The translations under genes were made by a program, and so were the position numbers. Shown piece after piece: positions 1 to 64,000 of a DNA stretch of 64,000 bases (positions are counted from its first letter, which is position 1; each line of letters begins with the position of its first letter). The DNA comes from Marasmius tenuissimus (taxonomy: Eukaryota > Basidiomycota > Agaricomycetes > Agaricales > Marasmiaceae), in NCBI GenBank assembly GCA_029532415.1, contig JAQOTA010000050.1:1054001-1118000 (forward strand), given 5' to 3'. The notes beneath the pieces are model-generated. The model made no database searches. It saw nothing but the letters and a program-made list of their open reading frames with translations, and was not told where the DNA came from.

Positions 1-2149
1 GAATTCGGTTGGAGGGCTTGATCATTCATTGATCGCGTCGACACGTACGGTACGACTACAAGAAGGGGAGTAATCTGAGTATTATACAGGTTCTTTGAAA
101 TACCTACGTCGTTCACGTCGTGAATATGGGGGTCCGGGAGGACGACAAGAAAGAGAATGTTTACAATAGATGGAATGGTAAGGTATGGAAGCAGTCCGAA
201 TTATTATGGTGGCGGAGGATCGAAAGCATGGGGTGCAATTTCAGAGCGGGAAAGGAGCTATCTGGGCAAGAGTCTTCCAGACGGTCATTGCTGCAGGACT
301 GGGAGGCAGTAGGTGGTTTAGATTGGACCAGGCCTTCCTTCCTCGCCTTGGTTTGACTCTGGCTCTGAGCTGCGGACGCTGGAGACTCAGACTTTCCAAT
401 ATGTGTAGCCAAGTGCTACAGTCGCATGGACTGGCAGCAAGGTCAGCTTATTGGACGTCAAGGAAGTTAACAACGTACTGGCAACAAGGTATACTGTTAG
501 TAGAACTATTTGCATGCGGATTTTTTGATGGGCCTCCTCCGAGGTCGTGAGCTTGATCGTTGCGTATTGTATGATCTGGAACGGGTCCCGAGTAAAGTCG
601 CGTTAATATCACAGGCTAGTGGAGAACCCAGGGAGCAGACCATTTCTCGACGCGTTGAATTCAGGATGGACGGCAGCTTGGAGGACGTCGAAGGAGCTGA
701 AGGGGATGTGGTGGCAGTTTTCAAGGAGCGGATAAAGCTACATTTTGTCAGCGGCCTTTTTAAAACACAGAAAATTAATATCCCAGACCTAGCGCAGTAG
801 AAGCTTGATGGCAAAATCGTCAAACTCGGCTATGTTCGTTCCAATGTGGCTCCTCATCGCGTCAAACTTACGCGTCAACTTCTCGCTATCCAAACGGCGT
901 GTTTCTTGATGAATGCGGGTCGTTCAAGCCGCCTCACACCTTCAATTCGAACTTCGTACAAAGCCCCTAGATGAGGTGAAAGAGGATCGCATACAGCCTA
1001 TCATTGCTGAAGGCGGCAACAGCGGGGTGCTGAGCCCAAAATGGTAATCAGGGTCAACTGTATTTCTTGGTGATGGTTCTCACACGTAGTTCTCAATAGA
1101 AAGCATGAGTCAAAATCTCATTCGCGAGTTCCATGATTATCCCAAATCAGGACTTGATGAGTTGGTGTCAAAGGCATAGGTGCCCACGTTCGATTCGTGT
1201 GGGCCTTGAATACATCATACGGGTAGAAGGGAAACGCCTCAAGTAGTCGGACACTGGCTCGAATAACACGGCTAATCGCGTACTTTTTCCGGCGATGTGC
1301 CTGCAGGTAGCTATCCGGACGTGAGTTGTTCGAAATTCATACTTGACAAACATGGACTTGGGATCATTTTCTGAGGAGAAGAAACCTGAAAAGTTTCGAG
1401 AAGTGACTCCGAAGGCTGCTCCGGGGCAAAACAGGGCAAAACCCATGTATATTTACTCAAATCTGCGGGGCCATTAGTAATCGCTTCCAATCGGTTGCCA
1501 GGTCCATCGTCTCCGAAATTCTCAACTTGGCCTGCCGCCTCAAGCCTCAAGGCCTCAGGGTTAGACTAGTGTGTCACTTCCACTTCCACTACTTACTCAG
1601 TCGGGATTTTGGGAGATACGTCCGAAGACCAGTGGCCTCAAGCAGATGCACTATCGAGAGCCAATCTGGGATTCCCGCCAGCTGTGAATCATTCGCAAAG
1701 CATTCTTCTCGCCGCTCGCCACTATGAGCCGAATGGACACAGCTCTCATCATCTCCGAGTCGGCCAGAGCCGCTATTTGGGGCAAGAGGCCACATGTACA
1801 ATCACTGGCTGGGACTGCACAACAGTGCCTGATAGTAATTTTCCTTCGTGGCGATCACCCGCATCCGTATCTGACTCCTCATGGAGTACCCACCGCCGTG
1901 GCAAGTGCTGCTGAACATGTGGCCTTGAGTCCTCTTTCATTCACGTTTTTTGGCGTCGCGTGGTAGCATGGAGTGCGGCTACAAAATAGGTGAAGAGTGG
2001 GTCCAAGAAGACAGAGATCCGTGAGGATTCCGTCCTGGGTGCTCTCTGGAGACAAATTTCAAATGTTTAAACAAATCATAGGTCAGGGGGGTGCGTCTCT
2101 TCTCGAGGACGACACATTTATAATCCCGGATGAGGATGACCAAGTTGAG
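1..2149. other. Unresolved region, no supportable gene
   Basis: Only short open frames occur here and none could be joined by convincing splice sites into a recognisable protein. An open stretch at 510-800 (+), about 96 codons and rich in charged residues, could be a terminal exon of an unknown gene, but I see no domain. No tRNA, rRNA or tandem repeat is evident. Confidence 0.4.
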
Positions 2150-2420
2150 CTTCTTTATGCATGAACTGTAAGAGTGTCGGTCGCTAGTATTTGGCTCAAG
2201 AACTAATATGACTCTGGATAGTAGATCGAACGAGGCAGTCAGTTCAATTCCGTACGATAACGACCATACCATGAGTTGGTACTATGTCGTGCCTTCGTAC
2301 TGGTGTCGTCCCTCATGATCATACGCTGCTGCACATTTAGATGGCACGTAGTATTTATGTGCAGCAGGTCCCTGAATCCTGCGGGGTCCAAAAGGGATGT
2401 ACTTCCAAATAAAAAAATAG
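2150..2420 (+). repeat. Dispersed repeat copy 1 (SINE- or LINE-tail-like)
   Basis: This segment is alignable by eye with 38636-38905. Shared blocks include TTTATGCATGAAC near the left end, ACGACCATACCATGAGTTG in the middle, TTCGTACTGGTGTCGT, and CCTGCGGGGTCCAAA near the right end. The right end is A-rich (AAATAAAAAAATA); the other copy ends in a TAA repeat. Simple-sequence 3' tails are typical of non-LTR retroposons. AGTTCAATTCC at about 2240 resembles a pol III B box; no matching A box was found. Whether this is a SINE or only the 3' tail of the LINE relic near 38.5 kb cannot be decided from two copies. Confidence 0.6.
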
Positions 2421-2740
2421 GTGAGAGAAATGTAGGGATAAACGGAACAAGATCGAGAGCAGCAAATACGAAAGCTTAGAAACTGTTAGCAGCAAGAAGG
2501 TGGGTAATATTGTGCTTGGTTTCGCGACGTGTGTCTGTCTAACACGTCCCGAAAGATTACGGGGTCGGAATCTTTAACTGAGGCGGATAACAATCGTGAC
2601 AACTGAATCACAAGAGCAGTTATCAGCAACGTCGAGCCTGCCAGCTCTATGTATGCGGACAGAGGATTCAAAGTAATTATTCACAGCCGCTCGTTTTCGG
2701 GTCTTTGGCACGTCTAGCTAACCTACCCTTCCATTCACAG

Positions 2741-3041
2741 AGACCTCGACGACCAAAGGAGAAAGCGAAGAGAGATCAGAGGAAGAGAGGCTACTGAGAA
2801 AGGCATCGTTAGGCTCGTACCTTGCGTTCTTCCCAATACTAATCAGAACTCCAACATCGTCAATCGCGAAACACAACTTCCGGATCCGAGTCTACCGCCT
2901 CCACGACCCTGTCTACCCGAGCTCTCGCTCTCAGTGCATAGCAATCTTAGGTATGATAGAATTGGCACACCGAGCACAATGACCGAGTTCGACGACCTGA
3001 AGGCCGCCAAGGATATTTGTGTCAAGTGCTCGCGCGTATAG
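2741..3041 (+). pseudogene. Decayed 3' end of a Zn-cluster-gene paralogue
   Basis: The final open stretch (2847-3041) encodes LPELSLSV, LRYDRIGTPS and FDDLKAAKDICV-like segments that parallel the C-terminus of the minus-strand gene at 58875-60710, which has ELSLSV, LRYNRIDIPSAM and FDEVAD...DLCV in the same order. The preceding block at 2741-2820 also resembles that gene's fifth exon at nucleotide level, including the acceptor TTCACAG|AGACCTC. In this copy the upstream block has in-frame stops and the rest of the gene (including its Cys cluster) is missing. I read it as a truncated, decayed relative. A cryptic spliced gene is less likely. Confidence 0.55.
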
Positions 3042-4338
3042 ATACATGGCATTTCTTGTGTAAGATAGTCGAGATATTCAGGACATAGAAACAGACTTAC
3101 GATTAACTAAGTCTTGGGAGGTGTAGGCACATAGATCTTGCAACGATCGCGCACCCACATGGCACCACAACGCCACACTAGGTTGGTGACGAACTCGTGG
3201 TCGACCCATCTTGGCTCTTGGATTCTTGCAAGTCTATATCTCTTATTTTCGCTGAGTCCTGGGTGACGAATGGCGAGAGGTCGCCTCAACACTTCCAAAA
3301 GAGCGGGGCTAACAGACGGTGGAGTGTCTATTCGACTCAGGAATAGGAAGGAAGGAAAGTTGAACATCGTCTCGTCAGGAACCGGCAGCATCGACCCAGG
3401 TGGCAGTTCAAGGCGAGGGATGGAAGGTCGGATAGCTCGATGGCCTCACTCGTCAACTAAAGCCGGATCTTTGCTGAAGGATTCAACCAGCGATTGACTC
3501 CCGCCATTTTGGTCACCATCTGTCGCACTAATTCTGAGAAACATTGTCGGTCTGTCTCGAGTTTGAGAGGAGTTATGAGCCACCGGCGAATCGCGTGTTC
3601 TTCGTCGGTGACGAAGTGAAACGATACACCAACCCTGCGATATAACGAACTCAGGATCGGCAGAACGTCCCAATATGTTGAGAGTTCAAAGATCGTATGG
3701 TTAAAGGCGGAAACTTGTAGGGCTAATAATCTCTCAGATCACCTTGTTTGATTTGGCTGGATATACCCGACCGGCGTGTAGGATTGGTGAATTCGAAATA
3801 TTGTGCCTCAATGAGAAATCAAGCTTCAAGCACCGCGGTGCCGGTCCGTTTAATCGCAGGTTTGAATAGGACGAGAGACCGGAAAAACCATGGTTTCTGT
3901 TATCAGTGTCGACCTTACGCCTTCTGATGGTAATTCTTCCACTGTCGAATCTATCTGGGCCGAATGAGGATCAAGCAAGCCCAAAAAGTGGGAAGCTGAG
4001 AGATGGGTCAGAGCGCCAGTGTTCGAGAAGGCAATAGCCTCTAAGCGAAGATCATCGGGGTATACACGTACGAGTGAATATGAAAGATGCGTAATTTGGG
4101 CTTGAAGGAAGTTGCAGTGCTACATGATACATAGTCCATTTTCATAAAGCGACCAATAGAATTGAGCTTAGAGACGAACTGGACCTATGAATCAAGTGGA
4201 ATACTCCAGAACATCCACTAGGCTAGCAAGTTGATTGGAGAGGAGGTGGTTCCAGTTGGTGCGCAGGAGCCTAGATTGAATCAAAACCAAGGATCGTTAG
4301 GCGAATGAGGTCGCAGATACGTCTGAGCGACAGACCGA
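3042..4338. other. Unresolved region left of Element 1
   Basis: Minus-strand open stretches at 3107-3391 and 3446-3673 have mildly coding-like composition but no domain and no convincing joining intron. Nothing else could be supported. The last bases (GTAG, 4340-4343) are the left target-site copy of Element 1. Confidence 0.4.
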
Positions 4339-4343
4339 TGTAG

Positions 4344-5233
4344 TGTTACGGATCGTGACAGTTGACTCCCGAATTTCCGAGAACACATTGAACACCCGAG
4401 ATGTGTCATGTCAGGATACCGGGAAGGTAACAAACTCCCAGAGTCTTCTGTAGGACCCCGAGACTGCATAAATTACCGACAAACGACCGCTTAGACCGCG
4501 CGTGGGGTCACAAGATTGTGAGTAGACCTCTTGGTACCCCGAAAAGGGGCTAGATCACGTTCGGGGTCCCCATATATTTACTCCACCATATGCCCTTTGC
4601 CCAGATTCGACCCCGGGGACTCACAAATCCCAAATTATTCGACTTTCATTGCTTTCGAGACCCCAGGAATTTACCCAAATAGGCCTCCCGAGATACCCGA
4701 AAACCTAGGTCAGCTGTTGTAAAGCTGTTCAACTCGTTGAATAGCTTTGCCGGGTTCACGGAGACCGTGTCCCGGGAGTCTAGACCATTCCCGAGGACTT
4801 ACAGGCCAGTACATATAAGCTGTGCGTGTGTATTCTGTAGGTAGAAATTGTATAAAAGGCGTGAGGTTTCTCTCGAAACCTCAGCCTTGATATTGCCGTT
4901 GCCCTCTCTTTTGTATCCCCTGAGTCTTCTAGAGTAGAGCCTTAGCTCCTCTTCAGTTCCCTTGCTGCTTTTCCGATTTTCTCGGTCTTTTCTTGAGTCT
5001 TGGAGACTCTCGCAGTCTCAATAAGTATATCTTAAGTCCCCGTGTAAGTATTCTAGATATTATTGTATTTCTACCTACTGTTACAAGTAGCTAGACCTGC
5101 AATTGTATTCTAATAGCTGTCATTTTGCTGCCTCAATCCCTCTTGGTTTGCTGTGTTAGTTCATACGCCGCCGTATAAGTCTTAAAACCGTACCTTGTTA
5201 CGTGCATCGGTCAGAGTGTAGAGTCCGTAAAAT
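4344..5233 (+). repeat. Element 1 5' LTR
   Basis: 890 bp beginning TGTTACGGATCG and ending TCCGTAAAAT; the terminal TGTTACGGA / TCCGTAA(A) bases form an imperfect inverted repeat. It appears identical to 15966-16855. It contains a TATA box (4851) and the predicted start of R. The exact 3' boundary is ambiguous by 1 bp because the target duplication could be GTAG or TGTAG; adjacency of the self-complementary primer site favours an end at 5233. Confidence 0.95.
4851..4894 (+). promoter_or_regulatory. Element 1 core promoter and predicted RNA 5' end
   Basis: TATAAAAGG lies at 4851-4859. About 31 nt downstream is CAGCCTTGATATT (4882-4894), the perfect complement of the 13 nt just after the LTR (5234-5246). 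Between them, GAGGTTT and AAACCTC (4863-4869 and 4876-4882) form an inverted repeat. Spacing from the TATA box and the self-complementarity both point to 4882 as the transcript start. From there to the gag ATG (379 nt) there is no ATG in any frame. Confidence 0.75.
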
Positions 5234-5246
5234 AATATCAAGGCTG
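5234..5246 (+). promoter_or_regulatory. Self-primer binding site (Tf1-type)
   Basis: AATATCAAGGCTG follows the LTR directly and does not begin with the TGG expected of a tRNA-primed element. It is the exact reverse complement of CAGCCTTGATATT at the predicted RNA 5' end. In Schizosaccharomyces Tf1 the first bases of the RNA fold back on such a site and are cleaved to prime minus-strand synthesis. I infer the same mechanism here. Confidence 0.8.
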
Positions 5247-5260
5247 TTGATTGAGCCATC

Positions 5261-8200
5261 ATGTCAGCTACTAGAACTAGGACACGTACCAGCTCTTCTC
5301 AATTGGAAAGACGACGTTCACGTTCTCTTTCTCCTCAGACCCCTTCAAGCCGTAGGACCAGAAGCCCAAGTGATCATCCAGGTTTTAGGACACCAGGACG
5401 ACGGTTAGGAAATGATAACGATGATAGAAGAATACATTCACCTTCCCCGGTGAATACATTCCCTTCATCCAATCCTATCGATCCCCGTTCACCTCGGAGT
5501 TCCCCCCATCCTACTCTTCCATTTGCGTTGCCCGAATCTTCCCCGCCAACACGAATGCCCTCAAGTTCCCCCCTTCAGGATGTTACAAACCATCCAGAAT
5601 CTCTTTCGCCGCGATCCAACCCAACGAATAGACCGCCAGAAATTCCTCCGGATGGGTTACCTGATGAACATCGTCGTCAGATACAAGTCCAAGATGAACC
5701 TGAGCAAGCTTACCCGACACCGTCAACAAACGAAGGATCACAAATGAGTCCTCGTCTACGACGGGTGAACGGCCACGAAGATTTGCGCTCATCCTCGTCA
5801 TCTAGTGATTCACCCCCAGAATACACTAGACTTCCTAGTGGTACAGACCCTTGGGTTGTATCACCATCAACACCCCTACGATCAGCGTGGCGACCTGTTC
5901 ATACTTCTCCAATGTCAGTCCAAGTAGGATCAGGTGGCTCTCGAAGAACGACAAATCGAGAAAATATACCTGAGTCTCCGTTAGCGACCCCGTCTCAAGG
6001 ACGAGATCAATACTTTCCTACTTTCACCACCCCATTTGAAAGGAATTCTTTCACCGGAGAACCGCTCAGGTATGAAGTAGGAGTTGTTGAAGGTCTCGAG
6101 AACCGAGTATTAGCGTTGCTCAGGAGAATGAACTGTCCAATAAGAGGACACTCGTTGAGAACGTACCTCGAGATGTTTGAAACTTGGACGGAGTTGGAGA
6201 GGAGGTTCCTACCTCAGTACGTCCGAGAGTTCTTCGCAACCCCTCGAAACATTGATGACCTACGAAACCTCGTCACGTATGTGAGACACCCAGCTGTACA
6301 ACGAGAACTAAGACGACTTGCTGGCGTTGATTCACTTCGAGGATACGAGGCCATGACCGACCTTCCTCCTCGACTCAGAAATACGGGCCGAACCTCTCAA
6401 GGAAGAACCGTATATCAGTTGTACCCGCAGGGTCAAGGTACTCGAGAAGAGGTTATTCGAGCTATAGAGAATCGAATAGAAAATTTTCTATTAGCTATGA
6501 GCTGTCCGGTGCGTCGACAGGACACCAATACGTACCTTGCCTTACTACAACAATTTGTGGACATGCCCGAAGAGCGGCTACCATTGTATGCACTCGAATA
6601 TCTGGCAAATCGCACACATCGTGCGGATTTAACGTTCTTTGTTCAGTACTTCCACCGACCAGAAGTCAGAACAATTTTGAGAAACTTACCAGGTTACGAG
6701 CAACTTCAACAAGCCGATAGCACTATATATGATTTGCGCTCTCGTTCCCCAACACCAGAAATCGTCGGGAATATGGGCAATAGGTTTGAAGACCACTATG
6801 AAGATGTCCGAAGACGGTACCTGTTGGGATTGATCAGTCGCGAACGTTATCTTGAAGAAATGAGAACAGGAGTAGTTGATCTTGATGATAGGAGTACGGC
6901 TGAAAGAATTAGAATTTTTAATTCAGCCGACGAAGATAGACTTACAGGTGAGTGGCGCCCCACTAGACCCCAAAACCCAGTTCTTCGGTCTACCACAACT
7001 GACTCGGAACCCAGCCCTGCTATCCTCGATGAGAGCCCCAGACGTTCGGGATCTGTTCGATCACCGAACGTAAGAGATTCTGAGAGACGACGTTCAATAT
7101 TTATTGAACGGCGCCGAGAGCCAGATTTACTGAGCTCTCAACGGCAAGAACCAATTTTATCGAGTTCTTACCGCCCTCGACCCTCAAGACTATACCCGGA
7201 AGTAATTGACATATCGGATTTCGATACGAGTGAGGAGGAATTCCCATCAAGATCGACACCAAGGTCGAGTTCTCGAGTTCGCGGCGTGAGGTTTGATCCC
7301 AACCCGGAATATCGAGAAGTAACCCCAGCTGCCATTTCATCACGGCGAGCTGGTGAGGTTCGTGCTGCGGGATATCGACACACTCCGCTCAGAGGAAACG
7401 ATTCCTCATCATCGTCGGATGATGAAATCGAAGCGAGCAGTAAGAATAAAGGTAAAGAAAGAGTAAGTAATAGCGCACCGAATTCCCCTGAATTCTTCCG
7501 TCATTCCAATTCCTCTACCACGGGCCATATTGAATTTGCAGAAGACAATAGCGAAGGTGAAGTTGTACGGATACTAGTGAAAGACGATGAGAGTGAGAAG
7601 CAAGAGCCGTCGGCCGAAGAAAGTGCCCAAAGACCAAAGTCAAAGCGTGAGAGCAAGCTGCCTGCGCTGGAATCAGGCTTGGGCGCTCCGGATATCCCGC
7701 CCCGCCAAAGCGCACAGCCACCCAGGCCCTCTTCTTCCGCAACCACCACCATCCCTGGACCGCCCTCCCTCGATCGTGACTCTCCTCCCCATTTATCCTC
7801 GGAACCTTCAACTCAAAGACGAAATACCTCAAATTCTCGAGAGATCGAAGATAATGGAGGAGAGGAGAGCGAAGAACGAATGAGGAGATGGGAAGAAAAG
7901 GGGAAATGGAAAGAAGGTACGCCGACGACCCCTCCCTCCACTTCCTCACTTACCGGATCGAGCTGGAGGAGTCGTTCTCGCAGCACAACTCGAGGTGATG
8001 CCTCTCAAAGGGCATTTCTTCAAGCTCGAAATTTTCGGCAAGCTATGGCGGCAGCTAACGATTCGGTGAACCAGGCAGAATCGGCACCCCCAGTTCCTCC
8101 CCTTCCACCAACCCCTGCATCGTCAATGCCGAGAGAAGATCCCAGCGACGACGATGCTGCAAGTTACGGGGATACAACTCGAAGATCAGGCCGTCGAAGA

Positions 8201-10111
8201 TCAGGCCATTCCCTTTCTCCCTGGGTTGCTGGTTTATACCACGGGGATCCAAATCATTTGAGAAACGGCGTGGCGAACGGCCCATCGTTTGTTGGAACTG
8301 AAACGGCGAACAGCCTTTCAAATCCTACGGAAGGTGTGGCAAACGGCCCACCTGGATCTTCGCCACCACGATCGTCGCCACCGTCGTCTACAGCAGGCGA
8401 TGAAGAATCATCAAATGGGCAAAACCGTCAAACGGTTGTCTTCCAAGGAACGGGTGGGTCATCTCCCTCCAGTTCATCGCAAGATTCAATTTTGGGTAGG
8501 GCTGAAACAACCTCTACCAGCTCGGACTCGATTATGGATACCTCAAGTTCAAGTTCTACGTCGTATTACTCGTTTCCCTCGTCTAACGACGACGAGCAAC
8601 GACCTTCAAGTTTTTCGATCTCGCAACCGCACAACAACTCCTCAAATATGCGGTTTCTCGCTATAGGTCCGCCTCCACCACCTCCGCCGCCTCCGCCGCC
8701 CCCACCACCAAACGGGTTTGATGGTCATAGTTACGGTGGTGGTTATGGACACGGGTATGGTGGACCACCCCCGCCTCCTCCACCGCCTCCTCCACCCAAT
8801 TGGTCAAGAGGCTATGGATATGGATTTAACTTAGGCCCACCACCGCCCCCTCCTCCATCAGCATTCGGCTTTGGATTTCCCCCACCTCCTCCGCCTATGC
8901 CTCCGTACGGATACGGCCCCCCTGGACCTCCTGGACCGCCAGGTCCTCAAGGCCCTCAAGGCCCTAGCGGACCTTCAGGACGAGGTTCGTCTCCTTCAAC
9001 TCTCAATCGAGAAGAAAACTCACGATTGATTAGGGAAGCTGTCAATCGTGAATCAAAGCTCGAGATTAAAAAACCCCGAGAGTTTGATGGAACCAAACGA
9101 GAAGAATTCCGGGGTTTCATCAGTGAGTGTATCCGGATGTTCGTAGCGAAACCTCACGTTTACGTGTCAGACCAGGATCGAGTTCAGTTTGCCTCGTCTT
9201 ATCTCGGTGGACCAGCCGCACGAACGTTCCAAAACTGGGCAGAGAGAGAGTTGAATAACGGGGAAATTCATGCAGCTTTACATACATGGAGAGATTTCGT
9301 AGACGAAATGAGACGCCTGTTCGGAGTCTACGACGAACAGCTTCACGCTCAAGCCGCGTTAGATAAGGTTATTCAAAAGTTTGGCGAGACATTCGCCGAA
9401 TTCCTGGTAAGGTTCGAAGATGCCTCGTTACTCACCCGTTACAATGAGTACGCGCTAAAGTGGCGTCTGATAGCTCAAATTAGAAGAGATTTGAGAGACC
9501 GAATAACTTACGTTGGCGGAATTCCCGAGCACTATAAACAAGTAGTTGAAAAACTACTTGAAATTGATGGTGCTCGTCAGGCTTTCGTAGATATTGGACT
9601 AACGAACCGACCCCAAGGTTTGTACCAGGCCAATACTCAAAGTCGCATAGCCTCTACATCAAATAACCCCGACACTACAGCGATGGTACCAGCCCGTGGA
9701 AACCGTTTTGGACCTCGTGTTAATCGAACCCCGGCGCAAGCTCAGGCCAGTGCAGCACAAGAAACACTCCCAGAACGACCGGTAATGAGAATTTCCCGTC
9801 AAGAACGCGAGCGGAGAATGGCTAATGGACTGTGCTTTAGGTGTGCACAACCTGGCCACTATGGTCGAGAGTGCCCTAACGATCCAGTAGATAGTTTTAG
9901 CTCACCACCAGCCAGAGCGTCAGGACGAGTGGGCTTTCTCTACGAGGATCTCCCCACTGAGGCCGACGTACTCACGTATGAGTTCGACGAGCACGGTGAT
10001 GCTCACCTCGTGGAAAACCCGCAAGAGGAAGGCCTCACAGATAACGATGGAGTAGACCACGTGTCGGGAAACGAGCAGGGGACTCAGGACCTCGAGAAGG
10101 GAGAGAACTGA
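5261..10111 (+). CDS. gag: Element 1 Gag, unusually large (1616 aa)
   Basis: Structural polyprotein that should form the virus-like particle and bind element RNA. Residues 1-270 are Ser/Pro/Arg-rich and look disordered. Residues about 275-354 and 398-485 are two copies of one approximately 85-aa helical module (both start V-x-x-x-ENR-x-x-x-L and carry NCP/SCP then TYL). Residues about 500-1130 are again low complexity. Polyproline runs lie near 1137, 1169 and 1194, and a short collagen-like GPP/GPQ stretch near 1220-1240. A retrotransposon Gag domain follows (about 1270-1420), and a CCHC knuckle CFRCAQPGHYGREC at 1525-1538. Typical fungal Ty3 Gags are a few hundred residues, so most of this protein is extra. 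The ATG at 5261 is the first ATG after the predicted transcript start. The frame ends inside a frameshift stem-loop. Confidence 0.93.
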   Translation: MSATRTRTRTSSSQLERRRSRSLSPQTPSSRRTRSPSDHPGFRTPGRRLGNDNDDRRIHSPSPVNTFPSSNPIDPRSPRSSPHPTLPFALPESSPPTRMPSSSPLQDVTNHPESLSPRSNPTNRPPEIPPDGLPDEHRRQIQVQDEPEQAYPTPSTNEGSQMSPRLRRVNGHEDLRSSSSSSDSPPEYTRLPSGTDPWVVSPSTPLRSAWRPVHTSPMSVQVGSGGSRRTTNRENIPESPLATPSQGRDQYFPTFTTPFERNSFTGEPLRYEVGVVEGLENRVLALLRRMNCPIRGHSLRTYLEMFETWTELERRFLPQYVREFFATPRNIDDLRNLVTYVRHPAVQRELRRLAGVDSLRGYEAMTDLPPRLRNTGRTSQGRTVYQLYPQGQGTREEVIRAIENRIENFLLAMSCPVRRQDTNTYLALLQQFVDMPEERLPLYALEYLANRTHRADLTFFVQYFHRPEVRTILRNLPGYEQLQQADSTIYDLRSRSPTPEIVGNMGNRFEDHYEDVRRRYLLGLISRERYLEEMRTGVVDLDDRSTAERIRIFNSADEDRLTGEWRPTRPQNPVLRSTTTDSEPSPAILDESPRRSGSVRSPNVRDSERRRSIFIERRREPDLLSSQRQEPILSSSYRPRPSRLYPEVIDISDFDTSEEEFPSRSTPRSSSRVRGVRFDPNPEYREVTPAAISSRRAGEVRAAGYRHTPLRGNDSSSSSDDEIEASSKNKGKERVSNSAPNSPEFFRHSNSSTTGHIEFAEDNSEGEVVRILVKDDESEKQEPSAEESAQRPKSKRESKLPALESGLGAPDIPPRQSAQPPRPSSSATTTIPGPPSLDRDSPPHLSSEPSTQRRNTSNSREIEDNGGEESEERMRRWEEKGKWKEGTPTTPPSTSSLTGSSWRSRSRSTTRGDASQRAFLQARNFRQAMAAANDSVNQAESAPPVPPLPPTPASSMPREDPSDDDAASYGDTTRRSGRRRSGHSLSPWVAGLYHGDPNHLRNGVANGPSFVGTETANSLSNPTEGVANGPPGSSPPRSSPPSSTAGDEESSNGQNRQTVVFQGTGGSSPSSSSQDSILGRAETTSTSSDSIMDTSSSSSTSYYSFPSSNDDEQRPSSFSISQPHNNSSNMRFLAIGPPPPPPPPPPPPPPNGFDGHSYGGGYGHGYGGPPPPPPPPPPPNWSRGYGYGFNLGPPPPPPPSAFGFGFPPPPPPMPPYGYGPPGPPGPPGPQGPQGPSGPSGRGSSPSTLNREENSRLIREAVNRESKLEIKKPREFDGTKREEFRGFISECIRMFVAKPHVYVSDQDRVQFASSYLGGPAARTFQNWAERELNNGEIHAALHTWRDFVDEMRRLFGVYDEQLHAQAALDKVIQKFGETFAEFLVRFEDASLLTRYNEYALKWRLIAQIRRDLRDRITYVGGIPEHYKQVVEKLLEIDGARQAFVDIGLTNRPQGLYQANTQSRIASTSNNPDTTAMVPARGNRFGPRVNRTPAQAQASAAQETLPERPVMRISRQERERRMANGLCFRCAQPGHYGRECPNDPVDSFSSPPARASGRVGFLYEDLPTEADVLTYEFDEHGDAHLVENPQEEGLTDNDGVDHVSGNEQGTQDLEKGEN

Positions 10112-13100
10112 GCCCCCAACATCGCATACCCCTTTCAAAATTTCGAAACCCTCGACAGACAGTTCCAAAATCAACTACGATGAACGTTGAAGGCGCTTCG
10201 TTACGATCGACAATGATAGTACACGATCTAAATTCGACTTCCAGCTACGAACGAGCTTCGATTTCATCTAACTCAAACGAAGCGTTCATTATTCAGTCTC
10301 ATTTATTCTCCCTCGTCAACCCATCGTTACCGACACTCGTAGATTGTGGTGCCTCAAGACTATTCATCGATCAAGACGAAGCTCAGAGGTATCCTGAACA
10401 CATAGAGGTACTTACGAGACCTGTAGTTCTGACGTTGTTTGATGGTCAAGACACTTCAGGGGGTTTAATCACACATGCCCTTCGCACAGATTTAGCTTTC
10501 GCGGATGGTACAGTGCACCCAGATGAACAACTTCTCATCACGAAGCTACACCCAGCAGCAAAGGTAGTACTGGGACTGCCCTGGTTACGCAAATATAATC
10601 CACCGATTGACTGGAAAGAGTTGACGGTGACTTTGGGGGGTAAAGAACGCCTGGCAGCAACCCTAACGAGCAGAGTAGCGTTCTCATCTCCTCAGAAACC
10701 TCCCCCTTCCCCTATCGAGTACTCGACGGCAAACATCCGACTAGTTGGCGCTAGAACCCTCTTGGATCTACTTGAAGAAGGCTGTGACGTGTTCCTATTT
10801 GGTGTTCGCCCTTGCCTTTCGAGTACGGACTCCTCACGATTGGCAGCAAACCAAGTCGACCAAGGAACTATATCCGTTGAATTGATGGATCTGGAAGAAC
10901 GTTCAAAATTCGAGAAAATAGTGCCCGAACCCTACCATCAGTTCGAGAAGGTGTTCTCGTCGCTGGAGGCCAAAACTCTGCCGCCACATCGAACTAGTGA
11001 TATACGGATTGATACTATCAATAACGAGTATCCTTCGATAGGTAGAGTCTATAATATGTCGGAACGAGAACTACAAGCGCTAAAAACTCACATAGACGAC
11101 TTGTTGGAGAAGGGTTTTATACGCCCTTCCAACTCCCCAATTGGGGCCCCGGTTTTATTCGCAAAGAAGAAAGATGGGACGTTACGATTGTGTATCGATT
11201 ACCGTGCCCTTAATCGACTTACCAAACGTAATAACTATCCCATTCCGCTCATTGGTAACTTAATTGACCGGCTTCGCAGGTCTACTATCTACACGAAGTT
11301 AGACCTCCGTGCAGGTTATCACAATATACGTGTCGCCGATGGACACGAGTGGAAAACAGCATTCCGAACACGATACGGTGCGTTTGAATATCTGGTCATG
11401 CCATTTGGACTTACCAATGCTCCGTCGGTCTTTCAGCAGTTCATGAATGAGATTTTTCATGACATGGCCGACCTGAATGTTATTGTATACCTCGACGATA
11501 TTCTGATTTACTCAGAGTCAATGGAACAGCACGTTGAGCATGTACAAGAAGTTCTGCGAAGGTTAGAAAGGTATGACTTGCATCTAAAACCGGAGAAGTG
11601 CGAATTTCATACAACCTCAGTGGAGTACCTCGGGGTGATCATCTCCCCCTCAGGAATCAAGATGGACCCCCAGAAGGTACAAGTAATTCAGGATTGGCCT
11701 GTACCTACAACCGTCAAGGAGGTGCAGTCTTTCCTCGGATTTGCAAACTTTTATAGACGGTTCATTGATAATTATTCTGGGATTGTCAAGCCCCTTACTT
11801 CTCTAACATCAAAACGAAAAGAATGGGAGTGGACACCCCAGTGTCAAAGTGTTTTTGAGTTGTTGAAACAGGCGTTCATCGAGGCCCCAATCCTACGCCA
11901 CTTCGATCCAACTCTCCCGATAGTAGTGGAAACTGATTCTTCAGACTATGCTATTGCTTCGATTCTCTCACAACCCCATCCCGAGTCTGATGAGCTTCAT
12001 CCAGTGGCATTCTATGCTCGGAGTATGGTGCCGGCGGAGTTGAACTACGACATTTACGATAAGGAGTTGTTAGCAATTGTTGAATCATTTAAACAGTGGC
12101 GTGCGTACCTTGAAGGTTCTCGATTCTCGGTACAAGTTTATACTGACCATAACAATTTGCAGTTCTTCACAACGACTAAACAGTTAAGTCGTCGTCAAGC
12201 ACGCTGGTCAGAATTCTTGTCCGGCTTTGATTTTGCAATCAACTACCGACCGGGACGTTTGGGATTGAAACCGGATGCTCTGACTCGAAGACCAGATGTA
12301 TATCCCAAGAAATCCTTTCGAGATGCGACGAACGATATCAATAAGAAGATATTGATCAGACCTGAACAGTTGGTTGCTACTCTGGCCGCCAACTTTGTTT
12401 TAAATGAAGACCTCCTAGTCAAGAGAATACGTGAAGCACTGGAGGATGGGCATTGGAGACATGCAAAAGCGTGGATGCTGGAGCATGCCGATGATTTGTA
12501 CAAGATTGAAAATGGAGTCCTCTTACGAAATGGAGTGATCTACGTACCCGATTTCGGAGATTTACGACTGGAGGTCATAAAGTCGCACCACGATCATAAA
12601 CTTAGAGGGCACCCGGGAGTACATTCGACTGTGAACCTAATCCTCCGAGGCTATTACTGGCCCAGAATTCGAAAAGACGTGAAAGGTTATGTGCTATCGT
12701 GTCAGTCGTGTCAAAGAGCTAAATCAGCACGACGTAGACCCTATGGACTGTTGAAACCTCTGCCGATAGCTCAAAGACCTTGGATATCAGTTTCAGTGGA
12801 TCATATCGTTCAGCTACCGGAATCAGAAGGTTGCGACGCGATAATGGTTGTGGTATGTAGATTTTCGAAACAGGCCATCTTCGTTGCATGCCGGACAACT
12901 GATACAGCTGCGGTTTTAGCTCAACAGTTCATACGTTATGTGTTTTCCAAACATGGTTTGCCTGCGAATATCGTTTCAGACAGAGGCGCTACGTTTGTCT
13001 CTAGTTTCTGGCAGTCACTCTGCAAGCTGTTGGAAGTGAGGACTAGTTTATCTACGGCCTATCACCCGCAGACTGACGGACAAACAGAACGTACAAATCA

Positions 13101-14097
13101 GACCCTCGAACAATATTTACGGCTGTTTGTGAGCTATGATCAAGATGATTGGGAGCAATTCCTCCCTCTGGCCGAATTTACTTACAACAACACAACACAT
13201 AGCGCGACCGGGATGTCTCCCTTTTTTGCAAATAAGGGATATCACCCCCGATTGACGCTCTCGTTCAAGGATGTTCCGAGTCATGCTGCTCTATTGGTTG
13301 CAGAGGACCTAGAGGATATGCACGACTATTTAAAGGAACAAATCAAACATGCGAATCTTAGGGCTCAGAGGTACGCCAACCAACATCGCGACAGAACTCC
13401 GGACGAGTTCAAAGTTGGGTCAAAGGTTTGGTTGAATACTATGAATCTAAAAACGAAAAGACCTACCAAGAAACTCGATTCGAAAAAAGTGGGCCCGTAC
13501 GAGATTCTACAACGAGTTTCAACTCATGCATACCGGCTCAAACTTCCTGTCTCTCTTAGAGGAATTCATGACGTATTTCACGTCAGCCTCCTATCCCAAA
13601 GTCATCCTGACCCGTTTCCTCAGCGACGACAACCTCCTCCTCCTCCTATTGAAATTGAAGAAGGAATTCAGGAATATGTTGTTGAGGCGATACTGAATTC
13701 AAAGGGACGGGGTCCAAATATTCAGTACCATGTACGATGGAAGGATTACGATCCTGATGATGACACTTGGGAACGGTTGGAAAATCTTGAAGGAGCCATT
13801 CAAATGGTTCGTGCTTTCCATAAACGTCATCCCCGAAAATCGGCACCTCCCGAAGAGCAACTTTCCGCGATGGAATCACGGAGGGAGAAGCTCTTGCATA
13901 ATTTAGAGGAAGGATCAGAATCTGTGAGTGATCAAGGGTTTGACTCATCAGATGGAAGGGGGAAATTGATTCAAGAAGAAACAGTATCCCCGCAGCCTAG
14001 TGGTGAGTCGCAATCTGAGTTGATTGAATCTCAAAATGTCGAGCAGACACTGGAACCTACTCAACTACGACGTTCCCGTCGTTTGCAAGTCCAATAA
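10045..14097 (+). CDS. pol: Element 1 Pol: protease-RT-RNase H-integrase-chromodomain
   Basis: Polyprotein that copies the element RNA and integrates the DNA. The frame is open from 10045 and overlaps gag by 67 nt; the first ATG is at 10180 (used for numbering). In order: aspartic protease with DCGAS at 55; reverse transcriptase with YLDD at 437-440; RNase H starting with the ETDSSDYAIA segment near 585; integrase with an HHCC zinc finger from about 803, then the catalytic triad D874, D934, E970 (35 residues between the last two); a GPY/F-like module (VGPYEIL); and a chromodomain at about 1163-1220 with VRWKDY and TWE aromatic positions. The chromodomain suggests targeting to modified histone H3. 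No internal stop or frameshift was seen. Expression is expected by -1 frameshifting rather than from its own ATG. Confidence 0.97.
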   Translation, partial: RWSRPRVGKRAGDSGPREGRELSPQHRIPLSKFRNPRQTVPKSTTMNVEGASLRSTMIVHDLNSTSSYERASISSNSNEAFIIQSHLFSLVNPSLPTLVDCGASRLFIDQDEAQRYPEHIEVLTRPVVLTLFDGQDTSGGLITHALRTDLAFADGTVHPDEQLLITKLHPAAKVVLGLPWLRKYNPPIDWKELTVTLGGKERLAATLTSRVAFSSPQKPPPSPIEYSTANIRLVGARTLLDLLEEGCDVFLFGVRPCLSSTDSSRLAANQVDQGTISVELMDLEERSKFEKIVPEPYHQFEKVFSSLEAKTLPPHRTSDIRIDTINNEYPSIGRVYNMSERELQALKTHIDDLLEKGFIRPSNSPIGAPVLFAKKKDGTLRLCIDYRALNRLTKRNNYPIPLIGNLIDRLRRSTIYTKLDLRAGYHNIRVADGHEWKTAFRTRYGAFEYLVMPFGLTNAPSVFQQFMNEIFHDMADLNVIVYLDDILIYSESMEQHVEHVQEVLRRLERYDLHLKPEKCEFHTTSVEYLGVIISPSGIKMDPQKVQVIQDWPVPTTVKEVQSFLGFANFYRRFIDNYSGIVKPLTSLTSKRKEWEWTPQCQSVFELLKQAFIEAPILRHFDPTLPIVVETDSSDYAIASILSQPHPESDELHPVAFYARSMVPAELNYDIYDKELLAIVESFKQWRAYLEGSRFSVQVYTDHNNLQFFTTTKQLSRRQARWSEFLSGFDFAINYRPGRLGLKPDALTRRPDVYPKKSFRDATNDINKKILIRPEQLVATLAANFVLNEDLLVKRIREALEDGHWRHAKAWMLEHADDLYKIENGVLLRNGVIYVPDFGDLRLEVIKSHHDHKLRGHPGVHSTVNLILRGYYWPRIRKDVKGYVLSCQSCQRAKSARRRPYGLLKPLPIAQRPWISVSVDHIVQLPESEGCDAIMVVVCRFSKQAIFVACRTTDTAAVLAQQFIRYVFSKHGLPANIVSDRGATFVSSFWQSLCKLLEVRTSLSTAYHPQTDGQTERTNQTLEQYLRLFVSYDQDDWEQFLPLAEFTYNNTTHSATGMSPFFANKGYHPRLTLSFKDVPSHAALLVAEDLEDMHDYLKEQIKHANLRAQRYANQHRDRTPDEFKVGSKVWLNTMNLKTKRPTKKLDSKKVGPYEILQRVSTHAYRLKLPVSLRGIHDVFHVSLLSQSHPDPFPQRRQPPPPPIEIEEGIQEYVVEAILNSKGRGPNIQYHVRWKDYDPDDDTWERLENLEGAIQMVRAFHKRHPRKSAPPEEQLSAMESRREKLLHNLEEGSESVSDQGFDSSDGRGKLIQEETVSPQPSGESQSELIESQNVEQTLEPTQLRRSRRLQVQ
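10066..10116 (+). promoter_or_regulatory. -1 ribosomal frameshift signal, gag to pol
   Basis: The slippery heptamer G GGA AAC (10066-10072) sits in the correct Gag phase. After a 5-nt spacer (10073-10077) comes a stem: GGGG-A-CTCAG (10078-10087) pairs with CTGAG-CCCC (10108-10116), nine pairs with one bulged A and a 20-nt loop. The stem spans the gag stop (10109-10111). The pol frame is -1 relative to gag and is open from 10045, so slippage gives a continuous fusion. GAAGGG in the loop (10096-10101) could pair with CCCTTT (10130-10135) as a pseudoknot. Heptamer, spacing and structure all match the classical rules; function is inferred. Confidence 0.85.
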
Positions 14098-14238
14098 AGG
14101 TACACAGATTGTTCGATTCATTTACACGAGATACAATTACATGACATTCATTCGGAGTCTTGGGAAAGGCGAACGAGAAGATCTGAGTAATCATCGGATC
14201 AGTATTGAGAAAAGAGAAGTCAGGAAGACGTGAATGAC

Positions 14239-15550
14239 CTAATTGTCAGAGCTGGAGACTTGAGACCACTCGGCAGAGCCGTTGGTGGCAGAAGTCGATG
14301 CAGAGGACGAAGGACGAGTCAAAAAGGAACGGACAGGAGCAAGATTGACACGGAAGGGACGACGGTCAATGTTGGGCGAAGTAAAGCGTCTAAAAAAGGT
14401 AATCAGTTATCTGGGCATAGAGTTGATAACAAATGGACGTACTTTACAAGTCCAAGGACTCCCATGAGGTGTCGAGCGCGACTTCCTTCTGCAGCCTTGG
14501 CGAGTTCACGTTCAACTGTGTTCTCGTCCATGCTACCAGTGATCTCGAGACTTGCTGTTTCGACCTTATCAACGAAGGTGACAACCTCCTCAGTCAACCT
14601 AATGACTCGCTGAACACATCCAACTATTTCTTGATATTGGGTGTCGGCACTAAGACCCGAAACGTCGGGAACGCCAGGGACACCATTTAGACGAGAAAGC
14701 ATTACGGAGAGCTCCCAGTGCATGCGACGGTGCATGCCCTGAAGCTCGGGAAATGCATGGATAGCATTGCCTCGACGATACTTGAAACCCTCTCGGGCAC
14801 AAAAGACGAGCCGCTTCTTTGTCGTTGTGAGGACTCGTTCTAATTCGTCTATGAAACGTTGACAATAGGTCAGAAACAGGAAGTCTATAAGCATGATAGA
14901 GATATACACTCACTTTTGTCACTCTCAGCCCTCTCGAAATCTCCTTTGGTTCTTTCGACCACCTCACGGACCTCTTCAAGCTCCCTCTGAGTCCGTTGGA
15001 GTATCTCTTGGAGAGGGTTAACCTGCGCTTTGAGAGCGCTGGCCTCTTTCTTGTAGTGCTCCTGAAGACTAATTGACCAATACGGTTAAGACAAATCAGT
15101 TGGAAGAAATTATCATAACTTACCGACTCAGAACCGTGTTGCGGGCCAGAGAGTGACGAAGAGTCGTGGTGGCAATCTCATGGGTACGCTCAAGCTCTTG
15201 AAGACGACTGGGACCATGAAAACAAAAATCAATTTCGGCAGTCAGAGCGATAATAGAACAAATTACTTACCCGTTGCGAACACGAAGGCTCGCTTGCAGG
15301 GCATCGATGGTCGAGGTTAAGCTCGACAAGAAGGTGTCGAATGAAAGGTGAGGGCCGAACTGCTCTCGGAGAACTGTGAGCGCATGCTCACGTACTCTGG
15401 GTGAGGGAAAGTGAGAAATAATTTACACGCCTAGATATTGTAGGCGACTCACTGTGCGCTAGCGTTGGAGTCCTCGATGTCAACACCAGGATTATTGACA
15501 TTGGCCGCAAGGGTCATGGTCGGAGCAACGGGGGAAGTGTTGGAGGACAT
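14239..15550 (-). CDS. Antisense six-exon gene inside Element 1 (339 aa)
   Basis: A complete spliced gene running opposite to gag-pol, between pol and the 3' LTR. Exons (minus strand): 15550-15453, 15396-15271, 15207-15124, 15068-14914, 14848-14443, 14389-14239. All five introns are 53-65 nt with GT..AG ends, and every junction keeps phase, giving 340 codons including the stop. The protein has a short Ser/Thr/Pro-rich start, a long heptad-rich segment (about 60-170) likely to be a coiled coil, a less charged middle with YRRGNAIHAFPELQGM, and a Ser-rich tail. No domain is recognised. A TATA box lies about 95 bp upstream. Antisense introns cannot be spliced from the sense genomic RNA, which explains how they persist through retrotransposition. 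Function unknown; regulation of the element or of host chromatin is speculation. Confidence 0.85.
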
Positions 15551-15641
15551 AGCAGGATGCAGAAAATCACAGAAGAAAATAGAGGACAGAGAAAACGATG
15601 CAGAGGACTGCTGATGAAAGATATTGGTCGAAAATGGGTCA

Positions 15642-15650
15642 CCTTTTATA
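15642..15650 (-). promoter_or_regulatory. TATA box of the Element 1 antisense gene
   Basis: TATAAAAGG on the minus strand, 92-100 nt upstream of the antisense ATG at 15550. The intervening leader contains no ATG on the minus strand that I can see. It implies an independent promoter facing away from the 3' LTR. Confidence 0.6.
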
Positions 15651-15965
15651 CACTAAGGAGACCCAGTATTCGGTTAGTCCCGATAATAATTTCTCTTGAA
15701 AATTATTTCCTTTTTTCTTTCTGAGTTCCTAGAACGAGTGTCGAGAGTCTTTGTCTTCAGAACGCGTCAAGTGGGACCGGTGGCTGATACAATGTGGCAC
15801 CACCCCGAAGAAGCGCATTAGTGACGGTTTGGCTCCACAAATCAAGAGATTTACCTTTTCAGACAGACAATACGTTGAACTGGTACGCTCAGTCCTAATT
15901 CAACAAGCTTCTTTGACTTCCCAAATTCATTCGCGGTAGGGATTTGGGCCTCGAGGAGGGAGTGA

Positions 15966-16855
15966 TGTTACGGATCGTGACAGTTGACTCCCGAATTTCC
16001 GAGAACACATTGAACACCCGAGATGTGTCATGTCAGGATACCGGGAAGGTAACAAACTCCCAGAGTCTTCTGTAGGACCCCGAGACTGCATAAATTACCG
16101 ACAAACGACCGCTTAGACCGCGCGTGGGGTCACAAGATTGTGAGTAGACCTCTTGGTACCCCGAAAAGGGGCTAGATCACGTTCGGGGTCCCCATATATT
16201 TACTCCACCATATGCCCTTTGCCCAGATTCGACCCCGGGGACTCACAAATCCCAAATTATTCGACTTTCATTGCTTTCGAGACCCCAGGAATTTACCCAA
16301 ATAGGCCTCCCGAGATACCCGAAAACCTAGGTCAGCTGTTGTAAAGCTGTTCAACTCGTTGAATAGCTTTGCCGGGTTCACGGAGACCGTGTCCCGGGAG
16401 TCTAGACCATTCCCGAGGACTTACAGGCCAGTACATATAAGCTGTGCGTGTGTATTCTGTAGGTAGAAATTGTATAAAAGGCGTGAGGTTTCTCTCGAAA
16501 CCTCAGCCTTGATATTGCCGTTGCCCTCTCTTTTGTATCCCCTGAGTCTTCTAGAGTAGAGCCTTAGCTCCTCTTCAGTTCCCTTGCTGCTTTTCCGATT
16601 TTCTCGGTCTTTTCTTGAGTCTTGGAGACTCTCGCAGTCTCAATAAGTATATCTTAAGTCCCCGTGTAAGTATTCTAGATATTATTGTATTTCTACCTAC
16701 TGTTACAAGTAGCTAGACCTGCAATTGTATTCTAATAGCTGTCATTTTGCTGCCTCAATCCCTCTTGGTTTGCTGTGTTAGTTCATACGCCGCCGTATAA
16801 GTCTTAAAACCGTACCTTGTTACGTGCATCGGTCAGAGTGTAGAGTCCGTAAAAT
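15966..16855 (+). repeat. Element 1 3' LTR
   Basis: Second LTR copy, identical by eye to 4344-5233. It is preceded by the purine-rich GAGGAGGGA stretch and followed by GTAG, the right target-site copy. Confidence 0.95.
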
Positions 16856-17021
16856 GTAGTAGTCATTTGATACCCAATGCTGAAGGGTGTTGGTGGGTGG
16901 GTCGCGAAAAAGAGAGACAAGAGAACGAGCAATGAGCGGAAAGATGAGCGCAGAAGCCAAATGTGTCAACGCGTCGTTTAGACGCAGAGCGCTAAACGCC
17001 TGTCGAGCGCTCATCTTCCGC

Positions 17022-19726
17022 TGTAAAGCGCCACTCGCGGTGTATAATAAAATCTAACTCGTAGGTCAAATCCTCCCAACACTCAAGAGTGTAGCTGAAG
17101 GGTGCGGGAATCGGGGATCGGCGTTGATCGTAGGTTCCGCTCTTAGCCAGACTGCAATAGTAGGCTGAAGAAAATCTGACTCAAGAAACTATCCAACTAA
17201 GGTAGCTTCGCCTCTGAAACCAGTTCGGAGGTCAAAAGTGGGGTTCGGAAGAGAGGTTTATAGGTTGCTTCGGGGAGCGTAGAGTTTTGTTTGGTGCTTC
17301 GGAAGTGCGTTCTTAGGCTTCAACTAGCTTCAGAACCACTCGAACAGCGAGGGGTAACAAGACAATCAAATCAAACAATGGCAATAAGACTCCAATCAAG
17401 TCTGTCAATGACCGAAGACCAACTGTCAACGGCGAACAATATCCTCAGCCCAATTAGCTTCGGAAGTTCAACAATAGCTCAGCCAGTCAAGTCGGCGTCG
17501 CAGACAAACAATGCAAAGTCAAGGTCAAGCAAGTGTTCAATGGATTTTCTAGGTTTGGGCAAACAAAGTTCTATTCCGTTCTAATGTCTCTCCAGAAGCG
17601 CTCCCGAGTCAACTGACTACCCAACAAGTGGAATAGCTTCGTATCCTCTGAATACTAATCGTACGGATTGCTTGGGGATTCTTGATGAAAACCCCACTGC
17701 TTATATACCCTAGGAGGCTCTAATTCTACCTAATTGTACAAATATCGAAGAAATCATGCCTCGGAGGCATAAACTACCTACTTTGGAATATACTTGGAGA
17801 GTTTTGTGTTTAATCTACGCTTTTGAACCCCAAAGTCAAAACCAATAATTTGCTTCAGAAGTATCATCAGCCTCGAACATTCTCTAACATTCTTTTCTTC
17901 CGGGTCTCTCCTATCAATGGTTCCGTTCTCCCTATCTGCCTCCGCAGCAGTGATGCTCCGGTTCCAGACTCTTCAATCATCATAGGTCATCCTGTTCTGT
18001 CTGCCTCCGAAGCATATACTCCCTTCATCTGAAGCAACGTACTGCCTCCGAAGTGCTAGTAGGTACCTATATTCCTCGAGTTACCCAGCCATCCGCAGCC
18101 AGGTCGATGTCCTTTCTGTAGGTCGGATAGCTCTGACACCCTACCACCCATATGGTCGCCCCACTATATCCAATCCTGGTACCTTAGATACCGGGTAATA
18201 GTTCAATGGTTCAGCCAGAACTCCTACTCGATTCTTCGGTACACCATTCCTTTCTTTCTCAGTCCCCTGCCCTCCAATGCAGTCAAGCGCTGCGTATGGC
18301 TACCAGCACCAACTATGTCCTTTGTACAGTCAATATCTCCATGTACGAGTACAGTGGAGGTACAGCTATGGGGCAATTCCTTTGATCACTTCTCGATCAT
18401 TGTTTAGCGCCCAGTGCCTGGTTCGGATCCACGCCTCCGAAGCGCTAATTTCCTGGTTTCCGAAGTAAAATTTCCACTTCTGCGGCAAGTCCAGAGGTCA
18501 GTATAAGCAAATACTAGGTCGCCCCAGTTCCTTGCTTACTTTTCCCCGAGCGCACTATGGCACGCTTGCACAATATTGAAGATCACTTCCGCAACTTGCT
18601 CTATAGTAAGTCTCTCAATTTTCTAAACTCCGAGGCGGCTTGCTGACTCCCTCTTCAGGGTTGTATAAGCTCTGGTGGTATCCAGAAGACTACTCTAATA
18701 AGATCAAGGAGCGCCGCATCATCCTACCCATTCCACTCGACGCAGAACGAGAGGCTATCCTCAGAATCATCTTCCAGCATTTCTTCCTCAGTCGCCATAG
18801 ATCCATCTACTGGGGCTACGTGATTCGTTACGACATGATCCAGGACGAAATCTATCTCTGCGAGGACACCTTTGACCACTTTATTCCTCACGACGCCAGG
18901 TCTGTTATTGACATGGTCGCCGAGTCCATTGCTCGAGTTGGTTTCCTCGACTTCAAAACCGCTCGTACTCCTGGAGCCGTCAACGCTTGGATCGACGCCG
19001 TCGTCAGCTGTGCTGAGTGCCCAGCACCTCCGAAGCTTGACTATACCAAGCTCTCGTTCTTCCAATATTCCCCTGTCATGGGTCGTTGGCTCTCTCGATC
19101 CTTTTCTTTCTATAATCCTATTTTATGCGATCCATTCTATACCGATTATCTAGATCATGAAACCTTCATTGATTCTTATTATCCTGAAGATTCCGACGTA
19201 GATAATTACTTCGGTTGGGATGAGGTAGCTCTAGCCAATATGGATGACTAGCGTAACCTGTAGTATACCTAGTATACTTGAATCAATCATGCCTCCGAGG
19301 CGAGGCCTCGACCTTATACCAAGCTTCTGAGGCTCGACTTAGTCTCGCTTTCCGACCATCCATGCTTCCGCGGTGACCTCCTCTGTCTATCCCTACTAGT
19401 ACGGGTCTTCGTTAAATCTGATTCTGTTATTCTAATCCTTAGTACGATGCCTCCGAGCCACTGGAGATATTCCCTTGTTATGACTACAGGTCCTAGTCGT
19501 GCCTCCGAAGTGATACTTTCGTCAGTTATACGACTCCTACAGTTTTCAGAGATAAGGAGAGACGCCTCCGAGGCGCTATTCTTTCCTTATGCTAGGATCT
19601 GAGCCTTTTACTAGCCGCTCGGGACTCGCTCTAGTACTCGTATTACCTAGTCATTTCTTATCTGTTTTATGCTAAAATCGCACAAAAACAAGGCTCCGAA
19701 GCTGCTTTTTAATAGCAGGCGCTACA
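17022..19726 (-). repeat. Element 2 3' LTR (2705 bp)
   Basis: Matches 34454-37158. Most of its length is near-identical to the other LTR (one difference noticed in the first 720 bp), but about 17740-18960 differs at many positions. Contains an intact antisense gene (18557-19251). Followed at 19727 by TCTCCCCCAAAGCAAAA, the polypurine tract when read on the element's sense strand. Confidence 0.95.
18557..19251 (+). CDS. LTR-encoded two-exon protein, copy 1 (213 aa)
   Basis: Exon 1 is 18557-18605 and exon 2 is 18659-19251, separated by a 53-nt GT..AG intron; together 642 nt, exactly 214 codons. The product begins MARLHNIEDHFRNLL, is rich in aromatic residues (WWYPEDY, YWGYVIRYD), and ends in an acidic tail (YYPEDSDVDNYFGWDEVA). 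No domain recognised. It lies in U3 of the LTR on the strand opposite to gag-pol, so it is transcribed towards the element interior from this LTR. A GTATAAG element sits about 60 bp upstream of the ATG. The copy in the other LTR is also intact and has the same splice structure, with several amino-acid substitutions, which suggests selection for protein function. Role unknown. Confidence 0.8.
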
Positions 19727-19762
19727 TCTCCCCCAAAGCAAAATCCAGACCGTCCCCGGTCT
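19727..19762. promoter_or_regulatory. Polypurine tract and hairpin, module copy 1
   Basis: TCTCCCCCAAAGCAAAA (19727-19743) abuts the 3' LTR; on the sense strand it reads as a G-rich polypurine tract, the usual plus-strand primer. Three bases later AGACCG-TCCC-CGGTCT (19747-19762) can form a 6-bp hairpin. The same 17-mer followed by a hairpin with the same TCCC loop but a different stem occurs at 23834-23872. Confidence 0.7.
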
Positions 19763-20177
19763 AGTGTTTGTACGAGCAGAGGGGTTTTAGCGCGCATCCT
19801 TCCTTCTTTATTGACGGTTTCCCACGCCATCAGACGACTTCCGACCCTCTGTTCTTCAGAGGTATGTCTTCCAATTAATTTCCGCTGGTCAGAGTACGGC
19901 CGATCACTCGTTGCTAGGGCGATCTGATCTTACCCGGGTCCCAGAACCTTCCCCAATATTCCATTTCCAAATTGAGTGAACTTCCAATCATCCTAGTGAC
20001 TTCGAATGGTTCAACTTCCAAGTCACGAATATTTCTAAGTCCATCAGTCAGCCTCTGAAGTCATAGTTGAGTCAGACTGCGAAGGTTCCCGTCGGCTATT
20101 CCCGTAGGTCACGCAAATTGCCGAATGTGGCGGTTGTGGTTGAGTTTTGAACTTAGCCGAGGGGGTGCTTCTGAGGC
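19763..20177. other. Upstream region of antisense gene b
   Basis: About 415 bp without an ORF between the hairpin and the TATA box. It contains several variants of the dispersed GCTTC/GAAGC-type motif; nothing else is recognisable. Confidence 0.4.
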
Positions 20178-20185
20178 TATATAAG
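20178..20185 (+). promoter_or_regulatory. TATA box of antisense gene b
   Basis: TATATAAG, 56-63 nt before the ATG at 20241, directly preceded by GTGCTTCTGAGGC. The promoter of gene c (23967) has the same GTGCTTCTGAGG block immediately before its TATA box. Confidence 0.65.
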
Positions 20186-20240
20186 ACTTGCGTTTTTCTC
20201 GCTAAGTCCCCATATTTTCCCCACTTCCGCAGACTCCCCA

Positions 20241-23200
20241 ATGGCTCCTCCGAACCTCGTCACCCTCGCCCTTCAAAACTACGACATCCCTGCCGATTTC
20301 TTTCCTTTCATCTCTCCCCTCTATGACTTTCTCCTTACTTTCCGCAAACTCGGCGCCGCTCTCCACCAGAGCAATTCTCGCACCGAGCTCCGCGAGCTGT
20401 TCACCAAGCACAAGAGGATCTTGGTGATGAATTTCCCTTCATTCCTCTCATTCTGTTTGACTGAACCTCTATTTCAGCTTCAACTTTCCCGGCTCCGATC
20501 AGAGAGTGGAGGGATGGAGGACACCTTTGCCGGTTCCTTCATCCTTACCCTCTTTGACGCTTGTCATTCACATTTCAACGCCTCCGAACCGTTCAAGAAG
20601 GCTGTCAAAGGTTGGTGGCCTCAGTCGCATTCTCAGCGTAACAAGCTTCGGCGGCACGGCTGTTCTGTAAGCTCGGCCCCTCCTTTCTTTATTTCTATTT
20701 CCATTAATTCCTTCCTATACAGCCCTTCGACCTTTCCAAGCTTCCTGACGCCGCCATGGACCGTCATTTCTTGTCTCTGAAGCCCTCCACACCGCCGGCT
20801 CCTTCTCAACATCTTGGTACCATCGACGTCGATGCCAGCGACGACGACAACAACGATACTGTTCAAGCTGGCCCATCCAGGGTCGTTGAGTGCGGAAGTT
20901 CTGACGATGACTCCTCCGACGCCGTCAGCGCTTCGGAGGAGCATGTCCCCACTCACGATTCCTCGTCTCGCGGCTCATCCTACGTTGTCCCTGATCCGCC
21001 TGAAGACCCTCAGGCCGGTGCTTCCTCCTCAGACGACAACGACTTTGAGCCTCCTCCAGCTTCCGCGGAGGAAATCAACAGGTTCGTTCTTTCTCAACGC
21101 CTCGGAGACATCATGCCAACTCCGATCTTCCCTCCCTCTCACCGTCGACCTCGTATCCGTCATCCTGTGTCTCCGAATCATCAACACTGGGGTCCTCGAT
21201 CTAGGGTGAGTCCTCATATTCCTTCCTTGTTTCTAACTCAGTTATTAACTCCCTTGTGACAGCGCCGATCTGCATCTTCTTCCTCAGATGCTGATTCTGA
21301 CGATGAGGGGGAGACAGCTCCATCAATCCAGACTCTTCCCCTCATATCTCGTACCGACCATGAGGATATTGAAATGTCTGTGGTCGATGCTTCCGAACCA
21401 TCAGCTGATGGTGGTTTCACTACGGTAAGCACATCTAACTCCTGTTTCCATTCTCAATTCTAACTTCTTATCCATTCAGAATAACATGGCCATCGACGAC
21501 GAGGCCGGTGATGGAGAGGAGGACGACAAAGACATAGAGGAACACTCTATGTCTAGTCGCGAGGTTAAGGAGCGCCGGGAGGCTCTGTCATCCCTGAAGA
21601 ACTTGGGGAACCCCCGAGTTCCTCGTCCTCGCTCAGAAACCCCACCCCTGATTCCTCCTTCCGCGGCGGTAATCAAGGTCAGTCCTTCTTCTTCCTCACT
21701 CCATTCTCTTTGGTCTAACTTAATTTCCTTCAGACTCGAATTGGATGAACAGTGAACGCTCCGAGGCGTCCAGGTAGTTCAACGGCGGTCATACCTACCG
21801 TAAGTCTTCCTTTCTTGTCTAAGCAATTCTTCTCATCCTTTATCCTCAGATGCGTCCTTCATCTGGTCCTTTGACCTCGAAGCGGAAGCGCGAGTCTACC
21901 CCGGAGCCTCAGCATTCTACTCGAGCTCGCTCAATGTCTGCTGCGGCAGCTCCCGCTTCTGAAGATGAGGAGTCCAGTGGATCCGACTCTCCTCCTCCTA
22001 AGAAGGCGAAGACCTCCAGCAAGGCAAAGGGAAAGGGGCCGGCTCATCAGCACTCTGGTTCTCGTTCCCGTGCGCGTTTTTATGAGCGCCCTCAGTACGG
22101 AACACCCCCTCCCGACTTCAAATCCCCTGACGATATGGAAATCCGCGACGCGGACTCTGTTCTTGGCACCCCCAATAAGTCGGTGAGTCTCTTCCCCTTT
22201 ACTCGGCTTATTTCCTGGTTCTGACTTATTTCCCAGCCTGCTCCACTCTGGACCTCACTCCCCGGTACCAACAATGCCGACGAGGAGAGGCCCGAGTTCT
22301 GGGACCCCGTCAATGGTTATTTCTTGTCGAAAGGTCAATCTGGAGTTCCCGACGGAGTTATCCAAGGTAAGTCTCCCAGACTCATCTCTATTCTCTCTAA
22401 TCTTGTCCCACAGACCTCCGTGGCTACCTTTCGGTCCCAGGTCAACTTGACCTCCATGTTAACCACTTTGTTAACGCCACGGCTCCAATGCGTGCAGTGA
22501 GTACTTCTGCCTTATTCCTTTCTTGAGTCTTGACTCTGATTCTTACTTCAGCCTGCTCTGGGTCGCTCAAAGCTGGTGTGCTTTAGCTGCGTGCTTCACC
22601 CGGAGACTTGGATTCCATTTCCTGCCGACGACGACCAACATCTCTCCAACTCACGGAAGTGTCTCTTCTGCGTGCAGAAGAAGCTATCATGCGTAATGAG
22701 CTGTCCTTCCGAGGAGTTCGACAAGATGAAGGAGCTCTGCGCAGGCTGGGGTGAAAGTAGTGAGGCTGGTACGTGTCTTTCCCCGTCCATTTCCTACAGT
22801 TCTGATCCTCTTTTTCTTAGGACTGAGCCGTCAATTCGAGGAGATCGCCAATGGTCGGCGCACCGTCGAGAGGCTTATCAACACTCGGAACGATTTGGAC
22901 ACCGAGATCCAACGGCTCGCCGATCGTGATGCCGCTTTGGTTGCGAAGCTTCGGGAGTGCTGTCGCGACCCTCGAGACATACTTCGAGTTCTCTCCCGCA
23001 ACGACCCCAACTTCCAGCTCAGCATGCCGACTATCATGCAGCTATGCTCGGTTTTCGGATGGGACTTCTCTGAACTCCCCGAACCTTTTCAGTTTGGTCG
23101 GCACACAGATGGCACCCCCTACCTTCGGAACCAGGCTCAGGGTGACGTTCTGATGATCCCTTCCACTTCCGAGTTCCCTACTGGCACTCCCGCCCCTGCT

Positions 23201-23298
23201 GCCGGTCCTTCTCGTGTAAGTCCTCTTTTCCACTTTCTTCACCTCCTTTTACTAAGTGCTTGCCTTAGAAGGGTGGTCTCTTGTTTTCTCTCGATTGA
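20241..23298 (+). pseudogene. Antisense gene b of Element 2, 12 exons, one premature stop
   Basis: Exons: 20241-20423, 20478-20666, 20723-21205, 21263-21424, 21480-21677, 21734-21799, 21850-22182, 22237-22366, 22414-22496, 22552-22768, 22821-23215, 23269-23298. All introns are 47-57 nt and phases join throughout, giving 823 codons. The only lesion is an in-frame TGA at 21746-21748, in a 66-nt exon otherwise open in that phase. The protein starts MAPPNLVTLALQNYDIPADF, has long Ser/Asp/Pro-rich acidic segments, a basic patch (KRKRE, PPKKAKTSSKAK), a Cys cluster CFSC...CLFCVQKKLSC (C-x2-C, about 25 residues, then C-x2-C-x6-C), and a heptad-rich helical C-terminal part. The Cys spacing recalls half of a Zn2Cys6 domain. 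A nuclear, nucleic-acid-binding role is plausible but unproven. Translation could instead give a 409-aa protein ending at the TGA. Confidence 0.75.
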
Positions 23299-23833
23299 AA
23301 TATAGCTCCGTCTTTAGATCTATCCGGGTACTCTTGTACCTTATTTCTTGTGTAGCATACAGTCCCTTGGACTTTAAATTCTGTATTTTCAACTTCCTCA
23401 GTACTTTATTAAGTACTTTATTTCTTGAGTAGTTCGTAGTCCCCTGGACTTTAAATTTTGTATCATTATCTATTCCTTCGTCCCTATGGGACTTATAACA
23501 TCTTCATATCTTGTCTTTCAGTTCTGGTGTGAATCCCAGTCTTGAGCCTCGAAGGCTCTTCCGACTTTAAGTTCATTGTGACGCTTCCAGACTTGAAAAT
23601 CTATCAAGCCGAGGCGTACGAGTGGTTTTCTTTTCCGTTCCCATTCGTTAATTCTGTCTTCAGGACTTCGCTCGGCCGATGGCTAGAGCTTCCGAAGCTC
23701 GGTTTTATCATCCTTGTGGTTCAGAGCCACTCTGTTCAGGCACCTCCGAACCGTCAAATGCGCTCAAATTCTCAAGGTCAAATTATTTGACTCCGAGGGC
23801 GCTTATTCGTTGAAATCGCAAAATCTTAGTCCC
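23299..23833. repeat. Spacer with a 77-bp two-copy tandem repeat
   Basis: TTATTTCTTG followed by TAG, then AGTCCC, TGGACTTTAAATT and TGTAT recurs at 23341-23390 and 23418-23466, a period of 77 bp with some mismatches. The spacer lies 3' of gene b and 5' of the promoter module of gene c. No ORF is supported. Confidence 0.6.
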
Positions 23834-23872
23834 TCTCCCCCAAAGCAAAAGAAAATCAACGTCCCCGTTGAT
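23834..23872. promoter_or_regulatory. Internal copy of polypurine tract plus hairpin
   Basis: The 17-mer TCTCCCCCAAAGCAAAA matches exactly the one beside the 3' LTR (19727-19743). Four bases later ATCAACG-TCCC-CGTTGAT (23855-23872) forms a perfect 7-bp hairpin. The loop equals that of copy 1 but both arms changed together, that is, compensatory changes. It may be a second (internal) polypurine primer, or part of a promoter module duplicated with the antisense genes. Confidence 0.65.
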
Positions 23873-23966
23873 AGGCAGTTTACCCATTGTTCCGGACTCG
23901 CAAAATTTTCTTTACTTCGTAGGGACCTGAGATCCCTAAATTCCCGACGTCCATGTGCTTCTGAGG

Positions 23967-23974
23967 TATAAAAG
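23967..23974 (+). promoter_or_regulatory. TATA box of antisense gene c
   Basis: TATAAAAG preceded by GTGCTTCTGAGG, as in gene b. The ATG is about 107 nt downstream at 24081. Confidence 0.65.
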
Positions 23975-24080
23975 ACTAGCTATCTTCGCCTCGTCCGCCC
24001 ATCGACACACAGTCGTTCTCTTGCCCATCATTCCTTGCGAAGTTTGTCCTTCCCAATCTCATCTCCCATCTTTTTGCCAC

Positions 24081-25454
24081 ATGTCTGTCAAACCTCCTGG
24101 ACGTCGTACCATCGGTGGCGGCACTGCTGCCTCCGAAGGTGCTTTTATGCCATTCGATCCTGACACTTATGCTGCTACTCTTCGAGAGAAGATGAACGAT
24201 GTTAAGGACGCCATCTCCACCAAATCCAAGTTCGGCCCCATGATCGCCACCGACTTGGCTACTTTCTTAGTACGTTTATCATATTCTTTTCTGCTTTTCT
24301 TTCTTATTAACTTCTATGCTTTTTACAGACTCACCCTATCATGGCCGCCGAACTTGCTGCTAATGACAAGGCTCTGATCATGTTCCGCAGCGCCGTGGAT
24401 TATGTTCTCCTGGTTTCTGCGGAACTGCCTGCTTTCTCTCTTCCTGCCAACTTCGACAAGGTTCAGTCGTTCGCTACCCATGTTCAGAAGTTGGCGAACA
24501 ACTTGGAGAAAGAGAAGGAAAAAGCCGAGAAGGAGAAAGAGAAGGCTTCTACCATCTCCCGCAAGCGTCGCACCGTAAGTATCTTTTACACTTCCGAGGC
24601 TTGCTCGCTCCTCATCCTTCACTTCAGAGGTCCAACCCCAAGTCTCCTGCCACAGTTGAAGACGATGATGTCTCCGATGGAGACCTTATCGACCTTCAGG
24701 GCGACACTAAGGTGTGTGATCCTCCGTTCATTCCTATCTTCTTCTCATGTTACATCCATTCCTCAGATGGTCGATGGTGGCAACGTTGAAGGTCTCCAGG
24801 CCAGCATTCACGCTGTCCCCGACATTGAAATTGTCGCCGGTCCCGTACGTGTTTGGCCCTGAACCACTTCCGAAGCTTGTTTCTGACCATCCTGGATTCT
24901 CAGAAGAAAAGTTCCAACATCCGCGGTGCTACGGTAAGCCTTCCTTACGATGCTATCCCTGGCATTTGCACCGAGTCGAACGCATACTCAAAGGCGATCT
25001 ATTACATCTCTAAGGCTCGCGGCAAGCTTCCTGCATTCAAGAAGACCCGCATTGAACCTGCTTTCAGCAATCTTCAAGCCGAATCTCCTGGTGCGCTCGT
25101 CTTTCCTCTTCCTCTAGACACATTCTCAATCTCTGATATTCAGCTGAGGCCCTTGAGCGTATTACCGAAGGACAACAAGTCGACCGTTTCGCTTCCCTGG
25201 TGCCTTTCTTGAACTTAGAGGCTCTAGAGGCTCCGACCTATCTGTCGATCGCCAACTTCCTCAAGTCCGAGCTCAACACTCTCGCACACGCTACTAAGTA
25301 CTATAGCGGCCAGTATTCCTTCGTTCAGAAGCAGTTGGAAGAGGTCAACCGAATTCATCTTTCCAAGATGGGGCTGAACGGCAACGCCTCCGAAGCGGTT
25401 GTCCACCCCGCCTCCGAAGCAACTGCTAGCTCCTCCAACACTTCCGCTGCGTAG
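24081..25454 (+). CDS. Antisense gene c of Element 2, six exons (364 aa)
   Basis: Exons: 24081-24269, 24329-24574, 24628-24711, 24767-24844, 24904-25090, 25144-25454; introns 53-59 nt, all GT..AG, all phases match, 365 codons with stop. The product begins MSVKPPGRRTIGGG, has a strongly charged helical segment rich in EKEKAEKEKEK (about residues 125-140) followed by a basic SRKRR, an acidic stretch, and a C-terminal helix with QKQLEEVNRIH before a tail in which ASEA is encoded twice by the dispersed GCCTCCGAAGC motif. No known domain. It resembles the antisense gene of Element 1 in exon number, size and helical character, but I see no convincing sequence identity. Intact frames argue that it is functional. 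Role unknown. Confidence 0.82.
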
Positions 25455-26067
25455 TATATAGACTCTAGACCGTCGTGTAGACCTAGATACACCACTGTGA
25501 ATGCATCACTGGACTCAAAAGGAGTCCTTCTATCCATATAATCCCCAAAATCCTGAATTTCTAAAATGCCTATTTTCTCGAGTGGTTTCGACTCGCGGAA
25601 CCTTGCACGGCTCATATCTCTATGAGTTCTTATCCATACAAGTCCGAATTCAGCACTATTTTGTAGAGAATTTTCTCCTCTTTCCGATGAGACCTTCAGC
25701 CCCATCAAAATCGCAGTTCTCGGCGCTTAATATCCAAATTACTCTCGCTCGCGCGAGGTCGCATCCTCGCCAAAATGCGAAATATGTAGGATACGCAGAA
25801 TTTGAATCCGCATTCGCTCCCAAGGAGAGCGCCCATCATTTCTATGGTTCCCACGGCTAGAAACAGTATATACGCTCTAGCGCGCTCAGTTTTGGTCGCA
25901 CCGATTTTGTCCCCAGATGTGAACGCAGAAGGCTCACAATCGCGAAATCATTTTCAAAATTTTGACACCCGAAAATTTTCTCGCAAATGCTTCAAATCAT
26001 CCAGAAATCCACTTTTTAAATTTTCGATTTATTCCTGATCACATAACCACCACCCCAACGCTCTCGC
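25455..26067. other. Spacer between converging gene c and pol
   Basis: About 610 bp between the stop of gene c and the stop of pol, which converge here. AT-rich patches and scattered short ORFs only; no supportable gene. Confidence 0.5.
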
Positions 26068-29000
26068 TCAGCCCCACTTAGGCATCCGCGAAATCAGAAT
26101 CTCTATGGGTACACATATCTTCTTATTCATGCCTCTGTTGCTGGATATCCAGAAGTTAGCCTGTGCCACCACCTTTTCTGTCGGTCTTATGGTTCGTTTA
26201 GATTTTTTAGGCTCTTCTGAGGCTAGATCTTCTTCTCCTTCAGCCTCCGAAGCAACATCCGGCACTTCATCATCTTCATAGGTCTCAAAGTCTCCTCGAA
26301 GAGATGGAAGGTTAGGGAAGGCATAGTCCGTACCATCCCTACTACCATCTTCTTCTTCTTCGATTAATTCATCCAATCTCTCTTTAGAAATGTCTATCAA
26401 TTCTTGGATATTCTCCGGCAAGCCTATAGGTTTATACCGCGAAACATGGGGTAATACCCTGAACGCCGCAACCTTGCCTCGGAGGACCGTGCCATCCATT
26501 TGCGCCAGAATGTACGAACCTCCACGGGTCCGTCTTATTACAATCAGGGGCCCTAGGTATCTTGGATACATCTTTCTATCCAAGCTCATTTCTATAGGTG
26601 AATTCCGCACCTGTACCAACGTTCCAGGAGCGAAATTATAATTCCTTAATCTGTTCTGGTGCTGCTTTTCAAACTGCCGAAGTGCCTGTCGCTTGTTGGC
26701 GTCCACCCTAGTAATCATCTCCTCCACATGGGTTCGGTGTTTAGCCAAAGCCACTGCTCGAAAGCCCAGTAGCTCCCCATAAGTGAGAATGCGTTCAGGT
26801 GTCCTTACTAACCAAGTAGACTCAACTATATCCAACGGTAGTATCGGTTCCGCACCAGTTACCAAGAAGTAGGGCGAGCATCCGAGGCCCCGACGAGCAG
26901 TTACCCTGTCGGCCCATAGTACTGGTTTCAAAAACCACCACCACTTCTTCAGATCATCATTAGTAGCCCGTACTAACGCTTCTCTTATAATCAGATGTGC
27001 TCTCTCAATCTTTCCATTCGCAGGGGAGTTGTACGGCGAGATTTTGATCCCTCGTATACCATACTTCTCTTCTACCCACTTTAGAACATTCGTCATCTGA
27101 GGAGCATTGTCCGACACTATTTCTTCAGGACATCCCCAGCGACAAATGATATCTTCAAATAGCCATTCCCCAATGCTCCGAGCTGATTCTCTCTTCACCG
27201 CTCGTGCTTCGGGCCAACTACTAAGCGCACATCTTCCGTGTATAATGTTTTGACACCCGTTGCTGGCAGGTGTCATCTTCATAACATCAATATGGATCTT
27301 TTGGAATAATGAAGGTGTATAAGTCAAGGTCGGAGGCAGTTTCTGAAGTGTCATGGTGCGCTCCTGGCAGGTTTTGCACGATTTGATGAACCATTCTACA
27401 TCTCCCTCGATGTCAGGCCACCAGAACCTCTTGTCTATGAGGTCCATTGTCGCATATAAACCCTTATGCCCACATTTATCATGAGCTGCCGACATCATCC
27501 ACACCCTTTTCTCTTTGCTCACTATCAGCTTGTGCTGACCAGTGCCGTCCAGATTCAACTTATACATCCTATCGTCGTACAAAGCATAACGACTACACTT
27601 CGCGATGAACTTCTGCTTAGCCGACTTAGGCATGTGCAGCGAACTCGAAAGCGGGTGCTCTAAGTACTTCCTAATCTTCAGAAGCTCATAATCTTGGTTC
27701 TTTGCGTATTCAGATCTATGATCCTCCGAGTACGGATTTTCATCGATCCATTCTTGCGTTGGCTGTGGAGGGACTACCCAGTAATTACTGAAGCATTCCA
27801 TCACCTCCGAGCCAAACTGTCGCATATGATCCTGGACCTGACAAGTCCAAACTCGCGCATCTTCTTCCGCTGCCTGCAACTCGTCTCTGAAATCCTCTTC
27901 CGAAGTAGCCAGCTTGAACAAATACCCTCCTCGAGCATCGATAGTATGCTTATACTCGTCGAAGTCATAGGGAAACGAAGATTCTCCCTCCCCCAAAGTA
28001 AATGGAATAGGTTCTCCGTCGTCTTCATCCCAAGCTGCATCTTCTTCTTCCTTTCCCCGAGGCGTTTCTATGCCTCCGGGCGGTGGTCGAGATAATCCAT
28101 CCGGTCCATGTGTAGCTCCTTTGACATGTACTAACTCGAATTTGTACTTCCGAATCTCTTCAATCCATCTATTGATCGTAGCATTAGGTCCACAGCTCGG
28201 ATTATCCAACATTCCTTTAATATAGCTGGCATCCGTTTCAACTATTAACGGTCGACATCCATATGTCTGGTAGAATGTGGCCTGTAAGGCGATTTTTAAA
28301 CCGAATAGTTCTCTCTTAGGCTGTGAAAACCTGGCCTCTCGTTCATTGAGAGGTATAGATCCGAACCAGTTGTAATGCCTCTTCTTCGGGTTGTCTGGGT
28401 CCACTTGATATAGAATGAAACCAACAGCCTGCCACGAAGTGTCGACTGACAATACCAATCCATTCGGATTGTTAACATCAATGGGTCGAAGCGCTGGGGC
28501 CTTCCGAATTGCTTCTTTCAAAACCTCGACAGCCTCAAACTCTTCTTCACCCATCTCGAAAGCAACCGACTTAGAAGTCAACCGATTCAGAGGTCTAGTA
28601 ATCTTAGCATAATCCTTAATAAACTGCCTCAGTTGAACCGCCGTCCCCAAGAAGGACTTAATATCCGTCTTATCGCGGAACTTGTGAGGGTCCCACGACA
28701 GGATCGTGTTTGCGAACTTTTCCATTGGCTTTTCTCCTTCATACGAACATCTGTGCCCGAGTACATCTCCTTCTGAGACACAGAGGAACGCTTTGGTACC
28801 GGAGAAAGTGACTCCGCAGTACTTCATTCTTTGACAGATCCGATTCACATTCTGGAAATGCTCCCATACGAACCTCCGAATTCCTGGATTTCCTGGTATT
28901 GTCTCGTATTCCCCTGGTTTCCCAGGTATCTCGTAACGAGTCGGAGGCCCTTTAATAGGCACATCATCCACATAAGGTCTAGTAATATAAGGAATCTCAT

Positions 29001-30768
29001 CCCTAAGGATGTACGTAACATCATCGTGAAATATGGGTACCGAGTTAGTCCAGCCCATAGGTAATTTCACTAGTCTATGAGGTCCGAAGGGCGTTTGGAA
29101 AGTCGTTAAGTCTCTTGAATCTTCATCAATGAGGCGTTCATCATACCCCACATAGATATCTAGGAGACCAATGCATGACCGCCCAGAAAAAGCTGCTGCC
29201 ACTTCCGCAGTCGCTGGAGGAATGCCCGAATACTGAATAGTCACAGCGTTCAAGGGTTCCAAGCTATGCACAAGTCGGAGGCTCTTTCCATCCTTCTTAA
29301 GAACACAAAACCATTTCGATCGATACGAGGAACTCGAAGGTTCATAGACCCCCGCATTAATCTTATCTTTAATAATGCCACATACTTGTTCGAAAATCCC
29401 GGGTGGGATTGGTATGTTTCTCTCTACCCAAGGTGTGTGGGGTAGAACCGGAAACTTGACCGGTGGGAAGAAGTCGGTTCTGAACGATCCCCCTTCCTCC
29501 GGACTCCAGGCAAACGCAGACTCATGCACCATCATCAGATAGTGCATCAATTTACGCTCCTCTTTCCATAAAAACTCTTCCGCATGGTTCTGATCTATGA
29601 TGGCTTTTCTTTCTTCAGTGTATCGGCCTGTCGGTTGGAATTCAGGAGGGTGAATAGGCAGTTCAGGTAGGTCCGCCAGTGGATCCCCTTCAATATTCCT
29701 TTCCACTCTGAACTCTCCCGGCAGCGGAGCCTTGACAGGTTTTACCTTTAGGGCAACCGGTTTGTATTTCCCAAACACCGACTTCACAGTTTGTAGGTCT
29801 TCGGAGCCCAGTTCAAACTGCGAGAATACCTCGGCGACATTAGCCTCCGAGCCACCTTCTTCGCAAATCTGATCCATGGTTTCAAACATCCGAAGCACCT
29901 TCCCGACTCCAGCACTGTTATCTGGATGTCGCAACCATCCGTAGACAAGAACCTGATGCAGAGTATCATTACTCACGAACTCCGTTAATTCCTCACCGTC
30001 CAACTGACACCCCTCAAACTGCATATGCTCTTTTCTAATTTCTTTTATTTGTTCAAAGACCCTCCCTAAGTCACTGAGTTCTGAAAGTAACGTCGAAAAC
30101 AGGTTAGGTAGCTGGCCGGGCTTGGATTCCCGTTGTTTCCGAGCCGCAAGCTCTCGAATAATGATTTTCGCTAGCTCGCCCTCGAATCCAGTCTTGGAGG
30201 GGTCAGTCCCAAGGTTTCGTTCAAAAGCATCTATCAGTTCTGTTTGTCCGTAGTCCGATATGAAATCTAAGACGTCCATAAGTTTTCTCCAGGCTCCGAG
30301 CTTTCTAATCTCGAACCTTCTTAGTCTATCAAGTTCCTTTGGGAATTTCTTTGAAAATACAGCTTTGTACTTTGATCTAGGGACAGTACTAGGCCGAGAC
30401 ACCATCTTCCGAGGCGGTGGTCCTTTCCTCTCAGGTAGTGGTCTCTGCATGTACGAGGAGACAGTCCGCTTCGGAGGTTCCCGATCCAGACTCTCACGCC
30501 AAGTACTATATACACACTTTCCATCCTCGATGGTTTGGTTGACGTACGCATCGAGCATTTCTGCTGCTTCAGCTTCCTCTGGCTCGGAGGCCAACATAAA
30601 TGCTTCCGCAAGCTCTCTATCATCAAATTTTCTCTGATCTGGAATCTTGACTTTCGTTATATGGACTTGCCCAGCTTCATCCGCTTCGAGTACTACGGCC
30701 ACCTCTCCCTGATCTGGGATCAGTTCATCAAGGTATCGTGAAAATTTCCAGCCTCCTCCGAAGAGTAG
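26068..30768 (-). CDS. pol: Element 2 Pol: RT-RNase H-integrase
   Basis: The frame is open from 30768, overlapping the protease ORF by 49 nt, and there is no credible ATG at its start (the first start-like codon is a GTG at 30702, used for numbering). Reverse transcriptase carries YVDD at 577-580; RNase H follows (VLSVDTSW, QPKRELFGLK, VETDAS, HGPDGLSR); integrase has an HHCC finger from about 1074 and the triad D1139, D1198, E1233. After that comes a GPY/F-like segment (YLGPLIVIRR) and an acidic C-terminus. No chromodomain is visible, unlike Element 1, so the two are from different Ty3 lineages. No internal stops. Expected to be made only as a frameshift fusion with the protease ORF. Confidence 0.95.
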   Translation of the reverse strand, partial: LLFGGGWKFSRYLDELIPDQGEVAVVLEADEAGQVHITKVKIPDQRKFDDRELAEAFMLASEPEEAEAAEMLDAYVNQTIEDGKCVYSTWRESLDREPPKRTVSSYMQRPLPERKGPPPRKMVSRPSTVPRSKYKAVFSKKFPKELDRLRRFEIRKLGAWRKLMDVLDFISDYGQTELIDAFERNLGTDPSKTGFEGELAKIIIRELAARKQRESKPGQLPNLFSTLLSELSDLGRVFEQIKEIRKEHMQFEGCQLDGEELTEFVSNDTLHQVLVYGWLRHPDNSAGVGKVLRMFETMDQICEEGGSEANVAEVFSQFELGSEDLQTVKSVFGKYKPVALKVKPVKAPLPGEFRVERNIEGDPLADLPELPIHPPEFQPTGRYTEERKAIIDQNHAEEFLWKEERKLMHYLMMVHESAFAWSPEEGGSFRTDFFPPVKFPVLPHTPWVERNIPIPPGIFEQVCGIIKDKINAGVYEPSSSSYRSKWFCVLKKDGKSLRLVHSLEPLNAVTIQYSGIPPATAEVAAAFSGRSCIGLLDIYVGYDERLIDEDSRDLTTFQTPFGPHRLVKLPMGWTNSVPIFHDDVTYILRDEIPYITRPYVDDVPIKGPPTRYEIPGKPGEYETIPGNPGIRRFVWEHFQNVNRICQRMKYCGVTFSGTKAFLCVSEGDVLGHRCSYEGEKPMEKFANTILSWDPHKFRDKTDIKSFLGTAVQLRQFIKDYAKITRPLNRLTSKSVAFEMGEEEFEAVEVLKEAIRKAPALRPIDVNNPNGLVLSVDTSWQAVGFILYQVDPDNPKKRHYNWFGSIPLNEREARFSQPKRELFGLKIALQATFYQTYGCRPLIVETDASYIKGMLDNPSCGPNATINRWIEEIRKYKFELVHVKGATHGPDGLSRPPPGGIETPRGKEEEDAAWDEDDGEPIPFTLGEGESSFPYDFDEYKHTIDARGGYLFKLATSEEDFRDELQAAEEDARVWTCQVQDHMRQFGSEVMECFSNYWVVPPQPTQEWIDENPYSEDHRSEYAKNQDYELLKIRKYLEHPLSSSLHMPKSAKQKFIAKCSRYALYDDRMYKLNLDGTGQHKLIVSKEKRVWMMSAAHDKCGHKGLYATMDLIDKRFWWPDIEGDVEWFIKSCKTCQERTMTLQKLPPTLTYTPSLFQKIHIDVMKMTPASNGCQNIIHGRCALSSWPEARAVKRESARSIGEWLFEDIICRWGCPEEIVSDNAPQMTNVLKWVEEKYGIRGIKISPYNSPANGKIERAHLIIREALVRATNDDLKKWWWFLKPVLWADRVTARRGLGCSPYFLVTGAEPILPLDIVESTWLVRTPERILTYGELLGFRAVALAKHRTHVEEMITRVDANKRQALRQFEKQHQNRLRNYNFAPGTLVQVRNSPIEMSLDRKMYPRYLGPLIVIRRTRGGSYILAQMDGTVLRGKVAAFRVLPHVSRYKPIGLPENIQELIDISKERLDELIEEEEDGSRDGTDYAFPNLPSLRGDFETYEDDEVPDVASEAEGEEDLASEEPKKSKRTIRPTEKVVAQANFWISSNRGMNKKICVPIEILISRMPKWG

Positions 30769-32243
30769 TTATTATCTTGAGGCTGTTCCTTATCGCTTTC
30801 CGTTTCCTCTGCAGATTGCTGTTCCTCCGAGGGTCGTCCCATGTCTTTCAGGGTGTGCTCAGTCCTCCGAGGCACTATTTTCTTACCCTGTCCCCTCGGA
30901 TATGTTCCTATTGTTGACCTCTGTCCTGAGTTAGGGCACCGGATGGTCAATTCCTGATACCCATCGGCATAGTTGTGAATTTGTGATTCTGTTAATACGT
31001 CAAATGGCCGTCCTAGTAGCACTTTGTACGGTGCGCTATCTAAGATGTGCAGTTGCAAGTAGAATGTCAAGTCGCCGAAGCGGAAAGGCACATTACGAGC
31101 CAGTCCCCTCGTCTTCTTCAACTGTCCATTTGCTCCCTGCATATGAATAACCGTGTCTGGGTCCCAATGTACACCGAGCCCAACAGCGACCATCATATCC
31201 ATGGCAATGATCTGCGACCCGCTATCCAAGATGCTTTCTACCTCATCCGATTGGTTGATTTTAGGATATACCGACCTCAGTGCATCCGAGGTGCTCGCAA
31301 CAATAATGATCTTGCTGCGGTCGCTCGACTCTATATCTTGTCGAAACACTTCGGTAATGTCCTTCTGAACCACCGCCCCGGCGGGCAAATCTCCGACTGC
31401 GACCTTCAGAACCTCGAACTGTTCATCCAGGTCCATGTCAGATACTTGAACAACGTACGACGCTTCCATGCCAATCACTTTCTCAACTTTCTCAACGTCC
31501 TCGGAGGCAATCTCCTGAATAAAAGATTCCACCGAAGTACGTTGAATGGCTCGATTTCGAGCTTTGCGTTGGAAGATCTTCTTAACTCCTGGTGAAATGG
31601 CTAGCAACTCTTCCTGCGTCACAGAAAGCTCTTGCTTCATCATCCTCTCCACGATTTCTTCCTCCACATCCGTGGACTTAATAATTGTCCTTTTGGGTGC
31701 TTCCGAAGCGCCCGGACCTTGCGGCCTGTGTGGTCCCTTCGAAAGTCTTAGGGTATCCGTGTTCGGGGTGACATGACGAACATTCCCCGCAACATCGCTA
31801 ATGGAGACGACGTGATCTCTGGGTATAGCCGGTCTGGTTACAGCCGGTACATCGTCAAAAGGTCGTTTCACCGAAGGAGGTGGCGTAGTCACTGGGGTCG
31901 CGTCCTTATCTCGCCCAGTCCTTCCTCCTACGGGGTTTACACTTACAGATTCCTCGGGGGGTTCATCCTCCTCATCTGAAGATGCATGGGTATCAATTGT
32001 CGGTACAACCGCTCTAATCTCCCTACGCTTCGGAGGCGGTGTATTAGGTCGAACAGAAACAGAAACCTCAGGCTCAGAAATTCTAACTTGTTTTTGTGGT
32101 TTTTCTTTATTTTCTTGCTTCCGCTTCCACTCTCTAATAGCTCGTGGGGCTGGTGGTATTACTACCTGTGGAACCTCCGGAGTCACAGAACTCTTCCGAG
32201 GTGAGCTTCTGCGCTCCATCCTTGGTCGTTCTAGTTTTTTGAC
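30720..32243 (-). CDS. pro: Element 2 aspartic protease ORF
   Basis: A separate frame between gag and pol. It is open from 32243, overlapping the gag stop, with a first ATG at 32219 (499 codons from there). The N-terminal half is charged and Pro-rich with no domain. The C-terminal half has the retropepsin signature ILDSGSQIIAMD, followed by a predicted flap region and LLGRPF, as in clan AA proteases. Having the protease in its own frame between gag and pol, with a -1 shift at each end, is the arrangement of betaretroviruses rather than the one or two ORFs of most Ty3 elements. The protein should process Gag and Gag-Pol. Confidence 0.88.
   Translation of the reverse strand, partial: VKKLERPRMERRSSPRKSSVTPEVPQVVIPPAPRAIREWKRKQENKEKPQKQVRISEPEVSVSVRPNTPPPKRREIRAVVPTIDTHASSDEEDEPPEESVSVNPVGGRTGRDKDATPVTTPPPSVKRPFDDVPAVTRPAIPRDHVVSISDVAGNVRHVTPNTDTLRLSKGPHRPQGPGASEAPKRTIIKSTDVEEEIVERMMKQELSVTQEELLAISPGVKKIFQRKARNRAIQRTSVESFIQEIASEDVEKVEKVIGMEASYVVQVSDMDLDEQFEVLKVAVGDLPAGAVVQKDITEVFRQDIESSDRSKIIIVASTSDALRSVYPKINQSDEVESILDSGSQIIAMDMMVAVGLGVHWDPDTVIHMQGANGQLKKTRGLARNVPFRFGDLTFYLQLHILDSAPYKVLLGRPFDVLTESQIHNYADGYQELTIRCPNSGQRSTIGTYPRGQGKKIVPRRTEHTLKDMGRPSEEQQSAEETESDKEQPQDNNYSSEEAGNFHDTLMN
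30741..30747 (-). promoter_or_regulatory. -1 slippery site, protease to pol
   Basis: On the minus strand A AAT TTT lies in protease phase inside the 49-nt overlap. Pol is exactly the -1 frame. A 6-bp hairpin CTGATC-CCA-GATCAG starts 17 nt downstream, farther than the usual 5-9 nt, so the stimulatory structure is less certain than in Element 1. Confidence 0.7.
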
Positions 32244-34348
32244 TCATCTTTTGACTCCATATTAAGGTAGGATTCCATCACATCCTCCATCGATCCAAGT
32301 CTGCCAGCCATTTCCTTAATTAACGGGTGATCCGATATATCAGGGGCTGTCTTCTGCATGAAGCTCTCCCGGCCTGGTTCTTGCTCAGTTGCGAACAATA
32401 CCGCCGTAGGGTCTTCCCCTCCACTGGTGTTAGGCCAGTGGTTAGCTTCAGCTTTCTCCTTAATGATTTCCCATCTCTGCTTGTTCTCGCCGAATCTTAC
32501 AAAAGGTACTGGAGAGCCATCGTATAAGACGTACTTTCCTCCATCACCCTTCCGTATCCATCCTTTCTTGATACATTCCTCCTGGTAATCACACTCTGGC
32601 GCCATATGCCCGGTTTTGCCACACATGAAACAAGTAGTTCCTGTCGACATATCCTGAGCGGCTTTCCCCAGCATTGCGGTTCCCGTCTTCATAGGTGGTT
32701 TGTACCCACTAGAATAGGATGCCTTCGGCGCTTCTCTTGTTGCCGAAGTCATGATCAGCTTTCGCAGTTCTACCAAATTATTATCCAACGTCTTCTCGGA
32801 TTTCTGCAGATTCTCAATCACTCTAGTCTGGAACTGTTCCATGTCCGACTGGAAGGTTTTCAGCTTCGTATCGTAGGTATCCACTTTCGCTAGCACCTTC
32901 ATGGTATCATCGTCCAATTCCGTCTTTTTCGCCGGTTCAGACTTTCCATGTGTTCTAAGTGTACCCTGCCGAACCTCTCTCGGTACTGGTACCTCCGCAG
33001 CGTCCCTCTTCATCTTTGATTCCGAGGAGGTCTGCATGTAGGTATATCCGCTCCCAGACTTCATGATCATCTCCGCCTGACCAATCACTTCCTCCAGGGT
33101 GTAAGGGTCCTGCTTCCGTCTTTCGCTTTCTTCCGCATTACCTCCCCCTGTCTGAGCTTTCATTTGGGCTCTAATCTGCAATCCATCCACAATGGCTTTC
33201 ATTGCCATATAATCAAATGCTTTCAGAAACATATCTACTAGTGTTTTGTTGGACAGCAACGCCGGAGGCTTCTGAAGTTTCGCCGCCTCCATTCGGAACC
33301 TCCGAACAAAGGCATTGAATCTAGACTCTGACACTTGTAGGGACATCGTAGCGAACTCATCAATGACCCTCCTCAGAGCTTCATGGCTTCCATACTTGGC
33401 GTCTATAGCCCATGCACTTTCAATTTCTTTCTTGAATTCCTCCCAGCTGCGCCCTCTGCTCGATTTAAGAGTCTCTACTTCCTTCCGAAGCGAGTAACTC
33501 ATGCTGCTAATAGCACAAAATATCTTCGCTTCATCCATAGTGATCTTTTTCGCAACAAAGGCTGCTTCGACATCGTCGAACCAACAGAGCCATTCGTCTT
33601 CCGTATTGCCCTGAAACGCCACTGGGAACTTATGCGCCTTCCCCTTTTCAGACGCCACCTGTTCTTTCTGCGCATCAGTCAGATCTCTCCAACTTTCTCT
33701 TGTTACGTGTTCTGTCATCGTGTCTTCGGAATCTGATTTCTCTTCTGGTGGTAGTATACGAACTTTAAACTTCTGATGATGAAAGCCCCGAAGCGCTGCC
33801 TTTCTCTTTTGTTCTAGGCGAAACTCTGGGTCCTTCTTACTTCGTTTCCGAATTATCTTCTTCTGAAGCTCGTCGTTCTTTCTAATGATATTGAGAAATC
33901 TAAGTCCCAAGATTGCGGTGTTAAGATCGAGGTTCACTCGTTCCTGAGGAGTTTGAAAAGTAAAGTCCGACTCTGGTATGCCAAGTCCTGCCGGAGGTAG
34001 TTCCTGCGTCAATGACTCTTCGTCCCGAAATCTGACTTGTCTGTCTACTTCCTCAGACGAATCTGTGATAGGGCTTAATTCTGAGTCTTCAGAACCAAAT
34101 CCCGAAACGTGGATCTTTGGAGGTGTGGTTTCCTCCTGTACAGGTGTTTCTTCTTCAAAAGCTCCCGGAATAACCGGATTCTTCTTTCTCGTTCTTCTGG
34201 TAGGCAGGTAGTCGTTGACTGACCCTAAACCAGCTGCAGATGAGGTCGCCGAGTCTCTAGGAATTTTGTTCCTTAAAACTGGAGCAATCTCTTTTGAATA
34301 ACTGAGCTTCGGAGTGAAGCTCAATCGGTGTGAATGTACGGTGACTTC
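32231..34348 (-). CDS. gag: Element 2 Gag, with non-AUG N-terminal extension
   Basis: Capsid/nucleocapsid protein. The frame is open from 34348 to the TAG at 32231, but contains no ATG until 33718 (residue 203 counting from the TTG at 34324). That ATG has A at -3, and the Gag domain begins soon after (FQGNTEDEWLCWFDDVEAAF, about 228 onward). A CCHC knuckle CFMCGKTGHMAPEC lies near the C-terminus. The upstream 202 codons are charged and clearly coding in character, so they are either translated from a non-AUG start or joined to an upstream exon. The AUG-initiated form would be 495 aa, an ordinary Gag size. The ORF ends at the A AAA AAC slippery site. Confidence 0.88.
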   Translation of the reverse strand, partial: EVTVHSHRLSFTPKLSYSKEIAPVLRNKIPRDSATSSAAGLGSVNDYLPTRRTRKKNPVIPGAFEEETPVQEETTPPKIHVSGFGSEDSELSPITDSSEEVDRQVRFRDEESLTQELPPAGLGIPESDFTFQTPQERVNLDLNTAILGLRFLNIIRKNDELQKKIIRKRSKKDPEFRLEQKRKAALRGFHHQKFKVRILPPEEKSDSEDTMTEHVTRESWRDLTDAQKEQVASEKGKAHKFPVAFQGNTEDEWLCWFDDVEAAFVAKKITMDEAKIFCAISSMSYSLRKEVETLKSSRGRSWEEFKKEIESAWAIDAKYGSHEALRRVIDEFATMSLQVSESRFNAFVRRFRMEAAKLQKPPALLSNKTLVDMFLKAFDYMAMKAIVDGLQIRAQMKAQTGGGNAEESERRKQDPYTLEEVIGQAEMIMKSGSGYTYMQTSSESKMKRDAAEVPVPREVRQGTLRTHGKSEPAKKTELDDDTMKVLAKVDTYDTKLKTFQSDMEQFQTRVIENLQKSEKTLDNNLVELRKLIMTSATREAPKASYSSGYKPPMKTGTAMLGKAAQDMSTGTTCFMCGKTGHMAPECDYQEECIKKGWIRKGDGGKYVLYDGSPVPFVRFGENKQRWEIIKEKAEANHWPNTSGGEDPTAVLFATEQEPGRESFMQKTAPDISDHPLIKEMAGRLGSMEDVMESYLNMESKDESKN
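32234..32240 (-). promoter_or_regulatory. -1 slippery site, gag to protease
   Basis: On the minus strand A AAA AAC is immediately followed by the gag stop TAG (32233-32231) and is in gag phase. After slippage the protease frame is open. A AAA AAC is one of the most efficient known eukaryotic -1 heptamers. No strong stem was found at the usual distance; GAGC/GCTC is a weak candidate. Confidence 0.8.
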
Positions 34349-35105
34349 CTAACTTGGACGAAACAGCAAAAGTTGTATAATTCTTGAACAGACTTCACTA
34401 TCTACCACTAGTACACTCTAAACTAGATCCTTCCCTCAAGGTCGGGCTCCAGATGTAAAGCGCCACTCGCGGTGTATAATAAAATCTAACTCGTAGGTCA
34501 AATCCTCCCAACACTCAAGAGTGTAGCTGAAGGGTGCGGGAATCGGGGATCGGCGTTGATCGTAGGTTCCGCTCTTAGCCAGACTGCAATAGTAGGCTGA
34601 AGGAAATCTGACTCAAGAAACTATCCAACTAAGGTAGCTTCGCCTCTGAAACCAGTTCGGAGGTCAAAAGTGGGGTTCGGAAGAGAGGTTTATAGGTTGC
34701 TTCGGGGAGCGTAGAGTTTTGTTTGGTGCTTCGGAAGTGCGTTCTTAGGCTTCAACTAGCTTCAGAACCACTCGAACAGCGAGGGGTAACAAGACAATCA
34801 AATCAAACAATGGCAATAAGACTCCAATCAAGTCTGTCAATGACCGAAGACCAACTGTCAACGGCGAACAATATCCTCAGCCCAATTAGCTTCGGAAGTT
34901 CAACAATAGCTCAGCCAGTCAAGTCGGCGTCGCAGACAAACAATGCAAAGTCAAGGTCAAGCAAGTGTTCAATGGATTTTCTAGGTTTGGGCAAACAAAG
35001 TTCTATTCCGTTCTAATGTCTCTCCAGAAGCGCTCCCGAGTCAACTGACTACCCAACAAGTGGAATAGCTTCGTATCCTCTGAATACTAATCGTACGGAT
35101 TGCTT
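33719..35105 (-). promoter_or_regulatory. AUG-free leader of Element 2
   Basis: From the predicted transcript start (about 30 nt after the TATA box) to the ATG at 33718, roughly 1387 nt, the sense strand contains no ATG in any frame; I checked every line for CAT on the plus strand. The zone includes the R-U5 part of the LTR, the leader and 202 open gag codons. The first ATG upstream of the zone is at about 35189, beyond the TATA box. Confidence 0.8.
34439..34453 (-). promoter_or_regulatory. Candidate primer-binding site of Element 2
   Basis: Two bases after the 5' LTR end, the minus strand reads TGGAGCCCGACC. It starts TGG, as expected for pairing with the CCA end of a tRNA, but I cannot assign the tRNA. 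I found no self-complementary match in the LTR of the kind seen in Element 1. Confidence 0.4.
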
Positions 35106-35131
35106 GGGGATTCTTGATGAAAACCCCACTG

Positions 35132-35139
35132 CTTATATA
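35132..35139 (-). promoter_or_regulatory. Sense TATA box in Element 2 5' LTR
   Basis: TATATAAG on the minus strand; the same box is present in the other LTR near 17700. It places the RNA start near 35105, leaving about 2 kb of U3 and about 650 bp of R-U5. Confidence 0.6.
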
Positions 35140-35988
35140 CCCTAGGAGGCTCTAATTCTACCTAATTGTACAAATATCGAATAAACCATGCCTCGGAGGC
35201 ATAAACTACCTACTTTGGAATATACTTGGAGAGTTTTGTGTTTAATCTACGCTTTTGAACCCCAAAGTCAAAACCAATAATTTGCTTCGGAAGTATCATC
35301 AGCCTCGAACATTCTCTAACATTCTTTTCTTCCGGGTCTCTCCTATCGATGGTTCCGTTCTGCCTATCTGCCTCCGCAGCATTGATTCTCCGGTTCTAGA
35401 CCCTTCAATCGTCGTAGGTCATCCTGTTCTGTCTGCCTCCGAAGCATATACTCCCTTCGTCTGAAGCAAAGTACTGCCTCCGAAGTGCTACTAGATGCCT
35501 ATATTCATGGAGTTACCCAGCCGTTCATAGCCAGGTCGATGTCCTTTCCGTAGCTCGGATAATTCTGAGGTCCTGCCATCCATATGGCCGCCCCACTATA
35601 TCCAATCTTGGTGCCTTGGATACCGGGTAATAGTTCAATGGTTCAGCCAGAACTCCTACTCGATTCTTTGGTACACCATTCCTTTCTTTCTCAGTCCCTT
35701 GCCTCCCAGTGCAGTTGAGCACTGTGTTTTGCCACCAGCACCAACTATGCCCTTAGTACAGTCAATATCTCCATGTACGAGTATAAGGGAGGTACCTCGA
35801 CGGTGCAACTCCTTCGATCACTTCTCGATCATTGTTTAGCGCCCAGTGCCTGGTTCGGATCCACGCCTCCGAAGCGCTAATTTCCTAGTTTCCGAAGTAA
35901 AATTTCCATTTCAGCGGCCAGTCCAGAGGTCAGTAAAAGCAAGTGCTAGGTTGTCCCAATTCCTTGCTTACTTTTCCCCGAGCGTACT

Positions 35989-36683
35989 ATGGCACGCTTG
36001 CATAACATTGAAGACCACTTTCGCAACTTACTCTATAGTAAGCCTTTCTACTTTCTAGATTCCGAGGCGGCCTTCTGACTTCCTCTCCAGAGTTGTATAA
36101 GCTCTGGTGGTATCCAGAAGATTACTCTGATAAGATCAAGGAGCGCCGCATCATCCTACCCATTCCACTCGACGCAGAACGAGAAGCTATCCTCGGAATC
36201 ATCTTCCAGCAGTTCTTCCTCAGTCGCCACAGATCCGTCTACTGGGGCTACGTGATTCGTTACGACATGATCCAGGACGAAATCTATCTCTGCGAGGACA
36301 CCTTTGACCACTTCATTCCTCACGACGCCAGGTCTATCATCGACATGGTCGCCGAGTCCATTGCTCGAGTGGGATTCCTCGACTTCAAAACCGCTCGTAC
36401 TCCTGGAGCCGTCAACGCTTGGATCGACGCCGTCGTCAGCTGTGCTGAGTGCCCAGCACCTCCGAAGCTTGACTATACCAAGCTCTCGTTCTTCCAGTAT
36501 TCCCCTGTCATGGGTCGTTGGCTCTCTCGATCCTTTTCTTTCTATAATCCTATTTTATGCGATCCATTCTATACCGATTATCTAGATCATGAAACCTTCA
36601 TTGATTCTTATTATCCTGAAGATTCCGACGTAGATAATTACTTCGGTTGGGATGAGGTAGCTCTAGCCAATATGGATGACTAG
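35989..36683 (+). CDS. LTR-encoded two-exon protein, copy 2 (213 aa)
   Basis: Exon 1 is 35989-36037 and exon 2 is 36091-36683, with a 53-nt intron at the same place as in copy 1 and 214 codons in total. It differs from copy 1 at several residues (for example at the exon junction, and N/D, R/G and H/Q changes in the first 50 codons of exon 2), while the last two thirds are almost identical. The TATA-like GTATAAG of copy 1 reads GTAAAAG here, so this copy may be less active. It is transcribed away from gag, towards the right flank. No recognised domain. Confidence 0.8.
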
Positions 36684-37162
36684 CGTAACCTGTAGTATAC
36701 CTAGTATACTTGAATCAATCATGCCTCCAAAGCGAGGCCTCGACCTTATACCAAGCTTCTGAGGCTCGACTTAGTCTCGCTTTCCGACCATCCATGCTTC
36801 CGCGGTGACCTCCTCTGTCTATCCCTACTAGTACGGGTCTTCGTTAAATCTGATTCTGTTATTCTAATCCTTAGTACGATGCCTCCGAGCCACTGGAGAT
36901 ATTCCCTTGTTATGACTACAGGTCCTAGTCGTGCCTCCGAAGTGATACTTTCGTCAGTTATACGACTCCTACAGTTTTCAGAGATAAGGAGAGACGCCTC
37001 CGAGGCGCTATTCTTTCCTTATGCTAGGATCTGAGCCTTTTACTAGCCGCTCGGGACTCGCTCTAGTACTCGTATTACCTAGTCATTTCTTATCTGTTTT
37101 ATGCTAAAAATGCACAAAAACAAGGCTCCGAAGCTGCTTTTTAATAGCAGGCGCTACACCGC

Positions 37163-38259
37163 TATGATCTTATTTCCGATAAGAAGCTCGTTCCTCACAT
37201 CTTATCTCTTCTGGCAGATAGAATAGGTCAAGGATAGCAGTTCTAAGAGGCTGGGACAGACCTAAGAGGAAGACGAGCCAACAGGAAGCTGTTCGAGTCC
37301 CAGCAGGGAAAGAAGGATGCAAAGTAGTTGGAATACAGACGCTACGTGTCAAGAGTTTTCACATTTCTCTCCGGATGCTCACAACTCTCTTCCATTGGAG
37401 CACAATGTCGCTCATGATACGTGCGAATGCATGACGAACGGCGAACCCACCATCAATCTGCTACGCTAAAAACGAACGTCCCTCGTGAACTATACCTGTC
37501 GTACCCGAGAAGGAGGAAAATCGTACATTCATCTGCACCAACGTATATGACTGGACTCGGATGCCAATCAATCTTGGCCCAGGACCAGTGTCGTGGTATA
37601 AGCTACATGATACCCTCCCTTCCCCGACAATACAAGACAGATAGAGGACCCCCGTACATCACATTCTCCAATAAACTCAGACAGACTTATTCTCGGCCCT
37701 CGCGAGGAGGAGTGGAAGGTCGATGTGACGCTTACAGCGGTTTCAAATGGACTCGGATGCCAGTAAATCCTGGCCCAGTACCAGCGTCACTGCACAATAA
37801 GCTAGACGACACCCAGTGCACACCCCGCTCAAAGGCCAGATATTGAACACTGCAGTCGAACCCCCTTTACTCTGAACACCATCTACCACATACTTTGAGT
37901 ACCGCATGTCGAGTCGCCTGGTACGTATGACAACGAAGACGCTTAATGCTTTACCCGATAACTTCAAAGACGGCGGATACGAAACAGCGTGCTCCAACAC
38001 TACCTCAGTAAAACCGGTCCAATGCGGTCAGACAACCAGGTGCTCCCGCTCCAAAGGCTGACCGGGACCTTTCAAGCCTCTCGCCGACCCAGAAGGTATA
38101 GATTTTGAAGAACTCTTGCCTCGGATATGAAACTGTGCGCTGATGAGTCTCATACTTGTCCCCGATTTTCAAATCCACGGATCGCTTACGGAGCCGGAGG
38201 AGGGAGATGCCTAGACACATATCCGGAAATTGTTCTTCACTGCTCACTATTAAAACGTG
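37163..38259. other. Flank with an imperfect direct repeat
   Basis: No gene is supported. A segment at about 37549-37618 (ACTGGACTCGGATGCCAATC, TTGGCCCAG, ACCAG, ATAAGCTA, GATACCC) recurs with mismatches at 37747-37815, a spacing of about 197 bp, perhaps a decayed tandem duplication. Confidence 0.5.
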
Positions 38260-38626
38260 CCAGTAACGGAAAGAGCGTTAGCGCTGCGACATTCGGCATA
38301 GAAAGATGGTAGGATCATTACCTTGTACGGCAGCGCAATGGTTATACCAGGCTCGTGTCGACCCCCACCTAACGTTTGGGTGAGACATAGTGGTCGACAT
38401 TAACAGGACAGCCCTCGCCTCTCTGGAAGATGTCCAAAAGCCTTACCTCCGCCGAGTGCTCGGTGTCCACTCACGCTCAGAAACACCATTCTTATATACC
38501 GAGACCGGCATCCTTCCCATATACGCCAGACGGTTGATTCTTGCTCTGAGGTATTACAAATACCTATTCTCCCTCCTCAAGACCCGACTAGTTCATGCAA
38601 CATCACGAGAAACACAATCCCCGTGA
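38260..38626 (+). pseudogene. LINE reverse-transcriptase ORF, 3' relic
   Basis: The last part of a fungal non-LTR retrotransposon ORF. The segment reads GIER, then after a 1-nt frame change MVGSLP...AAQWLYQARVDPHLTFG, a TGA stop near 38384, then DIVVDINRTALASLEDVQ, YLRRVLGVHSRS, FLYTETGILPI and RRLILALRYYKYL. This order (SLP, ARVDPHLTFG, QKxYLRRVLG, TETGILP, RRLILALRYLKYL) is characteristic of the region after the RT domain in Agaricomycete LINEs. The frameshift, the stop and the missing RT and endonuclease show that it is dead. It is followed directly by repeat copy 2. Confidence 0.75.
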
Positions 38627-38635
38627 TTGGAATAA

Positions 38636-38905
38636 TCTTTATGCATGAACGGTACAAAAAACCACCCTACAACAGAAGAGCAAGAAATGATGAAAGTGTG
38701 CAGATAGGAAGGGGCTACAGGGCTCGATCCGTGTGCTTACGACCATACCATGAGTTGCTGCCCGTAAAACGGCTCCTTCGTACTGGTGTCGTTCTGCACA
38801 CGCTATTGTACATTCAGTAGGCACGTAGTAGTAAATGTACAACAGGTCCCAGTATCCTGCGGGGTCCAAACATGGGATGTATCTCCTAATAATAATAATA
38901 TCTCG
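38636..38905 (+). repeat. Dispersed repeat copy 2 (SINE- or LINE-tail-like)
   Basis: Homologous by eye to 2150-2420 and ending in a TAA microsatellite (near 38890-38901). GGCTCGATCC at about 38719 resembles a pol III B box. It begins right after the LINE relic, so it may simply be that LINE's 3' untranslated tail. Confidence 0.6.
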
Positions 38906-39527
38906 GACCTTAGCCGGAACCATCATCATCTCAAGCAAAAGAATGTCTCCGAAAGCTTTCTACGCAGTGTGGATTCTGAAATCGAGAGTTCTCAATTGCA
39001 ACTCCTTTCAATGTTTTCTATATCTATTCAATGTTCTCTGGTGCTTGGTATCCCTCGGGACTACACACTAGGCAACATTCAGATCCGCTGGTGAATACAC
39101 TTAATCTGAGCTTTCGTCGTTTACTTTTCCTTGTTTGTGTTACCAGTTCCTATCTGTGGACCCGAGCTTGCCACTCTCAGAAAGTCCCGACTCTCTTGAT
39201 GCCTCAGTCTCGTCCGATGTCAATTCACTATTGAATTTCGAGGCGTGCGCTAAATTCAGCCTGAGGATTGACTGAACGGTGTTATCCCTATGGCGCGTCC
39301 TTTCTCTTACCGTCTTGTAACTCGAAAGCAGTAACCGTTCGGAATACCTTGAAAACGGATGCCGGGTACCGTGTGGTCACCGTCGCCGACACATGAGATC
39401 TGAATATTGGATTTGAATAGTCACGTCGGAGCCCTCATCCGACTACCAAGGCCTTGGAAAGGCGGTCAACTTCGATACACGAGTTAATGCTACCGTCTAT
39501 CGTACTCTGACTACTTGACTCGGTAAC
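38906..39527. other. Unresolved spacer
   Basis: About 620 bp with short ORFs on both strands; no gene, repeat or RNA could be supported. Confidence 0.4.
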
Positions 39528-41205
39528 TCAGCGGGGTAATGGGCGGTCGGCTCTACACTTCACGTGTAGAAAACGCTGCGCCAGTCTAATAAGAGCTGTC
39601 AATAAAAATCCCAAGCCGAAGTACTTGAAAACGCACTTCAGATGATCGCTCGGTATGACAAGTTTGAGAGGAGGTTTGACCCGTAGAGATGCTAGCCTGT
39701 GGGGCTCTGCGTTTAGCCAGATCTCATCATACCAATTGATGGGCAATCCTATGGGAGCTTGTTGGTAGATGCTGTCGGGACGCTGAGAATCTTCTCTGGG
39801 TGCCGGGAACTCTCCTGGAGAATATTTGCCATTATTCAGATACTGGGAAGCGATATACAGAGCACTCAGAAGATGCAGAAAATCTTCGAGTTCTTTGGAC
39901 CTCCAGATGACACGAGTCTTGATGAATTTCGTGTTGTCCTCAACGTCAGTTTCATCTCCACTCATCATCTCGGGGGTGAGCGAGTCGTAAGCTGGCATCA
40001 GACCTTGCCATCCAGGCCCCGAGTACATCTGGTTTCGCAGGAAGAGTTGCTCGAGCCTGATTTCGCATCTCTATTTCGCTTGTTAGAAGCACTAGCGGTC
40101 TCAAATAGCCCGACAATCTTACCCTTCGGCGCCGAGCATTCCTTCTGTCTTCTAATCTCTCCTGTAACATAGCTTCCGTCGGATGCAAGTTGAAGTATCG
40201 ATCTTGAAGAGTCTTTAGGTAGGTGCGGAAAGTTTCCCGGACAACACTCTCGTCTACCTCCTCGTTGTCTTCCAGACTTGTGTAGTACTCGACAAAAACA
40301 TCTGCGGCTCGCTTATTCCATTTGGTCCAGCGTTTCTTTGAGCATAGGTCAAGGCCAAATGCCACCTGTGTCGGTCCACTTGCTCTGCCTTGTTCAAATG
40401 CAATTCTCTGCTGGGGAGTGACGCTGGTGATGGGAGCTTTATTGGGAAACGCAAGTTCGACCAGCCGCTCACGAATGTCTTTCCGTTGTTCGTTCTGCCT
40501 CTTGGCTCTTCGCTTGGGGCGACGATGTGGGCCGGAAGGCTTAGGCTGTGACGGCTGCAGTGGTTTACGATTGGCTTCGGCTGGTAGTGACCCCGAAGCA
40601 GAGGGTCGTGGTATGCGGGCCCCTTGACCAAGAAGTTCGTGTAGTATGCCCAATATAGCATACGACTCGAGGCCCTGTGTGGGCTGTGTCAACACTAAAA
40701 TCAATCTAGAGCCTATTGATGACGCACTGGTGCGGAGTCAAGTTTCTCCTGAACCTTTTCCTTCTGTCAAGATCAGTTCAGTATGAGTACATCTTGCGAG
40801 CATGTAAGTCGAAATGCATACCAAACCCAGCGTCTGAGCTTGTCTCAGCAGCTCCTCAATATCTGCATTCACATTCCCGTGCTGTTGAGTTTCTTGAGGG
40901 GCATCTTCTGGAAACCCATCCCCGCCAATACCTAGTTCCTGAGCGGCCTCGTGTTCAGTAAGTTCTTGTTCCACCGAAGTCACCTCCTGTGGACCAGGTT
41001 GGGTAGAAACTGGGAAGTCCTCATCTTTGTCCGCTGCATCTGCATTTGGGTACCGTCTGGTGTTCTCCTGTTGCTGACATTCGGGAGTATCTGCGTACTG
41101 GGTCTCATCGTCGTCTGCTACGCCTTCGTACAGAGTCCTCTTTCCGCCCCTCCTAGTTTTGGTCGTTCTGGCTCCTTCCAGCTGTTTGCAAAATCGTAGG
41201 CCCAT
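39528..41205 (-). CDS. Multi-exon gene of unknown function (about 507 aa)
   Basis: Exons (minus): 41205-40822, 40763-40728, 40683-40123, 40070-39528, with introns of 58, 44 and 52 nt, GT..AG, all phases matching. The 5' start is uncertain because the first open exon begins inside a small TIR element. The protein has an acidic Gln/Glu-rich start, a basic stretch (PHRRPKRRAKRQNEQRKD), a helical part ending RRNARRRR, then acidic MMSGDETDVED and WRSKELEDFLHLLSAL, and near the end APIGLPINWYDEIWL. From memory this layout resembles hypothetical proteins that are repeated many times in Agaricomycete genomes and often sit beside transposons, but I cannot name a domain. Function unknown. Confidence 0.65.
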
Positions 41206-41546
41206 CCCAGGCGCACGAGATTTTGAGGCCCCACAGTATTAAATGATATCATCGCACGTGTTCGCCCAAACTCATGGCCGTCACCGTTGTCTTCCTCTTA
41301 TTGCTGGTGCCAGTGGGTAATGAGTATCCTTCAGCAGTACCACCCGTCATAAGATAGTGTGGCGGACCGTTCAAGATGAGTGAGATTGGGATTGTTGGCG
41401 GGATCTAGGTAGTCTAGTACAAGTAGTACTCATTATGCCACTGTTATGACTCCTACGCGTAACAATGATCTCATACTCAGACTGTATTGGTGATGCGCTG
41501 GATATCAAAATCTCACGCGCCTGGGATGGGCCTACGATTTTGCAAA
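41185..41546. mobile_element. Small TIR element (MITE-like), 362 bp
   Basis: The ends are 42-bp inverted repeats (41185-41226 and 41505-41546) with 40 of 42 positions matching, beginning TTTGCAAAATCG. The palindrome CAGCTG occurs on both sides (41179-41184, 41547-41552) and could be a 6-bp target duplication, although a palindrome can also extend an inverted repeat. The interior has no ORF. It separates two minus-strand coding stretches and may have inserted within a gene. Confidence 0.6.
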
Positions 41547-41552
41547 CAGCTG

Positions 41553-43526
41553 TCAAATTCTGCCATAACAATCCCATCTCCATCAATTCTCATTTCATCG
41601 ATATCCATGCCGCTGCCGACTCCAGTGATTGGACGGATATCCTTAATTTGCACTGAGACGAAGTCCATCTGAACGTCATCCTGATCTTGCTGTTCATTGA
41701 GTTCTGGCTGTTTACAATCCATCTTGCTCAAGGCATCTGAAACCCCGTCGTCATAGAAGGAACTGGTTGATTGGTGATATTCCATATCTTCATTGCCATC
41801 ATCATCCTCCAAAGACGGTACATTAGCTTGCGAGCTCTGGATTCCAGAACGGTTCAAGTCCATCCCCTCGTCGTCCCCGACCTCCGAAGCACTGTCGTCA
41901 TAAAATGAGCTTTCCGATCCGACAATGTACTCTGTCGCCCCATCAAGCTCAGACTCTGTGTCAGACTCTGTATCGGCAAGAGCCCCGTAGTCAATATCAT
42001 CATTCGGAGCGACCAATGACTCCCCGCACCGTTGCAGTCCCTCCTCGGGCGACATAACCCCTTCTATCTCTTCCTGAACATCCGATTCAATGATCGCAGA
42101 CATCTCGGACGAATATTCAGAATCATCTGAGTCCAAGTAGTAGTCATCGTGGGAAGACCAGTGGAAGACAAGTGAAACGTCTGAGATTATGACATCGGAG
42201 TCGGAATCAAGATGAGTTGTGGACGTAGACGGCTGGTTTGCCGCGCCCATGTCTATATCCCCCGGAGCAACGTCCAGGTGCTGGGGAAGCCTGAAACGGG
42301 CAGACGAATTTTCGCGTTCGAAGAGGGCCCCTCCTGAATCTGACAACAAGCGACCCAATTTGGAGTGTGAAACAGCAGGAGCTGGAATGTCGGAAGAAGA
42401 TGTAGGTGCGTAGGAGAAGGCTGGAGTTGTCTCAGCTATGATGTTGCAGCTTGGGACTTCGTCGCCTAGAGTACCGCGCAGCCCAACACCGCGCTGAAGT
42501 TCCTTCGAGGGTGGCAGAGCCTCTGCCTCCGCCGGTGAATGAGGTGGCGTGGATATCTGATTGACGGATTCAACGATCTGAGACACTTCAGACGAGCTTT
42601 CGGATAAATCTGATTCGAAGTGATAGTCATCCTGAGACGACCATTGGTAGGCGAGTGAGACGTCCGAGATCATGATGTCGGAGTCAGAGCCAGGATGATT
42701 TGTGGACCTAGAAGGTTGGTTTGTTGCGCCCGAGCCCACGTCCTCGTCGTCTGGAATCCGAGGATGAGGTGAGGTTGGGTAAGTTTCCGAGAGTTACGTG
42801 GGGAGGCTCGATAACGGCAGACAACCTCACGTCTTCGGGAAGGGCACTTCCTGAATCCATCACTGAAGGGTGCGGGATGGCAGAAGCTGAGATGTCGGAA
42901 GGGTGGGGGGAGAAGCAACATGGAATGTCGTTATCTGGAGCAACCTGCAGCTCTGCACTATGCTGAAGTTCCTCCGAGGGTGGCAGAGTCTCTGCCTCCG
43001 CCGGTGAATGAGGTGGCATGGATACCTGAATGATGGGCTCAACGATCTGAGACACTCCAGACGAGCTTTCGAATGAATCTGATTCGAAGTGATAGTCATC
43101 CTGAGACGACCATTGGTAGGCGAGTGAGACGTCCGAGATCATGATGTCGGAGTCGGAGCCAGGATGATTTGTGGGCGTAGAAGGTTGGTTTGTCGCGCCC
43201 GCGTCCACATCCTCGTCGTCTGGAATCCGAGGATGAGGTGAGGTTGGGCAAGCTTCCGGAGATACGTGGGGAGGCTCGATAACGGCAGACAACCTCACGT
43301 CTTCGGGAAGGGCACTTCCTGAATCCATCACTGAGGGGCATGGGATGGCAGAAGCTGAGATGTCGGAAGGATGAGGGGAGAAGGCTATAATTGCCTTGGC
43401 TCCAGGAAAATTGCTTTGTGAATGAGACGAGGGATGTAACAAGGAGACTGGAATCTCGGAAGGGTGCGAAGAGACAGGTGCGCAAGGAGAAGCTGAGTTC
43501 GTCTCAGCCAGGTCTCCGAAAGTCAT
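41553..43526 (-). pseudogene. Acidic protein with three ~157-aa repeats, frameshifted
   Basis: Two overlapping minus-strand frames (43526-42708 and 42739-41513) together carry three copies of a unit of about 470-484 nt. Each contains NQPS, then SDSD-I-ISDVSL, then W-SS-DDY and a Ser/Glu-rich tail. Anchor positions are near 43132, 42662 and 42178. Comparison of copies 1 and 2 shows a single extra base near 42788-42795, which throws the reading from the first frame into the second, so the gene is interrupted unless an unseen intron removes it. The product is very acidic and low in complexity; no domain. An intact gene with a short intron at this point is the alternative. Confidence 0.6.
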
Positions 43527-43713
43527 ATGAATTATAGCATACCTTCGCTACGGGGGGGAAAACCAAAGCGAAAAGCCTCGAGCGCTGGGAGAAGTTCGCG
43601 ATTGCTGAGGGGAAAGGACGAAGTGTTAGGAAGGCCCGATTTCATACCTGACGGCGAGCCCAGAGATTGGAATTTATCTTGACCGCGTGGTGGCAGCTGC
43701 AGCTTTGTCTCCT

Positions 43714-44658
43714 CTATTCGTTGATGTCCTTCTGAGATTGTGAATGAGAATATGAACGGCCCAACGTGAGTGAGCGCTCACCAAGTGGATTTGGACGCCT
43801 TCGTTTCGGGAGTGGGGAGACAATGCTCGATGCTGAAGCACCGAGACTGTCAGAGCGGGCCCGTTTGTATCCTCTTAAAGGTTCGGCAGATAGGTTGTTC
43901 CCAAGAAGAGCTTGGGCATCCTGTTGATGGTGAGCAAGCGGGACAGATTGTTGTGAGGCACTCTGAGCAGCTAGAGGAATGTCGGGAGGAACCATAGATT
44001 CGTTTGAGACGGTAGTAAGTTGGTTAGGGCTTTGAAATATCGGAGAAACATTAGGGGCAACACTGTCTCGCCTCTCCGTTATTCCAGTGGCAACTTGAGG
44101 ATGACGAGCATGGATTGCAAGAGGCACCGGAACTGCTGAGGTTGGCACAGATTTGAGGATTGCTAAGAGGGAGCTCACCACCAAGATGGCTGTGAATTGA
44201 GGGACCTGAAGGGGTGGAAAAGTTCGCGGGTGTACCTGCCGTGATATGTGAGGATGATTTGAGTTGTAGATATAGCGGTACTTACTACCGACAGGAATAC
44301 GTGTGGCTAGGCGCGTCGAGTACCTTCGTGGTGGCGGTGGTAATGTCTCATCTGATCTCTTTTCTATGCAATCTGGTGAGCCAGAGTATCCCAAAGATGC
44401 TGAGAAAACATTACTACTCCTTGATCGCTTTGTAGGGGGTTTTGCAACGGTGACGCTGTCAGGAGTAGTAGATCGTGGCCGCTTTCTGGCCGGCCTCACA
44501 TCGTGATTCTCCCCATCGACGAGAGTGTTTGCGTCGATGTCAACTGGGCCCGCCGAGTCAACAGGAGGAATAACGTTGGAATCCACTGGGTGCATCAAGA
44601 ATTTGGGTACCGGTACTGTTGGATGGTGAATAAGAGATAAAGAAAGCTGGCGAGCCAC
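43714..44658 (-). CDS. Hypothetical protein, possible 5' part of the same gene
   Basis: A minus-strand frame of 314 codons that includes a probable in-frame 51-nt intron (GTAAGTACC...CACGGCAG, near 44286-44236). It has a bipartite-type basic patch (ARKRPRSTTPD, PPTKRSRSS) and a second one near the C-terminus (LPKRRRPNPLG), suggesting nuclear location. No domain. It may be a separate small gene or the first exons of the repeat-containing gene downstream; I could not find a splice joining them. It diverges from the SUN-domain gene at 44872. Confidence 0.45.
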   Translation of the reverse strand: MARQLSLSLIHHPTVPVPKFLMHPVDSNVIPPVDSAGPVDIDANTLVDGENHDVRPARKRPRSTTPDSVTVAKPPTKRSRSSNVFSASLGYSGSPDCIEKRSDETLPPPPRRYSTRLATRIPVGSKYRYIYNSNHPHISRQVHPRTFPPLQVPQFTAILVVSSLLAILKSVPTSAVPVPLAIHARHPQVATGITERRDSVAPNVSPIFQSPNQLTTVSNESMVPPDIPLAAQSASQQSVPLAHHQQDAQALLGNNLSAEPLRGYKRARSDSLGASASSIVSPLPKRRRPNPLGERSLTLGRSYSHSQSQKDINE

Positions 44659-44871
44659 ATCTAACGTTCAGATGAGTTGGTCTTTTACTCTTGTCAATGA
44701 AGCCTTTGTGTTGTACCTTGCTGCTTGGGCCGCGGCGCAGCCCTGATGTGATTGATGTGTCAAAGAAGGTACAACCACATGTACGCGTTTTGCTCGACTC
44801 ACGGTCACAAACCCCAACAATCCAACTTCGCCACTGTCACCATCAGTGTACGGATCCCACCTCATCACCAT

Positions 44872-45885
44872 ATGTCTCAGTCCACAGTATCCGACTTCGA
44901 GGGTGGTAACAGACCTCAGGTGTGTGTAAACTACTTACTGTTGTGTGAGGTGCTCATTTGGGCATAGCTATATCCCCGAGTAGAAAAAGCGAAATCAAAA
45001 CGAGGGCAAGCTCCGTACAAAATTCCTTCTCCAAACATAAAGTTGGCGGCTGTTCGACTCCTCTACAGATTCCTGATTCACGTTGCTGCCACGATCGCTG
45101 TCCTCACAACTCTCCTGGCATTTGGTAGAAGGCTATCGACCAATCCGACTTTTTCCCTCCTCACTATTTGCGACATGCAAAATACCGTCTGCTCTCTTTC
45201 CAGTACACTCTGGCAGAGTTACTGTCCGATAGCTACCTGCGAGGCTCTGTCTCCATCACCAAGCATATCACAACTCCGTCCCGATTACGCTCTAGCTTCA
45301 AATGGTGGTCGGATTGTACCTCACCTTAGCTCACCCACAAACGGATACACAAGAATGTCCTTGAGCGAATGGTTACTGTACGAAGTGCGAGGTTATAGCC
45401 ATAAACACCTCGATATAGTACCGCCCACAGCTGTCATAGCCAGCTATGTCCACGCCGGTGTTTGCTGGTCATTCGAAGGTTCTCAAGGTCATCTCGGCGT
45501 GTCGCTTCGGAGGCTCATCAACGTAACGCATGTTACATTTCATCACCCGCCGGTTGAAGAGCTCTTGGAAGAACAGCTTCAGCAAACTCCCACCTTCCTA
45601 ACCCTATGGTTTCTCGTTCCCGCCGCAAACGATATTGGGGATGTGAACCGGACCACTACCTCGGTAGAGAGGTTCGCCAAACCTTCGTGGAATGCCCTCG
45701 AATTCAGCTCCAGCATTCTTGTCATGGCGGCCAGTCTTCACTACTATCCAGAGAAAGGGACCAGGCAGACCTTTACTCTTCCCGCTCCGGTCGTATCGTC
45801 TGTAATGGTTTTAGAGGTCCACGAAAATGGCGGAGGGCGTCAAACTTGCCTCTATAGAATATCCGTTCACGGCACGGATATCTAG
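44872..45885 (+). CDS. SUN-domain protein (321 aa)
   Basis: Exon 1 44872-44919 and exon 2 44968-45885, separated by a 48-nt GT..AG intron; phases join exactly, giving 322 codons with stop. The long frame in exon 2 has no early ATG, so the first exon (MSQSTVSDFEGGNRPQ) decides the start. A single hydrophobic helix lies at about 51-69. The SUN domain follows: DYALASNGG at 122, CWSFEGSQGHLGVSLRRLI at 182, QTFTLPAP, then TCLYRISVHG at the end. SUN proteins span the inner nuclear membrane and bind KASH partners to tether chromosomes to the cytoskeleton. The protein is short, with little room for the coiled coil of larger SUN proteins, so trimer formation may differ. Intact and probably a host gene. 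Confidence 0.9.
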
Positions 45886-46357
45886 TTTGCTTTCCAATGT
45901 CCCGTCCCTGTATAGGTAGTATAATAGCACATATTCTGGACTACTGCGTGCTGGACTTCAGAGGAAATATATCGAGTACTTGTACAATATGAGCTGGGGA
46001 CAAGCCAGAATAAAAAACAAAACCAACGACGCCATCGATCGGGAGTACGTTGGGCAGGTGTAGGCTGGCATGGGTACAGACGTCAGCACTACGAGGGTAT
46101 CGTGGGCGGAGTGGCACTTGTATCGTTTTTCGTTCCCCGCGAGTGAGCGTATGGACGAGAGTACGATGCTTGGAGCTGTAGGTGGGCTATCGTTCCCTGA
46201 AGTTCTTGAGTATGGTGGCGAACCATGCTCGTTGCTAAATGTGAGCAACCATCGATCTAGGAAGTGCTGCAGCCTGCCGTCCCAGGGAGGCCTGGGGTCC
46301 TGGGTCCGAGCATTGATCACTCCCAAAGTCGCTGATGCATAGACCCGATCTTGTAGA
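45886..46357. other. Spacer 3' of the SUN gene
   Basis: About 470 bp with no supportable gene; a TATA box for the next gene lies at its right edge. Confidence 0.4.
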
Positions 46358-46364
46358 TATAAAA
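46358..46364 (+). promoter_or_regulatory. TATA box of the small coiled-coil gene
   Basis: TATAAAA, 50 nt upstream of the ATG at 46408, with a C-rich leader between (CCACCGACCCAACACACT). Confidence 0.5.
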
Positions 46365-46407
46365 TACTACGGTTCTCGCTATCACAATCCCACCGACCCA
46401 ACACACT

Positions 46408-46836
46408 ATGTCCAAAAAGGCTGTAGTCCAGCCTGATCAGGAGGCCAACCGCCTTCCTGATTGGGAGGTTGTGTTCTCGGACTCTACGACCGCGCCTCTT
46501 CAAAACATGCCTCAGGTTGATGCCGCGGGCAAAACGTCCAAGGTAAGACGTTAATTGTTTCTCTGGCGAAAAATCGCTGAAGGATGCTTGACTAGGTACT
46601 TTCTGTCACTGAAAGGCAGGAGCAGTTCATCGACTTGGGTCTATACCATGTCCGCAGGCTCCACGCTGAGCACGAATCGAAGGACGCAGAACTGAGAGCG
46701 CTAAAAACTGAGAACCAGGAGCTGAAAGCTGAGAACCAGGAGCTGAAGGAACGACTGTATGTATCGAATATCTCCGACTTGACCCTGGACTCATAGCTAC
46801 TACAGGAAACAACGAGCAAATAACCAGCCAAAGTAG
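46408..46836 (+). CDS. Small coiled-coil protein (about 111-120 aa)
   Basis: Exon 1 46408-46542 (45 codons), a 53-nt intron, then exon 2 from 46596. Read straight through, exon 2 ends at TAG 46794-46796 (111 aa in all). If GTATGT...CATAG (46757-46796, 40 nt) is also an intron, the protein ends RLYYRKQRANNQPK with a stop at 46836. The product begins MSKKAVVQPDQEANRLPDW and has a C-terminal heptad array (ELRALKTENQELKAENQELK), a likely leucine-zipper-like coiled coil. There is no basic region of bZIP type before it. Function unknown; dimerisation is inferred. Confidence 0.65.
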
Positions 46837-48096
46837 CATTCCGTAACATACTATTCCGGCGAGGCGGTTGACTATCCTTGAATTGTTGGGCCTCTTTTAG
46901 TATTGACATTGCCTTTCCCAAATATGATCCATTGGTCTATCTCTCAATACCAAATTCCTTACAATTGCCATCCAATACGTCGAACGGAGCTCCGTGGATG
47001 GAGGGAATGTGACACTCTTTGGCTGCTTCTGCATACATGCTCAAATAGATGCTCGCTGGTAGCGTCATATGTAATTCATGGATTTCTTTTTCACTCAGCG
47101 AGGACGACAGCAATGCCACATTAAGTCGTCAGTATCCCCCTCTTGCAACGTAGTCCTGCCGGAGCGCGAATTCGACACTCGTCGATTCGTCATACTCCTT
47201 ATCGCGTTGGAGGCCTCCAAATCCATCCAACGCTGATCTTGAATAGCATCCCTAACCCCCTCACGTCCTCCAGAATGTTTTTCGTCTAGCCGGTACGGTG
47301 GAATGGAATCACATCTCCGCCGTCCACGATAATTTCTAGCTATAAGGTGTTAATGCCATTTTTGGATGTAACTACCATTTGGTTGAGAGGTAGGGGGGAG
47401 GGGGACCGCAGGTAGAGAGCAACATTGACAGAGGCGGTGGAGGCGCGCCGTTGGATCGTGTTCGTCGGTGGCCATGCCGTGTCGCGGCGACTTTTTCAGT
47501 GTTGTCCACAAACCTTGAGATATCTGCAATCGTGGGTTGTACCGACGAGTTTAGCGTGTTAAGTTCACGCTGCTAGCAGGTGTTACGAGGGTACCAGAGC
47601 ATACTGCGAGTAGCGAGCTGAACCGAGTTGCACCGGGAGTTCGTCCAAATTTCAGGCTTCTTGAACTTCCAGTTGTGGAACGCGTTGACAATGACACAGT
47701 GTTTATCGGAGTTTTCTGCAATGAACGGAAGACCTAGGTGTATTCCTGAGAGTATGGGCCTATGGCTTCGAGGCAGCCCGTCACTAAACCATTCTCCAGC
47801 GCTCGGCTGTGGTGATGCAGCTCATTTGAAGAATCCAGTGATTACCTGCAGTCTCCATCACGTGCAACTGGGACAAGATACTGAGTCCATGCACGGAAGA
47901 GGTGCATAAAAGCAGCTCAAGAGCGACGACTTCCAGCTTGTGAGATGAGTGGACGGTGGGTGTGCACTGTGTACAGCCTCAGACGTCCCTAATATAATAC
48001 GTAGTACGGACCGCTATCCGGGGACCGTCGCCTATTACATCATCATCGTTCAAATAAGGAAAATGCAACGTTAAGCACTTTTAGCTGTGATCCGCC
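46837..48096. other. Unresolved intergenic region
   Basis: About 1.26 kb. Short ORFs on both strands, a G-rich patch near 47395-47410, no domain and no splice chain. Nothing is supported. Confidence 0.4.
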
Positions 48097-50076
48097 ATGA
48101 AGAAACCGAGGAAGAACTGGCGCTCTATCCCCAACCCGAACCCTATCATACGCAATTTTACACAAACTCCACATTACGATTTCCAGAGCGTCGATATACC
48201 CAAAAGTGAAGACTACGACACCCCCCTCGCCTTTCCCGACCCCACAACTCCCCAGGTTGATCAAGATGCGCGAGTTCACAATTTCAACATCGGTGCAGCA
48301 ACTTCCGTGTCAAAGGTAGATTCGGTAGGAGCGTTCACGGATTTATTGTAAGCAGCCTCGCTCAATGTTTCTTGGCCTCAGTCTAGGTCGTTGCCAAAAA
48401 CCTCCACAGAGCGATCTAGAATTTATCGGTTAGTCTCTATCTCTCCATCCATGTAGGTTTTACTGAACATCCTAGTGCAAAAATCTCTGGGAAGGACATA
48501 ACCCTTGGAAATCGCCGCGATGTAGTCAAATCGGAGGGTTTCATCCACCACTACCCAACATCTGCGATTCAACCAGGTCCAAGCCGTTACCAGTCGCTTG
48601 TATTTACACTGCCCATTACTCCAAACTCTATTTGGCGTTTGTCTGGCACTTTTGTTCACTGGGGTCATAAGTCTGAAGGAACAATCTCCATAATAAACCC
48701 TTGCCTGTTAGTTCAGAACAACATCCAAGAATTCTACCCGAGTAAGTCTAAACAGTCCGTATCTGTGAGCTTTCTACTCAATTATTGCAGAACTCGAAGG
48801 AGAACGGTGGCCTGTCAATATCAGGAGCCCCGCACTCTTGCAGCAGCCAGACAACGTCACCATTTTGTCCATAGATCTGCCAGGTTCTACAAGGGGAGAA
48901 GAGTGAGTGCCCAGCTCGTTGGTACACACCTTGCCCTGTAGTATCTGCAAAGCTTTCCGTTGATGGAGCCAAAATCAAAGAAATTTTACTCGCCCATCAA
49001 GGACCTTGAATCTACAGCTCGGAGCATCTATAGCGGTGTGTGTTACTGCCCATCATATCAGTACCAACCCCTTATCACACTTCCACCTGCAGCTTTGAAG
49101 CCCCGAATTGCATCTCAAAATGCGGTGAGAACTCTCTGGTCCAGTATACGAACTCCTCTAATATACGGAAACTACAGAAATATCTCGACAGGTTGGAGGA
49201 GGCTCTCAAAACAACCGACAAAGTCTTCATCTTGAGTGCTATGGACTCTCTAAACCAGTTTCTCAGACGCCTGGAGCGGCAGGACTTCAGAATCCCCCTC
49301 TCATACATGATCCTCCGACAAGCGTATGATCGCTGTGTTACGCCTTGCCTGAAGCCTCTCGGAAAATACAAACCATTCTCGGCGGAGACCTATGGAGAAA
49401 TTCTGCCGGAATTCGTTCACCATATTCTCATGTGCACCAGACTGACCTCGGGCAGCGTAGTTGTCGACCTCGGCTGCGGGGTCGGCAACGTCATAACCCA
49501 AATCAGCATGGAGGTTGGCTGCAAGGCGTTTGGGATAGAAATCAGGGACACTGCCTTTACGGCGGCACGGACGTTCGTGAATGATGCAGTTCACCGCGCC
49601 TCTCTGTGGGGGGTTCCTGTTGGTCATGTGGAAGTCGTTCAAGGGGATCTACGCAACCATCCTAAGATCATGGATGTCTTACCCTCCGCCGACCTTATTA
49701 TTATCAACAACCGTACGTTTGATGCAGCTTGTGAGCCACCTTTTATCATCGCTGAGAAATCGATTTATCATTATTACATACAGTAAATCACGATATTTTG
49801 AAGCTGATCGGTAGCAGCACAAAGTCCTCGGTCGTCATCATCTCCCTGATCCCTCTTGAAATCGCAGGAAACCTTCGCTCTGGAAAAACCATACACGTAC
49901 GTGGTTGCAAGTCGGCATCACGCCTTTCTAAGCCTTTCCATCAACAGGATGCCCGTTTATTGACCTGTAGACAGGAGAAGTACCACGCAGACTGGGTCTC
50001 ATGGACTTCCAAAGTTTCCGAATACTACGTTCAGGGGAAAGCTGGCGATAATCTTAATTGGTTCTCAGAGGGATAA
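48097..50076 (+). CDS. DOT1-type histone H3-K79 methyltransferase
   Basis: Probable exons: 48097-48347, 48387-48428, 48476-48741, 48791-48902, 48953-49035, 49101-49712, 49784-49896, 49948-50076, about 535 aa. The joins at 48902/48953 (an AAG acceptor) and 49035/49101 are the least certain. The SAM-binding core is clear: AETYGEILPEFVHHIL, then VVDLGCGVGNVITQ (motif I), GIEIRD, WGVPV, GDL, and IIINN (an intron splits the codon right after NN) with LNHDILKLI. The C-terminal WVSWTSKVSEYYV matches the conserved end of the DOT1 fold. The first about 190 residues have no recognised domain. Dot1 methylates nucleosomal H3 lysine 79 and affects silenc­ing and checkpoint signalling in yeast. Motif I has Cys where Ser is usual. 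Likely the host enzyme; intact. Confidence 0.85.
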
Positions 50077-53030
50077 TCATGATGTATATGCCCTTGACAT
50101 TTATCACAGGACATCTCCACAGCTGTCTCAATAATCGTGGCAACTTCAGCGATTTCTCGAGCTTAGATTTTTTTGTTTACGGACAAATCAAATATAACCT
50201 GCTCCCCGCTCTCGAAGCCCAAAGCTCGAGCTCGCACATTCCAGTGTGGCCACCAGAATACGAACCTCTGCGCTCACAAATCAAGCCCTGTGAAGGGCAA
50301 CAAAGCGGATTGCGCCTCATCTGGCTTGCTGCTCTCTTCGACCAGATACTGACAGGACCTCTTTCAAGATTGCCTGCCGTCTATTCATCACAACCTCGTC
50401 TTCGCCCGAGGGGCTGTCGTCGGAATCATTGTGATTGCTCACTACGTGTAACGTACAAGTCAATCCGCGGTGATACGCAACGAGGGAAAGGATCACGAAA
50501 AGTAGCGGCAAAATGATAGGGGAATGGAAAACCCAGACTCGACCCATTGAACCCAACCAAGAACGTCCGTCGACAGGAAGCCATCAATGCCGACGCCGGA
50601 AGACCTATATTACAAGGCGCCGGTCGACATCGAACCTAATCCGTGGGTACCGTTTCTCCTCTCGTCGAAGCACTCAGAAACATGGTAGAGAATCAAAACT
50701 CACGGCGATAGCGGGTTCGAAAGCCTCCGTTAGACCTCACAATTATGTGTCATAATCTCTCCAAGGCTCACACCTCGTTGGTTAGACGGTGCTGTTTCTG
50801 GCGACCACAGTTGTTCTGAGCTCAAGACGAGCGGAAGGAAGAACTATTGGTTGCTCTCGCAGATGATCTAGATTTTGATTGACCGCATCGGCATCGATGT
50901 CGTGATCCTCGCCTTCGTCGCCGTTGCAGCCTCTTCATTTGCTTGGTATCTTCAACCTGTTTGTATTCCAGCGAAAACTAACACTTGTCCAGATCTGTCA
51001 TATCCAGCCAAATCGATTCCCAGTTTGTTCTGCTCCTTCACCCAGCTCCACAAATCACCAACTGTTCTCTTTCTTGTACGCATTGGAAATCTTTGCCGCC
51101 AATGGAGGACACGATCTCGTCGTCTGAGCGGGTCGACGTGTTGGATCTCAGTGTACCGTTCGTCTTGACAAGACACAAAATCTCTATCTATCTCTCTCTC
51201 GAAGATGAACAAGGCTCCGTCGGTAAATCATGAATCGACAACTCCCGAACCTCAGCTGTGACCGAAGAGAGATGTAGTTACAAGCGGGGAGATATATCCC
51301 CAAGCCAAGGTTACGGGCATAGAGAAATCTGAGGCCGTTGATGGGGTGAGAGTATGACGGTTGGGGACAGGTGGAAGTAATGAAAGTCTCTCGTTCGAGG
51401 TGAAAATCTGAGTGCTTTAGGTGCCATTCAGCACAGAAATCCCGGCAGATCGACTCTAATGTCATTTTGTACATCAAATCTAGGATTCTAATATCAAGAG
51501 AGCGTGCGCACCATCAGCCCCCAAGTTCCTGTGCAAAAGTTCGAGGGTAGGTTTGTGAGAAATCTGAGAAGAGACTGAGCTTTGGTCTCCTTTGTCACTG
51601 ACGAGGTGAAGGTGGTGGTTTGCGTATGATGAGTGGGCGCTTGTTGACCTCTGAACTGAACTGAGTATCAACAAGCGCCCAGCGACCACTTTCACTCGAA
51701 CCATCACCATGACACGAACGCCAAACGTCGCGCAGCATCTTCAATGGGAGCAGGCACAGAATATCGATAGTTAAACTACCACCAATTTGTGAACGGAAAA
51801 TCAGCTCCTTGATCACGAATCTCGCTCGAAATCATCGTAACGGGCAGGAGGCACTAGTAGTACATACAACAGAATGATGTCGACACGGTTGAGGAGGGCA
51901 GAGATGGCACTTGGGGAGGTGTGGGTGTTTGATGTCTGATCAGCCTTGTGTCCTGAAATTACCCAAAGCTCAGCACGTAACAGGGCTCGTTCAATGTTCG
52001 TACATCTATCTACCTAGGCTGACTTCCTCCGCGTCGGCCTGACATCTTGTTTTCACAAGCAGTTTCGATCTTGTATGTCCCAACGATGAAACTAAGAAAT
52101 CCTACCAATATCAACGCCGTTTGATTGCAAAGTTCGTTCATCTTCCTATCGCGCTTGAATAGGGCATCTCATGTTTTTTACTGCCGCGTTGCTGTGCCAT
52201 TGATCTCAGGCCTGACGAGGGCTATCAAACACATCCCGTGTTTGAAAGAGAATGTCAGTTCTAGTCTCTATCACTGTGGAGAAGCCGCAGGCTTTCTCGA
52301 TTATATCCTGACTTCTTACCCCCGGTGGGTGGGTTCCGAGGATCAGTAACGTCCGAATGTCACTCGAATTCTGAGAGCCCAGTGCGTTTTCGTCGACTAC
52401 AATATAACGCCACCCTCGCCTTTATAGCCTGCGGTATAACCGTGCAGGACACGGGTCTAGGAAGGATGTCGGTTATACGTGCAACAAACGGGTAGGACTT
52501 CAGCCACCTCGCCAAGAAGTCGTTTATCCTCGGAGCTCGACATGTAGGCATGGGTGCGTTCAAAACCCGGTGTCTATCAATCTACGTCGGGCTGTCAACA
52601 TCAACGGTATCTGGATGCCTACACACCGACTCGCGAGCGTGAGTAGCTGTAACTTTCTCTTGTGATACCTCGTTTCTGGCTGATTGTTTGTTACCATAGC
52701 ATATGGTCTAACCTTCACGACACCATTCTTCGAGAAGAGGTTCTCGAAGGACCCCAGAACTTTGGAAGCAGGCTCAAAGACCAGTCCCAAGAGCTCATCC
52801 TCAACCTCACGTTACGTATCAGCTCAAACGAACCGGTGTCGACCTCTCTAGTGCTGAATATCATTATAGTCGGCTGACTTGATGGTGTCCGCTGTACGGC
52901 ACCGATGATCTGCTTATCACTATATCGTTCAGATTAAGCCATGGGCTCGACTGGTGTCTATAAAACTGTTTGCACTATCTAACTTGGGAACGGAAAGTGG
53001 TGAACTATACAACATGTACGCCAGACAGAG
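50077..53030. other. Unresolved intergenic region
   Basis: About 2.95 kb. Open stretches at 50317-50556 (minus, one hydrophobic segment IILPLLFVILSLVAY), near 50587 (plus) and at 50952-51212 (minus, DLWSWVKEQNKLGIDL) look slightly coding-like, but I could not chain them into a gene. No RNA gene or clear repeat. Confidence 0.4.
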
Positions 53031-54577
53031 TCAAGAACAATTCACACCATGATATTGACAAACTTCTTCTAAAGTAACAAACATATTGACCATCTTCGAC
53101 CAACGTTCCTCGCGTTGCTCCATCGTCTGGCTAAAACCCGATGGGTCTTGGCGTCGAAACTGGTCCTCCGTTCGTTCTCCATACTCAAGCCATCGGAAAA
53201 TCCCGCCAGCACTGTACTGGGTGACAGAGTATCGGGTTTCCCCCTCTTGAATGCAGGTGTTACCGTGCCGAAGCACTGCGGAGGGTAGGAGGAACGTGCA
53301 GCCAGAAGGGAATTCAATAATGACCTTGAGGTCAGGCAGTACCAGATGACCACCCTTCGAGGATTCAAATTGGCCCACAGCCGTGATCGCGCACATGCTG
53401 TGCGGACAGTTCTTCGCATCGGTATGGATAGAGGTGCAAACCTGCGGCCCGAAATTGCAAGTGAGGGAAGCAAACTGACTTCGGTCAAGATTTGGTGTGA
53501 ACCCGTCGATTGATGACCGGAGTTGGCGCATGGACTTCTTGTAATACTCGTAGTTCCTGAATGACCAGCACGCAAAGCCGGCTTTGGAATGACATTGGTT
53601 TGTCAACACTGCGAAAGCAAATGAAGAAGTACACACCATCTTGAGTGGAAGCCAGCCGCCGTATGCATGGTTCATGTATGATGTTCTGCATGACTTGCTC
53701 GTGCTTCCCAGCACTGTGTGTAACTATACCCTGCCCCCCACCCATAGACCAACCTGTAGCCGCAGCAGCAAAACCTTCTCCACGAAGATGATTTAGATCT
53801 GCCTTTTTTAGTACAAGCTTCGTTGTCCGAGCGCCCTCTAGAACATTGGCCACTTTCCCCATATCTTCATCGTATGACGCATCTTGGACTTTCTTCAAAC
53901 CGACCATGAATATTCGCTGAGCCACATCCACAAGCAAAAGAGCACGGCTAAGAATTTCAGGTGAGCAAGAGCAGGTAAACAGAAAACTGATATACCTGCC
54001 TCCCATCCCATTCTATATAGTCCCAATCCAGTTGAGATCTGTACCAGTCGGCATCGCGAACGTTGCGACTTGGTCCAGTAACATCCTGGCCGATATAGCC
54101 GCCGCTCGCTGCTGGTAGCTGAGTCACATCGAGAACGCTCATGGCTGTTTGACAAGTTTGGATGGCTGAGCGGTGATGCGAGTGAAGGTGGCCGTCGACG
54201 TGCATTCGATCATCTCGATGTTTTCGTCGTTTTGAATGTCGGTACGTATTTTGTCCTTTCCGTGGTTGGGTCACGTCTTCATCCTCAGGTGCAATTCCTT
54301 TTTTGACAGGTGGCGTGGTGTTCAGGTCCGACATCGACTGAGACGACAGGGGGTCAAAATCGTCCAATGGGTCATCGACTACCTGAGCTTCTCGCTCTAG
54401 TGCTTGCTGAAGCAAGCTTTCTAACGGGGGGCATGAAGGTTTGATGGTGACAATCTCAACATTCCCGAGATCTTGCCAAAACTCAACATAGGTGCGGCCG
54501 CTCCGGGTCTGAAATGAGGGGGGTCAGTGAGGTAGGCGTAAGACAGGCTATCCACGTACGCTACGGCCATTTGACAT
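53031..54577 (-). CDS. TET/JBP-family 2OG-Fe(II) oxygenase (453 aa)
   Basis: Exons (minus): 54577-54560, 54508-53996, 53916-53637, 53581-53031; introns 51, 79 and 55 nt, GT..AG, phases matching, 454 codons with stop. The N-terminal third is charged with a basic patch (RHSKRRKHRDD). The catalytic part has GWSMGGGQ, the iron ligands H323-x-D325 (SIHTDAKN) and H376 (LRHGN), and R387 (GETRYS) for 2-oxoglutarate, with IIEFPSGCTFLLPSA and TQYSAGGIFRW as family hallmarks. TET/JBP enzymes oxidise 5-methylcytosine or thymine in DNA; this branch is expanded in Agaricomycetes and often linked to KDZ transposons. I see no KDZ transposase nearby. All key residues are present, so it should be active. Confidence 0.88.
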
Positions 54578-57500
54578 GGTAACGTAGAGAGACTGGAAAG
54601 GTGGTCAGCACCAGTCTAAAAAGTCATTGGTGTGTTTGACAGCCAATTCGATGACTTTCGCATCGCGAGCTGCCTTCTTCCCTTGGACCCGGGATTGATT
54701 CCGTATGGAGGAAGACAACTCACGATACCAATGGCATGAGATGGTAGTCAGACACTCATTATAAACGATGCTACTCACAGCGACACCAGTCGGCTTGTGG
54801 CGGGACACTGAGAGAGGTGGAGAAGTTAGAACCAAACATTTATCATTATGTTGGTCAGTATTTGTGGCACACATTCAGGTGATGTGACATCATGATCATG
54901 CGTGTGTTACCTGGAGATGCCAGGAGATGCTCGTGAAAATCCTAGTGCCGCCTGCCAGTGCCATTTCCCAACTCCGCCAGGAACCGCTGAGTCTTGACCC
55001 AGGCCAAAATTAAAAAGCGAAACATTCACAAAAAGCACGAGTTGATTAGGTTACAAGCAGCATAAGTAGATACTTTTACAGATTTAGGACAACTGCGCCC
55101 CGCTTTTCATAATAATTATAGACACCTCCAAGAGCTGCATCTCAGTGGCAAGTGTTCGATTGTACGTTAACGCAACAGGACTGCTGTGGATTGCGGGCCA
55201 GTGCTCGGGTAAAGTGACAACGGCCGTCAGTCTGACGCGCCTGCGTCCAATTTTTTCCATGGAGAAGTGAATCTAGAAAGAACCGTTAGCAGTGCGCTTT
55301 TCGTTGAGTAATAGGACTCACGTTCGGTTCGGTGTCCAACGTACAGAACAGGGCCACAAGCGGATGAGTGTGACAAAGTGTGACCTAGTGTGACTGTCTC
55401 TTTCCTCTCCCGGTCCGTCCTTCTCCGTCCTCTGTCCTCCTGCATCGGAACAACTTCCAGTCAATATCGGATATGCGTACCTTAAATCTCTTGCGTTTCC
55501 TATGACTTACTGCTGGCGACAGAAGTGACATCGCTCATCCGAACTCAGGCATCTATCCTACTGGCACTCACAGCTATATGTTCTCTCCCATTCCGTATCG
55601 CTCAGTGGACGACGAGACGCGTGAATCCGGGCGAGAATCTTTCAGACGTCAGGCAGGAGCACTTCGACCCCTTTGTAGCGTGAAATTGGAGCAGGAGGTC
55701 GTCCAAGGCTACAAGTGCGTATTTTACCACTCATTGGCGGGAACTGAACTGTTCACTTATGCAGTTGTTGGCAGAGAACGGGCATAGGGATTTAGAGAGG
55801 TTATTCGACAATATTTGCTGTTTATACGACGATGACCCTCTGAGCAGGTCTGTTGACTGCACAAGTACCCATGAATGATGACTGACTCGCTCACACAGGC
55901 TTACGTATGCGCCTTTCTACGTTATACTTGGGCCCTGGATGCATATTTGTGCTGCCACTTTCGTGCGCCTCCCGGAGTCCCAACTATCTTTGATGGCCCC
56001 AGCCGTCAACTGGATCTTGAAGCTTGACCCTGTATCTCTTCACGCGCCACGCGGAGACGAGGCACCTTCTTTGAGCCCGGTAGAGAGCGAAGCAGTTGGA
56101 GGGTGATAGTGTTGGGTATCTTTGCCAGCATCACTGACATCTGCTCGCGACACCGCACAAGGATTGCTTTGGTACCAATGACGACCAACCAGTCTGACAA
56201 AACGAAAACCAGGTCGAAGAAATGGTTGACTCATTATAACGGGAGAACGTGCTGTGAGTTCTTGGTCGCACTACAGAAGAGACGCTTGCTTACCTCTCCG
56301 TGACCAATAGTCCACCTTGTTGTATCTTATCCCTTTACAAACCAAAACTCGAAGACCAAGCAGCCTCTCCCGTCGTGGCCTCTTCTTGCGCCTACACTCA
56401 TTCACAACCCCAATGAAATCACGGTGTACGACCGTCAGACCTTGTTTGTCCGAGATCTCCAGCTCACCTTCGGCAAACATGCTCGATGATCCATACAGCT
56501 CTAGCTTGACAACTATCTCGAACCTCGTTGAGGTCAATGAGCCTCTAGGAGGATAGGGAGATGTACGAAGGCAAGCTTGACGGTTCGCCCGCCAGGCTTT
56601 CGAGCGATATCCAAGATACCAGGTGAAGGAGAACGACGAGTCAAAGGAGAGGCTGAAGGGAGTAAGGAATACCTCGACGAGTGCAAGACAGAGTTGAAAG
56701 ACCTGAAGGGCGATGGATGAGCAGGAACGATTGTCATTCGAGAGGGCGATGAAGCTCAGTCTGATCGCCCGAGATGGCGTATAAATGAGCGAGGTGCTCA
56801 TCCTGAAGCCGAAACAGGCCTTCATCGTCTTTATTCAAGACAGCGGTGACACGCCCAGGAACGACTGCGCCTTTTTTCACACTTCCCAACTTGGGATCCC
56901 GAGATCTTCAGATGTTCCTCACCCGACTCCTCACCTCGCCCTCATCCTGCCTTTTCGACCTCATTCTCGTCTCGAAACCACCCACAACCTTCCAAAACGC
57001 GTTGAGCACGAGCTGCTATGGGTCACTGATATCCTCACCACCATTTACATATGCAGAATTCTGCTGCTGGAATCCAAGGTGGCGACGAGGAGATGGGCAC
57101 GATAAGGGCAGCTAGCCGCCAAGCTGAAGGGGATTAGGCCTTGAGGCTCCATTGCCACTGGCTGGGTCATCAGACGAGATTGGTACTTGGACTTGGAGAA
57201 CGACCCTATCGAGTCGGAGGAGGGCAGCTAGCTCTCGTTCTTACTCTGCACCGCCAAGACCTACATCCCGGATTGGATTAGGTTAGAAGTTGATACCAGG
57301 ACTCAGATTTTCTTGCCTCTACCGCTACCCTCTGGCGGTGACTGGTTTCAGCGTGAAATTCGTCTCTCTCACAGACATGGGTGGCGACGGTGGTTTTGGG
57401 CAGGGAGAAGACCAGCCCCATTTCTACGCGGGAGGGTCGGAATCGGATACTGGTGACTCCCGCTGTACCGAGGCTACGAATCGTGGCTCGCTATAGCTCG

Positions 57501-58874
57501 AAACCTCGATGCTCACGTGGCGAAGAGTCACTCTTCGCGCGCTGGAGACGAGATTCGAAGTCGGAATGTTGGATGTTCTAGACATCTCAACAAAGCAGTC
57601 GCAGAGATACAGGGGATGTGGAGTCGACGAGGTCGTACGGGCAAGTTGATGCAGCTACGATGCCTTCATATTACTGTTGACAACACCGGGGTAGTTGCGA
57701 TGGGCTCGGAAGCATGTGGCACGGTTGTTCCAGCTTATGATTCTCTATACTGTAAGATCCGAGGGCAATGCTTCAGGTGCCAGGGATTAGTAAGTAATTA
57801 AATGACCTGATACACAAGTTTTCGTACACCCGAGAGGTTTAGATAAAAGGAGAGGGAGGGGGTAGTCGTGGGGAAGGAGGTACAGGGAAACGCCCGCACC
57901 GTGCCGGCATCTTTACGCTGTTCTCACTCAAATCGATCATCCCCTGCCCTACTCCCATCGTATAATCGAGAAAAATTCTGGTTTCGAGCAGTCGACGCAA
58001 AGTTTCCTGTCTGTTTTTGACCTAGGACGACCGGTTCACTCAGTCGAACGGCATCCAAAAGCCCGTGAATCGCACTGAGACAAAATCTGGTCGTACATTT
58101 GTATATTAGTGGAAGAATTTGGATGAAACCCAATGCGTGCCCTTTACGAGTCTGTCCATACCATTCAAGTCTTAGCCCAAGGATACCGAATCCGGTACTG
58201 GTTGTTTGAGCAAGTGGGCACACAGCTCGAAGGATGTCATCTTCCAAAACCGGTCAGGATATTCCTACCAGAATGGTCACTGATAATATATGATCTTGTA
58301 TTCGTAGGCCTGGCCATGTCTGCTACATTTGTAACATGGATGGATCGTCGATGTGTCGTTCAATGTCTAACGTCCTTGAATGCGAGATACCAATGCTGGA
58401 TGCTATTCCTGTATCAGTCGCGTTTCTTTCAAGATGGCGAGGTGACTCCTCGTGTCTATTTAAACCCAACAAGGATGAGGGAATTTTCGGCTCTCAAGCT
58501 GAACAAAATCTGGTATTCCGATCATGAATCCGTCATTGACCTGGTGTAGTGTTGTGGTACCATGTGGGGGCACAATCGCTGCAAGATCCCCCAAATAAGG
58601 CAGGTGTTTTCCCACAAGCCGACCCTTCTTGAGAGACTTGTCAGTCATAAGTCGATGATTCTATCACGTCCCGAGTACCTAGACTATTGTATGCAACAGA
58701 TAAATACAAGAAATGGCATATATAAATAGACGAGCACTGTGGCACGCAGAGGATCTTCATCAATCTCAGCTTGGAAGCTACATCGAGACGCATGTCCAAA
58801 CACCTTCATCTTGGTTCTACGCAGGACATTGACACTCCCTCCCACAATCCGAATCCGTCCCAGCACCGAGCCCG
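54578..58874. other. Unresolved intergenic region
   Basis: About 4.3 kb. Open frames at 54605-54874 (minus), 55578-55787 (plus), 56271-56825 (minus) and 57381-57801 (plus) have no domain and no convincing exon chain. Stretches near 56620-56720 look like decayed charged coding sequence on the plus strand but contain stops. No RNA gene seen. Confidence 0.4.
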
Positions 58875-60710
58875 TCACATCATACCCGACACCACGCAGA
58901 GATCAGCCCGCCTCCCGATCCTATCAGCAACCTCATCGAACTTCGCCATCGCACTCGGTATGTCAATCCGGTTGTATCTGAGATCACTAGAGATGTCCTC
59001 GAGCGCATGTTTCAGCACTGAGAGCGAGAGCTCAGGTGGAATGGGATGTGGGGGCAGTACTGGGGATTGCGCCTTAGCCTGACCTTGTGGTGGTAAATGA
59101 GGGGGCAATTTGACTGCGTTTGGGGTATTCTGATTTAGTTTGGGGGGAACAGACGTTGTCTGTTCAGTCGGTATCGAGGGCACTCTCATCTTTGTGAGAT
59201 CGGATACGGATGCTGGGACCAATGAACGTGAATGAACGATGTTCGTAGTCGCCACATTCCCGGAGGAGGTGGCTTCAGCACCGGTTATAGCACCCGGTGG
59301 TACTGAATTCGTACCGATGGCAGCTGTTGCAATCGGTAAGCCTGGATATAAGGAGGATCAACTTCCTGTAACAAAGAGCGAAGCGACATTATGCGGACCG
59401 ATAGAACTGACATGGGCATGGGTGCCCGAGTCGCTGCTGATATCCTTCTCAGCAACCTTCCTTCTCTTCCTCCACTCGCTCCCAGTCTGGCTCGCTTTTC
59501 CTGTTGGTAATAGAGGTCTCTGTGAACGGAGACGCACGAGTTAGTCGATCGTATCAAAGTCTCCGGAACGAGAGGCGGTGAAAGCTCACCTTGGAGCTGC
59601 TCATAGTATCGCCAGCAATGGCAGGCTCAACATTGCCAGAAACATTGCTTCTAATTTGTTCGACACGGTTGTCGTTTTTCTTGGTTGGAAGTCCTGGTCT
59701 CTTCACCTTCTGGGACGTGTTAAACAGGCGTGGAACCAAGTTGATTACAACTCACATTCTTCCTTCCAGCAGCCTTCAAGTTTTTGTGTTCTCCGCTCTT
59801 GATATTTCTCAGAATACAAATGTCAATGACAACTTGAGGTTTGTTCTGAAGTTGGAGTCGAAAAGGGTGCTGGTGAGTGCAAGAGACGGGTTGCAAGCAT
59901 CCAGAGTTGTACCTTTCCCTTCTTCGCAGGCGGTGCATCCAAAATTGAGCTTGAGGTGGGCTCTTCATCGTCGGTAGTTCTGCTTTTTTGTTTGTTGTGT
60001 GTTCTCAAAACCCTCTTCGTACTCGTTGCAATTTCTTGTGACGCGACTTCAACACCAGAGTCTAGCTCATCTTCCTCTTCTTTCCCTTGATCTTCAGCTT
60101 CCTCCATACGGCGCGCCTTTTCTGTCCAGCTCTGCATCGTTTTCTGACTCTTATCCTCAAGATATGCCTCCTTCAGCACCTGCCAAAGGTCTTCGTCAAT
60201 ACCCATTCTCTTCATGATGAACTCCTTTCGAAAGTCATTCAGCCTGCTACACTTCCTCGCGCTTGTTTTATTGCATTCTTGACAGACCAGTTTGCGTTCC
60301 CTGAGGCTGCTGGTGCAGGGCAGGCCTAACACATTGCAACATTCGCACTTCTGTGTAGGTCAAGAGCCGTTAACACAGGAGGGCATCGCAAAGAACGACT
60401 TCACCTTGCTTCTATGAGTCTCTTTCCACTCGAGCACCTTGTAATCTGGGTAGCGACTATTGTTGAACAGGGACGAGAATTGCTGTTTGAGAGCTGCCGT
60501 AACCGTGGCGGCACGCTTATGGACGATATCGTTGGGGTCCTTTTCGTCTTCGTCCTCGAGTTTGTCACTGCTATTGTGCTCCTCGTCCACAAACTCGTTG
60601 TCGACCTCACTGAATTGTAGTGTGCTGATGCTGGGCACCAGCTCGTTTATTACGCCTTCCTCTCTATTGTTGGCTTTTTTGCACGCCGAATTTTGCTCTG
60701 GCGGCTGCAT
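58875..60710 (-). CDS. Zn2Cys6-like cluster protein (521 aa)
   Basis: Exons (minus): 60710-60405, 60350-59913, 59869-59756, 59709-59590, 59519-59399, 59341-58875; introns 43-70 nt, all GT..AG, phases match, 522 codons with stop. The N-terminus is acidic. Starting at residue 103 is KCECCNVLGLPC followed by LVCQECNKTSARKC, spacing C-x2-C-x6-C-x10-C-x2-C-x7-C, which fits the fungal Zn(II)2Cys6 binuclear cluster. A helical charged segment (LKEAYLEDKS, KARRMEEAEDQGKEEEDEL) and basic patches (PPAKKGK, RKRRK) follow, then a Pro/Ser/Thr-rich tail ending in ELSLSV...LRYNRIDIPSAM. A DNA-binding role is likely by analogy, but the cluster is mid-protein and lacks the usual Arg/Lys-rich first loop. A decayed relative of its 3' end lies at 2741-3041. 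Confidence 0.75.
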
Positions 60711-63532
60711 CCTCTTGTGTTATGCGGCAAAATGGGTTTTGTGAGAACTGGAGGAGGTTCAGAACGCGGTTCTGATGCAACGGAGACTGATTGGAGAGGA
60801 GCTTTTCGGAAGCGACACGGGAGCGGGAGTTGGTAAGGTTCCAGTTTCCTGGTGCAATCGATGTGCGGGGTTGTGTTTGGTTTTGAGAATCCTATTGTAA
60901 TTCGTGACCACCATGGGTTGGGGTTACATCGGCTTCGGGGAGGCCAGTCATTTCCACAATTAGATTGGGGGATTTCCTGATTTTGAAAGGTTTAGAATCA
61001 GGAACAGACGTGAGAATATAAAGCAAAAGAATGTATGGTCCTTACCGGTAGCGAAAATACATGGCTGAGCCTTGCACTGTTCGCTGCGCCATGGGATGAG
61101 AGAAGCAGAGGATTGAATATAGGGCGAGTCACGATTCAGCGAGGGAGATCTGTGTGGAGATAGCCGTGACCGAGGACATCATTCTACGAGTTTGAGGTCC
61201 TGCCAAATTGAACAAGTTGTTGCGAATCGGAGTGGTCCCGCTCACGGATGTTGGCAGTGTGGGAGAGAAGAGCCAAACAAGCGCTCATCGGCAATCTCAT
61301 CCTCAAACTATCATGATCATGATACGACGACCATACGCACAAACCTGTGTATTCTTTCTTGCAATTGATCTCTCCTTTTTGGAGCTCAGCGCGACTGAAA
61401 TTCTGCACGTCATACGTGTTTCGCCTCCTCCGAAAGACTCGGGTGGATAATCATAGGGAAATTTTTCGAAGCTACCTCCACCACCCTTGTCAGTACCTCT
61501 AATCTTGATACACTCGTCGACTCTGATTCATACGCCTCCAACTCGCTCCGGGCAGCACCGAGTCGGCTGTATATTCAGGAAAATCAAGATTGAGCTGAAG
61601 AGGCTATGGGCGTACCTCACAAACGGGGTTGGTCCTCAGCAAGATTTGCTCACTACCCTTCCAACCCCTCGGACGCAGCCCTCAAATTTCGCTTTCTGAT
61701 AGCTCAAAGACACACTATCACTCTTTGGAAACTGGAACCCGTTGGATCTCAAGGTGTTTCGCGCAGAGAATGGTTCAACTGGACATATTCAAAAGGCATG
61801 TAGATTGATCAAGAGTCGGCAGGCTTTTGGACGAGTGGATATTTCAGAAACTCCGAGTACCCATGCACATCTAGAGCTTTATAGCCCGTCGCCAAGCAGA
61901 ACGGTACGTGAACAGAGAGCGAATTCAGCTTGAGTTTCGAGCTCACTGCTACTTGAATTTCCCGCGCGTCATCAAAAGGATCAGGTATGTAAATCTCATG
62001 GCTACCTCTTTTGCAAACCATCATAAGCAATCGCAACGACTGACTGCAGATCCCAGTGAATTGGATCATGAGCCAACCACTCCAAACCTCTGAAAGCAAG
62101 GCAGATAAACTCACTATAACCGTACAAACGGGGTTAATACTTACCAACTGGTACTGGGGTCCTCTACTCCTGTGTTTCCCACCTTAAAATCGTTAGGTGT
62201 GCATAGTACACTTTCCGTATCCTACTCCATAACCCTCAAGGTCCTCGTGGAAGTATTGAACAACAGTGGAAACTGCCTTTGTTCAAGGCAGTAGACGATA
62301 GCACGACTCTTCCGCGGAGGTCGATGTCTTGAACTCCAGGCGCGTTACAGCCCGAATGGCGCGATCCAGACAATTGTAAAGGTGAGTTGGCAGACTCATG
62401 AGCGTTGAATGAAGTTACAAGAACCCAAAAAACTGGAGGCTATAAGGCACTCAGGAAAATGAAGTACACCGTGGGCGATGACCGGTAACTAGTGCAACTG
62501 AGACTAGGGTGAATACAGGCGGGTTTAGAATTCATCTACTTTGTTGAGAGAAAGACTCCAGCTGTACGGTCGTTCCACCGCTGTCGAAAACATATATAAA
62601 CGCCTACAGCCATTCGAGGGGTTGAATCACTCAGGCCTCCTCTGAACAAGCCAACACGACGGCACAAACACTATATCTCTTTCGTAGGTTTATAGTAAAT
62701 TGTACTGGGTATCGAGCCATTCGCTTGTGTCTCGCCCCAAACGCAGTTGCTGGGTGAGAGTAGGCTTGTAAGGAAGCCGACCTAGAGCTTAGAGGCCGAG
62801 TGAGTACGCCAGTAAGATAGATTGCTAGAGTACGGGTCCGAACTAAGTATAGGCCTAACCAAGTATAGGCCTAGGGTAGTGAACGTAAGGATAACAAGCA
62901 AGGTGATCTAATAGATAAGGAGGAGAAGGTATCAAACATACTAGAAAGGCCCGAATTTGGTGTTGAGGTGCGAATGAAGTCAGAAGTGCGTTCCGCTACG
63001 GTATAAACAATTGGCTGCGGATGATTCTCGGAAATCTGGGGCTGGTGCTCCGAAGGCATCAGTCAAGAAACTGGCTGGCCGACGCTGGGATGACTCACGA
63101 ATATTGAAGCATCGACAAGAGCCCTTTCACGTCTTTGACTCTCAACTTTGAACCAACAGCCCCACCTTCCACACCGCCAGGACCCATACGAGCGGTTCCC
63201 ACGCTATGACTGATAGACGTCAAGGTGTTCCTGGCATACATCTCCCGCTCTCAAGGTCAGTGTGTCTACATGGTCTGATGACCGGCCCGTCTGAGCCGAC
63301 ATCTCGTGGTGAGTCTCTTCGCCAGAAATCTTCAAAGTTCTCATTCATGATCACCCTGCATGGCCCTGGGTGCGGACCCCCAAGAAATGGCCACTTGAAA
63401 TCCATAGCCGATTCGCAAGTGATTGGTTGGTCCGCAGATAATCGATATTGACCTCTCTTCAGTCCAGACTACACACATACATACATACATAGGGCGACCA
63501 CGCGCGCGCAGAAAACCAGAAATTCAACTAAG
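60711..63532. other. Unresolved intergenic region
   Basis: About 2.8 kb. No gene supported. Small features: AAGTATAGGCCTA twice in tandem near 62844-62873, and a CATA microsatellite at about 63474-63490. Confidence 0.4.
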
Positions 63533-64000
63533 TTACGCCCCCATCTTGGCCCTGAACTTTTGGATAATGTCATTGTCTTGCTCCTCCCATGACATCGAAG
63601 TCGTCGATTCCGCTCGTACTACCCCGATCTCTTCACTGAGCCTCTTTGCCACCTCGTCTAGAATCCTATCGTGAACTGGTCCCACAATAACATCTTTCCT
63701 GCATTGTTCCCATGGACATCAAAGAGGCTTGCCAGTTTCACCAGGTACTTTTCCTGCTCAGACATCAGAGCTCCATGACCAAGCACAGTTGCCACAGCAA
63801 ACATGCCCGCAGTCGAACCTACCAGTTTTCAAATATCAGAACGGGTGATTAATCAAGAGGAAGGGATGAGCATCCAGACGTACACTTGAGGTTGATTCAA
63901 GATCTTGCCGCACCTAATACAAGTCAAATCTGACTCCTGATGATTTGTCAATCGGTAATGGTCCTCAAGATAGGTGACGAAGTAGTCCTACGTGGGCATA
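63533..64000 (-). pseudogene. RING-finger-like gene fragment at the window edge
   Basis: Reading the minus strand from the edge: YFVTYLEDHYRL, then LTCIRCGKILNQPQ, an apparent intron, FDCGHVCCGNCAWSW, and later CPWEQCRKDVIVGPVHDRIL followed by LDEVAKRLSEEIG and a TAA at 63535-63533. The Cys/His order (C-x2-C, C-x-H-x2-C-x2-C, C-x4-C) is that of a RING domain. However, a TGA precedes the last Cys pair in frame and the intron junction after NQPQ does not keep phase, so this copy is probably broken or I have missed an exon. The 5' part is outside the window. Confidence 0.45.

Follow-up and report, generated by a model that had tools for sequence, protein, structure and literature searches.

Antisense genes between pol and the 3´ LTR have been described in fungal and plant retrotransposons. 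Boty (BcGypsy1) of Botrytis cinerea carries the antisense gene brtn at this location (PMC7264820; PMC8365987), and the plant elements Grande, RIRE2 and Retand (aORF-3R) conserve theirs in most copies, the Grande antisense product being reported as nuclear and as having its own promoter (PMC7264820). Here we analyzed a minus-strand Ty3-type element of 20 kb in a 64,000-nt stretch of Marasmius tenuissimus DNA (the window; all coordinates are positions within it). The element carries two spliced antisense genes, b and c, at the same location and a third antisense gene inside each LTR. Genes that lie in an LTR or begin there also have parallels: MMTV sag is a sense gene, and HTLV-1 HBZ begins in the 3´ LTR but is not confined to it. 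A further parallel is offered by VANDALs, which are DNA transposons with anti-silencing proteins (VANC) that bind a short word and take away DNA methylation. The VANC proteins of Arabidopsis transposons work through dense short words (PMC5735166), and the antisense promoter of HTLV lies in the 3´ LTR (PMC7264820).

The Marasmius element shares with Boty its fungal host and an antisense gene located between pol and the 3´ LTR, but the accessible parts of the Boty account (PMC7264820) mention no second antisense gene, no LTR gene and no element-wide word; this comparison is by description. Grande, RIRE2 and Retand likewise resemble it in conserved antisense coding within the stretch behind pol (6.3 kb in Marasmius), and differ in that the accessible text reports no LTR gene for them. 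The Retand antisense protein has a TRP28 domain, whereas no Pfam match to TRP28 (PF04195) was obtained with the Marasmius antisense proteins. Like VANDALs, the Marasmius element combines an element-encoded accessory protein with a dense, element-specific short word that is strongly enriched in its own element. VANDAL words lie in arrays, often tandem, in noncoding DNA, whereas the Marasmius word is palindromic and dispersed, occurs in coding DNA too, and is a putative binding site. What is new here is that an antisense gene is conserved in the LTRs and that a word runs through the whole element; antisense genes behind pol were already known. The sequence-only reading, which knew of no described fungal element with this layout, was thus too strong in view of brtn. 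Searches of the open-licence literature for genes or ORFs inside LTRs returned papers with broad wordings and none with strict phrases, and for Marasmius retrotransposons they returned a genome paper. To our knowledge, no other gene stays intact across this many scattered LTRs.

Anatomy of the element and its LTR gene

The element spans 17022-37158 and is flanked by CCGC target site duplications at 17018-17021 and 37159-37162. Comparison of the LTR pair placed the 3´ LTR (element orientation, U3-R-U5) at 17022-19726 and the 5´ LTR at 34454-37158, both on the minus strand and both with the ends TGTAAA...CTACA, that is, with TG..CA termini. On the minus strand, a polypurine tract (GCTTTGGGGGAGA) lies at 19727-19739, and a primer binding site (TGGAGCCCGACCTTG) adjoins the 5´ LTR at 34437-34451. 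Three minus-strand ORFs follow: gag (32231-34324), with a CCHC knuckle whose zf-CCHC match falls just below the Pfam cut-off; pro (30720-32219), with an aspartyl protease match above the cut-off; and pol (26068-30702), with RNase H and the integrase zinc domain above the cut-off and rve below it. The reverse transcriptase family PF00078 was unmatched in pol, and we infer this domain from the RNase H match and a YVDD motif found by eye. The resulting Pfam order, protease, RT-RNase H and integrase, is that of Ty3-type elements. At the end of pol, no chromodomain was matched in Pfam at E up to 1, so that the mark of a Chromovirus is absent. The proposal of a 20-kb Ty3-type element with gag-pro-pol on the minus strand was thus borne out by the ORFs, Pfam domains, LTRs and CCGC flanks.

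The two LTRs match at 96.1% over 2705 bases without gaps. This identity gives no age, because the LTR pair is a mosaic: the copies are 88-96% alike over 17822-18821 and 97-100% alike in the remaining 200-base steps. Dating of the insertion from LTR divergence was therefore rejected.

As the sequence-only reading had proposed, an intact antisense gene with two exons, encoding 213 aa, is present in each 2.7-kb LTR, so that every element has two copies, one predicted to be transcribed inward (3´ LTR, plus strand, 18557-19251; exons 18557-18605 and 18659-19251) and one outward (5´ LTR, plus strand, 35989-36683; exons 35989-36037 and 36091-36683). The gene was intact in 29 of the 30 LTR copies examined, and its diversity among them was 0.022, 0.009 and 0.043 at codon positions 1, 2 and 3; together these observations exclude chance as the source of the reading frame. 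On internal branches dN/dS was ~0.21. The overall diversity of exon 2, 0.024, was not below that of the surrounding LTR parts (0.018-0.043). The LTR protein had no match above the cut-off to any Pfam family, a structure model of it was too poor for use (mean pLDDT 35), and comparison with the antisense protein of two more distant elements introduced below (C10 and C11) did not show homology. In connection with Marasmius sp. AFHP31 and M. fiardii, LTR-protein clusters of 59 and 61 members were recorded.

Genes b and c and their association with pol

Genes b and c are spliced, are read from the plus strand and are found in the interval from pol to the 3´ LTR. Gene b (20241-23298) has 12 exons (20241-20423, 20478-20666, 20723-21205, 21263-21424, 21480-21677, 21734-21799, 21850-22182, 22237-22366, 22414-22496, 22552-22768, 22821-23215 and 23269-23298), and gene c (24081-25454), which is intact and encodes 364 aa, has six (24081-24269, 24329-24574, 24628-24711, 24767-24844, 24904-25090 and 25144-25454). 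Splicing signals accompany the exons of all three antisense genes. Being antisense to the genomic RNA, these genes can keep their introns through retrotransposition. The models agree with NCBI proteins: P0028 has 822 aa versus 821 aa for gene b (modeled from another copy), and P0021 has 364 aa, as does gene c. The two multi-exon plus-strand genes of the sequence-only reading are real, but gene b is broken in the window copy, with an in-frame stop in its sixth coding exon and the loss of one cysteine from a six-cysteine cluster (22579-22692, plus strand). Neither defect is found in two other copies (C5 and C40). All three antisense genes are under protein-level selection, with dN/dS between copies of 0.10-0.14 for b and 0.11-0.12 for c, next to about 0.2 for the LTR gene.

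Gene b has nuclear signals, and by eye we found the six-cysteine cluster followed by a probable coiled coil. The cluster, CX2CX6CX16CX2CX6C in other copies, is kept in six of eight gene b homologues, including proteins P0033 and P0034 of Marasmius sp. AFHP31, and is absent in two. The Zn2Cys6 (Gal4-type) pattern is CX2CX6CX5-12CX2CX6-8C with basic residues. The spacing in gene b resembles this except for its loop of 16, and the assignment was rejected: the PROSITE pattern fails in all eight homologues, and there is no Pfam match to Zn_clus. Neither b nor c matched any Pfam family above the cut-off, and a PDB sequence search with gene b returned no match.

The proposed check on co-occurrence with the pol lineage was positive: b and c were both present in all nine copies whose match covers 900 or more of the 1544 pol residues. 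It had been argued beforehand that same-pol relatives without the three genes would imply a chance capture unique to this copy. No such relatives were seen among these near copies; of six shorter pol fragments, four had neither b nor c in protein searches. All other b or c matches in the same searches lie in pieces of the element or in copies of it that have been rearranged. More distant pol relatives, at ~50% identity, yielded neither gene in searches with b and c homologues, but all three examined (C10, C8 and C11) carry a different spliced antisense gene at the same place, also with a six-cysteine cluster, detected in C10 and C8 with a widened cysteine pattern. Homology of gene b to the C10/C11 gene was not shown (hhalign probability 7%), and a PDB sequence search with the C10/C11 protein gave a ribonuclease match at chance level only.

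A palindromic word across the element

The top 8-mers of the element are contained in an 11-base palindromic word, GCYTCSGARGC, which the sequence-only reading had missed. With the second LTR left out, 39 sites were counted across 17022-37158 (11 exact and 28 with one mismatch; 55 sites in all), versus 1.05 on average over 40 shuffles. Outside the element, four sites were counted in the remaining 44 kb of the window; the neighboring Ty3 element has one. Coding sequence holds 21 of the 39 sites, versus 6.3 when synonymous codons were shuffled, with 11 the highest count in 60 such shuffles. The word is therefore enriched at the DNA level, and in most parts of the element. A search of the element for tandem arrays at score 80 gave none. 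In the b-c region, seven of 13 sites are kept within one mismatch in another copy (C30), which has nine sites in all. Word conservation was set aside as proof of function, as sites were not conserved above the remaining noncoding LTR (permutation p 0.37).

From sequence, the antisense genes appear to have TATA-type promoters of their own. The LTR-gene TATA box of the 3´ LTR reads TAAAAG in the 5´ LTR, and the minus strand of the 3´ LTR has a candidate sense TATATAAG near 17707. Each of four candidate TATA boxes has a word site with at most two mismatches 1-61 bp upstream, but such a site occurs in 49% of all the 120-bp stretches that make up the element, so that this proximity weighs little.

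Candidate roles of the antisense proteins

The antisense accessory module suggested by the sequence-only reading exists: its genes are under protein-level selection and travel with the pol lineage. Its action would be on the element or on host chromatin, and the element seems the better half of that proposal, given the element-wide word. We propose, at a probability of roughly 45%, that the LTR gene, b and c form a coadapted module of nuclear trans-acting proteins that promote expression of the element through GCYTCSGARGC. Gene b at least may encode a nuclear DNA-binding protein, as suggested by its nuclear signals, six-cysteine cluster and probable coiled coil. This protein would recognize the word, scattered over the whole element and near its promoters, and would sustain transcription of the element in the face of host silencing or activate the element directly, with the LTR protein and c as possible partners. 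More doubtful is a built-in transcription and anti-silencing regulon in which the antisense trans-acting proteins target the palindromic word, solo LTRs too make the LTR-coded protein, and CpG-centered integration is coupled to the system.

Somewhat less likely again, the three proteins could be replication accessories with a part in nuclear import, RNA packaging or target choice, as components of or helpers to the particle or preintegration complex, and the word would serve host factors or be incidental. CpG-centered integration, a feature absent from the sequence-only reading, could then be the work of the proteins: 4-bp target duplications were centered on CpG in 19 of 20 solo-LTR left flanks, over a background CpG frequency of 4.3%, and the C8 relative, which has the other gene in the antisense position, shows a 5-bp duplication without CpG. 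Nothing fitting CpG-centered integration was found in the open-licence literature; plant antisense genes have been discussed as regulating retrotransposition (PMC7264820). However, the three proteins are probably not made from packaged RNA, because their genes appear to have their own promoters on the opposite strand, and such a role leaves the DNA-level enrichment of the word in most element parts unexplained.

We consider it improbable that the LTR gene is a dosage-dependent repressor controlling copy number, with each insertion, solo LTRs included, adding a source and limiting further jumps. The gene is retained in solo LTRs, at least 150 LTR-gene matches were found versus 13 places for gene b, and 107 of 150 scored matches had no stop in the matched stretch (a row count in which some matches are partial). 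Private (singleton) changes in the LTR gene, however, comprised 14 synonymous, 32 replacement and one nonsense, indistinguishable from neutral (p 0.21). Selection is thus visible along the replicating lineage but not in the resident solo copies, the ones expected to protect a host, and host-level selection on solo LTR genes was rejected.

Antisense transcription itself, through dsRNA or promoter interference and with the reading frames as passengers, is a very improbable function. The antisense genes do overlap the genomic RNA, and antisense RNA has been considered as a regulator in plant elements (PMC7264820), but the codon-level selection on all three genes, with dN/dS of about 0.1-0.2, contradicts it as the sole function. 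Chance capture of host genes without a role in the element is largely refuted and hardly credible: no family match links any of the three genes to retroelements, but b and c are under purifying selection, had no match outside copies or fragments of the element in protein searches, and have homologues with neighboring locus tags on two contigs of a second species, Marasmius sp. AFHP31.

Antisense accessory genes behind pol are known in plants and Boty; in the Marasmius element three antisense genes, one of them duplicated in the LTRs, come with a word that is a candidate direct target of their proteins. If one of the proteins binds it, this would be a sequence-specific system of self-regulation or anti-silencing carried by a fungal retrotransposon, and solo LTRs, the remnants of a mostly vanished element, would be many dispersed potential regulatory genes.

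Anatomy of the element and its antisense genes

The window is part of a 6.9-Mb contig of the 71-Mb genome of Marasmius tenuissimus, a mushroom described as causing cacao thread blight (PMC8581569). The sequence-only reading of a 20-kb Ty3-type element, with a gene in each LTR and two multi-exon plus-strand genes, held when LTRs, ORFs and gene models were examined. The minus-strand retrotransposon (17022-37158) has LTRs of 2705 bp, is flanked at both ends by the target duplication CCGC (17018-17021 and 37159-37162), and carries a polypurine tract beside the 3´ LTR (19727-19739) and a primer site at 34437-34451. Its ORFs correspond to gag, protease and pol. RNase H and integrase domains were detected in pol using Pfam, with no match to the reverse transcriptase (RT) model PF00078; the layout of pol and a YVDD motif suggest that RT is present. 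On the plus strand, each LTR contains a two-exon gene of 213 codons (the LTR gene), and gene b (20241-23298, 12 exons) and gene c (24081-25454, 6 exons) lie between pol and the 3´ LTR. The b and c models agree with the NCBI M. tenuissimus proteins P0028 (822 aa) and P0021 (364 aa), respectively. In the window copy, gene b is interrupted by an in-frame stop in exon 6 and one of its six clustered cysteines is missing, defects from which the copies on contigs C5 and C40 are free. Since all three genes are antisense to the genomic RNA, where their introns would remain unspliced, these introns could persist through retrotransposition.

Gene b also appears, by eye, to be a mosaic between copies: window positions 21850-23100 are nearly identical to the C40 copy (L049) over ~1.2 kb with clearly more diverged flanks, which points to recombination between copies of the element. 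Immediately to its left, the element is adjoined by another Ty3-type element on the plus strand (4344-16855; RT near 11164). The 890-bp repeats of this neighbour are 100% identical, so it probably inserted very recently. At 42087-43383, a ~469-bp repeat is present in two to three copies, mostly inside minus-strand reading frames that probably belong to a host gene.

Distribution, selection and integration sites

At least 900 of the 1544 pol residues were matched, at 93-100% identity, by nine copies in the genome (on contigs C7, C40, C20, C24, C27, C35 and C32, and two on C30), and all nine have both b and c. Two of the six shorter pol fragments, both on C30, retain b, one of them together with the first exon of c; protein searches detected neither gene at the other four (C35:760 kb, C39, C30:47 kb and C10:3.38 Mb); a piece of gene-b DNA lies ~28 kb away from the C35:760 kb fragment. 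Gene b was found at 13 places, comprising the nine copies, both of these C30 fragments and two sites within a tandem on C5. Protein searches of the genome revealed neither b nor c beyond copies and fragments of the element. The C5 tandem (LTR-b-LTR-b-LTR, C5:3500360-3517127), without pol and gene c by our searches and with ACGG at both outer sides, is probably one insertion rearranged after integration. At four places on C51 and at C30:445 kb there is DNA that resembles window 25394-26067, running from the end of gene c up to pol, at 77-86%, which points to a further diverged family.

Of 187 candidates for the LTR gene, 150 were scored, giving at least 150 matches, some of them partial; the matched stretch was stop-free in 107 of the 150. 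Marasmius sp. AFHP31 has homologues of gene b (51-52% identical) and gene c (70-81%) with neighbouring locus tags on two contigs, as well as clusters of 59 and 61 LTR-protein homologues, which we infer sit in LTRs there.

Of 30 LTR copies examined, 29 have an intact LTR gene; the sample leans towards young copies because it consists of the 30 top-ranking among 37 full-length matches (40 of 204 candidates scored). Diversity at codon positions 1, 2 and 3 was 0.022, 0.009 and 0.043, compared with 0.061 in the intron; overall diversity of exon 2 (0.024) was not below that of the surrounding LTR (0.018-0.043). The dN/dS ratio was ~0.21 on internal branches and ~0.41 on terminal ones. Private singletons, comprising 14 synonymous, 32 replacement and 1 nonsense change, showed no departure from neutral (p 0.21); selection is therefore seen during element replication and not on resident solo LTRs. 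Between copies, dN/dS was 0.10-0.14 for gene b (dS 0.16 to 0.59) and 0.11-0.12 for gene c (dS 0.13); the exon coordinates behind these values were shifted by one base at the final junction, an offset affecting about one codon. Relative to the C30 copy, gene b exons are 86% identical and introns 69%.

Twenty of the 30 LTRs were classed as solo for not bordering internal sequence. An exact 4-bp duplication was found at 16 of these 20, with CG in the middle in 15 of the 16; the left flanks have a central CG in 19 of 20 and TG in the remaining one, against a flank CpG frequency of 4.3% (junctions L010-L038). The element family thus has 4-bp duplications centred on CpG, whereas a more distant relative on C8 has a 5-bp duplication. 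An integrase preferring CpG would be unusual.

The gene b protein and a repeated DNA word

The gene b protein has a conserved N-terminal part and stretches of acidic residues. Its KRKR and KKAK clusters, which are basic, resemble nuclear signals by eye; then comes a cysteine cluster (C-X2-C-X6-C-X16-C-X2-C-X6-C), followed by what looks, also by eye, like a coiled coil. The cysteine cluster is kept in six of eight homologues, being missing in P0032 and P0035. By Pfam and by the PROSITE pattern, it is not a Zn2Cys6 domain. Outside the element, a minus-strand reading frame at 59823-60359 has a similar double CxxC cluster and then a charged, helical-looking stretch, so that the gene b cluster may be part of a wider mushroom domain.

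GCYTCSGARGC emerges from overlaps among the element's most over-represented 8-mers; the consensus, as chosen in our analysis, is palindromic, as the site of a dimer would be. With the second LTR excluded, the element holds 11 exact sites and 28 with one mismatch, compared with 0.03 and 1.0 expected from 40 dinucleotide shuffles; the remaining 44 kb of the window has 1 exact and 3 one-mismatch sites, and the neighbouring Ty3 element 0 and 1. Coding sequence of the element contains 21 sites, exceeding 60 synonymous-codon shuffles (6.3, highest 11), which argues that the word was selected or spread as DNA. Density peaks in the noncoding parts of the LTR, at 4.6 and 12.6 sites per kb, and sites are absent from two short stretches, 25455-26067 and the leader. 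Among LTR copies the word is no more conserved than its surroundings; in the b-c region, the C30 copy retains 7 of 13 sites with no more than one mismatch. Sites with up to two mismatches lie upstream of the candidate TATA boxes, at 1-2 bp for genes b and c, at 38 and 61 bp for the LTR gene, and at 42 bp for the sense TATA. This proximity is only suggestive, since sites of this kind are frequent in the element and the LTR-gene TATA in the 5´ LTR reads TAAAAG.

Scoring 30 of 574 candidates gave at least eight more distant pol relatives, with 39-50% identity in the RT part; the region behind pol was read in those on C10, C8, C11, C27, C26 and C69, and the other two lie on C62 and C64. All three relatives at 49-50% identity (C10, C8 and C11) have, behind pol, a spliced antisense gene whose product contains six cysteines; in C8 the first exon of this gene has a stop. 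The C10 and C11 proteins are 31% identical and agree at all six cysteines, and a genome search with the C10 protein gave matches confined to C10, C8, C11 and a C63 fragment. Comparison of gene b with the C10/C11 antisense gene (hhalign) gave no support for homology. The C27 and C26 relatives have a long sense ORF after pol in place of the antisense gene, and no six-cysteine cluster was found in the 7-kb stretches behind pol of C27, C26 and C69. These sense ORFs (L046 611-2068 and L048 5271-6881) exceed 480 aa and occupy the env position; that of L048 adjoins another ORF with a hydrophobic stretch at its end. The C8 element has 330-bp LTRs and the duplication GTTCC. In its gag-side piece (L045 1-4176), the word TCGGAGAT is repeated 5 times versus 0.28 expected and overlaps the core of GCYTCSGARGC; relatives may have their own variants of the word.

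Proposed working and known systems

As the most likely working, we propose that antisense transcripts would be spliced to yield three proteins, of which at least b would enter the nucleus and bind the word in the LTR and body, opening or activating the chromatin of the element, with the LTR protein and c assisting. The sequence-only reading had taken the antisense genes for an accessory module acting on the element or host chromatin, which is partly supported: the genes themselves, the selection on them and their co-occurrence with pol were observed, as was the word, while transcription, protein location, binding and the outcome stay conjectural. Alternatively, the three proteins could be replication accessories. 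Copy-number control is another alternative; as a host-maintained device, it is at odds with the near-neutral LTR-gene singletons.

Antisense ORFs of unknown function behind pol are described for Grande, RIRE2, Retand, PvRetro13 and the fungal Boty (Vicient and Casacuberta, PMC7264820), with DNA binding predicted for the antisense TRP28 protein of Retand (PMC11963269), and VANC proteins illustrate that an element-encoded protein can undo silencing via a short, dense word (PMC5735166). In the open-licence literature covered, we found no report of a conserved antisense gene within an LTR. The element stands out for its unusual LTR gene and for a DNA word that can be put to the test.
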